From Halichondria panicea (Eukaryota; Porifera; Demospongiae; Suberitida; Halichondriidae): DNA of 64,000 bases. A program made the translations under genes and the position numbers. The stretch lies in assembly GCF_963675165.1 (NCBI RefSeq), contig NC_087389.1, positions 5,876,621 to 5,940,620 on the forward strand. Reading direction: 5' to 3'. The notes under the pieces are model-generated. The model was not told the DNA's origin. It ran no database searches and was given only the letters and a program-made list of their open reading frames with translations. Below are positions 1-64,000 of the stretch, piece after piece. Positions within the stretch are counted from its first letter, which is position 1. The number at the start of each line of letters is the position of its first letter.

Positions 1-1109
1 GCTTACTCGTCCTATAAGCAAAGAGAATAGCGGGCAAGTGGTAGTCCCAGTCGGTCTGTGAGTCATTCACATATTTGAGTAGTGCTGTTTGAAGTGTTTG
101 ATTGAAACGTTCAGTTAGCCCGTTGGTTTGTGGGTGGTAAGCTGAAGTGACCCTGTGCTCTGTTCCAGTGAATCGAAAAAGCTCTGTGTTGACCTGATTA
201 ACAAACTCACGGCCTTGGTCCGATATCAGCACCTCACAAAACCCAAACCTGCGTGCATGTATAACCATAATCATTAAATACGTGTTATTATAATTATGTG
301 TAGAGATGCATGTGATTACAATTTCACACACATGCATAGCTTACCGACAAAACAAGTTGTACAGGAACATTGCCACTCCAAATGCAGTTTTGTCAGGGAG
401 TGGGGCTGCTTCAGCCCATTTGCTAAAATAATCGACCAATGTTACCACATATTTGCTGCCATTGGGTGTAATCGGCAAAGGTCCTATCAAGTCTATGCCA
501 ACCTATAAAGTGAATTACATAATTATAATTAATATATGATTGTGCTCAAAACAAATAATTATTATGCAATGCCATAAAAATTATAGTGTACATATACCTG
601 ATGCCAGACTTTGGGTTGTACAGATATCGGATGGAGTTTGGCATTTGTCTTTACAAATGCTGGGTTCATTCTCTGGCACTGGCTGCAGTTCTTTACATAC
701 TCTCGAATCTCCTCCACCATCGACTTCCAGTAGAATCTAGAACATATCTTGTCTATAGTTCTATCTCTTCCAAAGTGGCCACCAGCTGTTCCTGCATGCA
801 TCAATAGATTACAAGCATACATACATGCTCTATTACCTACTATTATCATTTTACCAAAGCCATAATAATTATTATACCTGCATGGCAATCTTCGAGGATT
901 CTTGATTTCTCCTCATTGCTGCGCACACATATCCTCCAGTCAGCTGCATCAGCAGCTTTGGTGTGCTTCTTGTAATATAGGCTACCATTTTCAAACTTAA
1001 AGTTCTGCCTGCATTTTCTTCTAAAGTTTGCCTTCTCTGTTTTGCTGTTAATAGTAGGAGGGTATTCTCCTTTTCGTAAATAGTTTTCAATCTCTTGTAA
1101 ATTCTCCAT
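1..1109 (-). CDS. Gypsy/Ginger-type integrase with three introns, 3' end cut by window edge
   Basis: Four exons on the minus strand read as one integrase: about 1109-878, 791-598, 502-345 and 248 down to 1. Every junction is GT-AG and the frame continues across all three introns. Exon 1 starts MENLQEIENYL and leads into an H2C2 zinc-binding region that crosses the first intron (CHAG, then GGHFGRDRT, then NCSQC). The catalytic core keeps all three acidic residues: D in GIDLIGPLP, D in ISDQGREF, E in GLTERFN. These proteins cut and join element DNA into the host genome. Gypsy retroelements normally lack introns, so this is more likely a Ginger-type DNA transposon or a host-adopted integrase (GIN/KRBA2-like). 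No reverse transcriptase is seen beside it. The C-terminus lies outside the window. Confidence 0.8.
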
Positions 1110-1139
1110 TTCTTGCTGCCTTCTTCAAATGACATGACT

Positions 1140-1531
1140 GTGAACGATCACTGGTTTTATACCATAGATCTAGCTGTCACTTGCTGTCAACTACAGGATA
1201 GAACAATTAACCTTGCAACTCTGCTCTTCACACATTTATAGGTCTACATTCCAGCTGTCACTTGCTGTCTACTACAGGATGAACACTTGCTTCATTGCTA
1301 CCTTGCATGCTACTACTAACCTTGCTCTTCATCCTGCATGGCTCTTCATTCTCTACTATATGTCTATGAGGAGTGCATGAATGTACTCTTGCTACTATAT
1401 ACTTACATTGATGGCAACATTGGCGGAACAAACATGCGCATAGGGGAGTCATTTATTCCTGGGGGAGTCACCCACACCTTAGGCAGGAATGACCGGGGAG
1501 TCACTCCCACCGGGGAGTCATTTATTCCTCT
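1140..1531. repeat. Low-complexity spacer with short direct repeats
   Basis: No gene is seen. A motif TCACTTGCTGTC..CTACAGGAT occurs near 1177 and again near 1257. The unit GGGGAGTCA occurs several times between about 1445 and 1520, with TTTATTCCT following two of the copies. These look like local slippage duplications. Confidence 0.5.
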
Positions 1532-1532
1532 G

Positions 1533-1740
1533 ACACCGGTATAAAAACATACGCTATAAATTTATAAATTATAGACTATAGCTAAAGAGGTATCATGGAC
1601 ATGCATATAATTTATAATCACTTCAAGTTCTAATTCTCTGTCTAATTTACTGGCTTACCAACTGGTCTCAGTGGCTCAGAATAAATTTTTCAGGGCTTGT
1701 TGTTTATGTAAGGGAATTCCCCAACCTGGATAGGTGGGGC
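1533..1740. repeat. Dispersed repeat, second copy at 49,097-49,312
   Basis: About 200 bases running from CCGGTATAAAAACATAC to GGATAGGTGGGGCTC recur at 49,097-49,312 with few differences. In this copy the block is followed almost directly by the next duplicated block (1775 on). Near 49 kb the two blocks are separated by a foldback element and a HIRAN-like pseudogene. No coding signal is seen. Confidence 0.75.
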
Positions 1741-1774
1741 TCATCTGACAAATATTTGTAGAGTCTATACCATT

Positions 1775-1998
1775 ATACTTCATTTGCTCTTTTTAATTCA
1801 GGACAGTAATACAATTAATTGTGACATGAAACACAGTAAAGGGGTAGAAACAAATAAAGTGTGGAAATTATGTTCAGTAAAAACGAGTTCAGCTAAAAAT
1901 GAAGATAATGTGTAGCAGCTGTACAGACTCTGACCAACTTCTTTGAGGAGGGCAGCTGGGTACTTTGTGAAGTGCACTGTTGGCAGAATATCATCCTG
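1775..1998. repeat. Dispersed repeat with an exon-like core, copies at 50,823 and 18,642
   Basis: A block beginning CATTTGCTCTTTTTAATTC matches 50,823-51,050 almost base for base; its last ~110 bases also match 18,642-18,755. All three run into a TG microsatellite. The core (about 1915-1972) could encode a minus-strand exon piece reading HFTKHPAALLKEVGQSL before a GTGACA donor, but it is too short to name. Confidence 0.6.
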
Positions 1999-2185
1999 TG
2001 TGTGTGTGTGTGGGGGGGGGGCGCAGTCATAGTGTGTGTGTGTGAGGGGGTGCAGTCAAAGTGTGTGTGTGTGGGGGGTGCAGTCATAGTGTGTGTGTGT
2101 GGGGGGGGGGTGCAGTCAAAGTGTGTGTGGGGGGGGTGAAGTCAGAGTGTGTGTGTGTGTGTGTGTGGGTGGGGGGGGGCAGTCA

Positions 2186-2245
<60 letters not shown>

Positions 2246-2295
2246 AGTCAAGTGTGTGTGGGGGGGGGGTGCAGTCATAGTGTGTGTGTGCGTGC

Positions 2296-2336
<41 letters not shown>

Positions 2337-2408
2337 GTGTGGGGGGTGCAGTCATAGTGTGTGTGTGTGTGTGTGTGTGGGGGGGTGTGCAGTCATAGTG
2401 TGTGTATA
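1999..2408. repeat. (TG)n microsatellite with interspersed GCAGTCATAGTG units
   Basis: About 400 bases of TG runs are broken by G-tracts and a recurring unit GGTGCAGTCATAGTG. The same composite unit occurs at about 35,235-35,335 and 53,130-53,465. Apparent ORFs rich in Cys-Val or His-Thr across it are repeat artefacts. Confidence 0.9.
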
Positions 2409-2439
2409 GGTACACTAGTTATAATTCAAGCACAGACAT

Positions 2440-3025
2440 GTTGCAGTAGTTGAACATCTTTCAGCAGCCATAACTTTAGTACCGTGACCCCATTTTCAAA
2501 AATTTGATGATTTTCGAAAGCTTAGAAAGAGACCTTTCAAATGATGTATTTCAATCCAATATTTAGATGTGGCCATAATTCAACTTTGAACCATGGGCTA
2601 TTATTACATGGTATCGTGCCAAAATTGTCATCTCCCAAATATCTGGTACCATTTTAAAGGTCTTTTTCGTAAGCTTTGGGAAAATCATAAAATTGGATCC
2701 ACGGAATTCAAGTTATGGCGACTGAACAAGTCCACTAACCAATTGATTAAACGGGGGACATGTACATGTAGTACATACCTGCACATTAATTTATACTATT
2801 CACTCACTCTAACACTTCTTGGGGGGTGGCTGTTCGATAGTCAATGGTATTATGGTCCTCCCCTTTATCTGCCGCCTCATGACCTCTGTCCTTTGACCCT
2901 CGCGACCTCTTCTTAGCAGCAAGATCTGGGGGTACAGGGGGACGATTGGAGGATCGTTAGGGGTAGTGGGTGGTTCAGGGGGCGCCTTCCGCACAGGTAC
3001 TTGACCCCTGCTGGGGGGAGGGGGT
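2440..3025 (-). pseudogene. Proline-rich terminal exon, copy 1, frameshifted
   Basis: On the minus strand a polypyrimidine tract and AG acceptor (about 3012) lead into an exon beginning RGQVPV.KAPPEPPTTP. The same block recurs near 35,340-36,260 and 53,470-54,060. Relative to the 53.9 kb copy, this copy lacks one A in the CCTAAACGATCC stretch, so the frame shifts after PTTP. The parent gene is not recognised. The exon would encode a basic, proline-rich C-terminus. Confidence 0.5.
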
Positions 3026-3412
3026 TGATAATTAGCACAAGAATAATAAGAAGCACTAACAAGCTACGTACATGTAGCTAGCTGCTAGTAATAATTGTTT
3101 TTGGCTGCCACGTGCAGAAATGCTAGAGTCAATTGCGTCGTAACAAGAGTACAGTAGAGTACAGTATGCTTGGCATAATAATTAAAAGTCATAACTTGAG
3201 TTGGTGAAATCCATTTAATAAAACATGCGCTCTCTTTATGTCCTACATGTATCACATGGTGTAATAAATCTACCACCTTTTTATCTGGTGGAAGGGACCT
3301 GGCTCTAGCCTTGGTCAAATTACCCAGTTGGGTACAAAACTATCTCTGAGATAATCATCTCATGTTATATTTCTTAGAGCTACAAAAGCTAATAACGAGC
3401 CTGTACCTGAAT

Positions 3413-3500
3413 GAGATGTAGTCCTGGGTGGTTGAGGAAGGTGACGACTCTCTTACTGTCCTCCTTGGACACGCTACTTGATAATCTGGACCTATAGAGG
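3413..3500 (-). CDS. Isolated internal exon, unknown protein
   Basis: A minus-strand exon bounded by CTATAG and GTACAG reads SRLSSSVSKEDSKR then VVTFLNHPGLHLIQ. It is duplicated almost unchanged at about 36,430-36,515, which suggests a genuine coding exon within the duplicated block. It lies between the proline-rich terminal exon and the eIF4E3-like gene, in the same orientation, so it may belong to the gene ending near 2.8 kb. No family is recognised. Confidence 0.4.
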
Positions 3501-3639
3501 AGGATACAGGCACTGAGGCATAAATATAGAACCTTTTTGCAGTGCCTTACTGGGAAACCTATAGAACTACATTACATAAGCACAAATCAACAGTACGTGC
3601 ACTTGCAACAGAGATTTGCAGAGCAAAACCACAATTACA

Positions 3640-3925
3640 TTGTTAAATAATTTCGGCCATTTCTACAAAAAAAAGAGACAGAACCTAGTCTACCAAAAAG
3701 GGTAAGTTGGGTCGTCGCCCGGTTTCCGTGAAACTTTGTTTCACAGAAACCGGGCGACACCCCAACTTGTATGTACTTGAGAAGGAGTATGATGACTTCA
3801 AAATTTAGGGATATTATTAACTGATTTGTAAAGAAAGTCCCCAAGAAGGAATCGAACCCACGCCTTATCTATCATCTAATCTACTAAGCCACCACCCTAA
3901 CCACTAAGCCACACCTATTCTGTCC
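3640..3925 (-). mobile_element. tRNA-derived SINE (head at 3840-3915)
   Basis: The minus strand contains a good pol III A box (TGGCTTAGTGG, 3911-3901) and a perfect B box (GGGTTCGATTCC, 3859-3848). The flanks do not pair as an acceptor stem, so this is not a tRNA gene. The tail runs into the hairpin at 3706-3772. The copy at about 36,720-36,950 keeps the B box but loses the outer A box at a deletion that joins it to the eIF4E3 pseudogene. Confidence 0.6.
3706..3772. repeat. Near-perfect hairpin (foldback element)
   Basis: AAGTTGGGTCGTCGCCCGG reads outward from a short centre (AACTTTGTTTC) and is matched by CCGGGCGACACCCCAACTT. The paralog at about 36,770-36,822 has lost most of the inner arms, giving a much weaker hairpin. 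It sits in the body of the tRNA-derived SINE next to it. Confidence 0.75.
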
Positions 3926-4481
3926 CTAGTTATTACACCTCTTAGTCATCACATGTTGTGCTCCTCAACACAGGAAATGGGTGTAGTCTGAAACCACCTC
4001 CCAGAGAGAGACTTGAGAATTATCTTTGCCCAGTGATGCTTCTTTATTGGAACTCTTATGTACCTCATTCTCCCCTCCCCGGCCCCACCAGCACGGCTAG
4101 CAGGGGTCAAAGTGCACCACACACTCACACCTGTACAGCAGAAACAAAAGTACAGTACATCGATCAGCTCTGAAACTAGAGCTCAGATCACGAATCTGAA
4201 TTCTGAAAGCTCTCGTTCAGATGGTATGCTCAAAACACAAATTTGTAACAGGCTATTTTCATAAAGACTATGGCCATGGCATAACAAGCCCACACAATTC
4301 TTCTGAAATAGACTCTTTGCTTTTAGAAATAATGTTATCTCAGTCTTCAAACAGCTCCACCACACAGAGCTCATCTTAACATCCTTCATTTCTAGGGTAC
4401 TATAATCCGTCTCTGTAACTAGAGTTCTGATGGTCTAAATTGAAAGGGTTTTCTGTTAACACATCATCAAAAGGCCTCTTC

Positions 4482-6127
4482 CTAAGCAGATACTGAAATT
4501 AACGTTATTGTACCAACGCACCCTTCCAACAACTCCACCCCAGAGCTGATCTCCTCAGTGTTGATAAAGTTGAGGACCATTTCCTGTCCAACAGAACAGT
4601 AGCTCTTTGAGAGGACAGGCATGTCTTCATTCCAGATCTGTACGATTTCTTGATCGAACCCTCTTATCTTCACACTCACACCACACACACAGTCACCACC
4701 GCCCACACACTCTGAGAACTGCTCACCCACAGCAGCCAACAACAGCTCCTGCCATACCTTGGTCTGAGGGGGCGGGGGATTATGACATGATTATGATTGT
4801 GATTTCAAATGTAAACATTTTTCAGTGCTTGTATCTAAGCACACCATTGGAAAGTAATTCTGAGCTATCAGGGTTTCATACAGAGGGGGGGGGGGGCTGG
4901 GATCGCCCCCAGCCAAAACCCCCCCTAGAACTTTGACTGATGTAATAGCAAAATGTAAAATATCATGATTTGAAACACACGAAAAGCCCAAATTGCACCT
5001 CAGACGTAAAATCATTTTGTAAAATTTTACGATGATCATTTCGTAAAAAAAGGAACAACATCAACGTTTCCCCCTCCCAGCTAACAATCCTGTATGAAAC
5101 CCAGGGTCTATTGAATGCAGCAAATTGGACAATATGAACACAAATTACGGTCTCTCAAAGATAGCTACCAAAAGACTGAAATTTGAAAAACAGTGTAAGG
5201 CTATCATAACATAGCCGTTGCTTATCACAGAACTTGTATACTATAATCATGGCGCCTCACTGTGTGCATCTTTCTGACTTTGAATGACCACAATCCACCA
5301 TGAGCATTATCAGAGTCCTCCCAAATAGGTCTCCTATTCTCATTCCTCATAAGATGGTAGCTCTCTCTCTCGCCCAACTGCTCTATGGGACGAATATTGT
5401 TGACCACACCCCAAAATGCCTGTTGGTGGGTAGGGGGCGATGTATTGATATTATAATGAACGTGATGGACATCACCTTGATGGTCTTGACTGTACACAAA
5501 GGTTTTAGATTCTCAAAGAAATCTTTGGCAGTTGCTCCTCTTCGTGTACTGTATGAATAATGAGAACATTCACAATATAATTATAATAACACGCACACAC
5601 CATATTATAGTACAGGGGCACAGCACAAAATACACTATAGAGTACAACACTAGTAGTAGATACAGCATGGGACAGAGGGCCAGTTGCCTGTATGACTATT
5701 GCATAAAACACGAGGATTCCCATGCTACATCTGTTTTATATCACGATGACCCCGTACCAAATCATGCCTCGAGGCTATGCGTAATATAACAGGGAAGGGA
5801 GTGTATGACTTGACTGCACCTTGTTACCTGGACACAGCACAACGCCGGATACTTTACAAGGAGGGGGACAGCACAAACACAGAACTGGCATAACTAGCTA
5901 CACACACACAATGGCCACCGCCAGATATATAACTACACCATTTTGTCCCCCTCTCAACTATCCAGTTTCTACACACACACACACGTACGTACACACACTC
6001 ACGCGTCATGCCAAAACGTCCACGGTGAGTTAAGGAGATAATTATCAGGGTCACCCCCACTAGGCTCATTCACAGCCACGGCATCTTCCCTTGCCTTCCT
6101 TGATAGCCTGGGAGAGCTGGTCCGCAT
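4482..6127 (-). CDS. EIF4E3: eIF4E class 3-like cap-binding protein, 4 exons
   Basis: Exons at 6127-6003, 5539-5476, 5419-5261 and 4763-4482 splice GT-AG in a consistent frame to about 209 residues; human eIF4E3 is about 224. Signature stretches in order are NSPWTFWHD, GATAKDFFENL, FWGVVNNI, SYHLMRNENRRPIWE, GGLWSFKV, VWQELLLAAVGEQF and VQIWNED. The fold binds the mRNA 5' cap in the cytoplasm; class 3 members act as atypical translation regulators. In the paralog the reading frame starts further upstream at MFPYKMADG. Here that ATG is lost to a small insertion near 6165-6205, so the start used is the internal Met at 6127. The C-terminus after about residue 170 is poorly conserved. Readable but possibly hypomorphic. 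Confidence 0.8.
4868..5102. mobile_element. MITE with CAGGGTTTCATA ends
   Basis: Lies in the intron between eIF4E3 exons 3 and 4. The left end is CAGGGTTTCATACAG followed by a G-run; the right end is CCTGTATGAAACCC. The same family occurs in the paralogous intron at about 37,329-37,573 and as a cleaner insertion at 35,533-35,852. No target duplication is convincing here. Confidence 0.65.
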
Positions 6128-6317
6128 CTCTTCACCACCTTGCCCTGTTCTTAGAGTGTCTTCTGCCACTGTATATACCGTACCGTCAGCTAGCTAGCCT
6201 CTCACCTCTTGTATATAGGGAAACAAGTGGGCGAAACTAGCAATGTATGTACAGTACATGTAATGAGGACCCTTTCCTAGCTTAACAAACAGTTTGTTCC
6301 TTGGACGACCTTTACCA

Positions 6318-9300
6318 TTATTCTTGCACACTGGACCAATTTTTGCAATGCAATTTTTTGGAGGAATTCACACAAATAGCACAAATCAAGGAAATAAATT
6401 AAATTGACTAAAACAGTACAAGTATGACATGCACAATAATGAGTTAGGTTCTACTGCACATCACAGCTTCAGGTTTTCTGTGTATGAAATAATTGCATAA
6501 TGATACTGAAACGCGATGACAGCATGATTCACTTACCTAGCTGCTGACTGACAAATGTAAGTGGCCAATTCTTCCATTCTCATATCCAGTACAATGTCCA
6601 CTAGTGCTCGGTACGTGGCTGCACCTGGATTATGCTGTCTCCACACCTTTAGAGTATGAAACATTGCTGTTTGCATGTCATTCAGAAACAAAGCGTATTT
6701 AACATCTTTCTGTTCAGCAGGGCTCAGCCCCAACATAGCAGGGTAGGTCTCCACATTGTCAAAGTGATCTGCCAGGTCCCACATGTCTGTCTCTTCAATT
6801 TCAGTGTCAAGTTGAGAGTCGGTCACTTTTGTACGCTCCTTCAATTCCTCAATGGTCACAGTCCTCAGTCCACCAGCTCCTGGGAGAAGGAAAGGAGTGT
6901 GGTTAATGTGCATACAATATTTATTATGTTTTACATATAGACATGAAATTCCTATGGCTGTACAGAACACTACCTTGTATTGGGTACTAATTTTAGCGAA
7001 TTTGTAATTAACGCTAAATTAAGTCCCCACTAATAATAAACGCATTTAGTTCTTTTTTTTCAAACTCTTGCTTGTACATCTTTTGACAAATATTGTGCTA
7101 ATGAATTTGCTATAAATCTGCCAAAATGAGTACCCTAAAAACTGAAAACGTTCAAATTACTACTGTCTATAAATAAGGTATATAATTATATACAATGACT
7201 GCACATACCTGAGGGAATGGTGTGTGGATATGAAGTGAGGACATCTTGTGAGGTATCTCCTTCAGTGACATCAGCAGCTGTGTCTAATATTGAGATACAG
7301 TATTCAGCTGTATCTACACAACAACTACGTATATATTAATGACAACATGCAAAACAGCGTAAAACCATTACGTTGTAGTCAATAATGTTCCACATCATAA
7401 TAGAGGTACTTTATAATGATTGTACATACGCTGTATGTACTTACTAGAGTATTGCTGCTGATCACATTTTCTCTCAGTACAAGTACCTCCCGTAGCAGAC
7501 GATGGTTTTCCTAATTATGAGTAAAAATATCAATAAGTATAAGTATACTGAATTTTGAAGTGTTAATTGATAGAAGAAAAGCCCAATGCATGTGTCTCAC
7601 TGTCCAGTACCTAGTTACTACTGATACGTGGTGAAGTGAAAAAAATGCACAAACACTGAAAATATAGTTACCTGTGATGCTATCAGCCAAATTGATGAGA
7701 TCCACAGTGGGCCTTTTGAGAGCGTCTGACAGGAGACTCCATGTTACATGTTGTGTACTCAGGAGCTTGGCCAACATTTCACGCAAGGATGATACATTAT
7801 CTTCACAACACTTGATATTGATCTTGGTGAGAACAGGATAAGTTAGACCTAGAGCCAATCCCAGATCGAACCAGTGAGGGCTGGCACTTTCATGTAGTTT
7901 CTCGTAAACATGTTGTAGATCGTTGATTGTCAAAGCCTGTACAAAAACAACAATCATGCAACAGGGTTTCATTTGGTGGGGATTGCCTCCTCGGAAATAC
8001 ATTCTAGAGGAAACTCAATGGGAATACAATTGAGGGGTTCTGGTGAACAATATTCTTAACAGGGCAGATATAGTAATGAATTCCTGGGGTCACGAACCCT
8101 CTAGATATATACATATCATCAACACCCTAATATCATGCACGTGCACCATTTGCTCCCCTTGCCAAAATGTCAGGAGGATAAGTAGATACAAGATTTAGAG
8201 TACTGCCTACCTTGTGCACGTTCAGCAGGTGAGGACATTTCCCCGCGATTAGAATGATGTCACTCTCAGGGATTTCTTGATTGAGTTGTTGGTCCCTCAC
8301 TCCAGTCTTCTTACACACATCTTCCATTACTGTAACAGAGGACAATTTACCGGAAGCGAAGAAAGAAAAATATAACAAAGAAACAAGTAAAAATAATTAT
8401 TGGGCCAAAAGTAAAAGTATTCTTTATAAACAACAGAAAAAACTTAATTACAGCAACCATTGGAGATATTTTAGGACACAATAAACTGTTAAGTCTGAGT
8501 TGGTGCTACAATTACATCAACTACACAGTATCAACTACACAGGCACTGACTTATACACGAGGATTAACATGATCAGGCACAGGACAAATTAATGATCATA
8601 ACCTGTCGACCAAACGGCACTTTCTTACTGGTATGTTGATGTGGATCACTCGTTGTATTGACCACATGTTCCATTGCAGGAGACAATTTGTCTGAGGAGG
8701 GAAATGTTATAATACAAAAGTGATTACAAAACAAAGCTTACCAGAAATAATGTGCTGATCATGATCATGTACTTCCGTGCACACATCTTCCATTACAGAA
8801 TTACCTGAGGAAAAGCAGACACAGCAGTTACGCTCATGTGGTACGTTTGTCAATTAACATGCTCACTCAAACAAGGCTGTTGATCACTCATTCCAGATCC
8901 AGTGCTACTAACAACATTGGCCAGAGTCCCACATTGATTGACTGAAAACAACAAGAATTACTATAAATTGACATCATGCACATTGAACCCTGAACCCTCA
9001 TACATATACAGGTATATTATACACGTACGCTGTATGTACTTACTAGAGTATTGCTGCTGATCACTCTTTCTCTCAGTCTTCGTACAAGTACCTCCCGTAG
9101 CAGACGATGGTTTTCCTAATAGAAGAATTTGAGGAGAAACAAAATAATACTTATCCACCGGAAACTTTCTTACTGGTATATTGATCACTCATTCTACACA
9201 CAGGTTCCATTACAGGGGACGATGGACCTGAGGGGGATAATACAATGATACGAAAATACTTTGTTATACTAATGTAGTACACAAAATAATAAAAGCTGCA

Positions 9301-11801
9301 AATATTTACGTATAGTGCTACATAACTACCAGAGTATTGCAGCTGATGTCTCTTTCTTTCAGTGTTAACATCTGAGGAGCCTTCACCAGGGAAACAAAGA
9401 TAAACTTCTAAATAGTATATAGTTGCAATTTACCGGAAGGTAACAGATTTTCAGAATCAGTAATTTAGTAAGTCCTAAAGTGATGTATATGCCAATGCAT
9501 GTACTTACCAGATTGTGGCTGCTGATCACTCTTTCTCTCAGTACAAGTACCTCCCGCGTACGTAGCAGACAATGGTTTTCCTAATTATGAGTAAATAAAT
9601 TAACTTTTAATTATACAAAAAACTACTGTACTCACCAGAACCTTCGCTACTGTCCAGCCAGATTTTATGTTCATCACTGAGCTCTCCCCACACACGTGTC
9701 TGAAGGGAGCACTTCCAAAACTTACAGCCACTCCGTTCGATCACATCAGCAAGATGTAATTTGCCAGTGCTCTTCTTGCATGGGCAAAAGATGGCTGTCT
9801 TGGGTGTGTCGTTGTTGTAATGCAACACTGCACAGGACAATTTAATGCTGTGCAAAATTTCGTTTCGAATCATAGGGCATACTTCATTGCGAAGAGAAAC
9901 AGGGATGTCGATATACACTTCCATATATGAGAAGGAGTCGATCAGAGTCACGGTACACGGGAGATCGGAGATTTCATACTGGATACAATTTTTAGCAAAA
10001 ATGCTTGTTTCGCCAGAAGGGAGCAAAACTTTCCAGCCCACCCTCTTGATCATGTCCACAACTAGACAGCAAAAGACTCCAGAGCGAATACACCCACTAC
10101 GAAAGTAGACAGCAAGGGGCGCTATTGTGAACGACGAACGAATTTTGTCTAACTCAGCAGGTGGGATAGATGTGAGTAGAGATGGCATGAAGAACTCGGC
10201 TTGGTGGGTAGTGGCCTCCACTAGTGCAATGGGAGCAATCACGAGAAGCTCTTTCATGATCAACAGCATGTCTTCTGGAGAAAAGATACCTTCAACGTAA
10301 TGCTTCTTGAAAGGTCGTAGGAACTCTAAACTGACTATGCCTTTGTCTCGAAATCTCTTCCACTTGGCCTCAGTCCCTCTTGTGCTTAGAGTAGAGGATG
10401 ATTTGACTTCAGGAGTCCTCAGAGAGATGGCGTACTGTGAGAGCTCAGTGATCTTGTCTAGTGGAATCTGGGCATCCACAAACACTGTGTTGGGGAGAAT
10501 GGAGGGATAGTAGTGCGCTATACACACGTTGTCAAAGAAGACCAGAGCAGCTTCAAGATCTTGGAGCACGTAATGAAATCGAGTGGCTAATCGGAGACAT
10601 TCTTGCTTGCTCAGTACACCTCGCTCGAGAGTGGCAGATAAACTCTGGAGAAGTGAATCCAAGAAGGACCACCAGATGGGCATTTTGACTTGTAGCGGAA
10701 TAGAGCATTCAACAGCACTTCTAATCCTATCGGCAGTGGCCAGTGAATCGTCATCTCGGCTGATCGTGTTGAGACCAAAAATCAGATTGTTCAACGCAAG
10801 ATCGTTGTACACCAATAGCTTCTTGATATCGGGTGGCAGCATGTCGAGAATCTCTTGATTCCTCTTGATAAGAGTATCCAAGCTCTTGAGCTGATCTAAG
10901 AACGTGCCCACAAAGATCATCTTTGGCTTCTTGTCTTGTGAGGTATGGGACTCAATGGATCGAATGAGACTCTGAAGTGTCTCCTCGAGGGTCATGTGAG
11001 ATGCATGAGGACTACCAACAAGCTGCCCATCCTTGTAGTACTCGTCAGAAGGGAAACTGGAGAGTTCGTCAATCAAACGTAGGACTATCAACGCCACTGA
11101 AATGTGCTTGATGAAGAGAGGGCTGATGTCGTGGAATTGCGGCTGACCGCCGCAGTCGGTAACGTACACCCAGTTGGAATCAAACAGTTCTCCTTCTTGC
11201 TGGTCACTGCTCGACAGTTTGCGAGTTCTCTGTGTGGCTGGCTTCAGCTCTTCTGCCACACCACTCACTACACTCGCTATCACTTCATCGATGGCTTCGT
11301 CCAAAAATCTTGCAGAGCCAGAAAGTTCATCGGAATCGTTCGATGGGCTGGATTTGGAACCAGATTTTGTCTTGGTTGTGGTCATCCTCTTGGGAATCCT
11401 TAATGCCGTGATCATCTTTTTCAAGCTCTTGGCAATTCTTGATGCCGTGGATTGATCGGTGCTTCTTTCAACTAAACGATCGGTACTTTTTCCAACTAGG
11501 TGATCGGTGCTTTCTTTTGGTAGCTTGGCGATGATTTGAGCTAGTAGATTGAGCAGCTTTGACTGAGACATCTCTTCCCAGCCTCTTCCAGTTGTTTTGA
11601 ATTTTGCATTGGACACGGGGCGAATGCGTACTGGCTTTTCCATACAAGGAGTGCTGTCACGCTGTAGTGGAGGGGGCTTGTCAGTTAGCAGGTGCTTGAG
11701 GTTGGTCTTCCCTGTTCCCGCCGGTCCAAACACGAGCATGTTGACAATGTTGACCAAGACGTGTCCGTGCTTCATCGCCTCATCAAACAACCGCTTTGAT
11801 T
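6318..11801 (-). CDS. ROC-COR GTPase with C-terminal Death domains, 14 exons, 5' end not found
   Basis: Fourteen minus-strand exons join in one open frame: 11801-9636, 9580-9509, 9371-9330, 9227-9174, 9115-9044, 8941-8867, 8804-8742, 8691-8629, 8329-8211, 7936-7672, 7510-7445, 7283-7209, 6879-6537 and 6330-6318. All have GT-AG borders. The product is at least 1,160 residues: a ROC-like GTPase with COR-like region, a variable linker made of tiny exons, a half Death domain, a full Death domain, more linker, and a final Death domain ending SVQE-stop. ROCO proteins are GTP-regulated dimeric switches and Death domains assemble signalling platforms, so an innate-immune or cell-death sensor is inferred. 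The first exon starts in phase 1 after TTTAG, so upstream exons must exist. The tail is paralogous to that of the NACHT-LRR gene at 38.7-47.2 kb. Confidence 0.72.
6537..6879 (-). CDS. C-terminal Death-domain exon
   Basis: The exon starts GAGGLRTVTIEELKERTKV and continues DSQLDTEIEETDMWDLADHF, YPAMLGLSPAEQKDVK, TLKVWRQHNPGAATYRAL and EELATYICQ. The Trp in LKVWRQ and the ATYRAL motif are hallmarks of this Death-domain group. The exon leaves in phase 2 and joins a 13-base terminal coding piece (6330-6318) giving SVQE-stop. The paralog 39301-38959 is 343 bases, the same length. Confidence 0.75.
7209..7510 (-). CDS. Two further mini linker exons between the Death domains
   Basis: Exon 7510-7445 (66 bases) is another GKPSSATGGTCTERKCDQQQ cassette. 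Exon 7283-7209 (75 bases) reads DVTEGDTSQDVLTSYPHTIP. Both are phase 1-1. The second type recurs at 43788-43702, 41575-41502 and 39737-39642 in the paralogous gene. Confidence 0.65.
7672..7936 (-). CDS. Death-domain exon
   Basis: An 88-residue domain starts ALTINDLQHVYEKLHE. It keeps classic Death-fold features: HWFDLGLALGL (helices 1-2), VLTKINIKCC, LREMLAKLL, VTWSLLSDAL and VDLINLADSI (helices 5-6). It is bounded by AG at 7937 and GTAACT. The paralog 42225-41961 has the same length (265 bases) with a handful of substitutions, indicating constraint or recent duplication. Confidence 0.75.
8211..8329 (-). CDS. Half Death-domain exon
   Basis: The exon begins after CTGTTACAG and reads IMEDVCKKTGVRDQQL, then NQEIPESDIILIAGKCPHLL, and ends HK before GTAGGC. 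It matches the N-terminal half of sponge-type Death domains, as seen in the exon at 6879-6537 (VTDSQLDTEIEETDMWDLAD). The C-terminal half is missing; the next exon instead starts a complete Death domain. It enters in phase 1 and leaves in phase 0. The paralog is at 43163-43045. Confidence 0.65.
8629..9580 (-). CDS. Array of seven mini linker exons, all phase 1-1
   Basis: Exons of 72, 42, 54, 72, 75, 63 and 63 bases (9580-9509, 9371-9330, 9227-9174, 9115-9044, 8941-8867, 8804-8742, 8691-8629) each start and end in phase 1 and are multiples of three. Two related sequence types are present. One reads GKPSSATGGTCT then ERKSDQQQYS. The other reads SSPVMEPVCRMSDQYT, NSVMEDVCTEVHDHDQ or LSPAMEHVVNTTSD. 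The second type resembles the start of the half Death-domain exon (VMEDVCKKTGVRDQQL). The encoded linkers are polar and low in hydrophobic residues. Any subset could be skipped without changing frame. Confidence 0.7.
9636..11801 (-). CDS. ROC-COR head exon of the Death-domain gene
   Basis: A single 2,166-base exon opens with ESKRLFDEAMKHGH. The Walker A loop is GPAGTGKT. The switch II motif is DCGGQPQFHD about 190 residues later. A G4-like VGTFLD replaces the usual NKxD, and a COR-like region follows (WWSFLDSLLQSL, then FFDNVCIAHYYPSILP). Between Walker A and switch II lies a Ser/Lys-rich insert with a short internal repeat of the type STDxLV. The frame could extend upstream to an ATG at 11898, but that stretch is a TG-repeat translation (TYTHTHT), so the splice acceptor at 11802 is preferred. 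The exon ends in phase 1 at a GTGAGT donor, matching the linker exon that follows. Confidence 0.75.
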
Positions 11802-11944
11802 CTAAACGTGCTAGATGTGCTAGATGTGCTATAGATGTATGTGTATGTGTGTATGTGGTGTTAGAAATGTTATCTATTATGACAAGATGGACTACCATAA
11901 AAATTGGATTATCAGCGCTTATTCGATTATAAGAGTACGTTTAT

Positions 11945-12537
11945 TTAAGCGCATGCTCAACTGCAGGTTTTTTGTTTGAATTGAAGCGCTTTTCTTAAGT
12001 AATTCTCCTTCTTGCTGATCACTGCTCGACAGTTGGTCAGTTTCCTGTGTGGCTGGCTTCAGCTCTTCTGCCATACCACTCACTACACTCGCTATCACTT
12101 CATCGATGGCTTTGTTCAACTTTCTTGAAAGTGCATCAGAATCGTTGTTTGACGGGCACGAATTTGAATCAAAAATACGCTCAACGGAATCAGAAATTGG
12201 CTCGGCTGTGGTCATCTTCTTCAAGCTCTCAGCAATCTTTGATGCTTTCTTTTGGTAGCTTTGCAATGATTTGAGCTAGTATAGCTTGCACAGCTTTGAT
12301 TGAGACATCTCTTCCCAGCCTCTTCCTTTGAATTTTGCGTTGGACACTGGTCGAATGCGTACTGGCTTTTCCATACAAGGAGTGCTGTCGCTGTAGTGGA
12401 GGGGGCTTGTCAGTTAGCAGGTGATTGAGGTTGGTCTTCCCTGTTTCCGCCGGTCCAAACACGAGCATGTTGACAATGTTGACCAAGAGGTGTCCGTGCT
12501 TCATCCCCTCATCAAACAACCGCTTCGATTCTAAACA
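11945..12537 (-). pseudogene. Truncated tandem copy of the ROC-COR exon start
   Basis: Directly upstream of the ROC-COR exon, the minus strand repeats its first ~500 bases from ESKRLFDEGMKHGH. The Walker A loop has changed to GPAETGKT. The copy is frameshifted twice (after PPPLQR and around KLPKES) and ends abruptly at SSDQQEGEL, before the DCGGQ motif. It retains the TTTAG acceptor at its start. It looks like a dead partial tandem duplication; the intact exon may be spliced past it. Confidence 0.7.
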
Positions 12538-12599
12538 GGATGTGTAAATGTAACTAACTATATGCAATACTTCAGAGCTAGGTGACAAGATGGACTACC

Positions 12600-14075
12600 A
12601 TAGAAACTGGATTATTAGCGCATGCGCTCATGCATGGGGTCAATAGCAGAGCTCTATAATGCAGTCATATTCTAGCCCCACCCAGTAACCAGATATCTCT
12701 GTGACGAGTAATGTTTCGAGGCAAGCTAACTCGATCTATATCATAATTAATATTATGTTACAGTTTATTTTACAGTTCATTTCACATAAATTCATAATTA
12801 TTATAAAAACAATTATATTGACCATGCAAGAACTTGGAACAAAAGGACGTCTCACATTCTCTCAGCATGATCAGACAAGGTAACAGCATGCCCAGAGAGT
12901 CCTTCCAGATACATGGATATCACCAGCTATAATTATAGCTACCATGCACTGTACAAGCTAGCTCATAGAAATCAATTTAAAATGTTCATCAAATAATTAT
13001 TATTATCTTTCGCATGCCGTGTAAACGTAGCGGGTCATTTTCGTGGGGGAAAAATCCGTTCAACTCGAACAGGTGATGTTTGTGATCTTGAGTGAAAATG
13101 TTCATTGCCTGCACTGCATTGCATGCGTTCCAGTAAACCACGCCTAGGTCAGCTTTCCCACGAAAATGATAACGAATATCTTACCCCACAAAAATTATCT
13201 GCTATATGGTAGTCTGTCAATTGGCTTGGCATAATCAACCCTACAGGTTAGGTAGTCCATTGGTTTGGATATAGCCTCAACAAAACAAGTTATTAGTGTT
13301 TCAGATTTTGATGTTAAAGTCCCCCACAGGCCTCAGGGTTAAATGTATTGACATTCTGCGCAACCAAGACAGTGTGAAAACACAATACAATAACAGTACT
13401 TGTGATCACACATACATGTTGTATTGTAAACAAAATTACATCAAATCATACGTAACTTGGTGCATGTACAATAGAGTACATTGAGTGTGGAAGGCAACTA
13501 GGTAGCTCTAGTTATACAATAGAAAAGCATTTAATGGAAGGACCGGCATCGATCTGCTACAAACAATGGATACAGCAGCTGTACGTACATAAACCTTTAA
13601 AGCTTGCTAAGTGAGTGACCCACCAATGACAGGGAATGTGGCTGATCATTACAGGAATGTGCTATGAATGAATTAACATGATGATGTCACTAAGTACACA
13701 GTACAACGTTACCAACCCAATCACTCAATCACAGTGACTGTACATGTATGTGTGCATATTGATGCAATGTCTGATAAACAGTATCCATAATTAATTATAA
13801 CACATGTACCACAGTGTGTGGAATATAGTCAAAGGAACAATGCTCTAGCTTGATCAAACCAGGACCACATGGAAGGGAGTAAGCAACTAATACACACCAT
13901 ATAAATACATGTCAGGTATGTCAAACACACTTGTAGTAATGTAATTTGTGTGTGTTGACCAAGGCTAGGCAGGCTAATCATAGATTAAGTCTACGCATGT
14001 GCTTGTGCAATTAATTCATGATTTGAGTGGTTGCATACAAACCTTATTAAGGTAATGAAAGAGGTGAAGCCAACA
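12600..14075. other. No gene recognised
   Basis: AT-rich sequence with many TACATGTAC-type motifs. Around 13,035-13,205 a pair of inverted pieces (TCATTTTCGTGGG and CCCACGAAAATGA, with CTGCTATATGGTA outside) looks like a decayed member of the CGCTATAC-ended MITE family. Nothing coding could be supported on either strand. Confidence 0.5.
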
Positions 14076-14079
14076 GTTT

Positions 14080-14990
14080 AATAAGAGCGGGATTACCAAC
14101 ATTGAAACATTGAGACAGCTCGCAACAGCTGTACGTACACACTACATGTATACAGTAGAGGACAAATTAAAGTTTATGATGCGTTTGTTAACCCGAGGCA
14201 CTCCACAGGCTATAGTAGTCAATCTGTGTGTCTGTGGATATGAGTCTATACTCACCCGGATGTGATAGCACTGTATTGGTACCATGGATAGCCTCAACAC
14301 AACAAGGTTTTATAATATTAAAGGTTAAAGCTTTGTTGTCGAGCAAAAGCTAAAAAGCATGAACTGCACTGCAAGTTGTCCTAGATGTACACGTGACTTT
14401 GACTCGAGGCTGTAAACGTATAGACCTCAAACTAACACCGAGGGTTTGCACTTCAGTTTGATTTTGTTGCACAAACAAAATAATTGTTTTTGTGCATGTG
14501 CGCTCAAGCTTGCAATATATAGGTACTGAGAGCAAAAACATTTTAACTTTCCTCGTAAATAATTGGAAAATGCAGAGCGGGATTACAAACATTGTACAAT
14601 GGATTTTGTACGTACAGTCTACTAATAACTATAGTCACGGTAGAGGACAAATTAACGTTTCTGTTCTGTTTGCATATAATTATAGTCTCTGCATTTGTGC
14701 TGATTCTGTTGCAAAAGCCAGTGGGAAATGCAGTAGCTAGGAAGGTACTGAGAGCGAGCGGAAAACATTTGAACGCCCAAGCACAGGAAGCCACACCCAC
14801 TTTCCTGCGCATGACAGGTGTGGTCACTAAACGTACAAAAGCTCAATCTGAATACCTAGTGCTGCTCACTGCTTATGAATAGCTCCACTTTAGCTTATAC
14901 TATAAGGCCTAGAGGGGTGCTCATCTCATAGCTGGATAAGCAAAACAATTGTTTTTGTGCATGTGCAATCAAGCTTGCAATATCAAACCA
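14080..14990. repeat. Tandem duplication, period about 470-490 bases
   Basis: AGAGCGGGATTACxAACATTG occurs near 14,087 and 14,575. GTAGAGGACAAATTAA occurs near 14,156 and 14,640. TTGTTTTTGTGCATGTGC occurs near 14,484 and 14,949. The spacing is consistent with one imperfect duplication. No coding function is seen. Confidence 0.55.
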
Positions 14991-15213
14991 CTAATCATAT
15001 TCATAGTAATTAAGGCTGATAATGTAAACACAGTAATCACTAAACTATGCACAGGTGGTACAGTCAAATTCCTCAGTCACCAAATATTCCAGTTATATGG
15101 TACTATATGCGAACGAAACAGAAACTTTAATTTGGCAAGTTGCTACAGGTACGAGTGATTGCAACTATGAGCATCAACACTCACTGTACTATAAAGTTCC
15201 TTGCTCCCCTCAC

Positions 15214-15765
15214 CTTCCTTTCTCCGCCTCTCCTCTGGTCTTCCTCGTATCTCAGCAATCTTATTCTCACTGTTATGTATGAACCCCTCACGCCTTTGTA
15301 TCTCTGAGACACACTTCTTGATCTTCCCCTCCACCTCCTCCAGCTCTCCCTGCAGTTGTCTCCGGTCCTGGTCAGTGATGTCACCAGACAGTCTCTGTTG
15401 GAGGGCAGCTCTTCTCTGGGGGAGTAAAGAATATATATACGACTGAATGAACATTCCACCAAATAGAACATGCAGCTGATACAAATCACTACTGCACGTT
15501 ATAAGGTTAACAAATTGCGTGCAATCCACATAACAAAATATAAAGGTCAGCAACCACTAACCTATTCAATCAGTAAAAGTGGACTTATAAAACATACACA
15601 AAGGTAGACAAAAAGCAACCATTCATCATACAATGGACAGTACATGTACACACATTGTCGTTCTGCTAGACTACGTGTACCACTCTAACCACGAGAGTAG
15701 TAAGTGCAACTGTCAACACTCACCGTCTTTTGACTCTTGAGTTTACTCTCATTAATAGCATTCCT
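15214..15765 (-). CDS. Coiled-coil exons, unknown protein
   Basis: Exon 15765-15724 (42 bases, RNAINESKLKSQKT) and exon 15415-15214 (reading RRAALQQRLSGDITDQDR, then LEEVEGKIKKCVSEIQRR) both have AG and GT borders. The composition is a highly charged helix with heptad-like spacing, so a coiled-coil rod is likely. The exons are in the same orientation as the microexon-like cassettes upstream. No family could be assigned. Confidence 0.45.
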
Positions 15766-15929
15766 CTGGACAAGGTGAACAAGACAAGAGTGATTAGACT
15801 GTGTGTTTATGGTCACACATTATGAGTTGTCTATAGGTGTCGCTACGAGGGTCAGGTAAGGATATGAGACTATTACAAACTGAATGCACATGAGGTGTAC
15901 GGTATGTTTGCCAACATTGTTTGACTCAC

Positions 15930-18128
15930 TCTCTATTGTTCCAGATATTCAGTAACCATGGAAATGTATGGAGAGAAAAGAATATAATCACAAACCTGTA
16001 CACTATGATGTCAATAATTTATATTACACGGCATGTTCTCATACGTACAAATCAAACATTACTGACACAAGTACAGTCACAAGTCAGTGCAGTGTCCCGC
16101 TCACCTTCTGTTTAGTCCAATGAGACACCAGCGTAAGACACACATGGAAACAGAGAGAGGGGGATGATGGTAGGAGCAGTGAGTGCATTCATACATGTCT
16201 GTATACTGTAACTTACATTCTGTTGTTCCAGTAATCATTAGCAGTAGTCACATTAACAAGCAGTAGGACACGGACATGTAGAGAAATGAACATGTTCAAA
16301 TACACGAATGCATTCACACACGTATACATCAATTATTGCAAGTACACGTCTGTACAGCATGAAACTATCAAGAGCAGTACCAATCCTAAATAAAGCCACA
16401 CAATTTCTGCCTTCATGCAGTAGTACATGTACACAAGTCAGTCTAGTTTGCCATTAAATATATAATGCTCAGCTAGCGCACACTGACAATAATAAACTCA
16501 CAGTCTGTTGTTGAGTAACAGTCCACAGAGGGTACATGTGAGAAGAGAGGGATATGAACACACTGGTAGTAAATCAGTACACACACTGGCTAGTACACAC
16601 ACAGGTACTTAGTACTAGCAATGGCAGATAATGGAAGGGTCAGTGGGTGGGTCAGTGAAAGGGACGGTAAACGGTACAACAAGCATCTTACATGTACAAC
16701 TTTGATACGTATGATTTTGTTTGTCGTACAATACAACACACGCACTCCATGAGACACACACACAATCACAACATACCTCAATGGTACTCTGAGAGACATC
16801 AAATGGTACATGTGAGGGAGAGATTTAATCTTAACACACATACAAGACATCAGATCAGTTGAACGCTGGTGTGTATGGGACTGACTACACATAGCAACAA
16901 GTGGAATACATCTAGACCTGGCACATTAAAGCTCTTGGGAACAATCTTGAGAAACCAAGAACTTAATTAGTTGGGGAATTTACATGTACACAATGTACAC
17001 AATGCATGTACATGTGTGGTATTTCTAAATTGTGCGTAAAAATAATTGGACTATGAATAGTACAAGGTTACTGTTCGGAAATTTACCTACATGCAGATTT
17101 AGGAAAGTTAGTCAGTACAAACATTTTGGGCAAGTTTGGAGCATGTGTAATGTGCCCTGGCCTACACCTGGGGTAACCACAAACTGGGAGGCTGATATCG
17201 TCCTCGTAGCCGTGGTCTACCCTATACGAGGGAGAGGGTCAGCTCTAGAGGACAAGGGACACACTAGTCATGCTAGGTAACCAGTACATCCGTACACATT
17301 GCAGCTGAACCATTTTAGTGTATGGACATTGAGTACCCGTAAGAAGCTCACCTTCTACAGTAGTCCAAATCAGTGTGAGGTCCAACATAGGAATGAGTGT
17401 GTGCATGGGAAGAGACAAACACGATAATGTACCAACTTAGATGCATATTCTATGAACCAACAAAAGTATTAAAAGTACAACCTAAATTAAATTAAATTAA
17501 ATAAGTTTTGTAGTTGGCAATATGCAAATTGAGAGATAAAGACATTTTATGATTTCCTACAATTAGTGTAGGAGTTCCTATAGTAACCATTAAAATAAGT
17601 GTACACGTGCAAACACAACTTACATGCTGTTGATCCAGAGAGGGAGAGTCCACAGGGCAAACACGTGGGAAGATAGTAAATGAATGATTACGAGATTGAA
17701 TGTGATCATACTAAATATTTCCCTATATAACACTATGGCACTGCACACACACAAGAGTAATAATGGGGAAGTAGAAACATCACAGAATATGCAACAGGCA
17801 CTAAATACTCTGACAACACACACCAACTTACAATCTGTTGTTTCAGAGGGTCAGTCAAAGGTGAGGTGGAGATGCATGAAATGGAAGGAAGAGAACATTA
17901 GTGCAGTGATAAAGCCAAACATGCAGACTGAAACACTTGATTAACCATGCATACTTTCAGGGAATACTATACGAGTAGATCTACTGGTCTCAATTAAGGA
18001 ATAGTATCACATTCAGTTATCCGTATGTGCTCTTCTTTACACTGTCTACCTCCTAACAACAAGTGCTCAGAGCACAAGCATGTCAGCTTGGTAGAATGTG
18101 ATTGCACACAACGTACCTCAATGTTCCA
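15930..18128 (-). other. Series of nine microexon-like cassettes (3 or 12 nt between AG and GT)
   Basis: Nine times the minus strand shows a block of about 45 bases ending in an AG, then 3 or 12 bases, then a good donor. Candidate microexons lie at 18128-18117 (12 nt), 17834-17832, 17626-17624, 17354-17352, 16788-16777 (12 nt), 16504-16502, 16219-16217, 16107-16105 and 15932-15930. Typical forms are CAACAG-ATT-GTAAGT and CTCAG-AGTACCATTGAG-GTATGT. The order suggests a four-cassette unit duplicated once. Whether the real exon is 3 nt or a longer exon using an unseen acceptor cannot be decided from the sequence. Confidence 0.35.
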
Positions 18129-18641
18129 CTGTTGTCCATCCAGAGAGAGTGGTACATGTGGAGAGAACAACAACATGAGATAAAACACCTCACACTGACA
18201 GGGTAGAGTGTAGGCACTATACTGTGATGAATGAATGATGCCAAGTGTGTTTATGGGTGGTCAACAAGTACATCTAGGCACTAGGAGAATGAACTGATCA
18301 TTGAATATCTATCTATCATGTGAATATCATACCCTATCCCAATCATCGGGAGTGAGTCCGTCCATCAACTGTGGGGAACTAGCAGCATTCAGTGTTGTAG
18401 ATTCAGCCATTTTCAACCTCAAATTAGTTCTTTGTTGTTCAAGGGCTAGTTCAAAGATGGGCGTAGCTTGTAGGTTAAATGAGGGAATTCCCCACAGCAG
18501 CCAATTATGTAAGGGAATTCCCAGCAAGGAATTTGCTGAAATTTCATGCACATTAAAATTGTAGACCACAGTCAATAATTGTATCAAATGATCACTTGAG
18601 GACAACACAATGAATGAGGTATAATTATACAAAAACAAAGT

Positions 18642-18744
18642 GTGTAAATTATGTTCAGTTCAAGTCCTGGAAGCAGCTGTCACAGACTCTGACCAACTTC
18701 TTTGAGGAGGGCAGCTGGGTGCTTTGTGAAGTGCAGAATATCAT

Positions 18745-18780
<36 letters not shown>

Positions 18781-18786
18781 GGGGGG
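18642..18786. repeat. Third, partial copy of the 1775/50,823 repeat with TG tract
   Basis: The block CAGACTCTGACCAACTTC onward matches 1925-1998 and 50,970-51,050 and ends in a TG run. Sequence after it (18,790-18,920) also matches 51,100-51,225, placing this as the paralogous anchor of the 51 kb region. Confidence 0.65.
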
Positions 18787-19163
18787 ATCCATTAATTAAT
18801 TAATGTCTGAACATACGTAACAGTACATACATGACTGTACATGTAGACACGGCTTATAATAATCATCTGTTGGAATCTACAGGTAGGCAGTGGTATCCAT
18901 TAGTATGTGTTACTGAGGTATGCACTAGAATAGCCGAGCGTATATAGACTAACAGGGAATTAGTATCTGTGAGGTATGCAACGGAATAATAGCCCATACA
19001 CTGCATGTAGCAAACAGCCTTATTCTATACACTACTGCAATTACCAGCTAATTAAAAGCAGAACAGGGAGTTAGATACGTGTGCAATCCTGTACAATGAT
19101 AGCGTTCTATTAGAGAAACATGGTCGAATAAGCACACGCCCACACACTCACACGCCCACTCAC

Positions 19164-19989
19164 CCACACAGATGTTCTCCTCCATCCTGTAGCTACTCTT
19201 ACACTCATCACAGCCCTCGCTCCAGAGCAGCTCAGCTGACAAGAGACGCTGTGTGTGTGTGTGTGTGTGTGTGTGAGTGTTAGCTAGTACCAGCCAATCA
19301 AGTCATAGCCTTCTATTAGAGAAACATGGTCGAATAAGAACATGCCCACACACTCACACGCCCACTCACCCACGCAGATGTTCTCCTCCATCCTGTAGCC
19401 ACTCTTACACTCATCACAGCCCTCGCTCCAGAGCAGCTCAGCTGACAAGAGACGCTGTGTGTGTGTGTGTGTGTGTGTCCTAAAATCCTTATCATTACCA
19501 CAAAATCATCATAGAATGTTGCTATTCTAACAACATCCTGAGCAATGATGGCTTCCAGAAGTTGTATGGTACTTTTTGAGGGCTAATACTTTCTGGCTAA
19601 TCTGTGAGATAAAATTAGACCCTCGACAATTCCCCGCTATAAGGTGGTATCAATGGTAGATGCTCTTATCTACTCTTGGTGGTATGGAAACTCATATACA
19701 AATTATGGTGGGGATTTGAAGTAGAGTATGGGGTGGGACTAGCTTGCATATACCAGCAGATATACCTGTATAGCTACTAATCTGTCCACTGCATGTATGG
19801 AAAGCAGTGTGAAGGCTGAACAGCATGCAAGTCTCAGCATAAAGTGTTAATTGGTAGATCCCTACTGTTCTACATGGTCGAATAAGCACACGCCCACACA
19901 CTCACACGCCCACTCACCCACGCAGATGTTCTCCTCCATCCTGTAGCCACTCTTACACTCATCACAGCCCTCGCTCCAGAGCAGCTCAG
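19164..19989 (-). CDS. Three tandem copies of a cysteine-rich (CRELD furin-like) exon
   Basis: Exons 19989-19918, 19441-19370 and 19235-19164, each 72 bases, begin after CTTGTCAG and end before GTGAGTGG. Each reads ELLWSEGCDECKS, then YRMEENICVG, with Cys spacing like CRELD furin-type repeats. They lie downstream of, and in the same orientation as, the CRELD 5' exons at 22.5-23.1 kb, so they are probably its later exons, triplicated. Because that copy carries upstream stops, the coding state here is doubtful. Confidence 0.5.
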
Positions 19990-20425
19990 CTGACAAGAGA
20001 CTGTGTGTGTGTCCTAAAATCCTTATCATTACCACAAAATCACTATACAATGTTGCTATTCTAACAACATCCTGAGCAATGATGGCTTCCAGAACTTGTA
20101 TGGTACTTTTTGAGAGCTAATATTTTCTGGCTAATCTGTGAGATAAAATTAGACCCTCAACAATTACCCGCTATAAGGTGGTATCAATGGTAGATGCTCT
20201 TATCTACTCTTGGTGGTATGGAAACTCACATACAAATTAATTATGGTAAGGATTTGAAGTGGAGAATGGGCTGGGACTAGCTTGCATATACCAGCAGATA
20301 TACCTGTATAGCTACTAATCTGTCCACTGCATGTATGGAAAGCAGTGTGAAGGCTGAACAGCATGCAAGTCTCAGCATAAAGCGTTAATTGGTAGATCCC
20401 CACTGTTCTATGAGTTCCCATAGTC
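19370..20425. repeat. Tandem duplication, unit about 540 bases
   Basis: The segment from the cysteine-rich exon through CTAAAATCCTTATCATTACC to GGTAGATCCC appears at about 19,370-19,868 and again at 19,918-20,402 with roughly 95 percent identity by eye. A shorter upstream copy (19,120-19,260) carries only the exon. Confidence 0.75.
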
Positions 20426-20565
20426 TAGTTCTAGAAGCCATCATTGCTCTTCTTATTTATAACTATACTACATGCATGTACATGTATTTATACTATTTGC
20501 ATAGCAACATTGTATGGTGGTTTGTGGTAATGCAGTGAATGATTTAGCAAGGTCTGTGCTAACAT

Positions 20566-21072
20566 AGGGATTGGAAACGGAAGTAGCGTCACGTGACATT
20601 TTACATTGAATTTGCAGCATGGCACCAGAGAGCCTTTGATGTCAATCCGTGTTACGGTTGCTCAACACGCGGGAAACAATGTTTCATGAATTATGATCAC
20701 TACAAGATATTCAGAGCCTCCCTAAAACGTCATTCTCATGCCCACTAATGATGAGCATAAGTTGGAAAAGAAAAATACAATTTTGACTTTGTGAAGATAG
20801 CTAGAGGTACAAAATGTTCTTCGTCACGCTATGAAATCTTTATGTACCTAGAATGTTTCTAATATAGCTAAGACTGTGCAACTCATCGGTGTACTGTGTC
20901 CCACCCCATATGGTCTCAAGTGTCAGTTGGAAGTGCAAGTTTTAGTACAAATGTAGTAGCAGACAGTCGAAGGTACTATCTAGCCTAGATTTTACTAACG
21001 TTAGATACACAGCCTCGATTACACCCCGGCGTAATGCGGATATAATTCGGGGAACTTCCGTTTCCAATCCCT
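20566..21072. mobile_element. MITE with 19-bp inverted ends (AGGGATTGG family)
   Basis: The left end AGGGATTGGAAACGGAAGT (20566-20584) is the exact reverse complement of the right end (21054-21072). The interior of about 507 bases has no ORF of note. No clear target duplication is visible. I see no copy in the paralogous 51-52 kb region. Confidence 0.7.
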
Positions 21073-21084
21073 CTCCCTATTCAA

Positions 21085-21810
21085 TCTATAGTAGCACTCA
21101 CTGTACCTGTAGTCCTGCCTGCAGCTGTTGGGTCTGTCCTGCCAGACAAGAACTCTCTTGTATCAGCTCCTGTCTTCCTCACTATCCTGTGAGGGTGTGT
21201 GAGGTATGTGTTGAGTGTGAGGGTGTGTGGAGTGTGTGTGGGGGTGTAGGGTGTGTGGAGTGTGTGGGGTGTGGAGTGTGTGAAGGTTACCAATTATATG
21301 ACAGATTTTCATCAACAATTCAAGGACTAGTAAAAAACAAAAATTAAGAGGGAGGTTTTAGATGGTATAGTTGGTTATTTTCGAGGTTTTCGAGGATTGA
21401 CCCAGAAACAGGCAGGCTGGTAAAAAAATTAAACGAAAAGGGACATCGAGTTTTTAGATAGTTTCTGCACATAGAGAATGTGTTAGGCTTTCCCGAACAT
21501 GTTGTGGTAACAACAGTAGTTGTTGGGTTAACAAAAGGGACCATGAAACTTGTAGCTTCCAAAACAGGGAAGCTAAAGCTGCACCAAATAGCAGTGTGTG
21601 CTGACTGGAGGTCACAGGTCAAGTGCACCAAATTGAGTTGATTAAAGTATCAAGTCTCCAATGGATACGATAGATACATGTACAATGGAGACACAAGACT
21701 AACAACCAAAAGAGTCTGTTTTTACCCAGCGTATACGTTACATTAGAGACAAGTTGTCCTAGGAACAAGCAATGCAATAGCAACCTATAACTAGGTATAC
21801 ACACACGCAT
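21085..21810. repeat. Block paralogous to 51,270-51,500, 51,930-52,150 and 54,460-54,780
   Basis: Contains an exon-like piece at about 21,100-21,190 (minus strand, reading QELIQESSCLAGQTQQLQ before GTACAG). It also contains a decayed MITE end (GGTATAGTTGGTTATTTTCGAGG) and a stretch near 21,560-21,790 shared with 51,280-51,490. The pieces are in different order in the 51-54 kb region, showing local rearrangement. Confidence 0.5.
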
Positions 21811-22200
21811 GAACAGCTAGTAGGACAATACGCACAATTAGCGAGTGCTACAACAATACACAAACAAACAAACTAACAACAACACATTGCTACCAATCAG
21901 CACACACTCACACTCATCAATACCATATAGCTATTTCAAAGGGATACAAAATGAATCTTTTGATCGTGAAAATGCATAATTCAAGTTATGAGCACTCAAA
22001 GTTAGCTATCAAAACGCAAAGCTTCTAATCAGAAAAATCACAAGCTACAAAGGAAGTCAGCCCTTTCTAGTAACCACGCTTCCTGTGTTAACTTACCATC
22101 GAGGTTAGTTGAGCACAACGACTACTTTAGATCATCATAGCCCTCCTCCTTATGTCTCCTGTGTGCAGGGACACTACATTAGTCACACCAACTACAACCC

Positions 22201-22298
22201 CAGAGGAGGATCGTCAGGGTCAAAAGGTCTAGTCTTAATCCTAAAACTGCTTCTGGGGACTTTCCACTCAGCTATTGACCCTGACAATCCTCCTCTGC
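22201..22298. repeat. Foldback: AGAGGAGGATCGTCAGGGTC arms
   Basis: AGAGGAGGATCGTCAGGGTC at the left is matched by GACCCTGACAATCCTCCTCT at the right, around a loop of about 55 bases. The paralog at about 57,095-57,190 keeps the structure. Confidence 0.6.
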
Positions 22299-22481
22299 TC
22301 CAACCGCATGTGCAAATTCAACAGTCTCTTGTACAACACTTAGTATAAGTCACTTAATTCAACACCAGTTTAACAACTTCCTTTCTCAAATTCAGGCGTT
22401 ATTTTAACAACTTTACACACACAGTCAGAGTCACATATTCAACACAACCGTTGTATTACTGGCTGTTGTAAATGAACTCAC

Positions 22482-23134
22482 AGCTTGAAGCACCATCTCT
22501 CAATATCCTCCTCATAATTCTCCAGCAGTCGATGGCACTGCATTGAAACACACACAGCTTTATACATACATTGCAGGCACTCGTGTATGTATGTATGTCA
22601 CTATATAACTCCCTAACAACCAATGAGGAGCATGGATACATAGTGACAGAGCTTACACACATTTTTATACATTGCAGGCACTCGTGTATGTACGTATGTC
22701 ACTATATAACTCCCTAGCAACCAATGAGGAGCATGGATACATAGTGACAGAGCTTACATCATAATCTGAATGTTTACAAACATCGTCCAGCATCTCGATC
22801 AATCGAACCTCACTGCAAGAAAATAAAATCAACTTTTTAAGAGTGTTAGTGCAATTAGATGGAGGCTACCTGTTAGCGTAGGAGCCGAGTTTCTCCTGCT
22901 CCTAATTCGTGTCCCCACCAGCAAAGTTTGACTTGGCCGTGTCGTCCATCCTCTGGGGGGAGGGGCAGCGTATGAATTACCCCATACACCTCAACACATT
23001 TTAATAGATGTTCACACTCACTTTGTTGAAGGCTTGGACAAAATCTTTGCATACTTTACATGATGGTTTGACAGCCAGAGAGTAGCTGCCAGGAGGAGGA
23101 CAATGAGTACCAAGGATCTGTCGAGTGTATTCAT
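22482..23134 (-). pseudogene. CRELD: CRELD-like 5' exons, copy 1 (frameshift and stop)
   Basis: Four minus-strand exons (23134-23022, 22952-22870, 22812-22758, 22537-22482) match the N-terminal region of CRELD: CKVCKDFVQAFNK, MDDTAKSNFAGGDTN, SEVRLIEMLDDVCKHSDYD and CHRLLENYEEDIERWCFK. CRELD proteins are secretory-pathway cysteine-rich EGF proteins linked to protein folding. A signal-peptide-like start (MNTLDRSLVLIVLLLA) begins at 23134, but one base is missing relative to the 57.9 kb copy, throwing the Cys-rich part out of frame. The conserved Trp after DTN is a TAG stop. Non-functional as read. Confidence 0.75.
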
Positions 23135-23533
23135 ACCCTTAAGCTGGCGTAGCTGTGATAGTCACTCAACTCAGTTTAGAATGTAGAAAATGTGAAGATT
23201 GGTACGGGTCGTTTCACCCACCTGAATATTATAGCCTCGATCCCAGGCCGCACTTCCTATGCATGGGGCCAGTGATGATGAAGGTACTCCAAACATGTGT
23301 TCAGTCTCTTGACTATAGAATCAATTGCAAGGCCAGGTCTTAGTGATTAATCGTGTGAGCGTTGCTATAGTGTTCATAATAATGATTGCGCATGCTCTTT
23401 TCACATTCCATCACAATAATTATAAGCAGACACATAAAACAGCATCAATAAAACAAAACGTTAAAGTAATTATTTCAGTTTTGTTCAGTTCTGCAATGAA
23501 TCTACAAATGTGTGTAGCAGTGTCTCCTCTTTG

Positions 23534-23946
23534 CTACACTCTCAATGCATGAGCCACTCCAGTTTGATTGCCTTCGTACTTTCTCTTTCGAGTAGCATCG
23601 CTTTTTTCAGCAGTAGTGAGTTCGAGTCTTCCAAGCATGCTGGGTGTCATCTCAGCTACACAGTAGATGTCACTGTTGGGGATTTCTTGATCGAGCTGCT
23701 GATCAGTCACTCCAGTCTTCCTGCACACATCTTCATTACAGAGGATGATTGCAATTTACATGAAGTTCAAAATCACTTTAAAGTCCTCCAAAAATCGTAA
23801 TTGACTATTTATTGAGCAATGTATATAGCGCTATGTACTTACTATGATCATACACGTACGCTGTATGTACTTACCAGAGTATTGCTGCTGATCACTCCTT
23901 CTCTCAGTCATTGTACAAGTTACCTCCCGTAAGCAGAGGATCGTTT
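23534..23946 (-). pseudogene. Degenerate Death-domain exon and linker cassette, copy 1
   Basis: A linker cassette at about 23946-23878 (GKRSSAYGR then stop) is frameshifted relative to GKPSSATGG at 9.1 kb. The following exon (about 23745-23534) reads KTGVTDQQLDQEIPNSDIY, MLGRLELTTAEK and YEGNQTGVAHALRV. It then hits TAG exactly where the family has Trp (ALRVW). The fragment is a dead relative of the two intact tails. Confidence 0.65.
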
Positions 23947-24029
23947 TCCTAATTATGGGTAAGCAAGTACGTACATGACATTGTAAGTACTTGTAATTGC
24001 TGTACAAGTACTTGTATAGTTTACTCATA

Positions 24030-25285
24030 ATTTGAATCTCATATCTGCACAGCAGGTCAGGTTAAACAGCTAGCCACCACACCTATTTGCAAAGCACCAT
24101 AATGCATATAATTATGTATGACCTGCATAATTATAGCTTCAACAAAAATTATACAACTAGCTTCATAATTCCCAGCTCCTGAACCTCCATAAACATGCAG
24201 GACAAAGTTTATAGGCCTCTGAAGTGTTCTCTTCTAAGTATGAACTCCCCCCTGTGTTGCTACACCTAGCTTGAGGCATTATAATTAAGTTACTACCCAC
24301 AGGCACTTGACTCAAGAGGTTGGTATAGTAGGTTGGTACACAATCATTATTGTAAGGAATGAGCAATATAACTTGGTATAGCACGTACACTATATATGCA
24401 GACTACAACTTGATCTACTCAAGAAGTGAAAAAGCAGTACTGTAACATACATAGCTATAGCAATCAAGCAATAACTTGATAGGAAATTTAGGTGGTAGCA
24501 ATTCCACCATACACAAAACCAAGAGTTCATTAGGAAGAGTATGCAACTCCACTTAAAACTGTAGTATAGGCGTTTCTTCCAACCTACGTCACAACCACCT
24601 AATGAACCTCTTGGCAAAACTAACTTAGGAGCTAGACAATAATTATGTACCACTATAGCGTGTACAGTACTTGCATGTACTATTGATGTGCTTGCAGTCA
24701 GTGCTCTAACAAGGTCATCAGTTATCATCAAATCTTACTCTACAGCCCACCCTAATCCTATACGTGTACAGTGCTTTTCAAGTAGGCATGCACAGACATG
24801 TTCAACCCATCAACAAAAACTTGGAAAGACAATCACCCATTAAATGTGGATTCTGAAATAGCACCTTCTATATAAATCTTACAGGACATTCCCTATTATA
24901 ACTTATGCTAGTACCAGCACAGCACCCACTGAAATATCATTTATAGGCTCCCTGTACCGTATTGTTGTCATGGTGAGTATATGGCCATGATGATTGCTGG
25001 CCCCATTCAGATCGTTACTATACGTACATGTACGTGGTGACCCTCAAGCTGTAATGTCCAAGTACTTGCAAATCTGCAGAGGAACAAACAAAATCATGAA
25101 TAGGCCTAGTAGGTTTAGCAAGAAAAATTGAGCACAAGTATAGTGATGACACGAGAACAAAGAGCACCTGAGTGACTTGCAGAGAGCCAGCTTCTTCTTC
25201 AGTTCTGTGCATTGATTGTCTGATTGCAGATAGCAGGATGGAAACATACATTATTCTGTGTACAGCGGCACACCCACAAAATGAT
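24030..25285. other. Non-coding block duplicated at about 58,930-60,170
   Basis: High identity to 58,930-60,170 throughout, with small indels. Contains paired pieces such as CTCTTAAGT-type spacers and AAGTACTTGTA inverted motifs, but no splice-bounded exon that I could support. Confidence 0.5.
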
Positions 25286-25308
25286 TGTGAGCGTATTTCA
25301 ATATTATT

Positions 25309-25595
25309 ATGAAAAGAAGTGGCAGTACTGAGGAATTGGTGTGCCCACGATGTTATATACAGCCTGGAGCTCCCGTGATCATAAGAAGCGCAAAATTAAA
25401 CTTAGCACGCAGTCTAAGTTGATTTATAGCTATTTTATGTCATGTGCATGCGTACGAAATTGTGTCGCTATGATAAAGCTTGTATTTCATTCCATACAGA
25501 CGAAGTTTACATGGAAAGATCCAATTGATACCAAGGATCATTCCTTTTGAACCGCCATGCAGTCTTCATAAAGCACTTGAAGGAAGTTCATAGTA
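25309..25595 (+). pseudogene. C2H2-like zinc-finger fragment, copy 1
   Basis: A plus-strand start reads MKRSGSTEELVCPRCYIQPG, giving a CxxC pair. A later piece reads RHAVFIKHLKEVH, giving the His pair. In the copy at 60,194 the first exon ends at a good donor (GATC-GTAAGT). Here the same site is GATCATAAG, so the donor is lost. The two halves are also in conflicting frames. Probably the relic of a finger gene. Confidence 0.35.
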
Positions 25596-25975
25596 AGTTT
25601 TGACTTTCATGGCAGATATTATAATGCCATTTCCATTACGCCGACTAATTGCATGGCTGCAAGCGTTGCACTGCTGGCGTATATGCGTAGACAACATTTT
25701 GAATTTCCCGCTTGCCATTTTTCTTTTTGCAAAGAGTCACGTGATGGTTGCTATAGCTAGATACAACGACAAATCCAGTTAATTTCAAGACATTGTATGT
25801 AAGCAAGCTTAGAGTGGTCAGGCCAACTTATGTCTAGGTATCAAGGCTAACTATTTTAATTACAAAATTTAAATTGACGATCATTACCAGGAAACCTGGC
25901 TACATGTATAGAATCTCGAACATAATATACAATTTTTGCCATTCCATCTTTTACTAATAATGTATTTTCTCCCAG

Positions 25976-26041
25976 GCATTTCTGGATGCTTGTAAGACTG
26001 GTAATGTGGGTGTGGTTCTGGAGCTCATAATTTCAACATAA
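25976..26041 (+). pseudogene. Ankyrin-repeat start, truncated
   Basis: After CTCCCAG the frame reads AFLDACKTGNVGVVLELI, the opening of an ankyrin repeat, then stops after IIST. In the paralogous region this 60-base exon piece is present twice (60,860 and 61,070), with about 210 bases between starts. Confidence 0.45.
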
Positions 26042-26220
26042 TCACGACCATTACCTATGATGTCAGTAACGACTGCATGCAGTTGGGATCCATGTAAAGC
26101 CGTATTTGCTAAGTTTGTTATGCTTGACAGTCCACTCCTTTAATTGTATGTGGTTAAGGACTGATCAACTTCCGAGCCTTTTTTTATCCGTGATCTTTTT
26201 ATCTATGATTCTTCAATTTA

Positions 26221-26780
26221 CAGACGCCCTCGTACCCAGCCCCAACATAAAGTTTGTTGAAAATCAACTCCGAAACTTAGACTATGCAATTTGGCTACGA
26301 TCTACCAAATATCCCACGGACATAGAAGATCAAGGAGGTACGGACTTAGGCACGGCCGCGGGTTCGGGAGGGCAGGGACATAATTATAACAACAGTAGAG
26401 CGGCTTCTCGAAACTAACGTAAGTTTATTACAGACATGATCGATTATTCATCGCTATATAACATTTTTTTTACTCATGTTAACGATTATTTATCACAATA
26501 TTTTATTTTCTTGCAGAGGGAGCTACTACGAGTAATACGAGAGGTAGTAAGTTTGGTCCCGTGCATACCTCCACGGCTTTCCACCAACATAAACTCTTTA
26601 AGAGACTACTCGTATTATAGTGGATCGATGGCAACAAACACCCCGACAACGACTACTACCAATAAGCCACTAGCTATGTGCGATGCTATTACTACTGATA
26701 AATCTACGACACACACCATCAAGGATCGGCCCACTCCCCAAAGTACAAGGCAAGATTACCAGATTGAGCAGAAGAACTAA
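26221..26780 (+). CDS. Two conserved exon-like pieces, unknown protein
   Basis: An exon after TTTACAG reads DALVPSPNIKFVENQLR then NLDYAIWLRSTKYPTD and closes SRAASRN-stop before GTAAGT. A second piece after CTTGCAG runs GGAGCTACTACGAGTAATAC onward. Both are nearly identical at 61,316-61,511 and 61,608-61,735, with only a few substitutions in the first exon. No domain is recognised. Confidence 0.35.
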
Positions 26781-27039
26781 ATCCAAACTCGTCAGGGAGC
26801 CCCATGCATACTACAACATTATAAAATTAAACATCAAACAACTAAAAATCAAAAAATCAAGCAACAAACACAAACATGAAAATTACGGGAGGGCAGGCAA
26901 TTACTATCAAAATCTTTTTTGGGGGGAATCTTTTTTTCCTTCTTTTTGCCTAGGCTTTTGAGGGGACCTCAAAATAATAATAAAGTTCAAACCAGCTACA
27001 CCAGTTCAACGACAATGTTCAATCCACAATAGTCACAAG

Positions 27040-27375
27040 ACATCTCAGGTTTCCAGGACATAAAGACCAGTTAACACATCTCAGAGATACAAGAGGACAA
27101 TAAGACCATCATGCAGCTAACAACGCTCATAAGAGGTTTCCAGGACAACAATACCGTTAACACATCTCAGAAGTTTCCAGGACAACAAAGACCGTTTAAT
27201 AACACATCTCAGAGGTTTCCAGGACAACAAGACCGTTAACACATCTCAGAGGTTTCCAGGACAATAAGACCGTTAACACATCTCAGAGGTTACCAGGACA
27301 ACAAAGACCGTTTAATAACACATCTCAGAGGTTATACCAGGACAACAATACGGTTACACATCTCAGAGGTAGTTT
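27040..27375. repeat. Minisatellite, unit about 37 bases (CATCTCAGAGGTTTCCAGGA)
   Basis: Roughly eight imperfect units of ACATCTCAGAGGTTTCCAGG then ACAACAAGACCGTTAAC. The paralogous array at 62,125-62,310 has about four units, so copy number differs. Confidence 0.8.
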
Positions 27376-27527
27376 TCAGTACAAGCACTATTATCAAATC
27401 ATTTTACTTTAATGGCAGACCACACTACTATAACTTAAAATAGTAAAAAATGGGTAGTGACCCCATAATACTATAATTAGAATATGCACATGGCAATTGA
27501 GATGGTGAGATGCTGAGTCAGCTAGTA

Positions 27528-27990
27528 GATGTTGCCGTGCTCACGAGTTCAAGTTGTCTTCGTTTCAATCATCAGGGGAGGTGACCCAGTATTAGGTGTT
27601 GCCGTGCTCACGAGTTCAAGTTGTCTTCGTTTCAATCATCAGGGGAGGTGACCCAGTAGGTGTTGCCGTGCTCACGAGTTCAAGTTGTCTTCGCTTCAAT
27701 CATCAGGGGAGGTGACCCAGTATTAGGTGTTGCCGTGCTCACGAGTTCAAGTTGTCTTCGCTTCAATCATCAGGGGAGGTGACCCAGTATTAGGTGTTGC
27801 CGTGCTCACGAGTTCAAGTTGTCTTCGCTTCAATCATCAGGGGAGGTGACCCAGTATTAGGTGTTGCCGTGCTCACGAGTTCAAGTTGTCTTCGCTTCAA
27901 TCATCAGGGGAGGTGACCCAGTATTAGGTGTTGCCGTGCTCACGAGTTCAAGTTGTCTTCGCTTCAATCATCAGGGGAGGTGATTTAAAA
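27528..27990. repeat. Minisatellite, unit about 66 bases, seven copies
   Basis: Seven near-identical units beginning GTTGCCGTGCTCACGAGTTC and ending GGGGAGGTGACCCAGTATTA. The paralogous array at 62,468-62,880 has six units, some with an extra CTAG in ATCAGCTAGGGGAGG. Units are more alike within an array than between arrays. Confidence 0.85.
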
Positions 27991-28009
27991 TTATGTTTAT
28001 CCAGCGAAA

Positions 28010-28860
28010 TGATCGACATATCCATATTGTGGTGGTGTCAAAGATTTGAGACTATTAGTGACGATCGAGACATCAGGAGATAGCGAAAATTAAGCCCCTC
28101 GAAATTTTTCCCTATACGGTAGGCTTCTGCTTTACATCAAAGAGCGATCGAGGTCCGGTGGTAAGTTGTGTGTACTTTCACTAGCATCAAGTTCATAAAA
28201 TGTCCCAGTATAGCGTTGAGAAGTATTAGTGGCCATAGGTGGGAGGGGTCAGGGCTGCAATTGAGATTTATCCCACATGCACTGAATGATATAGCGGAGG
28301 TCTTACATCTGGAGGAGGCTTTTGCAACATCGTAAGGAGAGGGAAATTACATAATTATAGTCATATCAGTTGAAAGTTGAAATTTGAGATGAATCCGGTA
28401 GTTTCTGGCCTGACATCAGTTGAGCGATAGCATCGAAGAATGTCACCCAAGGAGAGTATGAGAGATGGAATGATATCACAAATGTGGAGCATAACATAAT
28501 TATGACGAGGGGGGTGAAAGTAATCATGACTGTACAACGAATGCTGTAGTTTGCCTTAGTTAACATGAGAGATAGAAATAGCTCTAGGTTTTGCATGCTA
28601 ATTATAAGGATGATCAAAAATAATGTGGAAGACAATGTGACATCAGGGATAAAGTCATGACAACACAAAGTGTTAGAGACAAAAATTAACAACGAGCTTG
28701 AAATGATATGGTCTATCACCGAATTACAAACTGATAATGTGGGTGAGTTAACGACAGTTAATGCATGTAATGATGTGTAGACCACATTGGAATTAGTATC
28801 AAAATAATAATAATAATAATAATAACAATATTATAGCACATGGCCTGCCTTATTTTTAGG
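28010..28860. other. Paralogous non-coding block with a solo MITE end
   Basis: Near 28,085-28,125 the string TTAAGCCCCTCGAAATTTT followed by CCCTATACGGTA is a lone end of the CGCTATAC-type MITE; the same occurs at 62,990-63,025. A minus-strand open frame at 28,785-28,366 is hydrophobic but is broken in the copy at 63,290-63,740, so it is not called as a gene. Confidence 0.5.
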
Positions 28861-29039
28861 GAGAAATTGAAGATTCCATTTTATATCTCTCCACGATCCC
28901 GAGAAACAACCAGTCCAAGAGACAGCTAAATTTAAGCAACCAGTCTAAGCTCGGCAATAAAAAGCACCTATCGTATAACAGAGTACGTTACATCTATTCC
29001 AGTCAGTGTAATCAACTTCCCGTCAAACGATATTCCGCA

Positions 29040-29535
29040 ATAAAAAGTACCCATAACCTAATACTTACAAGCACAATCCATACGTAGGAATAGAGAGATC
29101 CACCAAAGAAACTGCACAACCTATGTATTCCATCGAAATAATTTATAATTAAACTTAAAATTGGTCCCCTTCTAATTATGAATATTAATATTTAGCCTGC
29201 CCTGAAATCAAACAACTTACAAACATCAATTGTCCCTCCCACAAGCACTGCTGTATATGTCCTTTGCGCGTATTCTTAGCGTGATATTCTTAGCGTGTAT
29301 TATTCCGATATTTTTTTAAGTACAATCCGTACGTAGCAATGGAGATCCACCAAAGAAACTGAACAACCTATGTATTCCCTATACAATCGAAATAAACTTA
29401 AAATTGGTCCACTCCTAATTATGAACATTAACAAAAGCTTGCCCTCAAATCAAACAACTCACGAACATCAATTGTCCCTCCCATAAGCACTGCTGTATAA
29501 TTATGTCCTTTGCGCGTATTCTTAGCGTGTACTAT
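29040..29535. repeat. Tandem duplication, unit about 230 bases
   Basis: The unit from CACAATCCATACGTAG to TTTGCGCGTATTCTTAGCGTG occurs at about 29,070-29,285 and 29,318-29,530. No coding potential. Confidence 0.7.
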
Positions 29536-29553
29536 ATTATTATAATATAACAC

Positions 29554-29773
29554 CCTGACAGCGATGTTTCCCCGGGGTGTTGAGACAGTAGGTACCCCAG
29601 ATGGAGTCATCTTCTCTACACTCATCAATATCTGGTGGGCCAGGGTGAGTCACACTGTGTACTAGTACAAGCCAGTCTCCTCACCTGTACAAGATCCCTC
29701 CACCTCCTCATATCACAGGGCACACTCCTTACAGCTGTCAGCCCCCAGACCACCACACTCTGTCAGGCATGCC
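29554..29773 (-). pseudogene. CRELD: CRELD furin-like and calcium-binding EGF exons
   Basis: Exon 29773-29685 reads ACLTECGGLGADSCKECAL, then a stop where Gly is expected, then YEEVEGSCT. Exon 29631-29554 reads DIDECREDDSIWGTYC, LNTPGKHRCQ, a calcium-binding EGF start. The order (furin-like, then cbEGF) and phase-1 junction match CRELD. They lie upstream of the CRELD 5' exons at 23 kb, so they belong to a different, otherwise missing copy. Confidence 0.65.
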
Positions 29774-30302
29774 CTATCACACACTGCATGGATGCATGTG
29801 CGTGGGTGTGCGTGGGTGTGTGTGTGGGGAGATGGTGAAAGTACATGTCACTGTGGGTCACATGTAAATTATGACATTATTATGTTGAAGAGCTTACGGT
29901 TGAGTCATGTGACCACCACCTTAGGGTCCCGCCCACACCACAAGATCTGGTGCATGAGTGAGAGTTTGAAATAAAAGTATCGCCATGGCACAAAAAGTTA
30001 AGGGTTAGCTAATTTAAGGGGCTCTCCCTGCAAGTGCAGAAAATTACCGTTCGATTAGTTAATGCTTAACTACATTTTCTGGTGAGCATATACAGTCAGT
30101 GGAGATAGTCCGACCATAGGGAGAATACACGGATGACTGCAAACATGTTATTAGCGGAAATTCTAAGACTTTAACTATGGAAAGTGAACTGTTTATTGAA
30201 GTGTGTCTGCTAATTTCATGTGCTTCTATTGAGTTGGGACTTCCCCTGATTATAATGCCTGATTATAAGAGGTGTCTTTATTTCAAGGGTGGTCAGTGTA
30301 GC

Positions 30303-30600
30303 CACACCCCCTCACCTGTAATGGCGTGCTGTATCTTCCTCTTCCTCTCTAGGATGCTCCTCTCCTGGTCCTCCACTGACTTGTGATAGAGCTACTCACC
30401 ACACAGCCTCGACCTCATCTGACAACACACCTGAACGTCGAACAGGGGACAATGGCAATTTGATTATGTTGGATTAAATAAATGCTGTACTAGTGCTGCT
30501 CATAGACCACACTTACAGGGTAGACTCTCTTTAAGCCTGCAATCAATATCCTAGCTGTCTCCAGCTCTTCATCCTTCATTGATTCTTGCTTCTTTTGTTT
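30303..30600 (-). CDS. Coiled-coil exons, unknown protein
   Basis: Minus-strand pieces read KQKKQESMKDEELETARIL then IAGLKRVYP (about 30600-30521, donor GTAAGT) and LYHKSVEDQERSILERKR then KIQHAIT (about 30399-30325, donor GTGAGG). A very short exon may lie between them (about 30417-30405). The helix-rich, charged sequence is coiled-coil-like. The downstream part does not fit SMC proteins, so no family is named. Confidence 0.35.
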
Positions 30601-30642
30601 CTGATCCACGTGGCATATCGCATGATGCTAGCCAGCAAAAGT

Positions 30643-30706
30643 AGTGGGAGGGGAGGGGCTGGTGTTTTATTCTTCATTTCCAAACACCAGCCCCTCCCCT
30701 CCCACT
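30643..30706. repeat. Perfect 25-bp-stem hairpin with G-quadruplex-like arm
   Basis: The left arm (30643-30667, AGTGGGAGGGGAGGGGCTGG...) is the exact complement of the right arm (30682-30706), with a 14-base loop. The left arm contains the run GGGAGGGGAGGGGCTGG, close to a four-tract quadruplex motif. A looser inverted pair (AAAGGCCTG... / ...AGGCCTTT) lies just to the right. Confidence 0.8.
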
Positions 30707-30785
30707 AGAAAAGGCCTGTATAGATCTATTTCTCTGGATCTATTTAGGCCTTTCTGTGATCTACAATTGTTAATTGTCTCTCAAA

Positions 30786-31290
30786 AATGATAGCTGCAAG
30801 AGAATGCAGTCTGCCGCCTTTATGCAGCTTTATGCAACTTATACTGCCTTTATGCAGCCTGTGCATACGCAGCCACTGCCTTTATGCAGCCGGGTGGACT
30901 GGCCATCCGCTTTGTTTTTACTTACGTATAATTATACGATCTCTTTTTTATTTCAAAAAAGGCGCCAGACATGAATAGAAGCAACATAAATTTATTGTAA
31001 GCAACATGATACTGCCTTGATGCAGTCTGTTGTGCCTTATATATGCAACCTGCTGCCTTGATTGCAGCCTGCTGCCTTATATGCAATTAACCTTCTGCCT
31101 TGATGCAGCCTGTTGCCTTGATGCAACCAAATTTATTGTAAGCAACATGATACTGCCTTGATGCAGTCTGTTGTGCCTTATATGCAACCTGCTGCCTTAT
31201 ATGCAATTAACCTTCTGCCTTGATGCAGCCTGTTGCCTTGATGCAACCTATACTGCCTTGATGCAGTCTGTTGCCTTTATAATTAACTAG
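30786..31290. repeat. Minisatellite of CTGCCTTGATGCAG units
   Basis: About 20-base units of the type TGCCTTGATGCAGCCTGT repeat across this stretch. The block AAATTTATTGTAAGCAACAT with its flanking units occurs twice (about 30,988 and 31,129). The core CTGCxTTxATGCAG is itself partly palindromic. Confidence 0.75.
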
Positions 31291-31715
31291 ATAACTTATA
31301 AGACAACAGAAAATGTATTACACTTTAGTATAGCTGACTGTTAGTGATACACCATTATATCCATAGATACTGTAATTTATAGTATCTATGATTATATCTA
31401 TGGCAAAACTTCATTAATCCAAGTTTCCGGTAATCGCTATAATATACATGCATGTATATAGTTACACATAATGTTATTACAATAGTCACGCTTAGAAACA
31501 AATTTATGCAATGAATAAAGTAGCTATTATATGGAGCTAATAATCTGAGACCTGTAACAACACATTATTATAATAATTATTATTACCATACATGCACTTA
31601 AACTAGTTGAAGAAACTGTGTCACAGAGTTCAAAGCGTTCGTATCGAATTTTAGTGAGTTCCATTCTCTAATAAATATTATTCTTGGGAAACAAGAGTAA
31701 TCATTATAGTATATA

Positions 31716-31915
31716 CCGTATATAGCGGGTATATTTCGATGGTATATATTTTCGCGGATGTGGCTTTAGAAAGGTTTTCGCGGATTTAATTTTCGTTGAA
31801 TAGCGCCTTTTTTGCAGCATGCATGATGAAATATTAAATTCGCGGTTATAAATGTTCGCGGTTCATGCCTAATCCGCGAAAACCACGAACATTTATACCG
31901 TCGAAATATACTGTG
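31716..31915. mobile_element. MITE of the CCGTATATAGCGGGTAT family
   Basis: The left end is CCGTATATAGCGGGTATATTTCG type; the interior carries TTTTCGCGGAT motifs and the right end is GTCGAAATATACTGTG. An inverted copy lies at 32,829-33,037. The right end here is degraded. Confidence 0.7.
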
Positions 31916-32646
31916 TTAGCATATCTGCATGTGATGATACTGGGCTCTCTGTATAATTATATAAAACCATGCAGTTTGTCTTTTTGCACTTTCCCTTATG
32001 TGCAGTGACCAATTCAAGATAGGTCTGCCGAAAAAATTATACCAAGGTATACTAACCAGTAGCTATTTGGTTGTTATTATCGTCGAGTGGAATAGCTGAT
32101 TCGAAAAACCATGCGCTTAACAGCATTTATAATTACCATTTTTTCAATCGCATAAAGATAATAATACAGTAGATCTATTATAGCACACAATTTTGGAGGA
32201 AATGTTTTTAACAACAATCATGGTCATGCAATCATTACCCAACCGAACTTTTAACAGTGAATGTGTTCGGCATGCACACTTTGATGCCTGGCATGGCATG
32301 CAGCAATGCAAAAATGCTCATTTATGATAATTATAATAATACAAAAAAAACCTATTGCTAATAATTATATAATTATGCTAGCTATATATAATTATAGTAG
32401 CTTTATTTTTTTTAAATTGACATCTCTACCGAGGCATCAGCAACCGTGGTGCTTTCATTATAAGTGATATATCCTACAACAATTCAATATTAAACAAACA
32501 TCTCTTTGGGAATAGCTATATTATGTCTCTTTAGTAATCATTTTTCAGATAGTTTCGTCAGTGCTGAAAAAGTTGTTAAAAAGTTGCTGAAGAGACGTGT
32601 GAAGAAAACGAGATCGCCTGATTGATACACTGCGCTTGATTTGATC

Positions 32647-33310
32647 ATGATGTTTATCAAGATCAACACCATCTACTCGGCTATTGTTGGGATGACACAA
32701 TCCACTGATTTCTGCAGCAGCACTGAAGTTGCTGCAAGCTCAGTTTTCCTGTCCATCTGTGTTCTACTGGGAATTGCTAGCGAGTTAATCGATGCTTTGG
32801 ATACGAATTTAAAGAGCAGCAAAGAATACCGTATATATTATATATAGAGAGTATAATAATGTTCGTGGTTTTCGCGGATTAAGCATGAACCGCGAACATT
32901 TATAACCGCGAATTTAATATTTCATGCATGCATGCTGCAAAAAAGGCGCTATTCCACAAAAATTAAATCTGCGAAAACTTTTCTAAAGGCACATCCGCGA
33001 AAATTTATACCCTCGAAATATACCCGCTAATATACGGTATATCAATAAGTCATTCAATCAATTGGTAACTATCGGCATGATTCTTATTGTCACTATTTGC
33101 CTTCCCTTTTATTTACTGGCCGATAATTTCCAGCCTCTCGATTGTGCGTTCAGTTATGACACTATTGTTGCTAATGCGACCATCAGCACAACCACATGCA
33201 ACCGGACGGCCAACAGTGGAGTTAGACTGGGGTTTACCCTAACCGCACTTATTATCGTCCTCATCTTCTCCGGTGTTTATTTCTATCATGTTCGATTAGC
33301 TGAAAAATAA
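32647..33310 (+). pseudogene. Multi-pass membrane-protein ORF split by a MITE
   Basis: The first half (32647-32828) starts MMFIKINTIYSAIVGM and has one hydrophobic segment (VFLSICVLLGIASELI). The second half (33038-33310) has two (MILIVTICLPFYLL and LGFTLTALIIVLIFSGVYF) plus two N-glycosylation sites (NAT, NRT) between them. A 209-base MITE flanked by TA interrupts the frame. Removing the element plus one TA would join SSKEY to INKSF in the same frame. The protein family is not recognised. Loss of function by insertion is inferred. Confidence 0.55.
32829..33037. mobile_element. MITE (CCGTATAT family) inside the membrane-protein ORF
   Basis: Flanked by TA on both sides. The right end reads TATACCCGCTAATATACGG. 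The interior is the inverted counterpart of 31,716-31,915 (TTCGCGGATTAAGCATGAAC, AAAAAAGGCGCTATTCCAC). Confidence 0.75.
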
Positions 33311-33588
33311 ATCGAAAAAAGCTGAAGAGTAATTACTGGAAAAGAAACAGTGGTGTAGAATTTTAAATTTTTCATTATAATTATCAAGTTGTATTGTCAT
33401 AATTATATCCTTTTTCTCAGAATTAACTATAATCAGGAGTAGCTATACATAAAGCTAATTAAACTTAATGATTCAAAGTTCCTAATATGTAGGTATGCAG
33501 TGAAAGTGATATAAGGTCTGAAGTGGTGTGGTCCATATTGTGCCCCACATTATCACTCCTAAAAGGGGTGGGGCTGGTCTTGCAGGTA

Positions 33589-33970
33589 CAGTAGACTTTC
33601 GCTATTCCGGCTCTCTGGAGTAAGGCCACCTCGATATACCGGCCATTTGGCTTGGCAAGGAATGCTAGCTATATGTTTACTGCAAACAACTCACCCTGAA
33701 CTACGGCCACTCGCTATTCCGTTTACCGGCCAGTGCTGGCTGTCAGGTTTTCAACGTAATTTTATACGAATATTTCGGCCGGATATGACGTTTTGGGTGT
33801 GGTTTAGCAAATAAAATTGAGAACAGAATGATTCCTTATCCCTCGAGACAAGAACTGCAAAAGTAGTATTAGATTCGAGGTAAGGTCGTTAAGCCGCGGC
33901 TATTTCCTGAGCTGCAGCCACCTCGCTATTCCGGCCAAGCTGCGCTGCATGAGTGACCGAGAGTCTACTG
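33589..33970. mobile_element. pogo/Tigger-like MITE with TA target duplication
   Basis: The left end CAGTAGACTTTCG and right end CGAGAGTCTACTG (inverse CAGTAGACTCTCG) are each flanked by TA. The interior of 382 bases contains repeated CGCTATTCCGGC motifs but no transposase. The CAGTAGA terminus and TA target are typical of pogo-group Tc1/mariner elements. Confidence 0.75.
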
Positions 33971-33974
33971 TACA

Positions 33975-34490
33975 CTGTTATAGGAATGCTATGAACTTTA
34001 CTTCCAACTTTAGGTATTGAAGAGTCTCACACTAGGCCCTCATAACATTATTTTTACCATTATTCTATTAATTCTCAGATCGAAAAATGTGCTTATTATT
34101 AAAAATCCAAAAATTAATGCGACATAATAATTATAACATAAACACAGCACACATGCAAAGCTAACTGACACATGTACACGACATTATTAATATAATCATG
34201 ATTCTCATAATATTGGTGATAATCCTTCAAGCCATGAAAAAATTGTTATGCAAAACTTAATGTAATGATCTTTACCAAAAATGGACATTGACGCTATTAA
34301 TTTATCTACACCTATAATGCTAAAAATTATTCCGAGCATAATTTATCAGGGCCTACATTACACACTGTGCATATGGCAAATGACACTATCATTAGTAACA
34401 TACAAATCTTGAGTATAAGCAATAAAAATAATGAACAGTTTGTGCTATGCTAATAATAATTTTTTTTTTCTGATGTGTTCCGAGCTTTCA
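33975..34490. other. AT-rich spacer, nothing recognised
   Basis: Long A/T-rich sequence with many TAATTATAA motifs and short poly-T runs. No ORF or repeat of note. Confidence 0.5.
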
Positions 34491-34546
34491 CCTTTGACCC
34501 TCAGCGAGTCCCCATCCAACTTGCCATGGTGACTATGGGACGGACT

Positions 34547-34880
34547 TTAACCTGGGCTTGATACTGATTTGATCTCTGTTGGGTTGTCATAGCGACTGTA
34601 GTCTGGAAACTCGGTAATAGTTTTAGAGAACTTGACTTTCGGAGCCGATCTCCTAGCGTCTCTACAGTGTGTGGGCGTGTGTGGGTGGGGGGTAATTTAT
34701 AAAGAACAGAAATAATGCTGCAACTAAAGTGACTGCTATAGTGTACATACACGATTGGTAATACACAGTGACACTAGCAAGTGTATGCAATGGCCGAGTG
34801 GTCTCCCAGTAAAGTGTAGGATAACTCACTCTGTGTGTCTCTGGCTCCTGGAGGACCTCTCACTCTTGCTATCAGCCTGG
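34547..34880 (-). CDS. Terminal exons with a PP1-docking-like KVKF motif
   Basis: The terminal exon 34661-34547 follows TGTAG and reads DARRSAPKVKFSKTITEF then PDYSRYDNPTEIKSV, ending SSPG-stop. KVKF fits the RVxF docking motif for protein phosphatase 1. An upstream piece near 34,878-34,832 reads ADSKSERSSRSQRH. The parent protein is not recognised. Confidence 0.4.
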
Positions 34881-35096
34881 GCACAGAAATCAAACAATGT
34901 AGGTAGCTACTAAAGTCTATACTGTTGGCTACATTGAAACCTGTCTATACCCTACAAGTAGCGTCTATAATACAGCCAGGTTAATGGACCTCCAAACCTC
35001 TGCCCGGTGCATGGCCACTACCAAACAGGTATGATACAGTGCGTACGTAACTCTACTGTATTGCACACAAGCTACACACATGTACAGTGTCTCTCA

Positions 35097-35219
35097 CCTC
35101 ATGTGACTTGCTGTAGAGGCGCTGTATGATAGGAGTGAGGGGGGAGAAGGTTCAGGTCATACCACCACCACATTTACGAGCCTCTCCATTAGCATTCATA
35201 CGCTGAGCTACTGACGTCT
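35097..35219 (-). pseudogene. Broken copy of the FSPLTPIIQ exon
   Basis: Compared with the open copy at 53116-52994, the start ATG is AAG, one Arg is Cys, and the Arg before TFSPL is a TGA stop. The donor GTGAGA is kept. Confidence 0.6.
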
Positions 35220-35234
35220 TATATGCTTCCTGTG

Positions 35235-36260
35235 TGTGGTGGGAGGGTGTGTGTGTGTGGGAGGGTGTGTGTGTGTGTGGATGGGGGGGTATGCGTGTGA
35301 GTGTGTGGTGGGGGGGGGTGCAGTCATAGTGTGTGTATAGGTACCTAGTTATAATTCAAGCACAGACATGTTGCAGAAGTTGAACATCTTTCAGCAGCCA
35401 TAACTTTAGTACTGTGACCCCAATTTGATGATTTTCTGAAAGCTTAGAAAGAGACCTTTCAAATGATGTATTTCAATCCAATATTTAGATGTTGCCATAA
35501 TTCGACTTTGAACCATGGGCTATTATTACATGCAGGGTTTCATATAGTGGGGGGGGGGGCGGGAAGCTTCCCCCCCAAAAGAAAGGGGAGAGTTTGAGTA
35601 CTAGACCCAACACACGTCTTTTGCTAGAGGATGATTGTCTGTCTTACCACAAATCTATTCATTGCTTTTGGTACATGTGGTTTCTAGTGTTGTATACGGT
35701 GCACAATTACAACCAGCATACCAAGTTACATGGAGTTGCTAATAGGCACCAACAACAAGGGTGTGGTAACCAGAAGTTGGCGTGGCCTCCAAACTTTCAC
35801 GCTGGCGTGCGCGGTTTTCCCCCCCAAACTTAAAATCCTAGATGAAACTCTGACATGGTATCGTGCTAAATCTGACATCTCCCAAATATCTGGTACTATT
35901 TGAAAGGTTTTTTTCTAAGCTTTCAGAAAATTATAAAATTGGATCCACGGAATTCAAGTTATGGCAACTGAACGAGTCCACTAACCAATTGATTAAACGG
36001 GGGACATGTACATGTAGTACATACCTGCACATTAATTTATACTATTCACTCACTCTAACACTTCTTGGGGGGTGGCTGTTCGATAGTCAATGGTATTATG
36101 GTCCTCCCCTTTATCTGCCACCTCATGACCTCTGTCCTTTGACCCTTATGACCTCTTCTTAGCAGCAGGATCCGGGGGTACAGGGGAACGATTGGAGGAT
36201 CGTTTAGGGTTAGTGGGTGGTTCAGGGGGCGCCTTCCGCACATGTACTTGACCCCTGCTG
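35235..36260 (-). pseudogene. Copy 2 of the TG-tract/proline-rich-exon block
   Basis: Paralogous to 2300-3025 and 53,400-54,060. The proline-rich exon (about 36254-36060) keeps the PKRSSNRSPVPPDPAAK frame lost in copy 1 but has a TAA in KKRS-stop. A MITE has inserted at 35,533. Confidence 0.55.
35533..35852. mobile_element. MITE, CAGGGTTTCATA family, with ACATG target duplication
   Basis: The element begins CAGGGTTTCATATAG and ends CTAGATGAAACTCTG. ACATG flanks it on both sides (35528-35532 and 35853-35857). The paralogous sites at about 2,600 and 53,660 read TATTATTACATGGTATCGTG without the element. Confidence 0.85.
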
Positions 36261-36954
36261 GGGGGAGGGGGAAGGTTGATAATTCAAATTAAAAGTCGTA
36301 ATTTGAGTTGGTGAAATCCAAACATGCGCTCTCTTTATGTCCTACATGTATCACATGGTGTAATAAATCTACCACCTTAATCATCTTATGTTATATTTGT
36401 TAGAGCTACAAAGCTAATAACGAGGCTGTACCTGAATGAGATGTAGTCCTGGGTGGTTGAGGAAGGCGACGACTCTCTTACTGTCCTCCTTGGACACGCT
36501 ACTTGATAATCTGGACCTATAGAGGAGGATACAGGCACTGAGGCATAAATATAGAACCTTTTTGCAGTGCCTTACTGGGAAACCTATAGAACTACATTAC
36601 ATTAGCACAAATCATTAATTATTTTAATAGTACAATAATAGTATACAGTACGTACACTTGCAACAGAGATTTGCCGATCAAAACCACAATTACATTGTCA
36701 GCTATAAAGATTAAATAATTTCAGCCATTTCTACAAAAAAAGACAGAACCTAGTCTACCAAAAAGGGTAAGTTGGGTCGTTGCCCGTGAAACTTTGAACT
36801 GGGCGACGCCCCAACTTGTATGTACTTGAGAAGGAGTATAATGATTTCAAAATTTAGGGAAATTACTAACTGTTTTGTAAAAAAAGTCCCCAAGAGGGAA
36901 TCGAACCCATGCCTTATCTATCATCTAATCTACTAAGCCACCACCCTAACCTTC

Positions 36955-38654
36955 CAACAACTCCACCCCAGAGCTGATCTCCTCAGTGTTGATAAAGCTG
37001 AGGACCATTTCCAGTCCAACAAAACACGAGAGAATAGTGAAATCCTCGAGCTCTTTGAGAAGACAGGCATGTCTTCATTTCAGATCTGTACGATGTCTTG
37101 ATCGAACCCTCTTATCCTCACACTCAAACTTCACACACAGTCACCACCGCCCACACACTCTGAGAACTGCTCACCCACAGCAGCCAACAACAGCTCCTGC
37201 CATACCTTGGTCTGAGGGGGCGGGGGATTATGACATGATTATGATTGTGATTTCAAATGTAAAATACTTTTTTTAGTGCTTGTATCTAAGCACACCATTG
37301 GAAAATTAATTCTTAGCTACATGTATCAGGTTTCATACAGAGGGGGGGGCTGGGATTTCCCCCCCCCTTGAACTCTGAATGATGTCATAATAAAATGTAT
37401 ACTAGTAAAATGTCATGATTTGAAACACACGAAAAGCCCAAGTTGCACCTCAGATGATCATTTCGTAAAATCATTTCGTAAAATTTTACGATGATCATTT
37501 CGTAAAAAAAGGAACAACCTCCCTGAAATAAACGTTTCCCCCTCCCAGCTAAAAATCCTGTATGAAACCCTGGGCCTGTTGAATGGACAATATGAACACA
37601 AATTACGGGCTCTCAAAGATAGCTACCAAAACGACTGAAATTTGGAAAACAGTGTAAGGCTATCATAACATAGCCGTTGCTTATCACAGAACTTGTATAC
37701 TATAATCATGGCGCCTCACTGTGTGCATCTTTCTGACTTTGAATGACCACAATCCACCATGAGCATTATCAGAGTCCTCCCAAATAGGTCTCCTATTCTC
37801 ATTCCTCATAAGATGGTAGCTCTCTCTCTCGCCCAACTGGTCTATGGGACGAATATTGTTGACCACACCCCAAAATGCCTGTTGGTGGGTAGGGGGCGAT
37901 GTATTGATATTATAATGAACGTGATGGACATCACCTTGATGGTCTTGACTGTACACAAAGGTTTGAGATTCTCAAAGAAATCTTTGGCAGTTGCTCCTCT
38001 TCGTGTACTGTATGAATAATGAGAACATTCACAATATAATTATAATAACACGCACACACCATATTATAGTACAGGGGCACAGCACAAAATACACTATAGA
38101 GTACAACACTAGTAGTAGATACAGCATGGGACAGAGGGCCAGTTGCCTGTATGACTATTGCATAAAACACGAGGTTTCTCATGCTACATCTGTTTTATAT
38201 CACGATGACCCCGTACCAAATCATGCCTCGAGGCTATACGTAATATAACAGGGAAGGGAGTGTATGACTTGACTACACCTTGTTACCTGGACACAGCACA
38301 ACGATACTTTACAAGGAGGGGGACAGCACAAACACAGAACTGGCATAACTAGCTACACACACACAATGGCCACCACCAGATATATAACTACACCATTTTG
38401 TCCCCCTCTCAACTATCCAGTTTCTACACACACACACACGTACGTACACACACTCACGCATCATGCCAAAACGTCCACGGTGAGTTAAGGAGATAGTTAT
38501 CAGGGTCCCCCCCACTAGGCTCATTCACAGCCACGGCATCTTCCCTTGCCTTCCTTGATAGCCTGGGAGAGCTGGTCCGCATCTCTTCACCACCTTGCCC
38601 TGTTCTTAGAGTGTCTTCTGCCACTGTACCGTCAGCCATCTTGTAGGGAAACAA
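36955..38654 (-). pseudogene. EIF4E3: eIF4E3-like gene, copy 2, with stops in exon 4
   Basis: Exons 38654-38458, 37998-37935, 37878-37720 and from 37211 downward match the 4.5-6.1 kb gene. Exon 1 keeps the longer start MFPYKMADGTVAEDTLR. Exon 4 has two TGA codons, at 37133-37131 (after DCV) and at 37082-37080 (the Trp of VQIWNED). Its 3' end is removed by a deletion that fuses the exon to the SINE near 36,950. Exons 1-3 are intact, so a truncated product is conceivable, but cap-binding would be compromised. Confidence 0.8.
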
Positions 38655-38748
38655 GTGGGAGAAACTAGCAAAACACAGATGTAGTTTATTAGACTAACGA
38701 CCTTTTCCTAGCTTAACAAACAGTTTGTTCCTTGGACGACCTTTACCA

Positions 38749-41700
38749 TTATTCTTGCACACTAGGCCAAGCAATGGGCAATTTTTTAATGAATTCACAC
38801 AAATAGCACAAATCAAGGAAATAAATTGACTAAAACAGTACAAGTATGACATGCACAATAATGAGTTAGGTTCTATTGCACACCACAGGTTCAGGTTTTC
38901 TGTGTGTGAAATAATTGCATAATTATACTGAAACACGATGACAGCATGATTCACTTACCTAGCTGCTGACTGACAAATGTAAGTGGCCAATTTTTCCATT
39001 CTCATATCCAGTACGATGTCCACTAGTGCTCGGTACGTGGCTGCACCTGGATTATGCTGTCTCCACACCTTTAGAGTATGAAACATTGCTGTTTGCATGT
39101 CATTGAGAAACAAAGCATATTTAACATCTTTCTGTTCAGCAGGGCTCAGTCCCAGCATAGCAGGGTAGGTCTCCACATTGTCAAAGTGATCTGCCAGGTC
39201 CAACATGTCTGTCTCTTCAATTTCAGTATCAAGTTGAGAGTCGGTCACTTTTGTACGCTCCTTCAATTCCTCAATGGTCACAGTCCTCGGTCCACCAGCT
39301 CCTGGGAGAAGGAAAGGGGTGTGGTTAATGGGTGGAGTCTCTGATACAATATTTATTATGTTTTACATAATTATAGATATGAAATTCCTATAGCTGTACA
39401 GAACACTACCTTGTAACGGGTACTAATTTTAGCAAATTTGTAATTAACGCTAAATTAAGTCCCCACTAATAATAAACGCATTTAGTTCTTTTTTTCAAAC
39501 TCTTGCGTGTACATCTTTTGACAAATATTATGCTAATGAATTTGCTATAAATCTGCCAAAATGAGTACCCTAAAAACTGAAAACGTTTAAATTACTACTG
39601 TCTATAAATAAGATAATTATATATACAATGTATGCACATACCTGAGGGAATGGTGTGTGGATATGAAGTGAGGACATCTTGTGAGGTATCTCCTTCAGTG
39701 ACATCAGATGGTACAGCATCAGTCAGTACAGTAGAGGCTGTGTGTATTCATTAATAATATAACTGTCATTGTGAAAATACACTATACATCCTGCGTGCAA
39801 GTATATAGATTGCCGACAAAGATAGCAACACTCACCTGTTGTATGTTGGTCTGTTCTGTGTGTAGACTGCAGGGCTGTAGTACAAGTAGCCTCGTCACTA
39901 GCTGTGGGGTGGTGCTCTACTGGTGATGCCTGAGAGAAGCTCTGTTCATTGATGAGAGTGTCTGGATCAGTGACATCACTAGGAGTGTCCACTGTATCCA
40001 CAACCTCATCTATTGGGTGGTGTTCTACTGGTTCGTTAGTGGAATACCATGAATCAATGCTGTCATCATCATCATCATCATCGGAAGAGATCTACAATAA
40101 GATCACGATAAGTGTTAAAGAATGATATGACACAACACTCACTTGAGTATGCTCCTTCAATTCCTCAATGGTCACAGTCCTCGGTCCACCAGCTCCTGGG
40201 AGAAGGAAAGGGGTGTGGTTAATGGGGCGGAATCTCCGACAGTGAACAGACATTTAATATCCTAACTCTCTAAAAGTACACCCAGATATACAAATTCAAT
40301 TTGAATTAACAGAAGCATACTTTACATCATTATAATAATTATTGTATACTGTATAGCGCGAAATTTTCAAGGGGCTTAACCCTTTCCCCGTTGAAGCCGT
40401 CATATGACGGCCACTCTAGTGGTCATTTTCAAAAATTCGTTGTGCCCACTGTGTTGGAGCTATGCACACACTGTAGGTAGCAGCACATGCGCATTGAGCT
40501 GCTCTTTCACATGGTATCTTTAATATGCTGCCTTGAGGTACGCTTTGTACAGTAATGTCGAAAGAAAAGTGACCGTTTGATAATGTTTCAAGATCTTCGT
40601 AGTACAATCTCAGTGAGGTTCTAAAGTAGCTAGACAGTGAGAATATCGATGCTTATGGCCTTGTTGAGTGAGAGGACTGTGACTGGGATCATAGCTAGAT
40701 AAAAAGCTACCTCAAGCTAGAAAATATAGAGCCTGAAGGCCTGAGGAAGAAGCTCTTGCGATGGAACAACTTCTTGGATCTGGTAAGTCTAGAGTAGCAT
40801 CTGTAGTCTTGATAGCTTCAGTATAACTGTATTTAGGCTAGTTAGTACAGCAGTGGACATCATGAGCCACCATTGAACTTGTAAACCTGTGTGTAGGTGA
40901 AGAAAACATTTCCCGGGAAAAGGGCGTCTGCTGATACGACCTCGCAGAGAACTTTCTGCAGATCCTGATTGAACCATGTCACTGTGAGAACATTGAGAAC
41001 ACTTATTTAGTGTCTTTAGCCACTCTGTGCCTTCATACAATATTATTTGTGTACATAGTTGTGAATGTTTGTAAACAATTGCTAATTAGTGGGGGTGGTC
41101 AGTTGCTAGGTAACGAAGATGGTGTTAAGATACCTCTGGGGTCTGCGCTACCTGTAGGAAATAGTTACAAGTCATTTCAATGTATGGTTCATGACATACA
41201 AATTTTTAAAGAAAATTGTTATTTATTCTGTATTTTCTTGTTTTAATTAAAACGGGGAAAGGGTTAATTTTCGTTGATTTCGTGGGTTAGCAATCCTACA
41301 CGAAAATGAAGTCCACGAAAATTGTTTTTTAATTAGAATTATCTGCTATAACATGCAAAGATTTAAAGGCGTGGATTCCGGTAAGCAGCTATTTCCACGA
41401 ACATTGTGCAACGAAATGCTTTAAGATCTATAGGCTATTCCACGAAATATAAGTGCCTCAAAAATTTTGCGCTATATATACGGTACGTAATTCACACCTA
41501 CCTGAGGGATGGTGTGTGGATATGAAGTGAGGACATCTTGTGAGGTATCTCCTTCAGTGACATCAGCAGCTGTGTCTAATAATGAGATACAGTATTCAGT
41601 ATCTACGTTACAACTATACGTATATATTAATGACAACATGCATAACAGCGTGAAACCATCACGTTGTAGTCAATAATGTTCCACATAATAATAGAGCTAC

Positions 41701-44700
41701 ATATAATAATTTTACATACACTGTTCTGTACTTACCAGAGTATTGCTGCTGATCACTCTTTCTCTCAGTCTTCGTACAAGTACCTCCCGTAGCAGACGAT
41801 GGTTTTCCTAAAAATATAATTATGTATACTGAATTTTGAAGTGTTAATTGATAGAATTAAAAAAAGCCCAATGCATGTGTCTCACCGTCCAGTATCTAGT
41901 TACTACTGATACATGTGGTGAAGTGAAAAAAATGCACAAACACTGAAAATAGTTATATACCTGTGATGCTATCAGCCAATATGGTGAGCTTCACTGTGGG
42001 ATTATTGAGACCATCTGACAGGAGACTCCATGTTACATGTTGTGTACTCAGGAGCTTGGCCAACATTTCACGCAAGCATGACACATTATCTTCACAACAC
42101 TTGATATTGATGTTTGTGAGAATAGGATGAGTTAGACCTAGAGCCAATCCCAGATTGAACCAGTGAGGGCTGGCACTTTCATGTAGTTTCTCGTAAACAT
42201 GTTGTAGATCGTTGATTGTCAAAGCCTGTACAATAAACAGAGTTTCATTAATTTTGGTGAGGGTTGTCCCCTCGGAAATACCTTCTAGAGGAAACTCAAT
42301 GGGAATACAATTGAGGGGTTCTGTTGAACAATAGTTATGCCTCGGTGCGCATGCGCAAGAGAGGTATATACGGTAGTGTGTTTGTGTGTCTGTGTGTGTA
42401 GACTATTTCAGCTGCTCAAGGATCAATGAAGTGCAAGTAAGAGTTTCTATAGGCTTCTAGTCATGATTTCTTGGCTTGCAATGGTTGGATTTTGCAAAAT
42501 AAAGCTTCGTTCTCGAGTTATGCCTAGTTTTGTTTACTTGGAATGCCATTGCAGCCTGTTCAGAAGAGTCCGTAGCAAAAATTTTTCACCGAGTGTTGCT
42601 ACTCTACTTAGTAGTTAGCTCTGCACTAGAACGCTAGCTATATTGGTAGCTGCAAGAGTGAGAAGAGAGCTGCAAGGCTCTGCGACGTACTTGCCATCAG
42701 ATTTTAACTTTTGGCATCGATCGTTTTTAACAACAATCATGGTCGATCATTACCCACTATTTCCCGCATACACAACATTTTCATCATGATAAATTAATTA
42801 TAATCAATGTGTGTATAAAAGCTAGCTATAATTATGTTATGTAGCTTTGGCACCTCCACCGAGGCATCAACAACTGCGGTGCTTTCATCTTAACAGGGCA
42901 GATATAGTAATGAATTCCTGGGGTCACGAACCCTCTAGATATATACATATCATCAACACCCTAATATCATGCACGTGCACCATTTGCTCCCCTTGCCAAA
43001 ATGTCAGGAGGATAAGTAGATACAAGATTTAGAGTACTGCCTACCTTGTGCACGTTCAGCAGGTGAGGAAATTTCTCTGCGATTAGAACAATGTCACTCT
43101 CAGGGATTTCTTGATTGAGTTGTTGGTCCCTCACTCCAGTCTTCTTACACACATCTTCCATTACTGTAACAGAGGACAATTCACCTCAAGAAAAGAAAAA
43201 AGAAACAAGTAAAAAATATTGGGCCAAAAGTACAAGTATTATTCTTTATAAGCGACATAAAAAACTTACTCACAACAACCATTGGAGATATTTTAGGACA
43301 CAATAAACTGTTAAGTCTGAGTTGGTGCTACAATTACATCAACTACACAGTATCAACTACACAGGCACTGAATTATACACGGGGATTAACATGATCAGGC
43401 ACAGGACAAATTAATGATCATAACCTGTCGACCAAATGTGCACTTTATTACTGGTATGTTGATGTTGATCGCTCGTTGCATTGACCACATGTTCCATTGC
43501 AGGAGACAATTTGTCTGAGGAGGGAAATTTTATAATACAAAAGTCGTTACAAGTATATAATTATAGCTAGCTCTCCAAAGTATGCAGATCGAACCTCCGA
43601 CAGTGAACTTTTTAATTCTAACATACACCAAACAGGCTCTATAACTATGTTTATGATATACATGCATGCACTGTATAATCACGTAGATAATCCACACATA
43701 CGTGAGTGTGGATATGAAGTGAGGACATCTTGTGAGGTATCTCCTTCAGTGACATCAGATGGTACGGCATCAATCAGTACAGTAGAGGCTGTGTGTAAAC
43801 ATAAATAATTATGCCTACTGGCAGATGCTTTATGGAGCATGATATTATTTCCAGTACATGCATGAGTTGGTATATCGATCAAGATGTGGTAGCAATATCA
43901 CCCAAGTGGGTAATACATCACCATGTAACCACCGCCCTTGAACTTGCATCCCTTTGGAACCGGCTTTTGTGATTACCGAATGTAGTTTTACTAATAAGCA
44001 GGGAACATGGATAACTACGGCGAAATGATGTCATGCCCTGGCTCGTGCGTGAGTAATAACCTAAATCTATACGTATACAAAACACTGACAAAGATAGCAA
44101 TGCTCACCTGTTGTATGTTGGTCTGTTCCGTGTGTAGACTGCGCACGCAGGGCTGTAGTACAAGTAGCCTCGTCACTAGCTGTGGGGTGGTGCTCTACTG
44201 GTGATGCTTGAGAGAAGCTCTGTTCATTGATGAGAGTGTCTGGATCAGTGATATCACTAGGAGTGTCCACTGTATCCACAACCTCATAAACTATTCGGTT
44301 GTATTCCGCTGGTTTGTTAGCGGTTGACCATGAAAGGATGCTTTCAGAAACAGCTGAAGATATCTATAATGGATAAGATCACAGTAAAAAGTTAAAAATA
44401 ATGATGTATTGCAACACTCACCGTTTGAGCCTCATCAATCATCTTCGACAGTAGCGTATCCCAAAGAGAAGGGAAAGTACGATTCATCTAGGAAATTATG
44501 AGTATAGTTTTTAAGCATAAATCAAGAATTTACTGACCTCTTCATTTTGTGGAGGTAAACATGTTCTCTCCCACTCATTCAGCATTGCAGAATTCCTTGA
44601 TTCCCGTATGATCTGTGTATTAAGCTAGATAAATGCAACATAATCATGAACTGTAGAGTGAGTACCTTCAACTGTTCATTGCACATGAGCATCAACTCCT

Positions 44701-47197
44701 CGCTCACAGGATTATGACTGACATCAACACCGTCCTCCAGGTAACTGACATGGAACCCCTCCAGTCTAGGAAACAGCTCAGGTAGACACTCAGTGAGAGC
44801 TATCAATCCCTCATCATCAATGGAGTTGTTGTTGAGATACAACCTTTTTAAATTCTTACATATCACATTAGCGGACTTGAGATGGTGGATAAGCATTATG
44901 ATGTCAGCAGAGGTGAGAGAACAACCCAAGCAGTAAATATATTTAAGATATGGAAATGCTTGAAGAAACTTTGCCAGTAAGAGAGTTCCAGCAGTTCCAC
45001 TGAAATTGGAATCAAACAAGTAAATTGTTGTTAAACTGTTTGGGTTGATATTCAGCATCTCACAGATGACTGTGTATTGAGACTCCGAGTGAAATGAAGT
45101 GGTGAGATGGGTAGCTGATAATTCAATGTCAGTCAATCCTAACGAAATATTCTTAACAACTGAACATAATCCAGGTAAACCAAGATTATTATTAGAGAGG
45201 TATAAGTATTCCAGTTTAGCACAGTGAGAGGCAATCGACTGTAAGAGGGTGGTCAGCAGAGCTCCATTGACGTCAGCATCGTCAGTGAGGGTTTTGGTTA
45301 GCTCCAGTTTCGTCAGGTTGATAAGAGCACCAGACTGTACAGCTGTATCTAATAACTGTATGCCGGACACTCCGAGAGGGTTGTGAGATAAGTTCAGCCG
45401 TGTGAGGCTCGTACAAGATGTGTGCATGAATGAAGACATGACGTTAGTGAAGTTGTTATGCTCCAACAAGAGTACACGTAAAGCTGTAAAAGCAGCTGAG
45501 GCTCTCCTGAATAGATCAGCAACACCTTTGTCAGACAACTTAGTCTGCTCGAGGGATAATTGTCCGACTTGCAGTTTACCATTCGCATTGGAAAGTATGT
45601 CAGTTAGTTCCTTCAACAGTTTATCCTCGATTGCACAATGGGATATTATGATAACCATATCGTCACAATTTACAGCATGACGAAGAACATAAAACCCAGC
45701 TACATAGTCAAAAGACTTCGTAGTTGTCCTGAAATTATCGAGTAATAAATTTGTTCCATACAAATTACAAACTTTTGTGCAGAATCCAGAGTCTGAAGCT
45801 TCGAAAGCAGCATGCCATAAAACCAACTTATTAAACTTTTCAGCCAACACAAATTGATCCGTCAAACCATGATCCAAACTGATCACCTTATCGCTATGAC
45901 TACCATTGTACTTACTAGCAAGACCAAACATAAATCTCCACACCATGTCAAACCGGTCACTGTCAGCATTAGTCTCAACAACTTTCAGTTTCTCCTCATT
46001 GGGTAGAGTAGCAAGATGGAGGGCAGCCAAGAACTCCTGGATGGTCAGGTGAGCAAAGTGAAAAGACAGGCCATGACCAACAGGTAGAAGTGATCGTGCA
46101 GACTGCAACAGACCAAAGCACTGCAACTTGTCACCAACTTCAGGTAAGCGAGAGGACAATTCAGCTTCTGAGAAAACCAGCTGATCTAATAATAAACACT
46201 CGTAGGCAAACTCACACATCAACCAAAACGTGTTTTGTATATCATTCGGAATCTCGTCGAATCTATTTAGGCTAATCGGACAATCGGAGAATTTCTTTTT
46301 AACATTGCGAAGGATAATGCTAAGAACAATTTGAGTGTACAGCTCAGTTAGCGTACGAGGAAGCTCTTGGTCTAAAGTGTGCCACAAGTTACAAACAATG
46401 GCACAATTGAGGGGCACAGAACACACACTCTGAATGACTGGGTTGTTCTCAAGCTGCTCGATAAGAGAAGAAGCTTTCTCTGGGAATTGCTCAAACTCTG
46501 ATTCTATGTACTGCTTGATATTCTCCTCATTGAAACCAACTACCTCAACCAAACGGTTTACAGAAGGAAGGTCATGAAGAGGAGCTGAAGCAGAAGGTCG
46601 TGAGGTGAGGAGAACAGAAGCAAAAGGAAGAACATCACCAAAGAGAAGGTCATATAGAAATGAGGTTTCTAATTGATTGTCTTCACTAAGCTCGTCCCAG
46701 CCATCAGCTATGATGAGGACACTTTTTCCTTCTCTTTCTTCCAACTCTTCTACAACAGATTGGCGAATCCTCTCATTGGCATGAAGAAGTTTGAACAGCT
46801 CAGCGAGACTTGTGGCAGAGGACACTCGATTCTCTCTCAGTGGAAGCAACAGAACACAGTTGAATTGTGTCAGGATCTTGCCCTCTGCCCACCCTTCAGC
46901 AAGCATGGTACACAGTGTGGTTTTACCAATCCCAGCATTGCCTTCAACGATGAGCTTCTTGACTGGTTTCTTGCCTTCTTCGACTTTGAATAGGTTGCCA
47001 TGGAGAATTGGAGTACGCTTGACCTTATCATCAGGTGCACCATGTTGTGGCAAGCCGGCTCTAAATCCTTCTTCTTTTTCAGCCTCCACTAACTGCAAGT
47101 TGACGAGCTTGTCTCCTCTAACTGGTGGCCATTGCTTTTGACGATTCAAGAGTCTTTCTATGTATTTCTGGCGAATGCTAGTAATGAATTTATCCAT
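38749..47197 (-). CDS. NACHT-LRR protein with C-terminal Death domains, multi-exon
   Basis: Exons run 47197-44666, 44612-44538, 44487-44422, 44363-44108, 43788-43702, 43514-43452, 43163-43045, 42225-41961, 41807-41736, 41575-41502, 40195-40143, 40091-39836, 39737-39642, 39301-38959 and 38761-38749. All have GT-AG borders, and phases agree except at 41575-41502. That exon is 74 bases, one short of its 75-base paralog, so splicing straight into 40195 would shift frame. Skipping from 41807-41736 to 39737-39642 would restore it. NLR proteins are cytosolic sensors whose NACHT module oligomerises on nucleotide exchange. Here Death domains lie at the C-terminus rather than in the usual N-terminal position. 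That the whole span is one transcript is inference. Confidence 0.6.
38959..40195 (-). CDS. Duplicated linker and terminal Death-domain exons of the NACHT-LRR gene
   Basis: Exon 40195-40143 (53 bases) is a truncated start of the terminal Death-domain exon (GAGGPRTVTIEELKEHTQ) cut by a new GTGAGT donor. Exon 40091-39836 begins ISSDDDDDDDSID, where a TCA microsatellite encodes the Asp run. Exon 39737-39642 is the TSQDVLTSYPHT cassette. Exon 39301-38959 is the complete terminal Death domain (TLKVWRQHNPGAATYRAL). The product ends SVQE-stop via 38761-38749. Confidence 0.65.
40349..41483. mobile_element. MITE of the CGCTATAC family, split by a nested element
   Basis: The left end is CTGTATAGCGCGAAATTTT and the right end is AAAATTTTGCGCTATATATACGG, each next to TA. 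The interior (TTAATTTTCGTTGATTTCG) is interrupted at a TTAA by the piggyBac-like element 40380-41263. Confidence 0.7.
40380..41263. mobile_element. Non-autonomous piggyBac-like element with TTAA target duplication
   Basis: The 884-base element starts CCCTTTCCCCGTT and ends AACGGGGAAAGGG, an exact 13-base inverted repeat. TTAA lies on both sides (40376-40379, 41264-41267). A subterminal palindrome GCCGTCATATGACGGC-like motif follows the left end. No transposase ORF is present. TTAA plus CCCTTT ends are the signature of piggyBac. Confidence 0.85.
41961..43163 (-). CDS. Half Death-domain and Death-domain exons of the NACHT-LRR gene
   Basis: Exon 43163-43045 (119 bases) and exon 42225-41961 (265 bases) equal their counterparts 8329-8211 and 7936-7672 in length and phase. 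Substitutions are few (for example WFNLGLALGLTHPIL against WFDLGLALGLTYPVL). The intron between them is enlarged by a 560-base insertion absent from the other gene. Confidence 0.7.
42331..42889. mobile_element. 560-base insertion with ATGCCTCGGTG / CACCGAGGCAT ends
   Basis: The intron of the 7.7-8.3 kb paralog reads GAACAATATTCTTAACAGGG. Here about 560 bases are inserted between GAACAATA and CTTAACAGGG. Inverted pieces ATGCCTCGGTG (left) and CACCGAGGCAT (near the right end) bound it. A related right end (ACCGAGGCATCAGCAACCG) occurs near 32,430. The superfamily is unclear. Confidence 0.65.
43452..44612 (-). CDS. Linker exons of the NACHT-LRR gene
   Basis: Five exons follow the LRR head: 75 bases (IIRESRNSAMLNEWE), 66 bases (MNRTFPSLWDTLLSKM), 256 bases (VVDTVDTPSDITDPDTLINE onward), 87 bases (VPSDVTEGDTSQDVLTSYPH) and 63 bases (DKLSPAMEHVVNATSDQHQH). 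The first two are phase 0; from the third exon on, every junction is phase 1. The 256- and 87-base types recur at 40091-39836 and 39737-39642, so the linker set has been duplicated within the gene. Confidence 0.6.
44666..47197 (-). CDS. NACHT-LRR head exon
   Basis: An 844-codon exon starting MDKFITSIRQKYIERL, with WPPVRGDKLVNLQL before the nucleotide-binding site. Walker A is GNAGIGKTT (residues 86-94), Walker B is LIIADGWDEL (161-170), and the sensor motif is LLTSRPSA (196-203). The winged-helix/HD2 region contains FHFAHLTIQEFLAALHLA. From about residue 540, ribonuclease-inhibitor-type leucine-rich repeats follow (LEYLYLSNNNLG, LKRLYLNNNSIDDEGL). Only 85 residues precede Walker A and no CARD, Death or Pyrin domain is visible there. 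I chose the ATG at 47197 because no acceptor lies just upstream. The exon ends in phase 0 at GTACTC. Confidence 0.85.
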
Positions 47198-47371
47198 GTT
47201 TTGATCAATTTAGGAATTGTTCACAGCAAATACGAAATATTTGTATAGATTGGTTTTAACTAATTTCAAGAGCGTAGTCGGAAGTGACCTGAGATGATAA
47301 GCAGCAACAACCTAGCAGAGGATAGAAAATTGAGATTTTATTACCGTACTTTATCTGACACAGTGTAAGAT

Positions 47372-47525
47372 ATGTGCCACACCTACGAGGAGGATATACC
47401 ACACCTATGAGGAGGATGTGCCGCACCTACGAGGAGGATATACCGCACCTACGAGGAAGATATACCACACCCACGAGGAGGATATACGGGGTGCATATAA
47501 TTATATCCTCCTCGTATGTGTAGTA
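47372..47525. repeat. Minisatellite of about 22-base units upstream of the NACHT-LRR gene
   Basis: Five or six units of CACACCTACGAGGAGGATATAC, followed by one unit in inverse orientation (ATCCTCCTCGTATGTG). It lies about 175 bases upstream of the start codon, in the likely promoter region. Confidence 0.75.
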
Positions 47526-47716
47526 TATCTGCATACTTATACCATTATGACCAAAGCACTATAAAAGGACCTCCCCTTATAGCAACAATTCAATCCACGA
47601 CAAGTTTTTGTACATGCAAATGTTGGTTTGAAATCTGTGCATGCCCTGTGGTTGTATGTTTTATTTTATCTATAGCAGCATGTTGACCAATGAGAGGTGA
47701 CGTAAGTGAGGTATGA

Positions 47717-48075
47717 CAGTGGCGGATCCAGAGAAGGGTCCATGGGGTCCCTTGACCCCCCCTTTTGAAGTTAACTTTAGAAGGCTTAATGACAGCAGCT
47801 ATAGTTATTTATCAGTTTTTGTAGCTATTGTAATTTGATTCAATGATTGTACCTGTTGTTTTGATGTATCAACTGCCAAAGGAGTGTTCAGGTTAGCCTA
47901 GCGCCTAGGCAGCTAGCTAGCTCTTCTTACGCAAGTCTATTATGGGACTTCCCCTGGCTGAGTACGGGATTTTCCCTAGTCACGTGTGACCGGAAGTGGG
48001 TCTAACCCCAAAAAATTCACGCTGCGCGCTTGTTAGTTTGGAACCCCCCTTTCATTTTTCCTGGATCCGCCACTG
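47717..48075. mobile_element. MITE with CAGTGGCGGATCCAG ends and TATGA target duplication
   Basis: The 359-base element has 15-base inverted ends (CAGTGGCGGATCCAG / inverse CTGGATCCGCCACTG, with minor differences inside). TATGA is directly repeated at 47712-47716 and 48076-48080. The interior lacks a long ORF. The ends recall hAT-type CAG termini, but the 5-base target does not fit hAT. Confidence 0.8.
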
Positions 48076-48984
48076 TATGATTCGAATATTTCAGCGAACA
48101 CTCCGGTGCTTTAAACATATTCAGACATGAAAAGTTATAATCCAAGGAACATAGCCAACAAAAGTGCTGTAGTTGTTGGTGTACTATTCAGTCACACACT
48201 GTTCTATTAAACATAGCTAGCTTGCTTGCATATAGCTGCTTTCCCAGCCTCGTTGTCTCTAAAACAATGCTAGCTAGGATACCAACTATATAGGCCTGCA
48301 TGGTATTGATTTTTATCTGGGTGTGCATACATGGTTATAGGAACCAAAAAACAAAGGCAGAGAGATTTTGCAAAAACAACACCCTGCCGACAATGGCCGG
48401 CAGTGTTAGTCCTAGCTTGTACAAGGGGCAGTACTTGAGAGCATATACGAAGCTAAATTATTATACGGGTGAATAATTATGCAAAATGTGAAGAATCTCT
48501 GCATTTGTTTCCGGTTCCTGTCACGCCCAGATACAATCAATGTCAGGCCATATTTTTCAATATAACGGCTTGGGATCGAGGCTACTCGCATGCAGCTGCA
48601 TGCTTGTTCCGGACATCTCACGTGCGCTACATCCATGTATAAAGCAATTATACCGGGTTTTTGTACAGTATATCGTATATTTTGTATAGAAAAGCATCAT
48701 ACAAAGTTGAACATTAAAACTACAACTGCATGCAATAGGTTCAAAGTCACTATCCTGAACTGTACGAATAATATTTAAATAGTTATTCAGAACATTTGCA
48801 CCAACGAAAATTACTCGCTATACGATACAATAAAGTTATACCTCTATGGTTTAGATCACAGGTATCACAGTCATTAATTGTCTCTCTACTGAGCAAGGTT
48901 AATTGTAGAATGACAGCAAAGGACACATTCTGTACACAAGATTTGACATTTATATACATGCCTATAGTCTTGTGGAGTGGACCC

Positions 48985-49042
48985 TAGCCTCGAGACCAGG
49001 CCGATTAAAATACATATTTTAATCGGCCTGGTCTCGAGGCTA
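48985..49042. mobile_element. Palindromic foldback, TAGCCTCGA family, with ~8-bp target duplication
   Basis: A near-perfect palindrome from TAGCCTCGAGACCAGGCCG to its inverse. GTGGACCC precedes it and, one base further out, follows it. Same family as 49,373-49,497. Confidence 0.75.
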
Positions 49043-49096
49043 TGTGGACCCAGACCCAGAAAGAGGGATGTAACGTCTGGCTTGCAAGACTAATAC

Positions 49097-49312
49097 ATGC
49101 CGGTATAAAAACATACACTATAAATTTATAAATTATAGGCTATAGCTAAAGAGGTATCATGGACATGCATATAATTGATAATCACTTCAAGTTCTAATTC
49201 TCTGTCTAATTTACTGGCTTACCAACTGGTCTCAGTGCTAGTGGCTCAGAATAAACTTGTTCAGGGCTTGTTGTTTATGTAAGGGAATTCCCCAACCTGG
49301 ATAGGTGGGGCT
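49097..49312. repeat. Second copy of the 1533-1740 repeat
   Basis: Matches 1533-1740, including AAGAGGTATCATGGACATGC and GGGAATTCCCCAACCTGG. A partial direct repeat of the CCCAACCTGG..AGGTGGGGCTC end follows at about 49,335-49,358. Confidence 0.75.
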
Positions 49313-49372
49313 CGTCTTCCACAATAAATATTTGCCCAACCTGGTAGGTGGGGCTCAGAGGAGGTACGACAG

Positions 49373-49497
49373 TAGCCTCGATCCCAGGCCGATCCGTCTC
49401 TAATTGAACGCTAGGTCGCCTCGTGAACGCTAGGTCGCCTCCTCAAGGAGGCGACCTAGCGTTCAATTAGAGACGGATCGGCCTGGGATCGAGGCTA
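49373..49497. mobile_element. Palindromic foldback, TAGCCTCGATCCCAGG family, 9-bp target duplication
   Basis: Inverted arms of about 48 bases (TAGCCTCGATCCCAGGCCG inward to GCTAGGTCGCCT) flank a short spacer that itself repeats GAACGCTAGGTCGCCT. GTACGACAG is directly repeated on both sides (49364-49372 and 49498-49506). Lone ends of the family occur near 23,236, 48,565 and 58,099. Confidence 0.85.
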
Positions 49498-49569
49498 GTA
49501 CGACAGGAAGCGATGTATCACTGCTAAATTGACATTCTTTAAATAACGCGCACACTTGCCACAAACAAA

Positions 49570-50616
49570 ATGTCTTCCCAGCAAAACGTAGACAGCGAGA
49601 TTGCTAGTCCTTTGTCAGTCTCTAGTCCCTTTAGAAATTGGACTTGACAGATTGATCACTATTTTGAAGATAGGAATAAAGTTTGCTTATATCATCCCGT
49701 CCTTCTCAGTGATCTATGTGGCAAATCGACAAGTTAGAATTCAGTTCCTTGATAAAGAAGACCAAGACAGTGCTAGTGACTCTCCTGTTGTAATGATGGA
49801 TGCCTTCATCAGAGCTGATCCCGAGCTAGACAAAATAGTACCTCCTCTCACTATTCAACTCAAAGATTACTGCTTCGTATCGGTAAGAATTCCGTCCACT
49901 ACATTAAACTGATATAGTACTAGTGATCATACAAACTATAATTATAGAGACGCATAATTATATGAAATTGTGTACATCATACATGTAGTTTATAGTACAA
50001 ATAATTATTCCGAATGTAGGTGTGTATGTCAAACACCTTGAATCTACACCAGATGGACTCTTCATTATCTGGGGATGGACAGAAGAGAGTATGGATGAGA
50101 AAAATGCCTCTGATGACGATCCAGCGTTGATGTCTGACAGTTTGTCAACAGAATCAGATAAAAGTGATGACGAGTGTGCAGTCTCAAAAGAAATTAGCTA
50201 CCGTTAATTTTAAGTGTGTTGGTGTCACTCGTGACCCTTTGTATCAAGAAACTTTGAAGCTAGCATTTGATATGTTGATCAACGAAAAAAAGAATGTTCC
50301 AGTGAGATTAAATCCCGAACCTAACAATCCGTATGATTCTCATGCAGTGGCATTTGAGTGTGAGATAATTGCTGGCTGTTGGAAGGTGTTTGGGTATGTA
50401 CCCAAGGAACTGTGTGATTTTGTATTGAGTGCTATCGACAAGGGGGACATTCTTAACGTTGAATTTTCATGGATTAAATATAAAATTATTCGAAGTACCA
50501 CTCTAGCTCTATCAGTATGTGCACTGCAACTTCTGTCAGATCTACTTCCATTCCCAGTTCTTCTGCGTTTAGCTCTGTTCATTGCACTGTTTATTTCAGA
50601 GGTTATTTGGGGTTAA
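49570..50616 (+). pseudogene. HIRAN-like domain gene, frameshifted
   Basis: An ATG at 49570 reads MSSQQNVDSEIASPLSVSS, then a stop. The next frame carries on as a longer open stretch (PPLTIQLKDYCFVS) to a GTAAGA donor near 49,881. Exon 2 starts near 50,021 (VYVKHLESTPDGLFIIWG). A second shift occurs around 50,200, after which a HIRAN-like region follows: VPVRLNPEPNNPYDSHAVAF, WKVFGYVPKELCDFVL, FSWIKYKI. HIRAN domains bind DNA ends in repair proteins; sponge relatives are uncharacterised. The gene is plus-strand, unlike its neighbours, and lacks any counterpart near 1.75 kb. Confidence 0.5.
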
Positions 50617-50822
50617 TCTCTCCAAGTGTGTTGTTAGTAGAAGTACTTGCTTGGTACCAAATATCAACTGCTAATTGTGTACGTATTGAAGTAATACAAG
50701 AGCCAAATCCAATAATTATGTTTTCAATGTAAAAACAGAGCAACAAAACTAATTAAAATGGATCTCGTGACCGTGTCGCACCTCCTCTGGGTGGGGCTCG
50801 TTGGCTTCCATGCACAATGTTT

Positions 50823-51046
50823 CATTTGCTCTTTTTAATTCAGGACAGTACTACAATTAATTGTGACATTGAAACACAGTATATAAAGGGGTAGAAACAA
50901 ATAAAGTGTGGAAATTATGTTCAGTAAAAACGAGTTCAGCTAAAAATGAAGAAAATAATGTGTAGCAGCTGTCACAGACTCTGACCAACTTCTTTGAGGA
51001 GGGCAGCTGGGTGCTTTGTGAAGTGCACTGTTGGACAGAATATCAT

Positions 51047-51096
<50 letters not shown>

Positions 51097-51240
51097 GATC
51101 CATTAATTAATGAATGTCTGAACATACGTAACAGTACATACATGACTGTACATGTAGACACGGCTTATAATAATCATCTGTTAGAATCTACAGGTAGGCA
51201 GTGGTATCCAGTTACTGAGGTATGCACTAGAATAGCCGAG
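50823..51240. repeat. Second copy of the 1775-1998 repeat plus TG tract and 18.8 kb flank
   Basis: Joins both duplicated blocks. 50,823-51,050 matches 1775-1998, and 51,095-51,240 matches 18,785-18,945. It contains a pure TG run of about 45 bases (51,048-51,093). Confidence 0.7.
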
Positions 51241-51535
51241 CGTATAATCTGATATTACCCGATACACAAAACAAGGAACTTAAGCTGCACCAAATAGCAG
51301 TGTGTGCTGACAGGAGGTCAGAGGTCAAGTGTATACCCAAAGGCAAATAAAACCAAATCGAAAGTATCAAGTCTCCAATGGATACGATAGATACATGTAC
51401 AATGGAGACTCAAGGCTAACAACCAAAAGAGTCTGTTTTTACCGAGCGTATACGTTACATTAGAGACAAGTTGTCCTAGGAACAAGCAATGCAATAATGA
51501 GACAGACATTGTTTGCTATTGGCTGATAGTGAATA

Positions 51536-51923
51536 CCGTATATGCTTGATCAGGAGCCGCGGCTACTAAATGTTTCATTTTGCTGGAAGAGGAGGCTACA
51601 ATTCAAGAGAGGCCACTGTTCAAGAGCGGCGTTTATTAGCTCCAGATAATTTAGTTTGTCATCAAAAGTTGTTTTCACCTGCATAAACTTGAACTCTGCC
51701 ATGATAAAGTCTTTGTGAAGCACTAACAAGCTGTAGCAACGTACATGTAGCTAGCTGCTAGTAATAATTTTTGTTGGCTGCCACGTGCAGAAATGCTAGA
51801 GTCGAAGTTCACTGAGGCTACTATTTGAGAGCGGCTACTAAATGTTTCATTTTGCTAGCAAGGGAGGCTACTATTTGAGTGCGGGCCTTTATACAAGAGC
51901 GGCCTCTGATCGAGCATATACGG
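51536..51923. mobile_element. MITE with CCGTATATGCTTGATCAGG ends
   Basis: The left end is CCGTATATGCTTGATCAGGA and the right end is the inverse of CCGTATATGCTCGATCAGAG; TA flanks both. GGCTACTAAATGTTTCATTT occurs in both halves, one on each side of the centre. A 5' fragment of the same element is at 54,143-54,430. Confidence 0.75.
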
Positions 51924-52208
51924 TACCTAGTAGCACTCACTGTACCTGTAGTCGTGCCTGCAGCTGTTGGGTCTGTCCTGCCAGACAAGAGCTCTCTTGT
52001 ATCAGCTCCGGTCCTCATCACTATCCTGTGAGGGTGTGTGAGGTGTGTGTGGAGTGTGTGTGTGGGGGGGTGTGTGTGGAGTGTGAGGGTGTGTGTGTGT
52101 GTGGGGTGTGTGTGTGTAAGGAGTGTGTGTGGGGGTGTGGGGTGTGTGAAGGTTACAAATCATAAGAAAGATTTTCAACAATAATTAATATTGATGGATC
52201 AGTAAAAA

Positions 52209-52461
52209 CAGGAGCCCATAAATAAGAGAAGGAGCGGCTGACTACGGGGATCACATCTCGTAAGTGGTTATGACCGCATTTCCATATATGCAGGGTCACT
52301 AAGTGGTTGAATCCCTACACGTGTTATACGCAATGCAGGGGTGCGGTTTGCAAGCACTTAGTCACTTCCATACAAGGAAGTGCGGTTTCACCGGCAATTA
52401 CGAGATGTGATCCCGAGTATACCTTGAAGTTAGCCGCTCCTTCTCTTATTTTGGGCTCCTG
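52209..52461. mobile_element. MITE with CAGGAGCCCA ends and GTAAAAA target duplication
   Basis: The ends CAGGAGCCCATAAATAAGAG and its inverse CTCTTATTTTGGGCTCCTG pair for about 30 bases. GTAAAAA is directly repeated (52202-52208, 52462-52468). The paralogous sites near 21,330 and 54,498 read TAGTAAAAAA without the element. Confidence 0.8.
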
Positions 52462-52488
52462 GTAAAAATAAGAGGGAGTTTTTAGATA

Positions 52489-52692
52489 CCGTATAGCTGG
52501 TTATTTTAGAGGCAAGACATTTTCGAGGTTTTCGAGGATTGACCCAGAAACACAAACATTAAATGACTCGAAAATTGGTTTACATCCAGTATATTGAAAC
52601 CTCTCTACTGTAGGGGTGTGGACATTTGAACCTCTATCCTCAAAATGTTTTGTTTGAACAATTTAGTGTCTTGAAAATAACCCGCTATACGG
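52489..52692. mobile_element. MITE of the CCGTATAGC family
   Basis: The left end is CCGTATAGCTGGTTATTTT and the right end is AAAATAACCCGCTATACGG, with TA outside. Truncated relatives at 21,360 and 54,530 share TTTCGAGGTTTTCGAGGATT but lack the right half. Confidence 0.7.
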
Positions 52693-52877
52693 TAGCTCTT
52701 AGAGAATTTGTTAGGCTTCCCCAAACCACACTGGTATGTAACTAATAAGCCTTATAAGGAAGTCACATGTAGTGGCTGAAAAAGGGACCCCATGAAACTT
52801 GTAGCTTGCCTGAGTGTGTGAAACAGGTGAGTGTTTGGTAGGCAATGCAGGAGAGTGTCAGTACTGAAGTGACTCAC

Positions 52878-53116
52878 TTGTTTAGTAGCGTCTTCTTGTC
52901 TTCTTGCAATGCATTGTTGATCCTGTTCAATTCTGAACAAACAAAAACAATATCACAACACATTACCATAGCAACCTGTACAGTGTCTCTCACCTCATGT
53001 GACTTGCTGTAGAGGTGCTGTATGATAGGAGTGAGGGGGGAGAAGGTTCGGGTCATACCACCACCACGTTTACGAGCCTCTCCATTAGCATTCATACGCT
53101 GAGCTACTGACGTCAT
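52878..53116 (-). CDS. First exons of a coiled-coil gene, unknown
   Basis: Exon 53116-52994 starts MTSVAQRMNANGEARKRGG and continues TFSPLTPIIQHLYSKSHE to a GTGAGA donor. Exon 52932-52878 reads LNRINNALQEDKKTLLNK to a GTGAGT donor. The copy at 35,219 is broken, so this is the better candidate for a live gene. The second exon is coiled-coil-like. No family recognised. Confidence 0.45.
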
Positions 53117-53129
53117 CTGCTTCCTGTGT

Positions 53130-53465
53130 GTGGTGGGAGGGTGTGTGTGTGTGTGTGGGGGGGTGCAGTCATAGTGTGTGTGTGTGTGGTGGGAGGGTGT
53201 GTGTGTGGGGGGGTGCAGTCATAGTGTGTGTGTGTGGTGTGTGTGTGGGGGGTGCAGTCATAGTGTGTGTGTGGTGTGTGTGGGGGGGGTTGATAACAGT
53301 CAAATATTCGTGATGCACATACCTAGTTAGGGGTGGGGGGGGTGCAGTCATAGTGTGTGTGTGAGTGTGTGTGTGTGGGAGGGTGCAGTCATAGTGTGTG
53401 TGTGTGTGTGGGGGGGTGCAGTCATAGTGTGTGTGTGGGGGGGGGGGGGTGCAGTCATAGTGTGT
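53130..53465. repeat. TG/GTGCAGTCATAGTG composite microsatellite
   Basis: Same composite repeat as at 1999-2408, with eight or so GTGCAGTCATAGTG units. It separates the ATG exon at 53,116 from the proline-rich block. Confidence 0.85.
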
Positions 53466-53860
53466 GTATAGGTACACTAGATATAATTCAAGCACGGACA
53501 TGTTACAGTAGTTGAACATCTTTTAGCAGCCATACTTTAGTACCGTGACCCATGGCCAATTTCAAAAATTTTATGATTTTCTGAAAGCTTAGAAAGTGAC
53601 CTTTCACATGATGTATTTCTTTAGGTGTGGCCATAATTCAACTTTGAACCCTGGGCTATTATTACATGGTATCGTGCTAAAATTGTCATCTCCCAAATAT
53701 CTGGTACCATTTGAAAGGTCTTTTTCTAAGCTTTCGGAAAACCATAAAATTGGATCCACGGAATTCAAGTTATGGCGACTGAACGAGTCCACTAACCAAT
53801 TGATTAAACGGGGGACATGTACATGTAGCACATACCTGCACATTAATTTATACTATTCAC

Positions 53861-54056
53861 TCACTCTAACACTTCTTGGGGGGTGGCTGTTCGATAGTCA
53901 ATGATATTATGGTCCTCCCCTTTATCTGCCGCCTCATGACCTCTGTCCTTTGACCTCTTTGCAGCAGGATCTGGGGGTACAGGGGGATAATTGGAGGATC
54001 GTTTAGGGGTAGTGGGTGGTTCAGGGGGCGCCTTCCACACAGGTACTTGACCCCTG
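53861..54056 (-). CDS. Proline-rich terminal exon, copy 3, open
   Basis: After a long pyrimidine tract and CAG, the frame reads RGQVPVWKAPPEPPTTPKRS, PPVPPDPAAKRSKDRGHEAA and DYRTATPQEVLE-stop. Copies at 2.8 and 36.1 kb have a frameshift or stop in the same exon, so this is the only fully open copy. Basic and proline-rich; function unknown. Confidence 0.5.
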
Positions 54057-54917
54057 CTGGGGGGAGGGAGTTGATAATTCACTTTTGGCATCATTTGATA
54101 GGATATAAAGAGAGCTACAGAAAACTCTATTTATGACAATTACCGTATATGCTTGATCAGGAGCCGCGGCTACTAAATGTTTCATTTTGCTGGAAGAGGA
54201 GGCTACAATTCAAGAGAGGCCACGTACTGTTCAAGAGCGGCGTTTACTAGCTCCAAAATATTTAGTTTGTCATTAAATTGTTGTTTATAAACTTGAACTC
54301 TGCCATGAGAAAGTCTTTGTGAAGCACTAACAAGCTGCTACTTGTAGCTACGTACATGTAGCTAGCTGCTAGTAATAATTGTTTTTGGCTGCCACGTGCA
54401 GAAATACTAGAGTCAAAGTTCACTGTGGGGTTGTGAGGGTGCGAAGTTTACCAAGTACATGTATAAAAAATTATTTCATCAACAATTCATGGACTAGTAA
54501 AAAATAAAAATTAAGAGAGAGAGTTTTTAGATGGTATAGCTGGTTATTTTAGAGGCACAAACTTTTCGAGGTTTTCGAGGATTGACCCAGAAACAGGCAG
54601 GCTGGTAAAAAATTAAATGAAAAGGGACATCGAGTTTTTAGATAGTTTCTGCACATAGAGAATTTGTTAGACTTCCCCAAACTATGTTGTGGTAACTAAT
54701 AAGCCTTATAAGGAAGTAACAGTAGTTGTTGGGTTAACAAAAGGGATCCATGAAACTTGTAGCTTCTAAAACAGCTGCATTTCTAACATCTTTATTAGAT
54801 ACAATAGTACAGCACTCACTGATCTAAGCACATCATTAGATAGACCAATCAATTCAAGCCCAAGCGGGGCCCAAGCCAGGCCAAGCGCAATTCAAGAGTG
54901 GTGTTATGTAGACTCAC

Positions 54918-55618
54918 TGAGGCTTGTGACAGATCATCTGCTTCAAAGATGAGGTTCATACAGTTGCTCATTTGAATGATCTCCCCCGACATGAGACACA
55001 GCTTCTTGTTGTTATCCAGTACAGTGTTCATGGACTCCATCCACAGAGTGTCTATAGGACCATCAAACACCACCCACTTACGGTCATCACTTTGTGCAGG
55101 TGCAAACTCCCTACACACACAGATATAAGCACTGATCAACCACGCAATGATACGTACGTAGCTATCAAAATGGCTGTAAAAGCGCAAGGCTATTATATAC
55201 TTTGCTTTTGCTAAAATTGCCAGATTTCTACTAATCGCAAACTTACATCTACATGTAAGCACACCATTGGAAAGGTTGTTCTCAGAGCTAGCAATTAGAT
55301 TTGAAATTAGAGAATTTCAACAAAAATTACAGGCTACCAAAAACAGCTGAATTGTTGAAAAGCTATAGCCTTGTGCTTTTGTTACAATAGAGCGCAACTA
55401 TATATGCACACGCTTAGGCTCACCTGAATGTGTTGGCTACCACACCATCAGTCCACTCGTGTGACACAGGGTCAAACTGACCAAACAGTTGACCCTTAGT
55501 GACAGTCTTGGGGTTGATGACTCTATAACCTGTCTTGTTCTCTTCCATCTGTCCCCTCTCATTGAGTAGTGTGAGTGTGTCAGCTAGTACATGTAACACT
55601 AGGATCTTGGTCTTGCCT

Positions 55619-55654
<36 letters not shown>

Positions 55655-56450
55655 GGTAGATGAATAGCAATGGTATTGTATATAGGAGGGAGGTTGTTAA
55701 AACACTTTAAATTCCACTACAACATGACCTTAGAAAGTACAAGTGGCACTGGGGCTCTTAAAACGGCCATAACTTTAGTTGTAATTTCAAATTTTGGGGG
55801 ATTTTCAGAAAGCTATGATTTGTTTAAATCCAAGATTTGGTAGGGGAACAGTTAGATCGCAAAGATTATTTACCGGCAAAATATTCTAGCCATACGGTAG
55901 GCCTCTCCTAGCTTATAGTATACCATACCTTGGGTAGGTTGACGTCCATGATGGATCTGAGCAGTAACACGTCTTCATGTTCGTTAGGGTACTTCAGTTT
56001 CAGATGACCGGCTGCCACCAACACTGACTGGACTGCACGCATGCCTACAGTGTACAATAGTGAGTAGGTCGAGTATACAGTACAGTGGGTTGTACCCACC
56101 ATAGTCAGAATGGAGTTGGCTGGAGAGTTGCTCTCAACACAGTCCATAGGTCATGACAATCTTGACGGCCAGATTACGAGCATCCACAAAACCATAAGAG
56201 TAGAGAGAGATCTCTCCAATCATGGCATTGTCTGGCACCATCATGGCCACTGTACGAAACAACACCTACAGAGAGAAATATTGAAATGCATAGAGGCTAA
56301 ATAGAAAGTACTGATACTTACCTTTAGATTGTCTGGTAGATCAGAGTAGCCAGTTCATGGTAATTGCCGCAGGTTCAGAGTAGTGCCCTCAAATACAAAT
56401 GTCTTTAGATGAGTTTTCACTGCTCTCAAGATGGACAAAATCTATAGAGT
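54918..56450 (-). pseudogene. DNAH: Axonemal dynein heavy chain fragment (AAA1-AAA2 region)
   Basis: Minus-strand exons in dynein order read VKTHLKTFVFEGTTLNL...LPDNLK (about 56,447-56,330), [20 protein letters not shown] (about 56,268-56,100), [20 protein letters not shown] (about 56,044-55,927), [20 protein letters not shown] (55616-55424) and [20 protein letters not shown] (55120-54918). The conserved LCSEQLSSQ has TGA for Ser, and the first exon has lost part of the ITMNPGYAGR stretch. The segment between NLPK and the AAA2 P-loop is also missing. Axonemal dyneins power cilia; this copy cannot encode a full motor. Confidence 0.85.
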
Positions 56451-56489
56451 AATTATAGGGATTGTTGAACGGCCATAATAATTATGTTA

Positions 56490-56607
56490 TAGTTATAACA
56501 CGGGCACAAGGGATGTATGGAATATATTGCACTGAAGCACGAGGGCGTAAGCCCCGAGGGCTGAGTGCAATATATTCCATGCAGCCCGAGTGCCCGTGTT
56601 ATAACTA
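56490..56607. mobile_element. Foldback element with TTATAACACGGGCAC arms
   Basis: TAGTTATAACACGGGCAC pairs with GTGCCCGTGTTATAACTA. Inside, GGAATATATTGCACT pairs with AGTGCAATATATTCC. The centre carries CGAGGGCGTAAGCCCCGAGG. It sits in an intron-like region upstream of the dynein fragment. Confidence 0.75.
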
Positions 56608-56794
56608 GTTTATATCCCGAGGGCATAGCAACATAACACTGTCCTAGTAACACAATATAAACTGCACAAAAAAGACAGAGACAACTCTAGACACAGCTCC
56701 ATCTCTTCTCTCTGCTAGACGCCAGTATCTGCAGCGTATAAGATTGGCATGACCGACGAATGGCTTGACACAAAATTGTTGGAGTTCCAACGCT

Positions 56795-56885
56795 GAAATC
56801 TGCAAAACAGCCCCACCCCACTTCTGGTGCTGCAAAACAGCCCCGCCCCACTTACTGCTGCAAAGAAACAGCCCCACCCCACTAC
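56795..56885. repeat. Three tandem units of CTGCAAAACAGCCCCACCCC
   Basis: Three imperfect units of about 31 bases. The reverse strand is G-rich (GGGGTGGGGCTG). Confidence 0.7.
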
Positions 56886-57359
56886 TCAGTGAATACATGT
56901 ATTAGCTGCTGGTACATGGTCTACGCTCGGCCTCATAACCAAGCCAATTGCAAGAAAGCTCGCTTCTACACTGCTGCAAAACAGCTCATGCCCCCAGCAA
57001 AAAGAGCACAACCACTGCTTTAGATCATCATAGCCCTCCTCCTTATGTCTCCTGTGTGCAGGGACACTACATTAGTCACACCAACTACAACACCAGAGGA
57101 GGATCGTCAGGGTCAAAAGGTCTAGTCTTAATCATAAAACTGCTTCTGGGAGACTTTCCACTCAGCTATTGACCCTGACAACCCTCCTCTGCTCCAACCG
57201 CATGTGCAAATTCAACAGTCTCCTGTACAGTATAAGTCAACACCAGTTTAACAACTTCCATTCTCAAATTCAAGCGTTATTTTAACAACTTTACACACAC
57301 AGGCAGAGTCACTTATTCAACACAACTGTTGTATTACTGGCTCTTGTAAATGTACTCAC

Positions 57360-57990
57360 AACTTGAACCACCATCTCTCAATCTCCTCCTCATAATTCTC
57401 CAGCAGTCGATGGCACTGCATTGAAACACACACAGCTTTATACATTGCAGGCACTCGTGTATGTACGTATGTCACTATATAACTCCCTAGCAACCAATGA
57501 GAGCATGGATACATAGTGACAGAGCTTACACACAGCTTTATACATTGCAGGCACTCGTGTATGTACGTATGTCACTATATAACTCCCTAGCAACCAATGA
57601 GGAGCATGGATACATAGTGACAGAGCTTACATCATAATCTGAATGTTCGTCCAGCATCTCGATCAATCGAACCTCACTGCAAGACAACTTTTTGAGAGTG
57701 TGAGTGCAATTAGACGGAGGCTACCTGTTAGCGTAGGAGGCGAGTTTCTCCTCCTCCCAATTCGTGTCCCCATCAGCAAAGTTTGACTTGGCTGTGTCGT
57801 CCATCCTCTGGGGGGAGGGGCAGCGTATGAATTACCCCATACACCTCAACACATTTTAATAGATGTTCACACTCACTTTGTTGAAGGCTTGGACAAAATC
57901 TTTGCATACTTTACATTATGGTTTGACAGCCAGAGAGTAGCTTGCCAGGAGGAGGACAATGAGTACCAATGATCTGTCGAGTGTATTCAT
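57360..57990 (-). pseudogene. CRELD: CRELD-like 5' exons, copy 2 (stop in exon 1)
   Basis: Exon 1 from 57990 has an uninterrupted signal-peptide-like start (MNTLDRSLVLIVLLLA then SYSLAVKP), then TAA where copy 1 has Ser, just before CKVCKDFVQAFNK. Exon 2 (about 57,808-57,726) keeps the Trp lost in copy 1 (DTNWEEEKLASYAN). Exon 3 has a small deletion (IEMLDEHSDYD). Its lesions differ from those of the 23 kb copy. Confidence 0.75.
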
Positions 57991-58403
57991 ACCCTTAAGC
58001 TGGCGTAGCTGTGATAGTCACTCAACTCAGTTTAGAATGTGGAAGATGTGAAGATTGGTACGGGTCGTTTCACCCACCTGAATATAATTTTTGTATAGCC
58101 TCGATCACAGGCCACACTTCCTATGCATGGGGCCAGGCCAGTGATGATGAAGCAATATGTGTTCAGTCTCTTGACTATAGAATCAATTGCAAGGCCAGGT
58201 CTTAGTGATTAATCGTGTGAGCGTTGCTATAGTGTTCATAATAATGATTGCGCATGCTCTTTTCACATACCATCACAATAATTATAAGCAGACACATAAA
58301 ACAGCATCAATAAAACAAAACGTTAAAGTAATTATTTCAGTTTTGTTCAGTTCTGCAATGAATCTACAAATGTGTGTAGCAGTGTCTCCTCTTTGCTACA
58401 CTC

Positions 58404-58852
58404 TCAATGCATGACCCACTCCTGTTTGATTGCCTTCGTACTTTCTCTTTCGAGTAGCATCGCTTTTTCAGCAGTAGTGAGTTCGAGTCTTTCAAGCAGG
58501 CCAGGTGTCATCTCAATGTGTTCAGCTACACAGTAGATGTCCTCAATGTGTTCAGCTACACAGTAGATGTCACTGTTGGGGATTTCTTGATCGAGCTGTT
58601 GATCAGTCACTCCAGTCTTCCTGCACACATCTTCCATTACAGAGGATGATTGCAATTTACATGAAGTTCAAAATCACTTTAAAGTCCTCCAAAAATCGTA
58701 ATTGACTATTTATTGAGCAATGTATATAACGCTATGTACTTACTATGATCATACACGTACGCTGTATGTACTTACCAGAGTATTGCTGCTGATCACTCCT
58801 TCTCTTAGTCTTTGTACAAGTTACCTCCCGTAAGCAGAGGATCGTTTTCCTA
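58404..58852 (-). pseudogene. Degenerate Death-domain exon and linker cassette, copy 2
   Basis: Paralog of 23,534-23,946. It keeps VMEDVCRKTGVTDQQLDQEI and has a 24-base internal duplication (IYCVAEHIE twice). One A fewer in the run at about 58,464-58,468 changes the C-terminus to AEKAMLLERES. The linker cassette at about 58,852-58,784 carries the same frameshift as in copy 1. Confidence 0.65.
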
Positions 58853-58929
58853 ATTATGGGTAAGCAAGTACGTACATGACATTGTAAGTACTTGTAATTG
58901 CTGTACAAGTACTTGTATAGTTTACTCAT

Positions 58930-60190
58930 AATTTGAATCTCATATCTGCACAGCAGGTCAGGTTAAACAGCTAGCCACCATACCTATTTGCAAAGCACCA
59001 TAATGCATATAATTATGTATGACCTGCATAATTATAGCTTCAACAAAAATTATACAACTAGCTTCATAATTCCCAGCTCCTGAACCTATAAACATGCAGG
59101 ACAAAGTTTATAGGCCTCTGAAGTGTTCTCTTATAAGTATGAACTTCCCCTGTGTTGCTACACCTAGCTTGAGGCATATAATTAAGTTACTACCCACAGG
59201 CACTTGACTCAAGAGGTTGGTATAGTAGGTTGGTACGCAATAATTATTGTAAGGAATGAGCAATATAACTTGGTATAGCACGTACACTATATATGCAGAC
59301 TAGCAACTTGATCTACTCAAGAAGTGAACAAGCAGTACATGTATAGCTATAGCAATCAAGCAACAACTTGGTAGGAAATTTAGGTGGTAGCAAATCCATC
59401 ATACAAAACCAAGAGTTCATTAGGAAGAGTATGCAACTCCACTTAAAACTGTAGTAGGCGTTTCTTCCAACCTACGTCACAACCACCTAATGAACCTCTT
59501 GGCAAAACTAACTTAGGAGCTAGACAATAATTATGTACCACTATAGCGTGTACAGTACTTGCATGTACTATTGACATGCTTGCAGTCAGTGCTCTAACAA
59601 GGTCATCAGTTATCATCAAATCTTACTCTACAGTCCACCCTAATCTTATACGTGTACAGTACTTTTCAAGTAGGCATGCACAGACATGTTCGACCCATCA
59701 ACAAAAACTTGGAAAGACAATCACCCATTAAATGTGGATTCTGAAATAGCACCTTCTATATAAATCTTACAGGACATTCCCTATTATAACTTATGCTAGT
59801 ACCAGCACAGCACCCACTGAAATATCATTTATATAGGCTCCCTGTACCGTATTGTTGTCATGGTGAGCATATGGCCATGATGATTGCTGGCCCCATTCAG
59901 ATCGTTACTACGTACATGTACGCGGTGACCCTCAAGCTGTAATGTCCAAGTACTTGCAAATCTGCAGAGGAACAAAAAAAATCATGAATAGGCCTATAGT
60001 AGGTTTAGCAAGAAAAATTGAGCACAAGTGATGAAACGAGAACAAAGAGCACCTGAGTGACTTGCAGAGAGCCAGCTTCTTCTTCAGTTCTATGCATTGA
60101 TTGTCTGATTGCAGATACCAGGATGGAAACATACATTATTCTGTGTACAGCGGCACACCGACAAAATGATTGTGAGCGTATTTCAATATA
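58930..60190. other. Non-coding block paralogous to 24,030-25,285
   Basis: Highly similar to 24,030-25,285, with many one- to five-base indels. No gene recognised. Confidence 0.5.
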
Positions 60191-60193
60191 ATT

Positions 60194-61140
60194 ATGAAAA
60201 GAAGTGGCAGTACTGAGGAATTGGTGTGCCCACGATGTTATATACAGCCAGGAGCTCCCGTGATCGTAAGTATAGCGCAAAATTAAACTTAGCACGCAGT
60301 CTAAGTCGATTTATAGCTATTTTATGTCATGTGCATGCGTACGAAATAGTGTCGCTATGATAAAGCTTGTATTTCATTCCATACAGACGAAGTTTACATG
60401 GAAAGATCCAATTGATACCAAGGATCATTCCTTTCGAACCGCCATGCAGTCTTCATAAAGCACTTGAAGGAAGTTCATAGTAAGTTTTGACTTTCATGGC
60501 AGATATTATAATGCCATTTCCATTACGCCAACTAATTGCATGGCTGCAAGCGTTGCACTGCTGGCGTATATGCGTAGACAACATTTTGAATTTCCCGCTT
60601 GCCATTTTTCTTTCTGCAAAGAGTCACGTGATGGTAGCTATAGCTAGATATAACGACAAATCCAGTTAATTTCAAGACATTGTATGTAAGCAAGCTTAGA
60701 GTGGTCAGGCCAACTTATGTCTAGGTATCAAGGCTAACTATTTTAATTACAAAATTGAAATTGACGATCATTACCAGGAAACCTGGCTACATGTATAGAA
60801 TCTCGAATATATACAATTTTTGTCATTCCATCTTTTACTAATAATGTATTTTCTCCCAGACATTTCTGGATGCTTGTAAAACGGGTAATGTGGGTGTGGT
60901 TCTGGAGCTCATAATTTCAACAGTCTCAAGGCTAACTATTTTCATTAATCGATTACAAAATTGACGATCATTACCAAAAAACCTGGCTATATAGAATCTT
61001 GAACAGTATTATAACATGTACATACAATTTTTGTCATTGGGTGTTTACTAATAATGTATTTTCTCCCAGGCATTTCTGGATGCTTGTAAGACAGGTAATG
61101 TGGGTGTGGTTCTGGAGCTCATAATTTCAACATAATCACG
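60194..61140 (+). pseudogene. Zinc-finger and duplicated ankyrin-start fragments, copy 2
   Basis: Exon 60194-60265 reads MKRSGSTEELVCPRCYIQPG and ends at a good GTAAGT donor. The ankyrin-start piece (FLDACKTGNVGVVLELI) is present twice, near 60,860 and 61,070, each after TTTTCTCCCAG, from a local duplication of about 210 bases. Confidence 0.4.
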
Positions 61141-61315
61141 ACCATTACCTATGATGTCAGTAACGACTGCATGCAATTGGCATCCATGTAAAGCCGTATT
61201 TGCTAAGTTTGTTATGCTTGACAGCCCACTCCTTTAATTGTATGTGGTTAAGGACTGATCAACTTCCGAGCCTTTTTTTATCCGTGATCTTTTTATCTAT
61301 GATTCTTCAATTTAC

Positions 61316-61735
61316 AGACGCCCTTGTACCCAGCCCCAACATAAAGTTTGTTGAAAATCAACTCCGAAACTTAGACTATGCAATTTGGCTACAATCTACC
61401 AAATATCCCACGGACATAGAAGATCAAGGAGGTACGGACTTAGGCACGGCCGCGGGTTCGGGAGGGCAGGGACATAATTATAACAACAGTAGAGCGGCTT
61501 CTCGAAACTAACGTAAGTTTATTACAGACATGATCGATTATTCATCGCTATATAACATTTTGTTACTCATGTTAACGATTATTTATCACAATATTTTATT
61601 TTCTTGCAGAGGGAGCTACTACGAGTAATACGAGAGGTAGTAAGTTTAGTCCCGTGCATACGTCCACGGCTTTCCACCAACATAAACTATAAACTCTTTA
61701 AGAGACTACTCGTATTATAGTGGATCGATGGCAAC
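61316..61735 (+). CDS. Paralog of the 26.2-26.6 kb exon pieces
   Basis: The exon reads DALVPSPNIKFVENQLR and is almost identical to 26,221-26,417; an Arg is Gln in WLQSTKYPTD. The second piece carries a 6-base duplication (AACTAT) near 61,685. Unknown function. Confidence 0.35.
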
Positions 61736-62124
61736 AAACACCCCGACAACGACTACTACCAATAAGCCACTAGCTATGTGCGATGCTATTACTACTGATA
61801 AATCTACGACACACACCATCAAGGATCGGCCCACTCCCCAAAGTACAAGGCAAGATTACCATTTTGAAGCAGAAGAACTAAATCCAAACTCGTCAGGGAG
61901 CCCCATACTACAACATTATAAAATTAAACATCAAACAACTAAAAATCAAGCAACAAACACAAACACGAAAATTACGGGAGGGCAGGCAATTACTATCAAA
62001 ATCTTTTTTTGGGGGAATCTTTTTTTTCCTTCTTTTTGCCTAGGCTTTTGAGGAGACCTCGAAATAATAATAAAGTTCAAACCAGCTACAGTTCAACGAC
62101 AATGTTCAATCCACAGTAGTCACA

Positions 62125-62880
62125 AGACATCTCAGGTTTCCAGGACAAAAAGACCAGTTAACACATCTCAGAGATACAAGAGTACAATTAAGACCATGCA
62201 GCTATATAACAACGCTCATAAGAGGTTTCCAGGACAACAAAAACAGTTTAATAACACATCTGAGAGGTTACCAGGACAACAAGACCGTTAACACATCTCA
62301 GAGGTAGTTTTCAGTACAAGCACTATTATCAAATCATTTTACTTTAATGGCAGACCACACTACTATAACTTAAAATAGTAAAAAATGGGTAGTGACCCCA
62401 TAATACTATAATTAGAATAATAATGCGCATGGCAATTGAGATGGTAAGATGCTGAGTCAGCTAGTAGATGTTGCCGTGCTCACGAGTTCAAGTTGTCTTC
62501 GCTTCAATCATCAGCTAGGGGAGGTGACACAGTATTTGGTGTTGCCGTGCTCACGAGTTCAAGCTGTCTTCGCTTCAATCATCAGCTAGGGGAGGTGACC
62601 CAGTATTAGGTGTTGCCGTGCTCACGAGTTCAAGTTGTCTTTGCTTCAATCATCAGCTAGGGGAGGTGACCCAGTATTAGGTGTTGCCGTGCTCACGAGT
62701 TCAAGTTGTCTTCGCTTCAATCATCAAGGGAGGTGACCCAGTAGGTGTTGCCGTGCTCACGAGTTCAAGTTGTCTTCGCTTTAATCATCAGGGGAGGTGA
62801 CCCAGTATTAGGTGTTGCCGTGCTCACGAGTTCAAGTTGTCTTCGCTTCAATCATCAGGCCGGGGAGGTGATTTAATGTT
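62125..62880. repeat. Paralogous minisatellite arrays (37-base and 66-base units)
   Basis: About four units of CATCTCAGAGGTTTCCAGGA type (62,125-62,310) and six of GTTGCCGTGCTCACGAGTTC type (62,468-62,880). Unit numbers differ from the first copy (about eight and seven). Confidence 0.8.
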
Positions 62881-64000
62881 CATTATGTTTATCCAGCGCA
62901 ATGATCGTCATATCCATATTATGGTGGTGTCAAAGATTTGAGACTTCCCACAGTATTTAGTGACAATCGAGACATCAGGAGATAGCGAAAATTAAGCCCC
63001 TCGAAAATTTTGCCCTATACGGTAGGCTTCTGCTGTACATCGGAGAGTGATCGAGGTCCGGTGGTAAGTTGTGTACATGTACTTCCACTAGCATCAAGTT
63101 AATAAAATGTCCCAGTATAGCGTTGAGAAGTATTAGTGGCCATAGGTGGGAGGGGTCAGGGCTGCAATGGAGATTTATCCCACGTGCACTGAATGATATA
63201 GCGGAGGTCTTACATCTGGAGGAGGCTTTTGCAACATCGTAAGGAGATAGCAATTAAATATAGTTGCAAGGGGAGTGCATGCCATATCAGTTGAAAGTTG
63301 GAGCGGCAAATTTGAGATGAATGTTACGGTCCGGTAGTTCTTGGCCTGACATCAATTGAGCGATAGCATCGGAGAATGTCACCCAAGGAGAGTATGAAAG
63401 ATGAAATGATATTACAAATGTCATAATTATGACGAGTGGGATGAAAGTAATCATGACTGTACAACGAATGCTGTGGTTTGCCTTATATAGCAAGATAAGT
63501 AGTTGACGTGAAGGATAGAAATAGCTCTATAGGTATTGCACGCAAATATCTAATTATAAGGATGAACAAATAAAGTGGAAGACAATGTGACATCAGGGAT
63601 AAAGTCATGACAACACAAAGTGTTAGAGACAAAAATTAACAACGAGCTTGAAATGATGTTGTCTATCACCGAATTACAAACTGATAATGTGGGTGAGTTA
63701 ACGACAGTTAATGATGTAATGATGTGTAGACCACATTGGAATTAGTATCAAAATAATAATAACAATAATAACAATATTATAGCACATGGCCTGCCTTTTT
63801 TTTAGGAAGAAATTGAAGATTCCATTTTATATATATCCACGATCCCAAAAACACCAGTCCAAGAGACAGCTAAATTTAAGCAACCAGTCTAAGCTCGGCA
63901 ATAAAAAGCATCTATCGTATAACAGAGTACGTTACATCTATTCCAGTGAGTGTAATCAACTTCCCGTCAAACAAAATATTCCGCAATAAAAAGCACGTAC
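62880..64000. other. Paralogous non-coding block, continues past window edge
   Basis: Matches 27,990-29,040 with small indels, including the solo MITE end near 62,990-63,025. The duplicated region therefore extends beyond position 64,000. No gene supported. Confidence 0.5.

Follow-up and report, generated by a model that had tools for sequence, protein, structure and literature searches.

Predicted NACHT-LRR and ROC-COR genes of the sponge Halichondria panicea end in a shared, exchangeable Death-domain tail

ROCO proteins of the DAPK1 type have the domain order kinase-ankyrin-ROC-COR-Death. In sponges, an expansion of TRADD-N proteins in Amphimedon comprises 357 members according to the available sections of its report (PMC8195603), while a survey of sponge NLRs that includes H. 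panicea, likewise cited from its available sections, defines classes by the N-terminal domain and gives NLRX as the most expanded of them (PMC12909245). NACHT-LRR genes are placed among the constitutively expressed receptors in the available part of an H. panicea transcriptome study (PMC8242945).

The window analysed here is a stretch of 64,000 nucleotides from H. panicea NC_087389.1 (C13; 5876621–5940620), and the coordinates below are window positions unless marked C13. As judged from sequence comparison, predicted sensors that are unrelated to each other end in one exchangeable Death-domain tail in this sponge, and these genes may have an immune role and signal via the tail.

The two window genes and their common tail

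Both genes lie on the minus strand (Table 1), and the original prediction held that they have a common 3' half with equal exon lengths and phases. The exon tables of both genes confirm this, as exons of 119, 265 (MID) and 343 nt (TERM) occur in each with phases 1-0, 0-1 and 1-2 and with AG/GT borders. The DNA identity of the two tails, with introns counted in throughout, is 91.5% between 4522–7274 and 36950–39707, 87.9% between 7202–8052 and 41495–42333, and 93.1% between 8054–8729 and 42888–43552, a match that is far above chance. The MID exons of the two genes are 88% and the TERM exons 97% identical, and the duplicated block extends downstream past the tail into the neighbouring stretch. 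The two heads, ROC-COR and NACHT-LRR, show no likeness to each other (best blastp E 2.7), as was also foreseen. The terminal SVQE-stop proposed as the common end can be read at 6330 in one gene and at 38761 in the other, but RefSeq P0122 and P0154 end otherwise, in '...SAARKPEPVVCNRT', an end that corresponds to the exons at 38899–38866 and 6477–6444.

The NACHT gene contains a Pfam NACHT domain (E 3.8e-25; 89.1 bits, cut-off 26.7) and LRR_6 (E 1.8e-8; 34.2 bits, cut-off 23.4), both within 44582–47209, and thus has the NLR arrangement of NACHT followed by LRRs. The corresponding RefSeq protein is P0001, which shares its start methionine (MDKF...) with the predicted exon 1 and begins directly before NACHT. 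No N-terminal CARD or Death domain was found in this gene by Pfam and its Death-like exons are C-terminal, so it is filed as NACHT-LRR (NLRX-like) and not as NLRC or NLRD. P0001 holds the NACHT-LRR part, linkers, the 119-nt exon and MID, and it uses the linker exon 41575–41502, which is one base off phase, so that it loses the frame and stops before TERM; with this exon omitted, the gene is open for 1,438 residues plus the stop across 14 exons. The union of head and Death exons in one gene is borne out by RefSeq predicted proteins that fuse both, but the RefSeq isoform P0001 of the window NACHT gene reaches MID and not TERM. This gene has four linkers of phase 1-1; both exons directly following the head are 0-0, while phase 0 is the entry phase of the linker E copies and the exit phase of two short exons.

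The joined exons of the ROC gene encode 1,252 residues without a stop across 15 exons. Its nine linker exons, of 51–75 nt, are every one of phase 1-1, as is the unit of the 119-nt and 265-nt exons taken whole, so that these cassettes can be skipped, repeated or exchanged with the frame kept. The extent of 6.3–11.8 kb first predicted for this gene does contain tail and head, but the gene is probably longer: the RefSeq paralogues P0121, P0123, P0126 and P0133 have a charged, coiled-coil-like start, and as a stretch matching it lies at 15454–15214, the gene would span approximately 15.45–6.44 kb.

COR in the ROC head is assigned via the paralogue P0126, the four best Foldseek hits of which are the Roco COR/RocCOR structures 3dpt and 3dpu (E 1.8e-4 to 3.8e-3, the best being 3dpt), all from the sole confident part of a poor model (overall pLDDT 37.6). 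The ROC-head profile aligns with a COR-A-bearing class at an hhalign probability of 100, a score to which the MID present in both sets contributes, and the Pfam COR-A matches of that class fall below the Pfam cut-off. The ROC motifs GPAGTGKT, DCGGQPQF and VGTFLD are recognised by eye only, with no Pfam Roc match and no confident model. Neither a kinase nor an ankyrin domain was found by Pfam in the ROC head exon or in the RefSeq paralogues P0121, P0123 and P0133, which sets them apart from the DAPK1 arrangement.

Table 1. Features of the two tail-sharing genes in the window
Feature	Position	Strand	Basis or remark
ROC gene, probable first coding exon, coiled-coil-like	15214..15454	-	outside the extent first predicted; start codon is the analyst's choice
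Partial broken duplicate of the ROC GTPase start	11997..12534	-	sequence match
ROC gene, head exon, ROC-type GTPase and COR	9636..11801	-	exon table; paralogue COR fold; hhalign
ROC gene, seven linker cassettes k1-k7, 51-75 nt	8629..9580	-	all phase 1-1
ROC gene, 119-nt exon	8211..8329	-	exon table
ROC gene, 265-nt MID Death-like exon	7672..7936	-	exon table
ROC gene, linkers k8 (7510-7445) and k9 (7283-7209)	7209..7510	-	phase 1-1
ROC gene, 343-nt TERM Death exon	6537..6879	-	exon table; predicted structure
ROC gene, last coding exon	6444..6477	-	exon table
NACHT gene, exon 1, sensor head: ATG, NACHT (about 46954-46490), HD2-like stretch, LRRs	44666..47197	-	Pfam; ATG and donor
NACHT gene, exons 2-4 (75, 66, 256 nt), exon 4 being linker cassette E	44108..44612	-	exon table
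Junction-bearing stretch	43552..44084	-	NACHT-type DNA above, ROC-MID-TERM-type DNA below
NACHT gene, 119-nt exon, first half of Death domain	43045..43163	-	exon table; TERM-profile match
NACHT gene, 265-nt MID Death-like exon	41961..42225	-	exon table
NACHT gene, tail linker exons	39642..41807	-	exon table
Within these linkers: off-phase exon 41575-41502, TERM-start fragment 40195-40143, E2 40091-39836, S2 39737-39642		-	
NACHT gene, 343-nt TERM Death exon	38959..39301	-	exon table
NACHT gene, last coding exon, KPEPVVCNRT-stop	38866..38899	-	same end in RefSeq P0122 and P0154

Mosaic structure and exchange of tails

The window NACHT gene is a mosaic at the DNA level. Its head side (44084–47399; 3.3 kb) is 93.1% identical to the NACHT-TERM gene L071, in which MID was not found and of which the TERM region is just 77% alike to that of the window gene, while stretches of 37101–43552 are 87–95% identical to the gene L072 of the ROC-COR class ROC1, including its MID and TERM exons. 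The junction lies between these two parts, within 43552–44084, and the gene looks like a recent fusion of the head of one sensor with the tail of another. The only exon in the junction gap (43788–43702) is 95% like the pre-TERM linker of ROC genes and 74% like L071, and owing to this resemblance the mosaic may comprise more than two pieces.

Another gene that combines NACHT with MID, at C13:5619288, has a NACHT-type linker E and after it linkers of ROC type. Its junction falls between 5617283 and 5617415, and a MID tree of 32 loci places its MID in a different clade from the MID of the window NACHT gene (support 100/99). Since both the MID clades and the junctions differ, MID was acquired by NACHT heads on at least two occasions. 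The linker E cassette is found beside NACHT heads and also before TERM in ROC genes, and it thereby offers homology for unequal exchange, for which it may have served as a substrate.

Exchange between head classes is also seen in TERM. All 339 of 339 TERM bases are identical between L024, which carries a head of the second ROC-COR class ROC2, and both L025 and L026 (ROC1), while L010 (ROC1) differs from L011 (ROC2) at 1 of 342 bases and from the window NACHT gene at 3 of 342. A TERM tree of 30 loci mixes NACHT, ROC1 and ROC2, with at least seven head changes on the best tree and three per class forced by well-supported branches. The head labels are still clustered, values as low being reached in 22 of 500 shuffles for NACHT and in 48 of 500 for ROC1, so that exchange has not been free. 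The swap of sensors onto a common tail, as put forward in the original prediction, is thus supported by the mosaic and by the tree, although the data agree equally well with recombination that recurs among tandem genes, or with gene conversion among them.

These data may also be read as the outcome of one old fusion per head followed by concerted evolution, where gene conversion among tandem copies keeps the tails alike and no head was swapped recently. The long DNA tracts common to the tails, the (near-)identity of TERM between different head classes and the location of the TERM copies used, mostly on C13, are in keeping with such a history. It is nevertheless considered unlikely, as the near-identical NACHT heads of the window gene and L071 carry different tails, the junctions of the two NACHT-MID genes do not coincide, the shared block passes through the tail into the downstream neighbour, and the gain of MID is not easily made by conversion alone.

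Capture of the tail by a transposon was considered and rejected, as the ends of the shared blocks vary and the blocks carry on into the neighbour downstream, which segmental recombination fits better. In distant copies on C1, C12 and C2 the block ends lie near exons, and these copies may have arisen by transposon capture.

Death-like modules and their combinations across the genome

The TERM exon of the ROC gene is modelled as a six-helix Death fold (pLDDT 94.2), and the 25 best rows of its structure search are all Death domains, while Pfam gave no match between PF00531 and the window's own TERM exon. The MID exon is Death-like but divergent, and Pfam recognises it weakly as a Death domain: two of 22 members match PF00531 weakly (best E 0.043), P0121 reaches 22.0 bits against a cut-off of 22.6, and a copy on C14 that is 49% identical reaches 32.1 bits. 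Alignment by hhalign with eight strong PF00531 exons was weak (12.5% for TERM and 2.5% for MID), and searches of PDB sequences with the TERM and MID profiles returned unconvincing or repeat-driven matches alone, with none at E ≤ 0.1 for A3. TERM and MID were rejected as recent duplicates of each other, as hhalign found no relation between them. In protein searches limited by protein length and exact words, all hits belong to H. panicea (34/34 for MID and 15/15 for TERM). TRADD-N was not listed by Pfam in P0121, P0123, P0133, P0147, P0151, P0152 and P0154 at E ≤ 0.05, nor among 21 A3 proteins at E ≤ 0.01.

The 119-nt exon weakly matches approximately positions 4–46 of the TERM profile (12–18 bits). 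In ROC1-MID-H3 proteins, H3 matches the later part of the same profile, and MID lies between the 119-nt exon and H3. Two decayed Death exons in the window (23489–23734 and 58351–58640) have both halves adjacent and without MID, as the insertion of MID into a Death domain would lead one to expect. An automatic count found cleanly separate halves in 3 of 40 proteins, as the second match extends backwards into MID in most cases.

Among the rows used, 36 of 38 for TERM and 64 of 65 for MID are free of internal stops, a count in which frame breaks are not included. Pooled pairwise dN/dS, from pairs that are not independent and with rows of other lengths excluded (8/30 TERM, 16/32 MID), is 0.36 and 0.45 for TERM (8 and 14 rows) and 0.59 for MID (16 rows). 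The tails are under purifying selection overall, which argues that they are used. A less probable alternative than concerted evolution is that recombination yields chimeras of which few are in use, the genes being mostly decaying by-products. Marks of decay do exist, namely the linker exon that is off phase in the window NACHT gene, the break of MID into two frames at six loci (including four of the eight kinase loci), the broken ROC piece at 12 kb and the decayed Death exons at 23.5 and 58.4 kb, but the stop-free rows and the selection on the tails make this improbable as a general account.

A genome-wide search for further heads on the same tail, as suggested by the original prediction, turned up kinase, TIR, ankyrin and COR heads. 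Rows were picked by identity, one per locus, and joined by position across gaps of up to 9 kb (TERM 38 of 150 rows used, MID 65/150, NACHT 42/107, ROC 48/102, kinase 31/141, H3 52/150 and LDK, a different Death-like tail, 13/54), so that the counts are lower bounds. Among the matches listed, all 41 ROC1 heads have a tail, which is MID-H3 in at least 31 (one with an extra MID), MID-TERM in at least 7 and the H3 half only in at least 3. The ROC2 heads, approximately 45% alike to ROC1, have a tail in 5 of 7 listed cases (MID-H3 in at least 1, MID-TERM in at least 2, TERM in at least 2), with none found for the other 2. A tail accompanies 32 of the 42 listed NACHT heads, being TERM in at least 17 and LDK in at least 13, while none was found for 10 and two have MID; the latter are the window gene, with MID-TERM, and a gene with MID-H3, beyond which a piece of TERM lies 8 kb away. 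Among the NACHT-LDK cases, the one on C7 is doubtful, with a gap of 8.0 kb and 63%. A kinase exon lies upstream, by position, in all 8 of the 8 MID loci listed on C1, and in the one of these that was read (L073) the exon before the kinase is Death-like by eye, with no Pfam match. The census entry of a kinase head with TERM on C4 was rejected as a mis-join, as a COR/Ig stretch intervenes (L077). The distance from the head to the first tail exon is at most 3.8 kb in every class, with the exceptions of NACHT-LDK (8.0 kb) and this mis-joined entry.

Several of these unions are also found in RefSeq predicted proteins. NACHT-LRR is joined to TERM in P0003, P0008, P0027 and P0033, ROC-COR to MID and a further tail in P0121–P0133 (full sequence: P0121, P0122, P0123, P0126, P0128 and P0133), and the second ROC class to TERM in P0154. 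P0147, of 1,946 residues, has the order kinase-ankyrin-TIR-ROC-like-Ig followed by MID, while MID is also contained in P0151, an ankyrin protein with a CARD-like start, and in P0152, an ankyrin-Ig-COR protein. At other loci the link is one of position: MID lies behind CARD-like and TIR exons at L074 and behind ankyrin exons at L076, while TERM lies behind a third class of ROC-COR at L077 and behind an Ig-bearing stretch at L078. That the linkers undergo heavy alternative splicing is suggested by sequence clusters of up to 19 members and by isoform numbers that reach X17.

That heads and Death exons are separate neighbouring genes, the fused models being artefacts, is very improbable: RefSeq models are predictions, a gene finder may over-join in tandem clusters, and the kinase, TIR (L074), ankyrin (L076) and Ig (L078) loci are linked by position alone, but RefSeq fuses head and tail at many loci with matching phases, the head-tail order and spacing recur, and the frames are open across 15 (ROC) and 14 (NACHT) exons. 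Least probable of all is an assembly chimera, in which the NACHT-MID junction wrongly joins two loci or haplotypes of a highly repetitive tandem region known from one assembly, as the junction-bearing stretch 43560–44086 has no other full-length copy, a second and different NACHT-MID junction exists, and a correctly phased open frame spans the junction in the window.

Proposed explanation and relation to known systems

It is thus considered probable that H. panicea has a large modular family, in which heads are joined via linkers to shared C-terminal Death modules and re-paired with them by recombination, so as to connect sensing with a common output. The sequences themselves show the modules with their phases and open frames, the fused gene models, the pairings of heads with tails across the genome and the mosaic gene. 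The heads (NACHT-LRR, two ROC-COR classes, kinase and others) join the Death modules through small, mostly phase 1-1 linker exons, and breaks between such cassettes keep the frame because of this phase. Heads and tails may be re-paired by unequal exchange, segmental duplication or conversion between the repeated linker exons and introns in tandem clusters. The heads are putative sensors that would respond to microbial or danger signals, being driven by nucleotides or based on repeats, and would then oligomerise; the Death tails would thereupon recruit adaptors with Death domains from one common set, and any head could thus plug into the same output. Both the sensing of microbes by the heads and the recruitment of adaptors by the tails are presumed from knowledge of NLR, ROCO and Death-domain proteins.

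A further-reaching reading, which is offered tentatively and is somewhat less likely to be right than wrong, is that of combinatorial receptors made at the level of exons. A small set of symmetric (phase 1-1) Death cassettes would then be a universal plug, which recombination moves among unrelated sensor classes (NACHT, ROC-COR, kinase and TIR) and which yields new receptors connected to one hub, with MID nested between the halves of a Death domain (119-nt exon and H3), and many 'effector-less' NLRX of H. panicea would be back-to-front signalling receptors with a C-terminal Death tail missed in searches.

The mosaic gene may show a sensor swap soon after it took place, at a junction that could be dated and in an animal that lacks adaptive immunity, and the C-terminal tail is a possible explanation for NACHT-LRR genes that seem to be effector-less. 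The modular family predicts that NLRs, ROCO GTPases and kinases of one sponge converge on the same Death-domain adaptors, and it makes the assembly of immune receptor architectures testable in one genome.

The window ROC gene resembles DAPK1 in that a C-terminal Death domain comes after its predicted ROC-COR part, and P0147 has the order kinase-ankyrin-TIR-ROC-like-Ig-MID; unlike DAPK1, the window gene gave no match to a kinase or to ankyrin, and it has its tail in common with NACHT genes. The Amphimedon expansion is likewise lineage-specific to a sponge and combines a constant Death-like unit with variable partners, there kinase, ankyrin, LRR and SH3, but its constant unit is N-terminal and contains TRADD-N, whereas that of H. 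panicea is C-terminal with no TRADD-N listed by Pfam; the heads of H. panicea moreover include NACHT-LRR and ROC-COR, and a DNA-level chimera was not found in the available sections of the Amphimedon report (PMC8195603). The NACHT-LRR heads, some of them clustered, resemble the NLRX of the sponge survey, which are NACHT-LRR without an N-terminal effector, but, as far as the available sections of that survey go, differ from them in that many bear a C-terminal Death tail, often missed by Pfam (PMC12909245).

In amphioxus, shuffling of innate immune domains has likewise placed Death-fold domains with many partners, including Death-NACHT, but the connector domain of its NLRs is N-terminal, and an exon-cassette mechanism was not found in the available sections of that report (PMC2575513). 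Brown-algal ROCO genes have also diversified by exon shuffling and alternative splicing, where, according to the available sections, the exons shuffled are those of the LRR sensor, whereas in H. panicea sensors are exchanged on a constant signalling tail (PMC11378527). The literature searched, to which subscription papers and most preprints did not belong, gave no description of a C-terminal Death tail common to NACHT, ROC-COR and kinase heads or of a dissected chimera. Within that literature, constant Death units with variable partners and domain shuffling are already known, while the C-terminal tail across NACHT, ROC-COR and kinase heads appears to be new.

Repeated segments in the window

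The window carries two copies of a 7-kb segment (22111-29050 and 57004-63996), which are 89-94% identical, and additional repeated pieces are located at 1.5-4.9, 35-37 and 49-54 kb. The start of a neighbouring gene, eIF4E-like as read by eye, is duplicated along with the Death-domain tails of the ROC-COR and NACHT-LRR genes.

Features of the window outside the two Death-domain tails
Feature	Window position	Strand	Remarks
Decayed contiguous Death exon + linker remnants	23489-23734	-	in 7-kb copy 22111-29050
Decayed contiguous Death exon + linker remnants	58351-58640	-	in 7-kb copy 57004-63996
Retroelement integrase pieces	2-340 and 565-912	-	rve_3, 2.8e-6; Integrase_H2C2, 1.9e-18
Open frame with HIRAN domain	50131-50613	+	HIRAN, 1.8e-7
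Neighbouring gene start, eIF4E-like	about 38457-38641 and 6040-6220	-	NSPWTFWHD, reading by eye
Minisatellite array	27526-27983 and 62465-62871		67- and 71-base units (both arrays taken together)

NACHT genes with another Death-like tail

On the contig of the window (NC_087389.1), at least 12 NACHT genes between 4.06 and 4.99 Mb end in a different two-exon Death-like tail, named LDK here; one further, doubtful NACHT-LDK gene lies on contig C7.

Proteins containing the 265-nt Death-like exon

The RefSeq model P0147 (1,946 residues) combines a kinase, ankyrin repeats, a TIR domain, a ROC-like GTPase region, an Ig-like stretch and the 265-nt Death-like exon (MID) in a single protein; it is encoded on NC_087389.1, where its MID is probably the one at about 4.03 Mb. 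Four tandem units, each consisting of the 119-nt half Death exon and MID, are present in the ROC protein P0121.
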